Positions 1 to 22,581 of a stretch of 22,581 nt of DNA are shown piece by piece. Below the pieces are notes generated by a model that worked only from the letters and a program-made list of their open reading frames with translations, was not told the DNA's origin and ran no database searches. The position numbers and the translations under genes were made by a program. Source of the DNA: a virus. The stretch is from the IMG/VR virus record IMGVR_UViG_3300033153_004012, positions 1-22,581 of that record. One strand, given 5' to 3'. The stretch's first letter is position 1, and the number at the start of each line of letters is the position of its first letter.

Positions 1-204
1 GAAGTCTAAAACTGTAAAGTCTGAAACAGGTATGTCTTTACTAATTAAATGATTACAAGCTCTTACAACTGCTTTGTGGATTGTTAGATCAAAAAGTGAT
101 TCTTCAAGTCTAGCTTCTAATATTTTTTTGTGTCCAAACTCTTCGGCATTAATGTAGCCACCTAATACTTTTCTTTGTATATCTAAGAGTAAATCTCTTT
201 GCAT
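1..204 (-). CDS. Possible DnaB-type replicative helicase N-terminal domain (partial, runs off left edge)
   Basis: Open frame of 68 codons from an ATG at 204 to the window edge. The peptide contains QRKVLGGYINAEEFG, then a helical stretch and NHLISKDIPVSDFTVLDF. This resembles the DnaB N-terminal pattern (E-x-x-VLGG, a helical body, then G-x-P-I-D-x-I-T-L-x-x-L). The frame stays open upstream to a stop at 265-267 without another ATG, and the ATG at 204 has only a weak GGAA-type ribosome site. In another frame, about 259-320 encodes helical sequence (SKYLEDFIEIVGKLL) that would join this domain naturally. The gene may therefore be longer and interrupted by a frameshift. It is the last visible gene of the leftward early operon. 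The helicase call rests on a short stretch and is tentative. Confidence 0.4.
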   Translation of the reverse strand, partial: MQRDLLLDIQRKVLGGYINAEEFGHKKILEARLEESLFDLTIHKAVVRACNHLISKDIPVSDFTVLDF

Positions 205-378
205 ATAGTAGGTATTCCATAAGATAGTAAAAATTTGTTTTTGTGAGGATTCTAAAAGAGGAGCTTACCAACTATCTCTATAAAATCTTCTAAATATTTA
301 CTTCGATTAACCTACCCCTCAAAGAGAGATAAGCTAGAGAAAGCTGGTAAGCTAACCGAAATAAATGTTATTAATGTA
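205..378. other. Intergenic or degenerate segment with an 18-bp imperfect inverted repeat
   Basis: No intact gene with a start codon was found here on either strand. An inverted repeat has arms at 263-280 (GCTTACCAACTATCTCTA) and 335-352 and matches at 16 of 18 positions around a 54-nt loop. Minus-strand RNA could fold into a long hairpin between the 55-aa gene and the helicase-like gene. A minus-strand frame at about 259-320 looks protein-like but is out of frame with the helicase-like frame. The segment is either a structured leader or the decayed start of that gene. Confidence 0.45.
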
Positions 379-546
379 TTATACCCCACTTTTACTTAAA
401 GTGAGGCTTAAATGATAATTCTTTACAGAGAGAGATATGCGATTTTTTTCATTTGGATCACCTCCCTTTTTATTATTGAATATCTCATTATAGCATAGAG
501 TTACTTTTCTTAAGTAGTGGGGTATTAGTTCTTGTGGGTTAGGCAT
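379..546 (-). CDS. Small hypothetical protein, 55 aa
   Basis: ATG at 546 overlaps the stop of the preceding gene (TAATG), which suggests translational coupling. The protein begins MPNPQELIPHYLRKV, ends LTLSKSGV and is basic and polar. I recognise no domain. The TATAAT at 383-378 provides its stop codon. Within it, at 453-465 in another frame, lies a 13-nt match to the 16S anti-Shine-Dalgarno complement followed by a 9-codon ORF. It could be a real small gene or simply the open leader of the downstream region. Confidence 0.45.
   Translation of the reverse strand: MPNPQELIPHYLRKVTLCYNEIFNNKKGGDPNEKNRISLSVKNYHLSLTLSKSGV
423..452 (-). other. Nine-codon ORF (MKKIAYLSL) behind an exceptionally strong ribosome binding site
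   Basis: The plus strand at 453-465 reads TTGGATCACCTCC, the conserved 3' end of 16S rRNA. The minus-strand transcript therefore carries a 13-nt perfect anti-SD complement, 8 nt from its GGAGG core to an ATG at 452. The ORF from that ATG is only nine codons and lies inside the 55-codon ORF in a different frame. It may be a leader peptide, an attenuator or coincidence. Confidence 0.35.
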
Positions 547-839
547 TATTTTTCAATCTCTTCATCTTTTTTTATCATACCAAACAACTCTTTTTCATAA
601 TAGTTGCCATCCATTCGACCACTTAATGCAAGGAAAGTTTTCATCATGTCTAAACTTCTCCCATTTTGCTCTTTAAATAATTCTAATCTAAATGGGTAAC
701 CTCTTTTATAAGCATCTCGCGCTGTGTTTATATGTGTCTTTATCGTTAATTCTAAACCTTTTTTTAATGTAAATGCTAAATCACTTAATTCTTCTGAGTC
801 AAAAGTGACATTAATTCTCTCTATTTTACCAATGTTCAT
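546..839 (-). CDS. Hypothetical early protein, 97 aa
   Basis: The start is placed at the ATG at 839 because AAGGA (846-850 on the plus strand) sits 6 nt ahead of it. An in-frame ATG at 881 has no ribosome site and would overlap the upstream gene. The protein opens MNIGKIERINVTFDSEEL and looks predominantly helical, with a charged C-terminus (KKDEEIEK). No domain is recognised. It sits fourth in the leftward early operon and overlaps the next start by one base (TAATG at 546-548). Confidence 0.7.
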   Translation of the reverse strand: MNIGKIERINVTFDSEELSDLAFTLKKGLELTIKTHINTARDAYKRGYPFRLELFKEQNGRSLDMMKTFLALSGRMDGNYYEKELFGMIKKDEEIEK

Positions 840-877
840 TATATATCCTTGGGTAATTGTGAGTTGCTTAAGCATAC

Positions 878-1039
878 TCATATATCTTGGCTCTTATTGA
901 GCGACTCTATCTCTTTACTCTTGATTAATTCCAGAGCGATTTGAAACAGACGGAGAAGATGCCGATTAGTCATCATGTCTTTTCCGTCCATACTAAAGTG
1001 CCATTTGTTTTCTTTGAGTTTGAATGATAGTTCTTTCAT
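878..1039 (-). CDS. Small hypothetical protein, 53 aa
   Basis: The 53-codon frame from ATG 1039 to TGA 878-880 starts inside the stop of the winged-helix gene (ATGA, 1036-1039), indicating coupled translation. The product begins MKELSFKLKENKWHFSMDGK and continues with a helical, leucine-rich tail (LLRLFQIALELIKSK). The WHFSMDGKDM segment followed by a helix gives a compact alpha/beta look. No family is recognised. Operon position and overlap on both sides are the main support. Confidence 0.6.
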   Translation of the reverse strand: MKELSFKLKENKWHFSMDGKDMMTNRHLLRLFQIALELIKSKEIESLNKSQDI

Positions 1040-1278
1040 TTTAGCTCTGCTGCAAACTCTGGCATATAATACTTCGCTATGTATCCACCAGGAAACTTGA
1101 CTAACTTAGATTTAATGATGTGACCGCCTTCATGTAAGTTAGATATACGGCTGCGTAAATTACTGCCAAATCCCAATGCTCTAGCACTTTCAACTGTAAG
1201 AGTTAGCCCTTGTTTAAGATGTTCTAATATCTTTGAGCATTGTGATCCCGTCTTGAAGTTTCTTAGTTTACCTTTCAT
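1036..1278 (-). CDS. Winged-helix DNA-binding protein (HTH_39-like)
   Basis: About 80 aa. The central segment SKILEHLKQGLTLTVESARALGF followed by LRSRISNLHEGGHIIKS and a GGYIAKYYM strand matches the small helix-turn-helix family HTH_39. That family shows I-x-x-x-L-x-x-G-x-x-L-T, then an LR-x-RI-x-x-L recognition region and a beta wing. Such proteins are common single-domain phage regulators. AAGGGG (1285-1290) lies 6 nt before the ATG at 1278; an adjacent ATG at 1281 and a TTG at 1284 are too close to the ribosome site. It is the second gene of the leftward early operon and a candidate regulator of early or late transcription, though nothing here identifies its operator. Confidence 0.65.
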   Translation of the reverse strand: MKGKLRNFKTGSQCSKILEHLKQGLTLTVESARALGFGSNLRSRISNLHEGGHIIKSKLVKFPGGYIAKYYMPEFAAELK

Positions 1279-1289
1279 CATCAACCCCT

Positions 1290-1352
1290 TTAAAACAATT
1301 TCTTAGACATTCTGAGACAAAATGCCTCGAATCTATTTAGTAAGTTTTTCAT
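1290..1352 (-). CDS. Small ORF, 20 aa, first of the leftward early operon
   Basis: ATG at 1352 is preceded by AAAGGAGAAACAAC, a strong ribosome binding site. The frame gives 20 residues beginning MKNLLNRFEAF and ending SKKLF, amphipathic and basic, and closes 8 nt before the next gene's start region. The good ribosome site and its place directly behind the promoter at 1378-1383 support expression. It could be a functional micropeptide or only a leader that delivers ribosomes to the winged-helix gene. Confidence 0.5.
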   Translation of the reverse strand: MKNLLNRFEAFCLRMSKKLF

Positions 1353-1377
1353 GTTGTTTCTCCTTTTTTGTAACCTA

Positions 1378-1383
1378 ATTATA
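1378..1383 (-). promoter_or_regulatory. Leftward early promoter -10 (TATAAT)
   Basis: Minus-strand TATAAT, 26 nt upstream of the AAAGGAG ribosome site of the 20-aa gene. There is no -35 hexamer. The palindrome at 1406-1419 ends 22 bp upstream, which puts its centre near -41.5 for this promoter. Confidence 0.75.
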
Positions 1384-1405
1384 ATGTAAAAATAAATCAT
1401 TTTCC

Positions 1406-1419
1406 TTGACTTGTATCAA
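1406..1419. promoter_or_regulatory. FNR/CRP-like palindrome, box 1 (TTGACTTGTATCAA)
   Basis: Half-sites TTGAC and ATCAA around a 4-bp spacer match the FNR-type form TTGAT-N4-ATCAA with a C at one variable position. The box sits between divergent -10 elements at 1378-1383 and 1442-1447 and is exactly 22 bp from each. A single bound dimer could act as a class II activator in both directions. The identity of the factor is inferred from site geometry only. Confidence 0.7.
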
Positions 1420-1441
1420 GAACTTTCTGAAAGGAATGTGC

Positions 1442-1447
1442 TACAAT
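1442..1447 (+). promoter_or_regulatory. Rightward early promoter -10 (TACAAT)
   Basis: TGTGCTACAAT resembles an extended -10 element, with a ribosome site and ATG starting about 20 nt downstream. No -35 hexamer is present at normal spacing. Box 1 ends 22 bp upstream, the same distance as at three other promoters in the window. Confidence 0.7.
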
Positions 1448-1468
1448 TTTACATAACAAGGAGAAAAG

Positions 1469-1591
1469 ATGATTGAAATTCAACTACTTATAATGTTTTA
1501 TAAAAATGAGTTAAAGCAGAGTCCGGGCTGTTTGGCGAGTAAAGTGATGTTGGATAGGAATAGAGCTAAATTAAAAGAGATGGAAGGATAA
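1469..1591 (+). CDS. Small hypothetical protein, 40 aa
   Basis: The ATG at 1469 follows AAGGAGAAAAG, a strong ribosome site, just downstream of the early promoter. The peptide begins MIEIQLLIMFYKNELKQSPG and ends RAKLKEMEG: a hydrophobic N-terminal helix followed by a charged helical tail. The next gene starts 4 nt after its stop, so it leads the rightward early operon. No family is recognised. First-gene position suggests an early role in the host takeover phase, which is an inference. Confidence 0.6.
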   Translation: MIEIQLLIMFYKNELKQSPGCLASKVMLDRNRAKLKEMEG

Positions 1592-1594
1592 TAG

Positions 1595-1894
1595 ATGATA
1601 GAATTTCCAGAGAAAAATATAAGAGTATTACTTCATGCAATGGGTATTAGCCATGTAAAAAGTGAATACACTCAACCAAATAAAAGATACTGTCCTTATC
1701 CAACATCTCATAGAAATTATTATCAGATAAAACAGTGCGATGATTGGGATGAGTGGGTTAAAAAAGGATATGCAGAATATAGACAGCATAAAGAAGAGTG
1801 GAGATGCTTTTATTTTGTAACTATGCAAGGCAAAGAATATTTAAAATCTATTGGTTACAAGTGGCATGAATTGAAAAGGAAGGTAGAAAAATGA
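1595..1894 (+). CDS. Hypothetical early protein, 99 aa
   Basis: ATG at 1595 lies behind GGAAGGATAATAG. The protein is rich in aromatic and basic residues (YTQPNKRYCPYPTSHRNYYQ in the first half; EWRCFYFVTMQGKEYLKSIG in the second). It looks like a compact single domain with a C-terminal helix ending in KRKVEK. I cannot assign a family. The stop overlaps the next start as ATGA (1891-1894), typical of coupled translation within this operon. Confidence 0.7.
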   Translation: MIEFPEKNIRVLLHAMGISHVKSEYTQPNKRYCPYPTSHRNYYQIKQCDDWDEWVKKGYAEYRQHKEEWRCFYFVTMQGKEYLKSIGYKWHELKRKVEK

Positions 1895-2085
1895 GAGCAG
1901 ATAAAAATAAGCGTGAAAAGTGGGTACAAGCCAAATACGAAGAGTTAGAAGCTGACGGTGATAACTTTGGTAGAAGTGCTGATGACTTGTGGGATGAAGC
2001 TCATGAAGCTTTTGATGCGATGATGGATGATGTGGGTGATGCTAAGTTTGAGGAAATGAGAGAGATGGAGTATGGGGATGATTAA
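1891..2085 (+). CDS. Small acidic hypothetical protein, 64 aa
   Basis: It starts at the ATG in the ATGA overlap with the previous gene. After a basic first ten residues (MRADKNKREK) the chain is strongly acidic and helical, with DLWDEAHEAFDAMMDDVGD and a final EYGDD. Highly acidic small phage proteins sometimes act as DNA mimics or host inhibitors, but nothing here shows this. It is followed by a 54-nt gap containing the AAGGAG site of the next gene. Confidence 0.65.
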   Translation: MRADKNKREKWVQAKYEELEADGDNFGRSADDLWDEAHEAFDAMMDDVGDAKFEEMREMEYGDD

Positions 2086-2139
2086 AAAATTTGAAAAAAA
2101 TAGTTCTTTACTATATGTAGTTAAAAAGGAGATTGAGAA

Positions 2140-2409
2140 ATGAAGTATACAGAAGTAAAAAAAGTCAATGGAATAAAAAAGAGTGATCTAAAAATAAAGA
2201 TTTGTGGAAATTGTAAAAATTATCTTTGGGATATTGAAGCAGATAGACATAATGGGATATGTAAATTAGCGATGCATAATGAAGATTTTACAATAATGGC
2301 TGCTCCTCTTGGTAGGCTTCATGCGTTAACTGGATGCGAGGATTGCTATTATTTCAATAAAATGAGCATAAAGGAAAACAACTTAGAGGTAAGGGAACTT
2401 TCATTATGA
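2140..2409 (+). CDS. Small cysteine-rich (zinc-binding-like) protein, 89 aa
   Basis: The ATG at 2140 follows AAAAAGGAGATTGAGAA. Cysteine spacing suggests a bound metal: C22-x-x-C25 (KICGNCKNYLW), a single cysteine in NGICKLAM, and a final CEDCYYF pair. The CGNCKNY...GICKL pattern is shared by many small uncharacterised phage and bacterial proteins. The stop overlaps the methyltransferase-like start as ATGA at 2406-2409, so the two are probably made together. Function unknown; a DNA- or protein-binding adaptor for its neighbour is possible. Confidence 0.7.
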   Translation: MKYTEVKKVNGIKKSDLKIKICGNCKNYLWDIEADRHNGICKLAMHNEDFTIMAAPLGRLHALTGCEDCYYFNKMSIKENNLEVRELSL

Positions 2410-3020
2410 AAATATTAGTTGCGTGTGAAGAGAGCCAAGCGGTTACAATAGAGTTTAGAGCATTAGGACATGAAGCGTATTCGTGTGATTTACAAGACTG
2501 TTCTGGCGGTCATCCAGAGTGGCACATCAAGGGTGATGTTTTGGAACAATTAGATAAAGGATGGGATATGATGATAGCATTTCCAACCTGCACATATCTA
2601 ACTAATGCTGGAGTCTGTTGGCTTTACAATAAAGACAAATTAAAAACTAAAAATACTGAAAGATGGTCTGATTTAAAAGATGGTGGTGAATTTTTTAAAA
2701 CACTTTTAAATGCTCCTATTCCGCTAATAGCAGTGGAAAATCCAATTCCACATAAATATGCCGTTGAAATAATAGGTCGAAAATATGACCAACTTGTGCA
2801 ACCTTATATGTTTGGTCATCCTGAGAGTAAAGCAACTTGCTTGTGGCTGAAAGGACTTGCTAAACTAAAAGAGACAGACAATGTTAAAGAGTTATGGAAA
2901 TCGCTTCCTAAAAAAGAAGCTCAAAGAATTCATTACATGTCGCCTGGTCCAGATAGGGCAAAACTGAGGTCAAAGACTTTTCTAGGCATAGCAAAAGCTA
3001 TGGCAGAACAATGGGGATGA
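2406..3020 (+). CDS. C5-cytosine-methyltransferase-like protein, lacking a target-recognition region
   Basis: Length 204 aa, short for a C5 DNA methyltransferase (usually over 300). Residues 1-32 look like the SAM-binding first strand and loop (KILVACEESQAVTIEFRALG then AYSCDLQDC). FPTCTYLT at about 59-66 sits where the catalytic PC loop should be, and VENP at about 110-113 corresponds to the ENV motif. PTC replaces the usual PPC. The later region has no obvious target-recognition domain. Members of this short family are common in phages and annotated as DNA cytosine methyltransferase. It may protect phage DNA or be a diverged non-catalytic fold. Fold confidence is moderate; activity is uncertain. 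Confidence 0.65.
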   Translation: MKILVACEESQAVTIEFRALGHEAYSCDLQDCSGGHPEWHIKGDVLEQLDKGWDMMIAFPTCTYLTNAGVCWLYNKDKLKTKNTERWSDLKDGGEFFKTLLNAPIPLIAVENPIPHKYAVEIIGRKYDQLVQPYMFGHPESKATCLWLKGLAKLKETDNVKELWKSLPKKEAQRIHYMSPGPDRAKLRSKTFLGIAKAMAEQWG

Positions 3021-3105
3021 GATCAACACTATGAGAAGTATTGTTCGTCAGCTATATAGACCTGTTAAAAGTTCTTTGAGTTTGTTTTGATATTTTTTCA
3101 TTTTC

Positions 3106-3119
3106 TTGACATAGGTCAA
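3106..3119. promoter_or_regulatory. FNR/CRP-like palindrome, box 2 (TTGACATAGGTCAA)
   Basis: Half-sites TTGAC and GTCAA around ATAG, in the 150-nt gap after the methyltransferase-like gene. It ends 22 bp before TATAAT at 3142-3147. TTGACA alone is not a -35, because it would lie 30 bp from the -10. No opposing promoter is seen to the left, in keeping with there being no leftward gene here. Confidence 0.7.
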
Positions 3120-3141
3120 TTACTTTTCTTTTTGATTGCTA

Positions 3142-3147
3142 TATAAT
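3142..3147 (+). promoter_or_regulatory. Internal rightward promoter -10 (TATAAT) for the recombination module
   Basis: Perfect TATAAT 24 nt before the ATG of the 37-aa gene at 3171, preceded by a T-rich tract and box 2. It would give a second transcript starting just ahead of the membrane peptides, coiled-coil, annealing protein and SSB genes. The rest of the gap (3021-3105) holds only a 19-codon ORF (MRSIVRQLYRPVKSSLSLF) without a good ribosome site. Confidence 0.75.
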
Positions 3148-3170
3148 ATGTTTAGAAAAGGAGATTTAAG

Positions 3171-3284
3171 ATGAGCGAATGGAATATACTTCATGCTCTT
3201 AAAATAGTTTTCTTGCTTTTTAAGTTGAGAGGAAGCGAGTTTAAAGATTTGCATGATTTTATAAAAAGGAGATACTGTGTTTAG
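3171..3284 (+). CDS. Small hydrophobic protein, 37 aa
   Basis: ATG at 3171 follows AAAAGGAGATTTAAG, an excellent ribosome site, directly behind the internal promoter. The peptide MSEWNILHALKIVFLLFKLR has a hydrophobic segment at about residues 6-17, then a polar tail ending RRYCV. A weak membrane anchor or amphipathic helix is plausible. It overlaps the next gene by 8 nt. No family is recognised. Confidence 0.55.
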   Translation: MSEWNILHALKIVFLLFKLRGSEFKDLHDFIKRRYCV

Positions 3285-3387
3285 TGATGCGCAATTATTT
3301 ATATATTTAGGGCTGTGTGTGTTGAATCTATTTTTATTTTATAGATTACATAAGTGTGAGACAAGAAGTTGGGGAGAAAATCCATGA
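3277..3387 (+). CDS. Small single-span membrane protein, 36 aa (GTG start)
   Basis: AAAAAGGAGATACT precedes a GTG at 3277. The product has one clear membrane segment (LFIYLGLCVLNLFLFYRL, about residues 7-24) and a polar tail. Its stop overlaps the ATG at 3384 as ATGA. The ribosome site lies inside the end of the preceding gene, so all three genes appear translationally coupled. Function unknown; small early phage membrane peptides can be superinfection or host-modifying factors, which is speculation here. Confidence 0.55.
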   Translation: MFSDAQLFIYLGLCVLNLFLFYRLHKCETRSWGENP

Positions 3388-4409
3388 GTAATGATAAAGG
3401 AGATGAGATGAGTGAAACAGTAGAAGCGGAAATAGTAGAGGATGAGTTTTTAGCTCCGGTGTTAAAAAATGCAAAAGAATTAACAACTCTTGTAAATACT
3501 GATGAGTTAATAAAAGAGTATAGTGAATTAGCAAGCATTGATATATCTACACCAGTTGAAGAAATATCACTAAAGTTTATTGAGATTGAAAAAGGATTTA
3601 AAGCATTTAGAAAAGCTAGAACTTCAATTGAAAGAACAAGAAAAGAAATCGGTGAGCCAGCTTTTCAGTTTCATAAAAAAGTAATTGAAATTGCAAAAGA
3701 GATTCAAAAAACTATCAATCCTTACGAGGAAAGATTAAAAGCTCTTGTTTCTAAAGTAGAGAATGAAGAAAAGCGTAAGCAGATAGAGATAGAAGAGGCA
3801 GAAGAACAGCGTGTAACTAACATAAAGCGTATTATTAACCAACTAAAAGATAATCCTACACAATGTATAGGGAAGACCTCAAAAGTTATCACAGAGGCTT
3901 TAGAATTACTTGAGTGTCCTAGTCGTGAAATCTTAGAAGAGTTTTTTGATGAAGCGTTTATGGCTTACACTCAATCACAAACACAAATGCTTCAAATGCT
4001 AGAAAATCAGAACCTTGTAGAAAATGCTCAAAAGATTCAAGAAGAGGCAAAGCAAAAAGCTGATGCAGAAGAAGTTGAAAGACAAGCATTGAGAGATGCA
4101 GAACAGAAAAAACTTGATGAAGAAAAAGCTGAATTTCGAAAACAAAAAGATGATTTTGAAGCTCAACAAAAAGCTATTCAAGAAGAAGCAGATAGAATGC
4201 AAGCTGCAAAAGAAGCTGATGAACTTATGGCGAAACAAAAAGCTGAGAAAAAACAAAAAGACCTTGAAAATAAAGAAGCTTACGATGAACTTTACAATGA
4301 GGCTTGGGACGACTTGCAAGAAGCTTTTGAAAACAAAAGAGAAGCATTACTTGATTTAATTATCGAGGGTAAAATCAGAAATGTGAAATGGAGTCCAAAT
4401 GGAAACTAA
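3384..4409 (+). CDS. Coiled-coil protein of the recombination module
   Basis: About 341 aa from ATG 3384 (GGGGAG 7 nt upstream and an ATGA overlap); ATG 3408, with AAAGGAG 5 nt upstream, is equally credible. Residues to about 110 are helical with a conserved-looking FKAFRKARTSIERTRKEIG region. A folded middle follows, then a long charged coiled coil rich in Glu, Lys, Gln and Ala (about 200-310), ending WDDLQEAFENKREALLDLI. Proteins of this build lie beside phage single-strand annealing proteins and SSB in many phages. The overlap with the annealing gene (11 nt) suggests joint function, perhaps as a partner of the annealing protein. Confidence 0.7.
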   Translation: MSNDKGDEMSETVEAEIVEDEFLAPVLKNAKELTTLVNTDELIKEYSELASIDISTPVEEISLKFIEIEKGFKAFRKARTSIERTRKEIGEPAFQFHKKVIEIAKEIQKTINPYEERLKALVSKVENEEKRKQIEIEEAEEQRVTNIKRIINQLKDNPTQCIGKTSKVITEALELLECPSREILEEFFDEAFMAYTQSQTQMLQMLENQNLVENAQKIQEEAKQKADAEEVERQALRDAEQKKLDEEKAEFRKQKDDFEAQQKAIQEEADRMQAAKEADELMAKQKAEKKQKDLENKEAYDELYNEAWDDLQEAFENKREALLDLIIEGKIRNVKWSPNGN

Positions 4410-5088
4410 TGATACAACTTTTGAAAAACTGCTAAAAGTAAATGTTTCTGACAAGGTGAAAGCTAAAGGTACAGGTAAACAGGCTCAAAACTATCTAAGT
4501 TGGAATTTTGCATGGGAGAAAATAAAAAAAGAATGTCCTGATGCAAACTACAAAGTTCTTCGTGCTGATAACGGGGTGCCATACTTTGCTGATGATTTCG
4601 GAATAATGATAATGACTGAGGTTACGATAGGCGAAGAAACTTTATCTATGTGGCTTCCTGTTCTTGACGGTGCCAATAGAGCATTAAAGAGAGAATCGTA
4701 TACATATAAGGCTATTAAATGGGAAGGCACTTATCCAAATAAACGCAAAAATGGCTTTGAAGACAAGACTGTTAATGCTGCAACAATGTTTGACATAAAT
4801 ACAGCAACTATGAGATGCCTTGTTAAAAACTTTGCGATGTTTGGGCTTGGCTTAAATCTTTATACCGGAGAAGATTTTGTAGAAAAGATTACAATTAACA
4901 CTGCTCAAAATTCTGAGATTATGAAGCTGATCCAAGATAATAACTTAGATTTGTTAGAGTTTTGTACAACTTATGGTATGCAAAAACCAATGGAACTACA
5001 TAGCACTAACTTTAATGATGCTATTGAGTTGTTAGAAGGTGCAATCAATGCTAAACAGTCTATCGCTGAATTCTCAAAAGCTAAGTAA
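4399..5088 (+). CDS. Single-strand annealing protein, Sak/DUF1071-like
   Basis: 229 aa. FEKLLKVNVSDKVKAKG, YLSWNFAWEKIKKECPDANY, MWLPVLDGANRA and AATMFDINTATMRCLVKNFA, ending in GLGLNLYTGED, match the DUF1071 family. This is a RecT/Redbeta-type annealing family typified by phage Sak proteins. Such proteins coat single-stranded DNA and anneal complementary strands during phage recombination and recombination-dependent replication. The C-terminal 60 residues are a helical accessory segment. The gene overlaps the coiled-coil gene by 11 nt, and its stop shares bases with the next start (TAATG). SSB four genes' width downstream fits the same pathway. No exonuclease partner is visible nearby. Confidence 0.87.
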   Translation: METNDTTFEKLLKVNVSDKVKAKGTGKQAQNYLSWNFAWEKIKKECPDANYKVLRADNGVPYFADDFGIMIMTEVTIGEETLSMWLPVLDGANRALKRESYTYKAIKWEGTYPNKRKNGFEDKTVNAATMFDINTATMRCLVKNFAMFGLGLNLYTGEDFVEKITINTAQNSEIMKLIQDNNLDLLEFCTTYGMQKPMELHSTNFNDAIELLEGAINAKQSIAEFSKAK

Positions 5089-5486
5089 TGAAAATAAAGC
5101 AAATAAAAGACGATGTTGCGGTTATTGAAATTGACTTTGATACACTAGTCCATATTGCTGCTTTATTGGGGGTAGAAATTAGTGAGTCTAATCTTAGAAC
5201 AATAAAGCAGAACTCAGCAATGCACAAATATTTTTCATTGTTGTCTGCTAAGTTAAATGAAGGTGGTTTATCAATAACTAAGACTTTAAAGGTAGATGTA
5301 GAATGGTCTCCGGTGAGTGTGAAGGACTTATTGTGGAGACCTATACAAGAAGCTGTGCTGAAGAAGAAAAGCACGACAAAGCTAAACAAAGACGAGATAA
5401 CGAAGGTATATGATGTGCTTAATAGAGCATTGGGTGAAAAGTTCGGATTTTCTGTGGAATTTCCGACTAGAGAATTAGGAGAGTAA
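5088..5486 (+). CDS. NinB-like recombination-associated protein
   Basis: 132 aa. After an N-terminal beta segment there is IKQNSAMHKYFSLLSAKLNE, reminiscent of the QN-x-x-x-H/W helix of NinB-type proteins. Then come VDVEWSPVSVKDLLWRPIQE, STTKLNKDEITKVYDVLNRA and LGEKFGFSVEFPTRE. Proteins with the same LWRPIQ...STT...VYDVLNR...FP order recur next to phage annealing proteins and SSB and are mostly annotated hypothetical. The gene is coupled (TAATG) to the annealing gene, supporting a recombination or single-strand-DNA role. The NinB comparison is by motif only. Confidence 0.65.
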   Translation: MKIKQIKDDVAVIEIDFDTLVHIAALLGVEISESNLRTIKQNSAMHKYFSLLSAKLNEGGLSITKTLKVDVEWSPVSVKDLLWRPIQEAVLKKKSTTKLNKDEITKVYDVLNRALGEKFGFSVEFPTRELGE

Positions 5487-5488
5487 GA

Positions 5489-5659
5489 ATGAAAAGTAAA
5501 AAAATAATGAAAATTGGTGCGTTATTACTATCGCTTGTGTGGTTTATCTTGTTTATCTACGCAGAGGAAGAAGTGCAAAAAGCAGCATTTTTAATAATTG
5601 CTAATGTTTATCTAGTTACTTCAGGATTGTTAGCTAATTTAGGAGAAGACGATGTTTAA
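5489..5659 (+). CDS. Small membrane protein, 56 aa, two predicted spans
   Basis: ATG at 5489 follows TTAGGAGAGTAAGA and comes 3 nt after the previous stop. After a basic start (MKSKKIMK) one hydrophobic span covers about residues 9-24 (IGALLLSLVWFILFIY). A second follows an acidic linker at about 32-50 (AFLIIANVYLVTSGLLA). It overlaps the SSB start by 8 nt, and the SSB ribosome site lies within it. A membrane protein inside a recombination operon is unexpected; no function can be assigned. Confidence 0.65.
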   Translation: MKSKKIMKIGALLLSLVWFILFIYAEEEVQKAAFLIIANVYLVTSGLLANLGEDDV

Positions 5660-6149
5660 TAAAGTAATACTATTAGGGAATTGTACAAAAGATGGAGAAT
5701 TAAAGTTTTCTCAGGGAGGCATGGGTATTTATAAAAACAGCTTGGCCGTTAGTAGAAAATTCTCAAAAGACGGTGTGAAGAAAGAGGAAGTTTTATTTAT
5801 TGATTTTACTGCATTTGCACGCACGAGCGAGATATGTAATCAATATTTAAGAAAAGGCTCTAAAATATTAGTTGAGGGTCGTTTAAATTTTGAACAATGG
5901 AATGACCAAGACGGACAAAAACGCTCTAAGCACTCTGTAACAGTTGAAACTTTGCAGATGCTAGACTCAAAAGGTGATAGCACAAGTAACGATAATAATT
6001 CTTATCAGCAACCACAACAACAACAACAAAGCCAAGCACCACAGCAACAGCAAAGTTATCAACAACAGCCTCAGCAGCAAAGTCGCCAGATGCCTAGTAG
6101 TGATTCTGTTCCTGTGATTGACATTAATGAAGATGAAATTCCTTTTTAG
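5652..6149 (+). CDS. ssb: Single-stranded DNA-binding protein (SSB)
   Basis: 165 aa. Residues 1-105 are an OB fold with the family start FNKVILLGNCTKDGELKF, the segment FIDFTAFARTSEICNQYLRK and GSKILVEGRLNFEQW. A Gln-rich linker (about 115-150) leads to an acidic tip ending EDEIPF, the form that recruits replication and repair partners. It binds single-stranded phage DNA during replication and recombination. AGGAGAAG lies just upstream of the ATG at 5652. The linker DNA is a run of CAA/CAG codons and could vary in length by slippage. Confidence 0.95.
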   Translation: MFNKVILLGNCTKDGELKFSQGGMGIYKNSLAVSRKFSKDGVKKEEVLFIDFTAFARTSEICNQYLRKGSKILVEGRLNFEQWNDQDGQKRSKHSVTVETLQMLDSKGDSTSNDNNSYQQPQQQQQSQAPQQQQSYQQQPQQQSRQMPSSDSVPVIDINEDEIPF

Positions 6150-6158
6150 GAAGATGGC

Positions 6159-6938
6159 ATGATAGAAAAAAGAGTATATGGAAAAAGTGAAAACGGTGTT
6201 TCTCGCTATGAGTATCTTCGTGTTTGTTCTTGTGGTGATGAGAAGTGGGTTCGCTATAAACCTAAAGCGGATACACTTTGTAGTGAGTGTAGTAGTAAGC
6301 AGTTGGGTTTTGCTATGAGTCAGAACAATCGCAAAGAGGGAAAAGATAAAGTTGTATATACTCGTACATGTGAAGATTGTGAGGATATCAGAACTGATTT
6401 AAAAGCAAAACCTGCAGAGCCTCAGCTTTGTTCTACTTGCTCTAAAAAAAGGACCGGTGTTGGTGCTTCTAGTGAAGAGTTTGCTCCTGCTCGTATTACT
6501 ATGACTAAAGCGAATGGTAAAGCTAAGACTATGTGGCTTAGGACTTGTGCAAATAAAGAGTGCGGAGAGAGTGCTTATGTTTCTTTTAAGCCGATGAAAG
6601 GTCAGATTTGTCAAGACTGTGCAAGAAGAGTTAGTCATAGTATGAAGGGTAAGATTGTTAAGCGACCTAAAGGAAATAAGCCTCGCACAAAACCCAACAA
6701 GCCTAGAAAAAGAACTGTTAAAAATGTTTCTTCTGAGGCTATTGAAAAGGCTAGAGAAATCAATCGAGAGCATAGAGAAGCTATTTGTGAAGCTAAAGTG
6801 ATTCTTCAAAAGCTTACTGATGATGAAATGGTTGCAAAGTTCTTGGAAACAAATGAAGTTAAAATTGCTCCAGTGTTGTTGGATTCTAGTCCTTTTTCAA
6901 CTGGAATGCAATCATCTAGTTTAAATATAATGAGTTAA
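6159..6938 (+). CDS. Triple zinc-ribbon protein with basic linker
   Basis: 259 aa. Three tandem units share the pattern aromatic-x-x-R-x-C...C...x15-20...C-x-x-C. Unit 1 has C23, C25, C41, C44; unit 2 has C71, C74, C91, C94; unit 3 has C130, C135, C151, C154. Each holds four cysteines suited to one zinc ion. Residues 163-188 are very basic (KIVKRPKGNKPRTKPNKPRK), consistent with nucleic-acid binding. A helical segment (about 190-230) and a Ser-rich tail follow. It is last in the rightward operon and ends 5 bp from the convergent late operon. I do not recognise the family; a DNA- or RNA-binding role is inferred. Confidence 0.75.
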   Translation: MIEKRVYGKSENGVSRYEYLRVCSCGDEKWVRYKPKADTLCSECSSKQLGFAMSQNNRKEGKDKVVYTRTCEDCEDIRTDLKAKPAEPQLCSTCSKKRTGVGASSEEFAPARITMTKANGKAKTMWLRTCANKECGESAYVSFKPMKGQICQDCARRVSHSMKGKIVKRPKGNKPRTKPNKPRKRTVKNVSSEAIEKAREINREHREAICEAKVILQKLTDDEMVAKFLETNEVKIAPVLLDSSPFSTGMQSSSLNIMS

Positions 6939-6943
6939 TGTGA

Positions 6944-7318
6944 TTAATTTATCCCAATTGAAACTAAATAGCTACTCACATTAAAGTTAGGGCATGTTTT
7001 AGAGCTTATTTCGTTATGTCCTACGATCTCATCGGCTTTGAAGTTTTTATCTTTTAAGAGCTTCTCTAAGCTGATGAATTGTGCATGAGTGAAGCTATCT
7101 GTTCCAATAAGACAAATACCTAGAGCATCATTATGACCTCTTGCGTGTGAACCTTTCCAGTATTCAGGTCTGCCGTTTTCGATAGTGCCGTCTTCTAAGA
7201 TAATATAGTGATAACCTACGCCGTCCCAACCTCTTGCCAGATGCCATTTGTGGATAGTCTCTGCGTTATCTCCGCGACCTTGTGGTGAATCACTGCAATG
7301 TATTACTGCTTTTATCAT
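6944..7318 (-). CDS. Endolysin: N-acetylmuramoyl-L-alanine amidase (T7 lysozyme-like)
   Basis: 124 aa, a single Amidase_2 domain. IHCSDSPQG supplies the first zinc ligand H7, VGHNE gives H101 and SSKTCPNF gives C109. Y36 (GVGYHYII) and K107 match the catalytic Tyr and Lys of T7 lysozyme. GSHARGHNDALGICLIG is the central family motif. It cuts the amide bond between muramic acid and the stem peptide. There is no signal peptide, so it needs the holin to reach the wall. It is the last gene of the leftward late operon; its start overlaps the previous stop (ATGA). It converges with the zinc-ribbon gene with no visible terminator between. Confidence 0.93.
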   Translation of the reverse strand: MIKAVIHCSDSPQGRGDNAETIHKWHLARGWDGVGYHYIILEDGTIENGRPEYWKGSHARGHNDALGICLIGTDSFTHAQFISLEKLLKDKNFKADEIVGHNEISSKTCPNFNVSSYLVSIGIN

Positions 7319-7737
7319 TTCTTAATTCTCCCTTTTAGATATGTTATTTGAGTTTCATTTTTGCTCACTTTTTCTAACAAATAGATATGATTTTTTTTTA
7401 TTTCTTGTAGAATATCTTTTACCATTGATTTTTGCTCTGCATCTTTCGTTAGTTCTCTCTCTGCTTGCACAGCAATATGTGTCGCATTTTCTTCGCTTAG
7501 TCTGAAATGATCTAAAGTTATCCACGTGCCAAAGCCTAAAGCGATGGCAATAACCCCATAAAGAGTTGTTCTTAAATTAGCTAACTTTGAGTGAACTGGC
7601 AAAAACTTTTCAATATGGGTTACAAGCTTATCAACATCTTTTGTTGTTCGTTCCTGAAGTGCAACAAGTTGTCCTATTGCGACAGTATTGTCGATTGTCT
7701 CTTGTGATTTTTCTCTTCTCTCTTCTGAATCACTCAT
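7315..7737 (-). CDS. Single-span membrane protein with coiled coil (lysis cassette)
   Basis: 140 aa from the ATG at 7737, which has AAGGA 6 nt upstream and overlaps the previous stop as ATGA; an ATG at 7743 is too close to the ribosome site. A long helix precedes a hydrophobic span (TLYGVIAIALGFGTWITL, about residues 60-78) and a C-terminal coiled coil (DILQEIKKNHIYLLEKVSKN). It sits between the o-spanin and the amidase. It could be a second holin, an antiholin or a membrane scaffold; the sequence does not decide. Confidence 0.7.
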   Translation of the reverse strand: MSDSEERREKSQETIDNTVAIGQLVALQERTTKDVDKLVTHIEKFLPVHSKLANLRTTLYGVIAIALGFGTWITLDHFRLSEENATHIAVQAERELTKDAEQKSMVKDILQEIKKNHIYLLEKVSKNETQITYLKGRIKK

Positions 7738-7970
7738 TGACATTCCTTGTTCGCTTGTTTTAACGCATAGTTACATCTTATCAACTCTGTGAGTGCTTGT
7801 GTTCTGTCTCCAGAGTAGTTACATTCTACTTTTTTTATTTTACATTTTACGGGAACTTTTTGAACTACTACTTTTGTTATTACTACGGGTGTGCAATCTT
7901 CTTTACAGCCCGATATCAATAACATTATCGAGAATACTATTAATATTTTCGCATTCACTAGCGTTTTCAT
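7734..7970 (-). CDS. Outer-membrane spanin subunit (Rz1-like lipoprotein)
   Basis: 78 aa. The N-terminus KILIVFSIMLLISGC has the positive start, hydrophobic core and lipobox (L-I-S-G-C, lipidated Cys22) of an outer-membrane lipoprotein. Five further cysteines may form disulfides. The gene starts inside the 3' end of the i-spanin gene in another frame (68-nt overlap), the classic Rz/Rz1 arrangement. Paired with the i-spanin, it would span the periplasm and disrupt the outer membrane in the last step of lysis. This supports a Gram-negative host. Confidence 0.8.
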   Translation of the reverse strand: MKTLVNAKILIVFSIMLLISGCKEDCTPVVITKVVVQKVPVKCKIKKVECNYSGDRTQALTELIRCNYALKQANKECQ

Positions 7971-8274
7971 CTAAGTCCTTTGTATAGATTTTTATATATT
8001 TTGTAACTGTCTCTGGTTTCATAGCTTTGATATATGCCTGATGTTTTTTGTCTGTATCAAGTCGGTCTTTTTCAACTGTCTCATTGTATAGAATTATAGC
8101 ATTTTCTAGTGATTGTTCGTTAGTTATACTCACAAGCAATTCAGATGCTTTTTTATCCCGCTTTTCTGTCATTTCTTGCAAGTCATCTTGTAGAGAGTTC
8201 CTGGACCATAATAAACCTACAATGATTAATCCTAGAGCTAATAGCATGTAGTCTTTTATATTGAAGCTTGGCAT
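7903..8274 (-). CDS. Inner-membrane spanin subunit (Rz-like)
   Basis: 123 aa. One N-terminal span (YMLLALGLIIVGLLW, about residues 9-23) is followed by a periplasmic coiled coil (LQDDLQEMTEKRDKKASELL) and a polar C-terminal domain, the usual Rz topology. Its start shares bases with the holin-candidate stop (TAATG), and its 3' end encodes the start of the o-spanin in another frame. Identification rests on topology, size and the overlap rather than sequence similarity. Confidence 0.78.
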   Translation of the reverse strand: MPSFNIKDYMLLALGLIIVGLLWSRNSLQDDLQEMTEKRDKKASELLVSITNEQSLENAIILYNETVEKDRLDTDKKHQAYIKAMKPETVTKYIKIYTKDLDENASECENINSILDNVIDIGL

Positions 8275-8492
8275 TACTTTTTAAACCTCTCTATCACGAT
8301 TTTCATAAGTTGTAAAAGTTCTTCACTTCTTAGCATGAAAGCGATTGTTATGACAACAAAGAATAAACCAGTAGTATAAACTATTGGCTCTGGTTTATCT
8401 GAAAAGACTGAATAAGCAAATGCTGATAAAAAAGTAACAAATGCAAACCAGCTTTTGTAATTTTTTGGCATTTTTGATTCTTCGTTGTTCAT
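8274..8492 (-). CDS. Holin candidate, two membrane spans
   Basis: 72 aa with spans at about residues 16-31 (FAFVTFLSAFAYSVFS) and 37-53 (IVYTTGLFFVVITIAFM), a short charged N-terminus and a basic C-terminus (ERFKK). Size, topology and its place immediately before the spanins and endolysin fit a class II-like holin that permeabilises the inner membrane. AAGG lies 7 nt before the ATG. A 77-nt gap separates it from the tail-fibre partner gene and contains only a weak 6-bp stem-loop (8521-8551). Confidence 0.68.
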   Translation of the reverse strand: MNNEESKMPKNYKSWFAFVTFLSAFAYSVFSDKPEPIVYTTGLFFVVITIAFMLRSEELLQLMKIVIERFKK

Positions 8493-8569
8493 ATCTAAAC
8501 CTTATTATTTTATATCTCTACTCACTGTTAATGTTTAATAAAAGTAGTGAGATTTACAGCCACTCTTCA

Positions 8570-8992
8570 TTAGACTTGTTCCACATAATAATCGAAAGGT
8601 ATATTTTCTTTTATCTCAGCAATTGCTTCTTCGATAGTCGGCAGAGTTCTCTTGCCTTGTGATACTTGATGTATTTGTTCCTCAATATATTTCCATATAG
8701 CAGACACTAACACTCCAAGAGTTTCACATTGCGCTCTATATGAATTTTCATAGCCTAAATATTTTCCGATTGAATTGATGTCATCATAACCTAGCATTAG
8801 AGCTTCATGATCAAGATGCTTTTTAATTGCTTCTTTAATAGATACTACTATCTCTTCATCGGTTTTATGCAATAATGCTTTTAATAGTTTATCAGGCTCT
8901 TCACCGATTGTGTATTGTATAAATCCTTCCGGGATTATTGTGCCACTTCCGATTTCCGCTTTTTGCTCTATGATTTTATAAAAAGTTTTCAT
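8570..8992 (-). CDS. Tail-fibre-associated protein (assembly or chaperone-like)
   Basis: 140 aa. The C-terminal part contains KKHLDHEALMLGYDDINSIG, then Y-x-x-SYRAQCETLGVLVSAIWKY. This resembles the A-x-x-x-GYDSI...Y...F-x-A-E...W-R-x-A-V-W region of phage tail-fibre partner proteins. Its ATG overlaps the stop of the fibre gene (TAATG at 8992), so the pair is translated together, which fits an assembly factor for that fibre. The N-terminal 45 residues look beta-rich. Confidence 0.6.
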   Translation of the reverse strand: MKTFYKIIEQKAEIGSGTIIPEGFIQYTIGEEPDKLLKALLHKTDEEIVVSIKEAIKKHLDHEALMLGYDDINSIGKYLGYENSYRAQCETLGVLVSAIWKYIEEQIHQVSQGKRTLPTIEEAIAEIKENIPFDYYVEQV

Positions 8993-9987
8993 TAGTTTAA
9001 TCCTCCTATTACAATAACTGAAATTTCATTAAAGTCTGATTCTGCAGCAGTACTATCTTCACTTACTATTTTAAATAATGATGTTGTTCTTCCTGCTACT
9101 TCCCCAATGTGACCAGGATTTGTAGTATCATTTCTATAGCTTGTTCCGACTACTGCAAAATTAGTGTCGTTCATTGTTCCCTCAAAGTTGATAGTGTATT
9201 GACCTAGAGCTGTTCTTATGACCGAAGAAATATTAAGACCGTCTAGTATGACACCGTTAGTGCTGTTAAATCTCACCCATGCTGTGCATTGATTTTTAAT
9301 AGAATCGCCATTAACTTTGAGAATCTTCTCGCCTGCATTTTGCCCTGCAAATTCTTCATCAGCATCATTGAGTCTAGTATCAGCAAGATTTATGCTTTCA
9401 ATTATGTCTATGCTATCACAAAGTAGCCATTTTTTTGATTCAGGAGAGATTAAAATTCCTGTGCCTGCGCTTGTTTTTATTGTTAAATCTTGAAGAGTAT
9501 CATTTAAAATTATAAAATCTTTTTCTTCATCACTCATTATAATATTAATCGCACCTGTTAAAACTACACCAGTATCGGTAATGATTACTTTGCCGAAATT
9601 GTTTTGATCCGTTGTAAGCGTATAATCACTATCTGCTGATATATTATGAGTTACTGTATTCATTCTCCACTGGTCAATTTGCCAAAAAGTAGGATTTGAT
9701 AATGGATCATTGCCTTGATTGCCGTCAGATAAAGAACGATAGATATTTTGATCTCTCATAATTCTTGCATGTTTTTTATACGATACTGCTGCATCATATT
9801 GCCATGCTCCGTTTTCTTTAGAGAAGTGCATACCTCTATATAATTCTTTGAAGTATCTATTCATGTCTGCCGATTTTGGTATTGATTGGAATAAGTACCC
9901 GTCATCAACTAATGATGTTGCCGGTGTGCCTTGATTTGTTCCGTTTAAATCAATACCGTCTATTAAGTTTGGATTCGATATAGCCAT
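8992..9987 (-). CDS. Tail fibre / receptor-binding protein
   Basis: 331 aa behind AAAGGAAAAATAG. The N-terminal third carries a baseplate-attachment-like part (SIPKSADMNRYFKELYRGMH) and a segment typical of fibres (WQYDAAVSYKKHARIMRD, then NPTFWQIDQW). A beta-rich repetitive middle follows. The C-terminus (TAWVRFNSTNGVILDG, then YTINFEGTMNDTNFAVVGTSYR) matches the knob-like domain common at the tips of phage fibres. It likely recognises the host surface. It lies after the baseplate genes and before its partner gene. Confidence 0.82.
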   Translation of the reverse strand: MAISNPNLIDGIDLNGTNQGTPATSLVDDGYLFQSIPKSADMNRYFKELYRGMHFSKENGAWQYDAAVSYKKHARIMRDQNIYRSLSDGNQGNDPLSNPTFWQIDQWRMNTVTHNISADSDYTLTTDQNNFGKVIITDTGVVLTGAINIIMSDEEKDFIILNDTLQDLTIKTSAGTGILISPESKKWLLCDSIDIIESINLADTRLNDADEEFAGQNAGEKILKVNGDSIKNQCTAWVRFNSTNGVILDGLNISSVIRTALGQYTINFEGTMNDTNFAVVGTSYRNDTTNPGHIGEVAGRTTSLFKIVSEDSTAAESDFNEISVIVIGGLN

Positions 9988-10008
9988 CTATTTTTCCTTT
10001 ATTTTAAT

Positions 10009-10632
10009 TTACCACGGTTCTATAAAAGAAACCGTATCCCAAGCTGTAACATCCCATTGAAAGGGCTGATTATCAGAAGTTCCTAAGAAGCCTTTTTTGA
10101 CTGTTAAGTTGTCAATTTTATCTAAAAGAAATTCTAGTAGGTTTTTCTCTATCTGCGTTAATGTTTTTAGAATTACAATATCGTAAGAACTAGGTTTATT
10201 AACTATGTACACTGAAGCATCTGCTAGTTTTCCAATAAGACTAGACCAATCATCGACCGTGCCATTAAAAGTCATCAGTGTTGCGACAGCTCTTAAAAGT
10301 CTTGAATATTCTAAGTTTGTTAAAGGTCTGATATCTTCGCTCCCAAGAGTGAAGAAGGGTGTAGTATCCCAGCCTAAAACATCCCATTGCATAAAGCCTT
10401 CACCAGAAGTGCCTATCTCTAGTATAGGTCTAGGATATATGCCTAAAAGCTTTCCCAATTCATCTAATACTACAGTGCTTTCAGAATTTAAGTTCTTTAA
10501 ATCTTTTATTAGTTCTATGTCCGTTACAGATTTATCAAATATGCTTGTCGTGAATCTTACAATGTTTTTATAGTTATTAGCATTTGCAAATTTTGGAGTA
10601 ATTCTGCTTACTGCTAAATCTTGAAATGTCAT
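10009..10632 (-). CDS. Baseplate protein, DUF2612-like
   Basis: 207 aa, directly after gpJ and overlapping it as ATGA, the position of gpI/DUF2612 proteins that link the baseplate wedge to the fibres. LDELGKLLGIYPRP at the front and NLEYSRLLRAVATLMTFNGT, followed by IGKLADASVYIVN, are typical of DUF2612. A WD-motif occurs twice, as FMQWDVLGWDTTPF near residue 80 and FQWDVTAWDTVSF near the C-terminus. This suggests an internal repeat. Confidence 0.78.
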   Translation of the reverse strand: MTFQDLAVSRITPKFANANNYKNIVRFTTSIFDKSVTDIELIKDLKNLNSESTVVLDELGKLLGIYPRPILEIGTSGEGFMQWDVLGWDTTPFFTLGSEDIRPLTNLEYSRLLRAVATLMTFNGTVDDWSSLIGKLADASVYIVNKPSSYDIVILKTLTQIEKNLLEFLLDKIDNLTVKKGFLGTSDNQPFQWDVTAWDTVSFIEPW

Positions 10633-11750
10633 GAGGCTGTCACATTAGATAGATTTGTCACAAACAACTCTTTAAAAGTAGAATTTAAACTAACTGCAGA
10701 CGCATTCAAAAGAATACTTACTGCTGTCACTCCCTGAATAAAACAAACTGCTTCAACTTTCTGAATGATTGCATCTTCGCCAATTTTCAATGAATCAAAA
10801 TAAGCTACAATGTTATCTCTTATTTCATCAAAACCTGTGTCAGAGTTAAATGTTGAGTCTGTCGTGATTGTTGCTGCAACAACTGTTAATAATTCAGTAG
10901 GTATATTATATGAAACCACATAAGAAATAGAACTATCTACATCACTTATTATTGTTTGAGAAATATCTCCAAAACTTGGATTCCCTACTCCCATATAACG
11001 GTAAACTATCTTTGCTATTTCTGCTTGATTTCCACCTTGAACAACTGGACTGAAATATCTTGCCGGAACTCCGTCAATTGTTGAGTCTGTATTGTTATCT
11101 AGTATTGCAACTTTTGTAGTATTTTGCAATTCTGTTAAAGCTAGAAATAATCCCTCTTTTAGATTATTCGTAAATGGTGATCCTATGAATTGAAGTCGTG
11201 TTCTTAATACTGAGTCGCTTTCGCTGTCAAAGCCTACTTCTGCGTCAGTTTGATTAGTTGCACTCGTGATGCCTGTGATTGCTGTTTTAAGGCTGATTGT
11301 CTCTGTCGGGCATATCACTCCTATTTTTACACTTGTAGCACTTACAAACGCTTCACCACTTGCAATGATTGTATCAAAGTCCGTTAAAAACTCTTCATTA
11401 TTATCACTACAAACTAAAATAGTGTTTTTTGGAACAATTGTTGTATTAACACCTTCAAATTTTACAAACACTATACTTGATTGATTTTCTTTTCTTTCTT
11501 GATTTTTAACTAGAGCCAAATTGTCAAGATTTAATTCTGTTGCATCAGTGATAGTGTTTTGAGTGAAAGCATCTGCTACATTCTGCTGGTTTCTCACATC
11601 CATTTCGGATGTTATTGCAATAAGTTCACCAGCCGCACTACTTGGCGACACATCAACATCACCTGTTTTTTCAGAGTATGATGCAGTATTGTTTTTTACT
11701 GCTTCTTCTAATGTGTCAATATTTACACCGCTTTCTGTAATTATTGCCAT
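10629..11750 (-). CDS. Baseplate wedge protein, gpJ-like
   Basis: 373 aa. The N-terminus resembles Baseplate_J proteins (SPSSAAGELIAITSEMDVRN, TDATELNLDNLALVKNQERK). A beta-rich insertion domain (VPKNTILVCSDNNEEF) is followed by the conserved LRTRLQFIGSP and the VPARYFSPVVQGGNQAEIA region. It forms the wedge that rearranges on tail contraction. It sits directly after the second gp25-like gene and before the DUF2612-like gene, the standard gp25-J-I order. Confidence 0.9.
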   Translation of the reverse strand: MAIITESGVNIDTLEEAVKNNTASYSEKTGDVDVSPSSAAGELIAITSEMDVRNQQNVADAFTQNTITDATELNLDNLALVKNQERKENQSSIVFVKFEGVNTTIVPKNTILVCSDNNEEFLTDFDTIIASGEAFVSATSVKIGVICPTETISLKTAITGITSATNQTDAEVGFDSESDSVLRTRLQFIGSPFTNNLKEGLFLALTELQNTTKVAILDNNTDSTIDGVPARYFSPVVQGGNQAEIAKIVYRYMGVGNPSFGDISQTIISDVDSSISYVVSYNIPTELLTVVAATITTDSTFNSDTGFDEIRDNIVAYFDSLKIGEDAIIQKVEAVCFIQGVTAVSILLNASAVSLNSTFKELFVTNLSNVTAS

Positions 11751-11751
11751 T

Positions 11752-12120
11752 TTATGCCCCTAGTGAAAAGTTAAAGTTTTGAGTAATGTTGTTTTCTGAT
11801 ACAACATCAAAACTAATAAGATAGTTTCTCGTACTATCAATATCTATTTTAAAATTCAAAAAATCTTTAAAATAAACTAATACCTTAATCTTACCATAAT
11901 AAATTGTTTCTAGCGATGTTAAATCAAAATCTTTTCTTAGTATTTGCTCATAAGGAATTCCCATTGTTTCATCATATGCGAAATCTTCAGTATATGTACT
12001 AAATAGTAATTCTACTTGCTGAAACAATAAATCATCACGACTAGTAATTTTTGACAATGGCAATTCAATATCAAATTCGCCTTCATTTTGTTCGCTTGTT
12101 TTATAATCTATAATTGCCAT
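11752..12120 (-). CDS. gp25/gpW-like baseplate wedge protein, copy B
   Basis: 122 aa. MAIIDYKTSEQNEGEFDIEL, then [32 protein letters not shown] and VYFKDFLNFKIDIDSTRNY resemble the small wedge proteins of the gp25/GPW superfamily. The gene precedes gpJ as expected. It is clearly paralogous to the protein at 13427-13843 over about 110 residues, roughly half identical by eye. The two copies flank a fibre cassette. This is the copy in the canonical position next to gpJ. Confidence 0.75.
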   Translation of the reverse strand: MAIIDYKTSEQNEGEFDIELPLSKITSRDDLLFQQVELLFSTYTEDFAYDETMGIPYEQILRKDFDLTSLETIYYGKIKVLVYFKDFLNFKIDIDSTRNYLISFDVVSENNITQNFNFSLGA

Positions 12121-12121
12121 T

Positions 12122-12190
12122 TTAAACCTTTTCTATGTGTTTAACTTCATAATCTGGTAAGTTGTCTGAGTAGCTTACTTCGCATTTCAT
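12122..12190 (-). CDS. Very small ORF, 22 aa, in the fibre cassette
   Basis: Starts at ATG 12190, overlapping the stop of the preceding gene (TAATG), and ends 2 nt before the gp25-like copy B. The peptide is MKCEVSYSDNLPDYEVKHIE plus KV. The overlap and the ribosome site AAAAGG for the next gene inside its end suggest that it is translated or serves for coupling. No function can be assigned. Confidence 0.4.
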   Translation of the reverse strand: MKCEVSYSDNLPDYEVKHIEKV

Positions 12191-12450
12191 TACAATTGTG
12201 CTTTTAGATTATCAATAGCCACCCTAGCTTCTGCTCTTATAGTTGCCACCTCAGTTGGAATAGCTACTGATGTTTCTGCAAACCTTACTACATACCAATC
12301 TGTATAAGATAAATATTTTAAATTTGTATCTATCTGGTCTTTGATTGTTTGAGTGGCTTGTTCTTCTTGTGTCTTGATAGCATCAGCTTCTCTTTGACTT
12401 ATTTCTTCTGGTGTTAAGTCTACTAACGCACCATTTACTAACTTTTGCAT
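12190..12450 (-). CDS. Fibre-associated small protein (tail assembly-like)
   Basis: 86 aa behind AAAGGATAATC. MQKLVNGALVDLTPEEISQR resembles the start of many phage tail-fibre assembly proteins. YTDWYVVRFAETSVAIPTEV followed by a helical tail matches the DWYV-x-R-x-x-E-x-G/S-x-x-IP pattern found C-terminally in them. It lies 2 nt after the collagen-like fibre gene and probably serves that fibre. Confidence 0.62.
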   Translation of the reverse strand: MQKLVNGALVDLTPEEISQREADAIKTQEEQATQTIKDQIDTNLKYLSYTDWYVVRFAETSVAIPTEVATIRAEARVAIDNLKAQL

Positions 12451-12452
12451 GA

Positions 12453-13418
12453 TTATCCTTTAATACCGTATAGTGAGAATGTGCCTGAGTCTATTGTTCC
12501 ACTATTGGCATACATTCTTACAGCATCATTTGCAATAGAACTATTGAACGAACCTTGCCCTCTTGCATAAGTAGCACTTCCTACTGCACCAGTATCTACT
12601 GAAGTTACTTGTGCCATGTATGTTGTTGGAACTGCTGATGTTAGATTATTTATGTTAATTTCTCCATCAGCTATTGTGGTATCAAGAATGTCTAATGCTA
12701 AAATACAGTATGTTACTCCACCACCACCTGAAACCTTATCAGCTATGCCATCAGGAACAAAATCATATCCAACAGAATAAGATGTTGTTGTTTCATCTGT
12801 TGAACTTGCTGATACCATCAACCTATATTGACTTGCTGATGTAGTGTTTACTTCATTAAACATCAGTTTATATCTACTATACCCACTTAACCCTGTAAAC
12901 TCTACACTACTAACACTGCTTGTAACCTCAGTAGTAGATATAAGCTCCATTGAGCCACCACCGCCACCAGTAGCATTAACAATAGGATTAGCTGGGTCTG
13001 TTGCATCAACTGTAACATTTGTTCCAGCTACTACTGTTAATACTTGTCCATCTGCTCCATCATCACCAGTTGCACCTTGAATACCTTGTTCCCCTTGTAT
13101 TCCTTGGTCTCCCTGAATACCTTGGTCTCCTGTATCTCCTGTTAATCCTGCATCACCTTGAATGCCTTGCTCGCCTTGTTCACCTTGTGAGCCTGTATCA
13201 CCTTGAATGCCTTGCTCACCTTGAATACCTTGGTCTCCTGTTGGTCCAGTACCACCCTGAATACCCTGTTCGCCTTGCTCACCTTGTGGACCGGGAACAC
13301 CATCGTATTCATTAAGGTCTTTCATTGTCATCACTTTATTGTCTGAAATGCCTCCACCGATAAAAATCTCACCCACTTCACCGCTTGATAAATAATTTTG
13401 TATATTTCTTTTTTCCAT
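12453..13418 (-). CDS. Collagen-like tail fibre protein
   Basis: 321 aa. Residues 1-39 form an anchor-like region ([20 protein letters not shown]). About 28 uninterrupted Gly-x-y triplets (residues 40-124), rich in GEQ, GIQ and GDQ, should fold as a collagen-type triple helix. A Gly hinge (GGGGS) leads to a C-terminal beta domain (about 155-321) ending [11 protein letters not shown], typical of trimeric phage fibre tips. It probably forms a flexible side fibre for host binding. It lies between two gp25-like paralogues, away from the main fibre gene. AGGATTAATT precedes the ATG. Confidence 0.85.
13050..13301 (-). repeat. Collagen-type Gly-x-y coding repeat
   Basis: Imperfect 9-nt units such as plus-strand CCTTGAATA and CCTTGTTCG recur through about 250 nt and encode the Gly-x-y triplets. 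Several longer blocks (for instance TGAATGCCTTGCTC) occur more than once. Such repeats can expand or contract by slippage or recombination, changing fibre length in steps of a triplet. Confidence 0.85.
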
Positions 13419-13426
13419 AATTAATC

Positions 13427-13843
13427 CTATATTGTTAAAATTGCACCGCTTGAATCTGTTAGAATATTGTTAAAATTATCTACAAATACAACATTGAAAA
13501 ATCTCTGAATATCAGAACTTCCTATTATAGTAAAATTTATATTTAAATTTCTTTTAACATCTAAATTCGCATTAAAGTCAATCATGTTTTTAAAATACTT
13601 CAATTTTGATAACTTTTCATAAAATAAAGACTCTAAATCGCTATAATCAAAATCTTTTTTTAATATATCTTGATATGGTATTCCTTTATTTACATCATAC
13701 ACGAAGTCATTTTTCCATGTGTCAAGCAGTAGTTCCACTTGCTGAAATAATAAATCTTCACTTGATGTTACTTTTATTAGAGGCAGAATAACATCAAATT
13801 CGCCATTGCTGTTTTCGATTGTTTGATAATCTATTTGTGCCAT
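13427..13843 (-). CDS. gp25/gpW-like baseplate wedge protein, copy A
   Basis: 138 aa. It mirrors copy [56 protein letters not shown] and [18 protein letters not shown]. It adds about 18 residues at the C-terminus ([17 protein letters not shown]). The copy starts at the stop of the spike gene (overlapping 1 nt) and precedes the collagen-like fibre. Two diverged wedge paralogues in one baseplate region may mean one has become an adaptor for the fibre. That is inference. Confidence 0.72.
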
Positions 13844-14466
13844 TATACGACCTTGAAAGAATCTAATCTTGTTTTTAAATCATCTATCGTTGTCTTTAAC
13901 GATGAGAAAGCTGATTGTGAGCTAATTGGATAAGTTCCGGCACTAGAGCCGGATGCTATCACGACATTTGTTGTTGATAATAAATCACTTGTATCGCTAA
14001 GAGCCTGTGTAGTTTCACTTAAAATCGTGATAAGTTCTTCATTTTCATTTCTGATCTTAATAGTATCTACTTTAAAATCTGTATAGTCTTGGATCTCTAT
14101 CGGATTAACATTGTTTATCCCAACTAAAGCAAAAGCATTGTTTATATCAAAGTTAGAATCAAATATAAAATCATCATCATCACTTAACCAATCTTCTGTG
14201 GTATCTTTCGCAAAGATCAACAAGACTTTATCGCCTACACTTATTGGGAATTGCAAAAAGCTTCCTCCGCCTTGTAATGTTACAAAGGGTATTTCTGGCA
14301 CTTCTTCTTTGCTTGAATCAATAGTTACATCTACTTTAGTTTTATCATCGCTTATAGCTGTTATCGTTGCCATGTTAGAAGTATTTAATTCTAATAATGA
14401 ATTATTGATAGCATTAAATATAAAATTTATCATACCGTCATTTGATTGTACTACTTCTTTTGGCAT
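13843..14466 (-). CDS. Baseplate spike/puncturing protein, Gp138-like OB domain
   Basis: 207 aa. After a helix, MATITAISDDKTKVDVTIDS and VPEIPFVTLQGGGSFLQFPI, then VGDKVLLIFAKDTTEDWLSD, match the N-terminal OB domain of Gp138/gpV-type spike proteins. That domain is a beta barrel with a VxG-D-x-V-L-x-x-F strand and an acidic DWLSDDDD loop. The C-terminal half is a beta and helical stalk. It would cap the hub and pierce the outer membrane. It follows the hub gene, as in other small myophages. Confidence 0.8.
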   Translation of the reverse strand: MPKEVVQSNDGMINFIFNAINNSLLELNTSNMATITAISDDKTKVDVTIDSSKEEVPEIPFVTLQGGGSFLQFPISVGDKVLLIFAKDTTEDWLSDDDDFIFDSNFDINNAFALVGINNVNPIEIQDYTDFKVDTIKIRNENEELITILSETTQALSDTSDLLSTTNVVIASGSSAGTYPISSQSAFSSLKTTIDDLKTRLDSFKVV

Positions 14467-15372
14467 TTAGAGTCTCCCTGAGTTTAAACCGATTATTTCA
14501 GTTGTTGCAACAGCACTAGAGAAATTATCAACAATGTGTTTTAGTTCTTGCACTCTGTAAATCCCGTCACCACTTATTTGTTTTTTTCTAGGTCTGTTTA
14601 CTGTTAGATTTCCAAAGCTAATATTCCGGCTTCTTGATTGTACCTGGAACTCTGCGCCAATCTTTAAACTTGAATTTAATATAACTTTAGCATTGATGCC
14701 CTGCTCGCTTAGTGTTGGCGGTTCAATTAATCCACTGTTTATAACAATTAGATTGTTTTTAATAACTGATTTTTCCACTAAAATATTTATTTTTTCTTCA
14801 TCTACATAAACATCAACATCTTTGAAGCAGTCTTTTAACAGCCGTTTTATATTAGATACTATTTCACCATTAACCAGGACCGCTTTGAGTAAACTTTTAT
14901 CTGTGCAATTTGTGAAGCCTTCTATCGCTCCCTTTACTACAACACCAGCCTCAGATAGCTCGTCAATAAGTGCATCAACAATATCTTTTCTTGATGTACC
15001 CTTGTCAAACTTTTTATTAGTCTTAGTACGAAAAGCATTAAAACCATCTCCACAATAAAGAACTGTTTTCCATTCCGCATCTTGAATAGAATAAGTACTG
15101 TTTACATTAATTAATTGACCTGTGAAAATCTGCTTATTATCTAAAGTTACAGTGATATCAGTGTTGCCTATATCTTCAGTAAAATTATAAACATTATTAT
15201 ATAAATCTTCTCTGCTGTTTTGATTAAGATTATAGATTTCAATTTCCGCTTCATTTGGTACACTTGCGAGTGTCTTAGTTGCAACAATTCTTATATTTAG
15301 ATTCTCTATTGTCTTATCAATATCTTTATTTCTTATTGATACGATTAAGTCTCTAGTAGAAAATTTACTCAT
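14467..15372 (-). CDS. Baseplate hub protein (gpD/gp27-like)
   Basis: 301 aa. The N-terminal region IVATKTLASVPNEAEIEIYN followed by LNQNSREDLYNNVY is typical of phage hub proteins (EI-x-I-x-NL...R). It is followed by a beta barrel with GYQ-like strands (DWKTVLYCGDGFNAF-type), a helical domain (RKDIVDALIDELSEAGVVVK) and a closing barrel ending VATTEIIGLNSGRL. It forms the central trimer on which the spike sits. It overlaps the plug gene by 8 nt. Confidence 0.8.
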   Translation of the reverse strand: MSKFSTRDLIVSIRNKDIDKTIENLNIRIVATKTLASVPNEAEIEIYNLNQNSREDLYNNVYNFTEDIGNTDITVTLDNKQIFTGQLINVNSTYSIQDAEWKTVLYCGDGFNAFRTKTNKKFDKGTSRKDIVDALIDELSEAGVVVKGAIEGFTNCTDKSLLKAVLVNGEIVSNIKRLLKDCFKDVDVYVDEEKINILVEKSVIKNNLIVINSGLIEPPTLSEQGINAKVILNSSLKIGAEFQVQSRSRNISFGNLTVNRPRKKQISGDGIYRVQELKHIVDNFSSAVATTEIIGLNSGRL

Positions 15373-15619
15373 CTGTGACTAACTTGAATCCAGAGATATT
15401 TTCTGCTGTTGCATAACTAGCACTAGAGTCAGAAGTAAATCTAAAGCCTAAAAACTGAAAGCCTGAAACAACTTTATTATGATAAGAAATTATATTGCCA
15501 TCTAAATCAAATAGATCAAAATAGAAATAGTCGTTATTTGTATTGTATTTGAATCTAAGTTCAGCTTGATTTGTTTTTAAAATCTTGTTGATAAAGTTTA
15601 AATCTAAATTTATTATCAT
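15365..15619 (-). CDS. Baseplate plug-like protein (DUF6983 / Pam3 gp18-like)
   Basis: 84 aa. The start is set at ATG 15619, 8 nt from AGGA and overlapping the previous stop as ATGA; an ATG at 15625 lies too close to the ribosome site. The protein is beta-rich, with AELRFKYNTNNDYFYFDLFD, LDGNIISYHNKVVSG and FRFTSDSS. Size, position between the Dit-like and hub genes and the Y-N-x-x...F-D-L-x-D-x-x-G pattern match the plug protein of Pam3-type baseplates. Confidence 0.68.
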   Translation of the reverse strand: MIINLDLNFINKILKTNQAELRFKYNTNNDYFYFDLFDLDGNIISYHNKVVSGFQFLGFRFTSDSSASYATAENISGFKLVTDE

Positions 15620-16125
15620 GACCATAATCCTATACTATCATCTATGTTTAATGAAGTGTCTGCAACAACATCAGTTCTATTTTCTGATAAATTAAAACTG
15701 ATTCTTAGCCCTTCTTCTTCTGATTCAGTGTAAGAGAAATTCTCTAAAAAGTATCCACTATAATTTCCGTATTTTGTTTTGAAGGAAATTGTTTCTTTAT
15801 TGTTTGAGATTTCATCTAATCTGTTTAATTGTCTCTTCGTATATGTTTGAACAAATTTAGTTCCTAGAATGTTTGGAAGATTCGTAATTGATCTACTGTC
15901 AATTATTGTCTGCGCTGTATCAGTTACTATGATTTCTACTGATAAGACTGTAGGGCTATTGTGAACTGCATCAGTTAAGTCAAAGCCATCCTCAATAGGT
16001 CTTTTTGTAACGACATTATTTACAACTTGATTGACACTAAGAAACCCGTCAAAAGCAACAGTGATTCCACTTTCATCACTTTCAAAAACATTTTTAGAAA
16101 ATCCGCTTATTTGAATTAATGCCAT
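15616..16125 (-). CDS. Baseplate hub-associated protein, Dit-like
   Basis: 169 aa, predominantly beta. The VTKRPIEDGFDLTDAVHNSP motif followed by LSVEIIVTD is the hallmark of the Dit-like family found between tape measure and hub genes in Mu/Pam3-type myophages. It likely links tail tube to baseplate. It starts 3 nt after the tape measure stop and overlaps the plug gene by 4 nt. Confidence 0.78.
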   Translation of the reverse strand: MALIQISGFSKNVFESDESGITVAFDGFLSVNQVVNNVVTKRPIEDGFDLTDAVHNSPTVLSVEIIVTDTAQTIIDSRSITNLPNILGTKFVQTYTKRQLNRLDEISNNKETISFKTKYGNYSGYFLENFSYTESEEEGLRISFNLSENRTDVVADTSLNIDDSIGLWS

Positions 16126-16128
16126 TTT

Positions 16129-17508
16129 TTAATCTCCAAAAATTCTATTTGATGTTTGCTGGAAGTATTGGTTTATTTGTTCCACTACGCTTCCGTCTGC
16201 TCCACTAACATTTATCGTAATATTTGCATCTCTTGCACCGCCAATATTATTAGTGATTGCCTGAGCTTGTGGACCTCCTCCAAAGAAACCACTAATAGAA
16301 TTCGATATTGAATCAAAACTAGGAATACTGATTTTATTAGAAATTGCACCGATTGACTTTATTATCTCAGCAATTTTGGTAAATGAAGATATCCAAAAAT
16401 TTATAAGGGTTTCGAATTGACTTAAAATTATTTCAAACACACCTTTAATGTTATTCGCAAACTCAAGGATAGATTCAACTTTGATACCTAAAGTATCTAA
16501 GAAGCCGCCACTGATACTATCTTTATTGCTTAATGCAAATATAATATCTTCAATGATTAAAAATAATGCTAATCCTAGCGCAAGAGGAACAGCAAAAGCC
16601 AAAGTCATTTTTCTTTTCAATACTAGAAAAGCAACAGATGCAGCAAGAACAGCATTTTCAAGTCCACCCATTAATCCAACTATCCTAGATATTAAAGAGA
16701 ATATTCTTGTTAATACAGTAAATAATACATTTGAAGCTTTTGTTATCGCTCTAAAAAACTTATCAAACCCTGCTGTTATTTCTTTCATATTCTTTTGAGC
16801 AAATTTTACAAACACTTGTAAGAACTTATTTATATTTACTAGAAGTTGAGAACCTATCTTATTTGTCATTCCACTTATAACTGTAGTTGCTCTTAACCAT
16901 ACCGCTTGAAACCCTCCAGCGAGTCGTTTTTGTTCGGCTGATACTGTGCCACCAAAACTATCAAACTCTTCTCCTAGAGCTTTTATATTAGCACTACCAC
17001 TATCTAATGCTTGAAGTAGATTTGTGCTAACTCCAATTCTTTCAAGTAGGTTTATTTTTTCTGAATTTGATTGAATATTTTGTATTGAATCGCTTATCGC
17101 TAGAAGTAAATCAGAAGAGTTTTGAAAGTCTGCAGGATTAATGCCTAAGCGTCCAAAAGCTTCAATGTCACCTTTGCCTCTTAATATATCTTCTTGGGCT
17201 TTTGTGAGGTTCTTTAGCGAAGCAGTGACATCATCGCCACTTGCTCCAAAATCTTCGGCAGCAAACTTTACCCGTTGATATTCTTCTGTAGTCGTATTTA
17301 GTCTTAATGCTAATTTGTCAAGTTGATCGTTTTGATCTGCCACACTTTTTGCAATTGAAAAAGCAACACCTTGTGCAGCAATTATCGCTGCTCCAAGTTT
17401 AACAAATCCAGCAACAGATTTTTGAAGAGATTTATTGAACCCTTCAAATGTTTTTTTATCCCATTTAAAATTTAATTCATAATCTAATTCTTCAACGGTT
17501 GTTCCCAA
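16129..17508 (-). CDS. Tail tape measure protein (TTG start)
   Basis: 459 aa. Only TTG at 17508 fits: AAAAGG lies 7 nt upstream and no ATG is near. The N-terminus contains FNKSLQKSVAGFVKLGAAII and a long helical region (QNDQLDKLALRLNTTTEEYQ). Membrane-like segments lie at about 265-285 and 290-325, and the C-terminus ANITINVSGADGSVVEQIN is typical of tape measure ends. It sets tail length. At about 1.5 angstroms per residue a short tail of some 70 nm is expected. It is directly downstream of the frameshifted chaperone, as usual. Confidence 0.9.
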   Translation of the reverse strand: MGTTVEELDYELNFKWDKKTFEGFNKSLQKSVAGFVKLGAAIIAAQGVAFSIAKSVADQNDQLDKLALRLNTTTEEYQRVKFAAEDFGASGDDVTASLKNLTKAQEDILRGKGDIEAFGRLGINPADFQNSSDLLLAISDSIQNIQSNSEKINLLERIGVSTNLLQALDSGSANIKALGEEFDSFGGTVSAEQKRLAGGFQAVWLRATTVISGMTNKIGSQLLVNINKFLQVFVKFAQKNMKEITAGFDKFFRAITKASNVLFTVLTRIFSLISRIVGLMGGLENAVLAASVAFLVLKRKMTLAFAVPLALGLALFLIIEDIIFALSNKDSISGGFLDTLGIKVESILEFANNIKGVFEIILSQFETLINFWISSFTKIAEIIKSIGAISNKISIPSFDSISNSISGFFGGGPQAQAITNNIGGARDANITINVSGADGSVVEQINQYFQQTSNRIFGD

Positions 17509-17532
17509 AATGAATCCTTTTGATAATTATAT

Positions 17533-18185
17533 CTAAAAAATAGATAGGTACTCTTTAGGTAAGTTTAGATCATCTGCTCTAATTGTTTCTAATCCTTGCA
17601 GCTCTTGTTTAGTTTTATCTTTAGATCGAGAAGATTTAACCTTTCCATTTTTCATGCTCTGAATGAAATAGTAAGTAGCTTCAACTTTCTTAAAGTCTTT
17701 ATATCTCATTTCCATAAACTCGCTAAATGAGATTACTTTCTGAGATATTAAAACAGAGCCTCTAAAGAAAAGAGGTGCGATTCTATTTTGTTGTAAAAAC
17801 TTAACTATTTCTTGCGGATTACTTTCCGCTTTGGCTTTCCCTGTTCTGCTGAATCCTCATTCTGTAAATAATCAGCCATGATTTCCATAATCTCTGGTAA
17901 ACATTCCTGAAATACTTTTAACTTTAATGGCATCTCTTGTAAATCTTCTTCACTTAATTCATTGCCATTTTCATCCGTATAACAAATTGTTGCAAAGCGG
18001 ATACTATTCTCTTTTATGGCATCCATTACACTTTTCATCATCTCGGTTGATAGTTGTTCTTGCTTCTCTGGAGTCATTCCCATAGCATTTGTCATTAACG
18101 GCATTACGCTATCAAATATATAATCTTCTAATTCACACAACAGTTTATTTTTAACAGTCTTTAAATCTTTTTTAATCAGTATCAT
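17533..18185 (-). CDS. Tail assembly chaperone, frameshift product (gpGT-like)
   Basis: The extended product arises by a -1 shift at GGGAAAG (17835-17841). The first 117 residues come from the upstream frame, then 100 residues from the -1 frame, beginning AKAESNPQEIVKFLQQNRIA and ending LNLPKEYLSIF. The -1 frame is closed just upstream by a TGA (within AATGAG, near 17863) and stays open to 17533. The segment contains EFMEMRYKDFKKVEATYYF, like gpT-type C-termini. In lambda-type tails the long form bridges the tape measure and tube protein during assembly and is absent from the virion. The fusion is inferred from sequence. Confidence 0.85.
17805..18185 (-). CDS. Tail assembly chaperone, short form (gpG-like)
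   Basis: 126 aa. The start is ATG 18185 because AAAGGAG lies 8 nt upstream; a GTG at 18209 is upstream of that site. The protein is helical and acidic (PEKQEQLSTEMMKSVMDAIK, LSEEDLQEMPLKLKVFQECL) with a basic tail (KPKRKVIRKK) encoded past the slip site. It sits between the tail tube and tape measure genes, the canonical gpG location. Most ribosomes should finish at the TAG at 17805-17807. Confidence 0.85.
   Translation of the reverse strand: MILIKKDLKTVKNKLLCELEDYIFDSVMPLMTNAMGMTPEKQEQLSTEMMKSVMDAIKENSIRFATICYTDENGNELSEEDLQEMPLKLKVFQECLPEIMEIMADYLQNEDSAEQGKPKRKVIRKK
17814..17841 (-). promoter_or_regulatory. Programmed -1 ribosomal frameshift signal
   Basis: In transcript order: slippery heptamer G-GGA-AAG in the zero frame (17841-17835), a 5-nt spacer (CCAAA), then stem GCGGA, loop AAGTAA, stem TCCGC (17829-17814). 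The zero-frame TAG follows 6 nt later. GGGAAAG is the same heptamer used by phage lambda G-T. Heptamer frame, spacer and hairpin are all right for a -1 shift. Confidence 0.9.
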
Positions 18186-18209
18186 CTTCTTATCTCCTTT
18201 GATTAACAC

Positions 18210-18258
18210 TTTACGAAGCCCACCGGAGATGAATGTGGGAGAAAATGGACTTCGTAAA
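18210..18258 (-). other. Nested stem-loop between tube and chaperone genes
   Basis: Outer 9-bp perfect stem TTTACGAAG/CTTCGTAAA (18210-18218 with 18250-18258) and inner 5-bp stem CCCAC/GTGGG (18219-18223 with 18235-18239). It lies just before the AAAGGAG of the chaperone gene. No U-tract follows in either direction. A role in mRNA processing or in lowering chaperone expression relative to the tube protein is plausible. Confidence 0.7.
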
Positions 18259-18279
18259 ATGTAATAGACTCAAAAGAGC

Positions 18280-18681
18280 CTATTTTTCTAATGATAGAAT
18301 TTGTAAGTTACCTTTGAAAGTAACTGAGACAGTTTCAACATCTGACGAACCTGTGCTATCGCCAATTGCAATCTGAGTGGGATTTGCAGAAGCCATGAAT
18401 CCTTTGAATCCTACTCCTTCATCATTGATTGTTAATGGAAAGTTTACATCAGTTTGAATCTGAAGCAGTAAAGCATCTAAGCCTTCTGTACCTTTAACTA
18501 TATTTGCTGTAATTGCCGTGATAATAGCGTTTTTATTTCGCTTAATATGCACTACTGCGTCCAATGCGCTTAAAGAATCACCTCTTTCACCTACATCGTA
18601 AGTGATAGAACCTTCAGCGAGTCCTTTAATCGGAATACCACCATAAACAAAGCTTATGAGTCCTTTTGTTTGTTCAGCCAT
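18280..18681 (-). CDS. Tail tube protein (DUF3277-like)
   Basis: 133 aa, beta-rich. FVYGGIPIKGLAEGSITYDV and ERGDSLSALDAVVHIKRN, then ITANIVKGTEGLDALLLQIQ and VETVSVTFKGNLQILSL, match the tube family adjacent to DUF3383 sheaths. It polymerises into the inner tube. It starts 2 nt after the sheath stop with a GGAGGCTTAATC ribosome site, the strongest in this block. That fits a major structural protein. Confidence 0.85.
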   Translation of the reverse strand: MAEQTKGLISFVYGGIPIKGLAEGSITYDVGERGDSLSALDAVVHIKRNKNAIITAITANIVKGTEGLDALLLQIQTDVNFPLTINDEGVGFKGFMASANPTQIAIGDSTGSSDVETVSVTFKGNLQILSLEK

Positions 18682-18683
18682 GA

Positions 18684-20096
18684 TTAAGCCTCCGTTTTAA
18701 TTGTAATAGTATTTGTCACAAAATGACCAGCAACATCTTCAAAGTATGAATATGTACCAATGATTTCACGATTTGCTATGTTTCCAGCAGTGAAAGCAAT
18801 CTCAAACGGCACATCTGCGTTGTTGTCGATGATGCCTTGATTTATCGCTTGTTGGAATACAGGCTGTGTGATGTTTTCTAATAGAGTAAATCCATCTAAG
18901 TTAATCCCTACTTTTTTTGTAGTTAGTAAATTATAAATCGCTTCATCTAACTGGATCTTTACCCAAATGCTACCAAGTGAAGTATCAACGAAATCACCGT
19001 CTTTTAAAGTAGTACCCTCTTTGATGAAAGATTGACCAACACGCTCATTTGTTCCTGTATAAACATTTGTGTTTTTATCAAGAGTATTTTGAAGCTCTGC
19101 ATTTGTCATATCTACTGAAGCACTATTTTTAGGTTTCATAAACTTAACAGTTTGAGAACCAATATCTTTAGCCATTAATTTACCCATTACACCAAATGAT
19201 ACAAAGTCAGTGGCTACATCAGTATAATAGAAGGATACATTTCCAACTCTTAGCAGATCATCACCGCTTAAGTTATCATAGAAGTTTTTATTTGTTGAAG
19301 ATACATCAGTTGTAACGCTTGTGATTACTGCTGCTGCGCTAGAGTCTATAAAAACATCATACTCTTTATTGAATACGAATTGAGTTAAATCTGCACCATC
19401 TCCAACTACTTGATTTGTAAGCCCTAAAGCTTTATCTAGTCCAACAACTACAAAGTTAAAACCTGCAGTGCTATCATTTTCTAGCTCAGTTAGTTTTCCA
19501 ATTATATCTTTATCGCTTACTGTTAAGAAGGACTTAGCAATCAATGCTGATATGTCTGTTCCAACTGGAGATGCTGGAGTTGCTATAGTATCAACTATTG
19601 AAGCTACCCCTGTTGAATCAGAAGTAATCACCAAAGTGTTTCCAATGCCGACTGAACAAGTTGCACCAGCACTTGCACTAATAAGACCGGCAGTGATAAC
19701 ATCAGCTATGTCTTGAATATTTCCGATGCTTGTAAAATCTAGTGCTGCAATTGCTTGTGTTACAGAATCCACATCTACATCAAACTCACCGTCTGTGATA
19801 GCGATAAAGTCATTTGGAGCAATTGAAATAGTTGTTAAGCTTCCTGAACTTTCACCCGTTACCGGTACTAAATAAAGAGTTGTTGCACCCTCACTAAAAT
19901 AAGCCTCTGCCATTGCATAAGCTTCTGAAGTTGTCAGAAAGTCCTCACCTACCTCTTCAATAGTAGTGTATAATCTCTTTAACTCTGTAATTACAGTTGT
20001 GTCAGTGATTAGACCTACCGCCTTATTTATATCAATAAATGTTGTCGCTAACTCTTTTTGTACATCAGTTAAGACAGCTCTACGATTTAATGCCAT
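18684..20096 (-). CDS. Tail sheath protein (DUF3383-like)
   Basis: 470 aa. The start is ATG 20096 with AAGGA 7 nt upstream (MALNRRAVLTDVQKELATTF); the frame extends to 20132 but without a ribosome site. LTTSEAYAMAEAYFSEGATT, IKEGTTLKDGDFVDTSLGSI and WVKIQLDEAIYNLLTTKKVG, with the closing beta domain (FVTNTITIKTEA), match DUF3383 contractile sheath proteins. A repetitive, Thr/Ser/Ala-rich middle domain is probably surface exposed. It establishes the phage as a myovirus. Confidence 0.88.
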   Translation of the reverse strand: MALNRRAVLTDVQKELATTFIDINKAVGLITDTTVITELKRLYTTIEEVGEDFLTTSEAYAMAEAYFSEGATTLYLVPVTGESSGSLTTISIAPNDFIAITDGEFDVDVDSVTQAIAALDFTSIGNIQDIADVITAGLISASAGATCSVGIGNTLVITSDSTGVASIVDTIATPASPVGTDISALIAKSFLTVSDKDIIGKLTELENDSTAGFNFVVVGLDKALGLTNQVVGDGADLTQFVFNKEYDVFIDSSAAAVITSVTTDVSSTNKNFYDNLSGDDLLRVGNVSFYYTDVATDFVSFGVMGKLMAKDIGSQTVKFMKPKNSASVDMTNAELQNTLDKNTNVYTGTNERVGQSFIKEGTTLKDGDFVDTSLGSIWVKIQLDEAIYNLLTTKKVGINLDGFTLLENITQPVFQQAINQGIIDNNADVPFEIAFTAGNIANREIIGTYSYFEDVAGHFVTNTITIKTEA

Positions 20097-20131
20097 TTTG
20101 TTTTCCTTATGTTGAAATGGATATAGTTCCA

Positions 20132-20599
20132 CTAAACTACATCAACAAGTGTTACTTCACCTATATGACTATTGTCATAACTAAAAATGAAGTCGAAGAG
20201 ATAGCCTTCTTCTTCCCTGGTATTTTTTAATTGAGGGAGTGAAGCCATTGCACCTAAAGCCATAAAAGAAACACCTTGATTACTCAAAAGTTCCTTATTT
20301 GATATTGTATCAAAACTATTGTATAAATTTCTAGCATTTAGAAAACTATTTGCACCACGAATATCTAAACTCATTGTCACTATTGTTAAAGGAGTGTATT
20401 TTTCATCTAATTTTGTATTGTCGGATTGATTGATTGAGAGACTTGTATTATTAATAAAACTTGCTTTTTCTTCATTTAGTATATAGAATGTTACATAGTC
20501 ATCGTCTGGTGCTTTAAAAGTCAATGCACCGTCAAATACATCAATATCATTTAAAACATTTTCTATATAATCAACAATCGGTATTCTAAAGTCAATCAT
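20132..20599 (-). CDS. Tail terminator-like protein (LIC_12616 family-like)
   Basis: 155 aa. The segment YVTFYILNEEKASFINNTSL, then LTIVTMSLDIRGANSFLNAR and NLYNSFDTISNKELLSNQGV, resembles the phage neck terminator family called LIC_12616. The position immediately before the sheath gene is where the terminator that caps the tail tube is found. AAAGGATTAGA precedes the ATG. The end (REEEGYLFDFIFSYDNSHIG) is the usual beta-strand closing these proteins. Confidence 0.75.
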   Translation of the reverse strand: MIDFRIPIVDYIENVLNDIDVFDGALTFKAPDDDYVTFYILNEEKASFINNTSLSINQSDNTKLDEKYTPLTIVTMSLDIRGANSFLNARNLYNSFDTISNKELLSNQGVSFMALGAMASLPQLKNTREEEGYLFDFIFSYDNSHIGEVTLVDVV

Positions 20600-20600
20600 T

Positions 20601-20945
20601 CTAATCCTTTATAAGTTCAGCGAAGAACTTACTATAATCGCCAACAACTTTAATATTTATTTTCATTACACGATAGTTTTGTGATCTATAAGAAACATTA
20701 TCATCGGTCAATATGTCTGCATCAACAGGAGCGAATATCTTTATCATATCTTCTAAGTGATAACCGTCTTGCGCAATGGCTTTAATATCTTCGTTAGATG
20801 CCGGATGAACATAGCAGTTGATTGCTGTGGGAGTTTGTGGAGTTCTTACTTCTCTGCCAGTAACAACCGTCACAACAAACCTTGTAAACTCAAAATCTTG
20901 TGAAAATTCTGTTATTACTTCTTCGTATAATTCAAAATCGATCAT
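20601..20945 (-). CDS. Head-tail connector or stopper-like neck protein
   Basis: 114 aa, beta-rich. FVVTVVTGREVRTPQTPTAI, then IKIFAPVDADILTDDNVSYR and NYRVMKINIKVVGDYSKFFA resemble small neck proteins in which a beta barrel carries a Y-R-V motif. It overlaps the preceding gene as ATGA and lies between the gp10-like protein and the terminator. Stopper or adaptor cannot be separated from sequence alone. Confidence 0.62.
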   Translation of the reverse strand: MIDFELYEEVITEFSQDFEFTRFVVTVVTGREVRTPQTPTAINCYVHPASNEDIKAIAQDGYHLEDMIKIFAPVDADILTDDNVSYRSQNYRVMKINIKVVGDYSKFFAELIKD

Positions 20946-21391
20946 AATTTACCAACTGCAAAAGTTACTGATTGCAACATGTGACCTGTATTTATTAAAG
21001 GGTTTGAACTTCCTTTAGCACTTATTGTCGCTGGATTATTTGCCGGACTTCTCAATGCTGTGATTTCTTTTTGAACATGTCCTTGTCCTAGTATCCCCAA
21101 TTTATTAGCAAATTTTGTAAAATCAAGTTTTTCTATTTTGCCTAACTCTTTTAAAATTAACTTTTTATATGTGCTTTTATTTTTAGCAAAAGATATTGCC
21201 ATGAAAGGTCTTTTTGGCACACCTAGACCAAAGTTATTAACAGTCGCTTTAAAGACCGCATTTACACCTTGATTATCTTCTGAGTGGGTTTCTTTTTTAA
21301 CTGCTGGGAAACCTACTTTTATTGATGTGTTTTCTATACTATTAATCTTTTTAGGTAAATCAAATACTTTTTTTCTTTTTAATTTATTCAT
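20942..21391 (-). CDS. Neck/tail completion-like protein (HK97 gp10-like)
   Basis: 149 aa. VNNFGLGVPKRPFMAISFAK, LGILGQGHVQKEITALRSPA and ISAKGSSNPLINTGHMLQSV form a signature seen in phage proteins between the head adaptor and terminator. It has a P-x-RPF strand, a helix with G-x-x-x-Q-x-x-I, and NPL-x-x-TG near the end. These are usually called HK97-gp10-like or tail completion proteins. The N-terminus is strongly basic (NKLKRKKVFDLPKK). Confidence 0.72.
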   Translation of the reverse strand: MNKLKRKKVFDLPKKINSIENTSIKVGFPAVKKETHSEDNQGVNAVFKATVNNFGLGVPKRPFMAISFAKNKSTYKKLILKELGKIEKLDFTKFANKLGILGQGHVQKEITALRSPANNPATISAKGSSNPLINTGHMLQSVTFAVGKL

Positions 21392-21409
21392 TTTATTTAC
21401 CTAAAATCA

Positions 21410-21766
21410 TTATACGAAAACACCGCCAAAGTTAAATGCTCTGAGTTGCAAATAACGCTGACCATATTTAGTTGATGAGAAAAACAGATCATTAGAGTTT
21501 ATCGTTGCCGGAGTTGCAAAAGAAACGCTTACTCCATCAACAGATTTAGATACTGCGTCTTTTATAGAAGAAGTGCCACTCTTGTTATTGATAGTGAATA
21601 GATGAGCTTGAAGCATAAGAATCGCTAAGTCGTTACAACCATTGTCCTCTTGATAAATAGCACCAAAATAACACTGGTAATCATCTTCACTTGTCGCAAA
21701 GTAATCATCTACTTTAGTTGTGTCGAACTCCGGAAACTTTGCTTTAAAGTCAGCTATGAAAGACAT
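21410..21766 (-). CDS. Head-tail adaptor-like protein (DUF4054-like)
   Basis: 118 aa. FKAKFPEFDTTKVDDYFATS at the start, then CNDLAILMLQAHLFTINNKS, IKDAVSKSVDGVSVSFATPA and the final STKYGQRYLQLR match DUF4054, a helical adaptor that usually follows the major capsid gene. Here the gene upstream is only a 67-aa unknown, so the capsid gene is not in its usual place. Confidence 0.82.
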   Translation of the reverse strand: MSFIADFKAKFPEFDTTKVDDYFATSEDDYQCYFGAIYQEDNGCNDLAILMLQAHLFTINNKSGTSSIKDAVSKSVDGVSVSFATPATINSNDLFFSSTKYGQRYLQLRAFNFGGVFV

Positions 21767-21969
21767 TAGTTCTCTTTTTCTGCATATTTAGTAACGATTA
21801 TGATTGGTGGATTATCAACGCTTAGTTTAATGTCTAGTGATAGAATAGAATCAGGAATATTAATAACCCCTTTTAGAGCTTTTAATATTTCTTCATTTGT
21901 TGGAGTGATTAAATCTCTTTTGATGTTTGTGTGAATGTCAACATTCAGTTCGCTAATAAGCTTTGCCAT
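21766..21969 (-). CDS. Small hypothetical protein, 67 aa
   Basis: It begins directly before the stop of the basic protein and overlaps the adaptor start by 1 nt, so the three are coupled. MAKLISELNVDIHTNIKRDL then LKALKGVINIPDSILSLDIK suggest an alpha/beta fold with a C-terminal strand (PPIIIVTKYAEK). No family is recognised. It may be a small head or neck component. Confidence 0.6.
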   Translation of the reverse strand: MAKLISELNVDIHTNIKRDLITPTNEEILKALKGVINIPDSILSLDIKLSVDNPPIIIVTKYAEKEN

Positions 21970-22236
21970 TTAAACTCTCTCTATCTTTTTAAGTGAGATA
22001 AGTTTCTCTATGTGTTCCATAAAGATTTCATCATCTAGTTGTGCTTTTGTAAGAGTATATGGATTATAGTCTCTTAGAACGATAGACAAAGATAACTTCA
22101 TCGGGTTTCTAATCAACTTTCTAACCTTTAAAGAAACCTCTTTAACTACTTTTTTAATAGCAGGTTTTTCAACTTTAACAGTTTTAACTGTTTCTGTTTC
22201 TTCTTTAGTAGCTGGTTTCTTTCTAGGTCTTCCCAT
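21970..22236 (-). CDS. Small basic protein with an N-terminal GRPRKKP (AT-hook-like) motif
   Basis: 88 aa. The start is the ATG at 22236, 7 nt from AGGAG; an in-frame ATG at 22242 is inside the spacer. The first ten residues MGRPRKKPAT contain a GRP core like that of AT-hooks. A Lys/Val-rich stretch follows (KTVKVEKPAIKKVVKEV) and then a helical C-terminus (TKAQLDDEIFMEHIEKLISL). First gene of the late operon, it may bind A+T-rich DNA or serve in head completion; evidence is limited to composition. Confidence 0.62.
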   Translation of the reverse strand: MGRPRKKPATKEETETVKTVKVEKPAIKKVVKEVSLKVRKLIRNPMKLSLSIVLRDYNPYTLTKAQLDDEIFMEHIEKLISLKKIERV

Positions 22237-22269
22237 AATCAATCTCCTATTTAAATTTAAGTCTGCCTA

Positions 22270-22275
22270 ATTATA
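22270..22275 (-). promoter_or_regulatory. Late (structural/lysis) operon promoter -10, extended TGCTATAAT
   Basis: Minus-strand ATGCTATAATTAGG has a perfect -10 with an upstream TG. It is 34 nt before the first late gene. No other clear promoter was seen between here and 6944, so it probably drives the full 15-kb operon. Box 3 ends 17 bp upstream and so covers the normal -35 position, unlike the 22-bp spacing of the other promoters. Confidence 0.75.
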
Positions 22276-22292
22276 GCATAAGTTTTATATTC

Positions 22293-22306
22293 TTGATATA
22301 AGTCAA
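22293..22306. promoter_or_regulatory. FNR/CRP-like palindrome, box 3 (TTGATATAAGTCAA)
   Basis: Half-sites TTGAT and GTCAA around ATAA. It lies 22 bp from the rightward TATAAT (22329-22334) and 17 bp from the leftward one (22270-22275). The same bound dimer could activate the rightward gene and occlude, or differently activate, the late promoter. Confidence 0.7.
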
Positions 22307-22328
22307 GGATTTTGTTTTTTTGTTAGTA

Positions 22329-22334
22329 TATAAT
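22329..22334 (+). promoter_or_regulatory. Rightward promoter -10 (TATAAT)
   Basis: TATAAT after a T-rich tract, 25 nt before the ATG at 22359, with AAAGGATAAGAA as the ribosome site. Box 3 ends 22 bp upstream, the same as the other two rightward promoters. Confidence 0.75.
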
Positions 22335-22358
22335 TATGGTATAAGAAAAGGATAAGAA

Positions 22359-22535
22359 ATGAAGAGAGTCAATATTAATGATGCTACATCAGAAGATCTA
22401 CAATGGCACTATAATTATACTGCTTCTATAAGGATGAAATATATTAAAATATATAATAGAATCCCGACAATGTATGAATATAAGAAATGGCTAATATCAA
22501 CAGGAGTTAAATATCTAGTAATTGGTTTTGCGTAA
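22359..22535 (+). CDS. Small hypothetical protein, 58 aa
   Basis: ATG at 22359 follows AAAGGATAAGAA and its own promoter. The peptide begins MKRVNINDATSEDLQWHYNY and contains IKIYNRIPTMYEYKKWLIST, then a hydrophobic end (YLVIGFA). It is rich in Tyr, Lys and Ile and likely helical. No family is recognised. As the sole visible gene under a box-3 promoter it may be the first of a further rightward early operon or a monocistronic regulator. Confidence 0.65.
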   Translation: MKRVNINDATSEDLQWHYNYTASIRMKYIKIYNRIPTMYEYKKWLISTGVKYLVIGFA

Positions 22536-22539
22536 ATGG

Positions 22540-22559
22540 TTGAGGCTCGAAAGCCTCAA
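22540..22559 (+). terminator. Stem-loop TTGAGGCT-CGAA-AGCCTCAA (possible terminator)
   Basis: An 8-bp perfect stem with a CGAA tetraloop lies 4 nt after the stop of the 58-aa gene. No T-tract follows (AAGATTAAAG), so intrinsic termination is doubtful. It may instead be an mRNA-stabilising or regulatory structure. Confidence 0.5.
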
Positions 22560-22581
22560 AAGATTAAAGTCCTGTAAGAAT

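Follow-up and report, generated by a model that had tools for sequence, protein, structure and literature searches.

Palindromes of the CRP/FNR type at a fixed distance from -10 hexamers in a predicted Sulfurimonas phage

Palindromes and -10 hexamers in the window

The window, i.e. the whole stretch of 22,581 nucleotides of viral DNA analysed here, contains exactly three matches to TTGAY-N4-RTCAA in a motif scan (1406-1419, 3106-3119 and 22293-22306), the same three that had been listed in the initial annotation. All of them are intergenic; equal palindromes within coding DNA, which would have argued against a regulatory role, were not found in the window. The palindromes lie between two divergent transcription units, upstream of a recombination/replication operon, and between the leftward structural genes and a rightward operon. 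The features at these sites are:

1036-1284, - strand: HTH_39 gene whose small winged-helix product is a candidate regulator of the phage, seen in just 4 of the 14 record sets with boxes
1378-1383, - strand: -10 hexamer TATAAT with a 22-nt gap to the palindrome; followed leftward by a 20-aa ORF at 1352 and the winged-helix gene 1036-1284
1406-1419, no strand: palindrome TTGACTTGTATCAA (CTTGAC-N4-ATCAAG), predicted operator common to two divergent promoters
1442-1447, + strand: -10 hexamer TACAAT with a 22-nt gap to the palindrome; followed at 1469-3020 by small ORFs and a putative DNA methyltransferase
3106-3119, + strand: palindrome TTGACATAGGTCAA, preceding the genes for recombination/replication; ortholog at G126:14653
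3142-3147, + strand: -10 hexamer TATAAT with a 22-nt gap to the palindrome; followed by an ORF at 3171 (37 aa) and then 3396-6938
5652-6149, + strand: SSB gene, the basis for the host assignment
22270-22275, - strand: TATAAT, -10 hexamer of the leftward promoter for the structural genes, with a 17-nt gap to the palindrome at 22293, whose centre is then at -36.5
22293-22306, + strand: palindrome TTGATATAAGTCAA (CTTGAT-N4-GTCAAG), separating leftward structural and rightward operons
22329-22334, + strand: -10 hexamer TATAAT with a 22-nt gap to the palindrome; followed by a 58-aa ORF (22359-22535) and onward

The operon at 3396-6938 includes a Sak-type annealing protein and the SSB. The leftward -10 hexamer at 22270-22275 had not been listed in the initial annotation. 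At 1406 and 22293 the palindromic core is longer and reads CTTGAY-N4-RTCAAG. Orthologs of the 22293 palindrome were detected at G003:825 and G137:2689, and the 1406 site has an orthologous divergent site with 22-nt arms in both directions in the relative G126/L014.

The claimed spacing of 22 bp was confirmed, as a TANAAT hexamer follows at exactly 22 nt on four palindrome arms, two of them at the divergent 1406 site. In dinucleotide shuffles of the window (n=1000) a mean of 0.24 palindromes was obtained compared to the three observed, a number reached in one shuffle, and complete boxes, i.e. palindrome, gap and hexamer, occurred with a mean of 0.003 and a maximum of one compared to the four observed. 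From the fixed gap to the -10 hexamer the palindromes are predicted to cover -48 to -35, with their centre at -41.5. A sigma-70 consensus scan of positions 1-7400, a range that does not include the 22.3-kb promoter, listed no -35/-10 pair at the box -10s, in agreement with the promoters having been described as free of a -35 element. Sigma-70 promoters without -35 are usual in Campylobacterota, and the missing -35 is weak evidence by itself.

Recurrence in related phages and in host chromosomes

Since a search of GTDB genomes for prophages, with a baseplate-type protein as query, found none, the host was deduced via the SSB, for which the best 80 genome matches were Sulfurimonas or related Campylobacterota bins. 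By this criterion, the host is almost certainly Sulfurimonas, a marine and groundwater bacterium that is widespread in vents, aquifers and sulfidic water, where it participates in denitrification. No near relative of the phage was found among 50,697 GenBank phages, and searches of GenBank phages with the sheath and annealing proteins led only to distant phages of other hosts.

We were interested whether the boxes are conserved in relatives, and a clear peak at a gap of 22 nt was indeed present: in 15 phage records TANAAT was found at this distance for 31 of 49 palindromes, compared to 0-1 matches at each of the gaps 20, 21, 23 and 24. Several further palindromes had TATACT, TACTAT, TATAGT, TATCAT or TATTAT at exactly 22 nt, and 14 TANAAT matches were located 16-19 nt from a palindrome. 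The rule was also kept at all five sites of G001 and G003, two records retrieved solely through homology. There are up to ten palindromes per phage, most of them at one fixed spacing, as in the 52.8-kb record G132. The initial annotation had described a phage-wide regulon of early genes. This applies to some phages and not to others, with three gap-22 boxes in 77 unselected SSB-bearing phage loci, and 'early genes' holds in part, as boxes in the phages also precede small accessory genes and methyltransferases. TTGAY-N4-RTCAA is absent from SNW-1, a Sulfurimonas prophage described in the literature. Across the whole collection the box pattern was found in 78 stretches compared to 61 and 39 in the controls (shifted gap and reversed), which is only a modest excess and therefore confined to a subset of phages. 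A virus-wide phenomenon is not claimed; the Sulfurimonas-type cluster alone stands out.

The scan of host genomes, a check proposed at the outset, revealed the same box with the same spacing throughout the genus. In 120 Sulfurimonas genomes 346 box-N22-TANAAT sites were detected compared to four matches of the reversed control, a count slightly inflated by gap-22 matches in conserved coding DNA (L185, L189, L190, L195, L200 and L202). The gap spectrum for Sulfurimonas had 54 of 138 at 22 and about 2-3 at each other gap. Box targets in the host include napA, the siroheme decarboxylase AhbAB, a NosD-containing cluster, hemerythrin, a COX1-family oxidase and NnrS. The extended phage-type box gave 17 matches in 399 genomes, with none in the control, and in Campylobacterales this exact form precedes nrfHA, napA, narG, nifS and NnrS-type clusters. 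Phage and host forms differ in detail: the phage consensus is CTTGAT-nTAn-GTCAAG and the commonest host form TTGAT-N4-ATCAA, with G in the second half in 78% of phage compared to 23% of host sites. The coding DNA with host gap-22 matches was recognized, by reading of the sequence, as a spore-photoproduct-lyase-like gene.

Candidate regulators and competing explanations

Among the CRP/FNR proteins of Sulfurimonas are DNR/Nss-like ones whose recognition helix reads P[EA]TLSR, and the FNR-type recognition helix (E/A-x-x-S-R) is present in CRP/FNR proteins of the host group. For one Sulfurimonas protein the best solved relative is DNR (3dkw), with IQPETLSR in the former and IQPETfSR in the latter. 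Box-rich Sulfurimonas genomes contain 3-5 PF13545 proteins of differing types, and three of six box-less genomes are without any PF13545 match. Three known regulators were considered and rejected. The N-terminal cysteine cluster of Fe-S FNR is absent from the Sulfurimonas CRP/FNR sequences examined; CRP would be expected at TGTGA-N6-TCACA, while all boxes are TTGAY-N4-RTCAA; and for Campylobacter jejuni NssR the half-sites of TTAAC-N4-GTTAA would be expected, while the boxes carry TTGAC or TTGAT.

From the conservation in relatives, the genus-wide Sulfurimonas box and its nap, nrf, nar and NnrS-type targets, the predicted binding of a CRP/FNR-family protein at a class II position, as originally proposed, is strongly supported. 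The factor is most likely a DNR/Nss-type regulator of the host, neither CRP nor Fe-S FNR. Such a dimer, which in Sulfurimonas and other Campylobacterales apparently controls the respiration of nitrate, nitrite and NO, would recognize the palindromes, and we consider it quite probable that it activates class II phage promoters in response to nitrate, nitrite or NO signals. Placed at -48 to -35 it would replace the -35 element, acting as a class II activator through contact with RNA polymerase. The sites would come from the phage and the sensor from the host, so that phage transcription would rise with nitrogen-oxide respiration of the host: the replication/recombination, winged-helix and right-end operons would be upregulated under such conditions, as would many of the small accessory genes found in relatives. 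As box and distance are the same as at host genes for nitrate and NO respiration, the virus appears to read host respiration to time its genes. Binding, activation, repression, the signal and the acting paralogue among several in the host are what we infer from these sequence comparisons.

Alternatively, the palindromes may be operators of a phage-encoded regulator, either the winged-helix protein (1036-1284) or an unseen repressor or activator, and unrelated to host respiration. The winged-helix gene follows a boxed promoter, repeated identical operators at promoters are typical of phage repressors, and the difference between phage and host consensus would fit as well. However, no protein is common to all 14 box-bearing record sets, the widest group being present in five and the winged-helix protein in four, although these records are fragments. 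A search of 22 phage records for a phage-encoded cNMP-binding protein gave no match; as these records are likewise fragments, a regulator encoded by the phage could have been missed. As the same box and 22-nt spacing occur genus-wide in chromosomes at N-oxide respiration genes, a phage regulator would not explain the host boxes, and we regard this explanation as quite improbable. That a host CRP/FNR-family protein binds mainly as a repressor, or senses a metabolic signal other than N-oxides (CRP-like, or oxygen), seems unlikely. The several types of PF13545 proteins would allow it, and at the 14 phage sites with 16-19 nt the dimer would overlap the -35 region; against this, class II activation accords with the exact 22-nt spacing of 31 arms, the genes that have the phage-type box include nrf, nap, nar and NnrS-type ones, and the half-sites are TTGA instead of the TGTGA of CRP. 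Chance palindromes close to AT-rich -10-like hexamers might be expected in a genome of 34% GC, where TANAAT is abundant, and shifted-gap counts across the collection likewise reach dozens. Yet four complete boxes far exceed the shuffles, the spacing spectrum of the relatives with its peak at 22 refutes chance for this phage group, and a ribosome site with start codon follows 12-50 nt on for 28 of 83 gap-22 sites, compared to control values of 4 of 61 and 5 of 39, which leaves chance a negligible probability.

Relation to known systems and the promoter at 22.3 kb

For E. coli FNR, class II promoters carry TTGAT-N4-ATCAA at -41.5; the geometry is shared and the box nearly identical, whereas the host candidates are without the N-terminal Fe-S cysteine cluster. 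Phage DNA is known to carry sites for host transcription factors, but in contrast to host-controlled phage promoters in general, the sites described here are fixed-spacing palindromes, numerous per phage and tied to a predicted respiration regulator. In the literature searched, no phage with many fixed-spacing boxes tied to such a regulator was found. Neither an FNR nor a NarP orthologue was known in Campylobacterota according to a 2019 review (PMC6682613). The DNR motif of Pseudomonas and denitrifying beta-proteobacteria is CTTGATnnnnATCAAG (PMC1274295); the extended half-site CTTGAY and the 4-nt centre are common to both, one candidate host regulator type is closest to DNR among solved structures, and the IQPET-SR helix is shared. 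The differences are the phage promoters, the Campylobacterota host and a downstream half that is usually GTCAA. Closer by phylum are the Nss systems of Wolinella succinogenes and Nitrosophilus labii, which have the same core motif. In N. labii, TTGA-N6-TCAA starts 48-49 nt upstream of the napA, norE and nosB transcript starts, comparable to the -48 to -35 predicted here, and the motif search of that study covers only upstream regions of chromosomal denitrification genes, in contrast to the phage promoters of this work (PMC11539149). The C. jejuni NssR motif TTAAC-N4-GTTAA, as cited in PMC1274295, belongs to the same superfamily and phylum and has an equal half-site spacing, but differs in the half-site TTAAC.

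If Sulfurimonas phages read the nitrate/NO regulator of their host, phage reproduction would be coupled to redox state, with a bearing on viral control of nitrogen cycling; the boxes may also serve as a bioinformatic entry point to the DNR/Nss-type regulon of Sulfurimonas. For the leftward structural promoter at 22.3 kb, the box and the -35 region overlap, and the 22293 dimer may for this reason activate one direction and repress the other, so that the structural promoter would probably be held down by the bound dimer. Only tentatively, we suggest that in unrelated Sulfurimonas phages a large share of transcription has convergently come under the host nitrate/NO regulator and that the dimer at 22.3 kb acts as a two-way switch, activating from -41.5 and blocking from -36.5, a doubtful combination which, if true, would make the course of infection hinge on the respiratory state of the host. 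The 17-nt spacing on the leftward arm is also found in G003 and G137.

Box promoters of the window and of related phages

A pattern scan of this IMG/VR virus record of 22,581 bases (34% GC) gave exactly three matches to TTGAY-N4-RTCAA, all intergenic and at the positions listed in the initial annotation, compared with a mean of 0.24 in dinucleotide shuffles. Four arms of these palindromes carry a TANAAT hexamer at exactly 22 nt (shuffle mean 0.003).

1406-1419, intergenic palindrome
3106-3119, intergenic palindrome
22293-22306, intergenic palindrome
6944-22242 (-), leftward block with amidase, tail fibre, tape measure and tail-sheath-like protein

When the first 7.4 kb were scanned for the sigma-70 consensus, no -35/-10 pair was listed at the boxed -10s. 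From the sites, the boxes are predicted to drive the operon of the small winged-helix protein (wHTH), a methyltransferase-containing operon, the recombination/replication operon and the right-end operon; a putative DNA methyltransferase, a Sak-type single-strand annealing protein and an SSB are among the rightward genes. In the tail region, a protein with collagen-like Gly-X-Y repeats (12453-13418) lies between two paralogous proteins (11752-12120 and 13427-13843), of which one relative (L008/L094) apparently has a single copy.

No near relative was found among the GenBank phages searched. Relatives recovered by protein homology alone (G001 via the annealing protein, G003 via the sheath) contain three and two palindromes, and precisely 22 nt from each of these stands a -10-like hexamer (TANNAT); G132 (52.8 kb) contains ten. 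When 49 palindromes from 15 phage records were read in both directions, TANAAT occurred 31 times at gap 22, once at 21 and never at 20, 23 or 24, so that palindrome and spacing are conserved in relatives; about ten more arms have TATACT, TACTAT, TATAGT, TATCAT or TATTAT at exactly 22. A further 14 TANAAT matches cluster at gaps 16-19, most of them on the opposite arm. In the window, as in the relatives G003 and G137, this opposite-arm match belongs to the structural-operon promoter, with a gap of 17 nt; the box, centred there at -36.5, would overlie the -35 region, and its occupation might repress this promoter.

The initial annotation suggested that the boxes switch early genes, which covers only part of the predicted targets, since the box-driven set predicted for relatives also takes in many small hypothetical genes, pentapeptide-repeat proteins and DNA methyltransferases, and box-bearing insertions occur inside the structural block. 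Two of the related phages (L001:300-620 and L014) have pentapeptide-repeat genes immediately following box promoters. G003 and G126 have an extra antisense 100-aa gene between two structural genes (L006:5100-5250), absent from the window (18210-18300). The gene has a box promoter to itself, with TATCAT at gap 22, and resembles an inserted accessory gene under box control.

Distribution of the boxes among phages

The regulon had been called phage-wide, a term that applies to some phages only: 77 SSB-bearing loci chosen without regard to the box yielded just three gap-22 boxes, and no palindrome was found in the Sulfurimonas prophage SNW-1. Collection-wide, 78 stretches had a box; shifting the gap by five gave 61 stretches, and reversing the pattern gave 39. 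The true excess is formed by sites followed after 12-50 nt by a ribosome site and start codon (28/83 gap-22 sites versus 4/61 and 5/39 in the controls), concentrated in metagenomes 3300033141/148/149/153 and multi-copy contigs. In a viral-classed record of 348,532 bases (G139, L079), a gap-22 box also lies upstream of the gene for the anaerobic ribonucleotide reductase NrdD, a textbook case of regulation by anaerobiosis. A phage-wide CRP/FNR-type regulon was not found in the openly accessible literature searched.

The same architecture in the probable host

The SSB of the window could be aligned with those of related phages, and the best 80 GTDB-genome matches of this alignment were Sulfurimonas or related/unnamed Campylobacterota bins; from this one gene and the box itself, Sulfurimonas is therefore very probably the host. 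The same box and spacing recur there, with 346 occurrences in 120 Sulfurimonas-group genomes versus four for a reversed control. Among gaps 10-36 in 12 genomes, 54/138 matches fell at 22 (a few in conserved coding DNA), 14 at 21 and 7 at 23, with some 2-3 matches for every other gap. A recurrent site (e.g. G012:C4:259480, G073:C1:2902483) that combines TANAAT at gap 21 with another TATAAT at gap 34, possibly as tandem promoters, gives rise to a side peak at 34-35.

Among the genes just downstream of host boxes are napA, a fused siroheme decarboxylase AhbAB (heme d1/alternative heme pathway), a NosD-containing cluster, hemerythrin, a COX1-family oxidase and NnrS. Combined with the 22-nt gap, the stricter phage-type box CTTGATNTANGTCAA occurred 17 times in 399 Campylobacterales genomes (control 0), upstream of nrfHA, napA, narG, nifS, NnrS-type clusters and cytochromes. 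These downstream genes connect the motif with the respiration of nitrate, nitrite and NO. According to a study on Nitrosophilus labii (Campylobacterota), TTGA-N6-TCAA starts 48-49 nt upstream of the napA, norE and nosB transcript starts (PMC11539149), the position initially proposed for the phage boxes.

Candidate regulators

The box-bearing phages do not form a single family: all-against-all comparison of translated proteins gave clusters with few or no genes in common, the most widespread group, a methyltransferase, occurring in 5/14 record sets and the wHTH protein in 4/14. A shared binding protein encoded by the phages themselves is therefore unlikely, though these records are fragments, and 22 phage records searched for a cNMP-binding domain had none. 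Box-rich Sulfurimonas genomes encode 3-5 proteins with a CRP-type HTH (PF13545), and of six box-less genomes three have none and one only a divergent type. Many of these proteins have an FNR-type P[EA]TLSR recognition helix, and PETLSR, PATLSR, REAISR and RKVVNR subtypes coexist within Sulfurimonas, whereas a 2019 review knows of no FNR/NarP orthologue in the phylum (PMC6682613). An N-terminal Fe-S cysteine cluster was absent from all Sulfurimonas CRP/FNR sequences inspected. The best solved relative of one Sulfurimonas protein is DNR of Pseudomonas aeruginosa (3dkw, E 2e-10), which has IQPETFSR instead of IQPETLSR in the recognition helix. The motif published for DNR reads CTTGATnnnnATCAAG (PMC1274295).

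Most likely, a host DNR/Nss-type dimer would bind the phage boxes and act by class II activation, and the same dimer possibly represses the structural promoter. The sites, their spacing and conservation, the host regulon and the candidate regulators are observed, while binding, the sense of the control, the signal and the paralogue involved are inferred. A point against simple identity of phage and host sites is their consensus: a G opens the second half-site in 78% of phage sites versus 23% of 34 host sites, and the outer C/G is stronger in phages, partly selected by the scan itself. A specific paralogue, one particular host species or sites tuned to high affinity may lie behind this difference.
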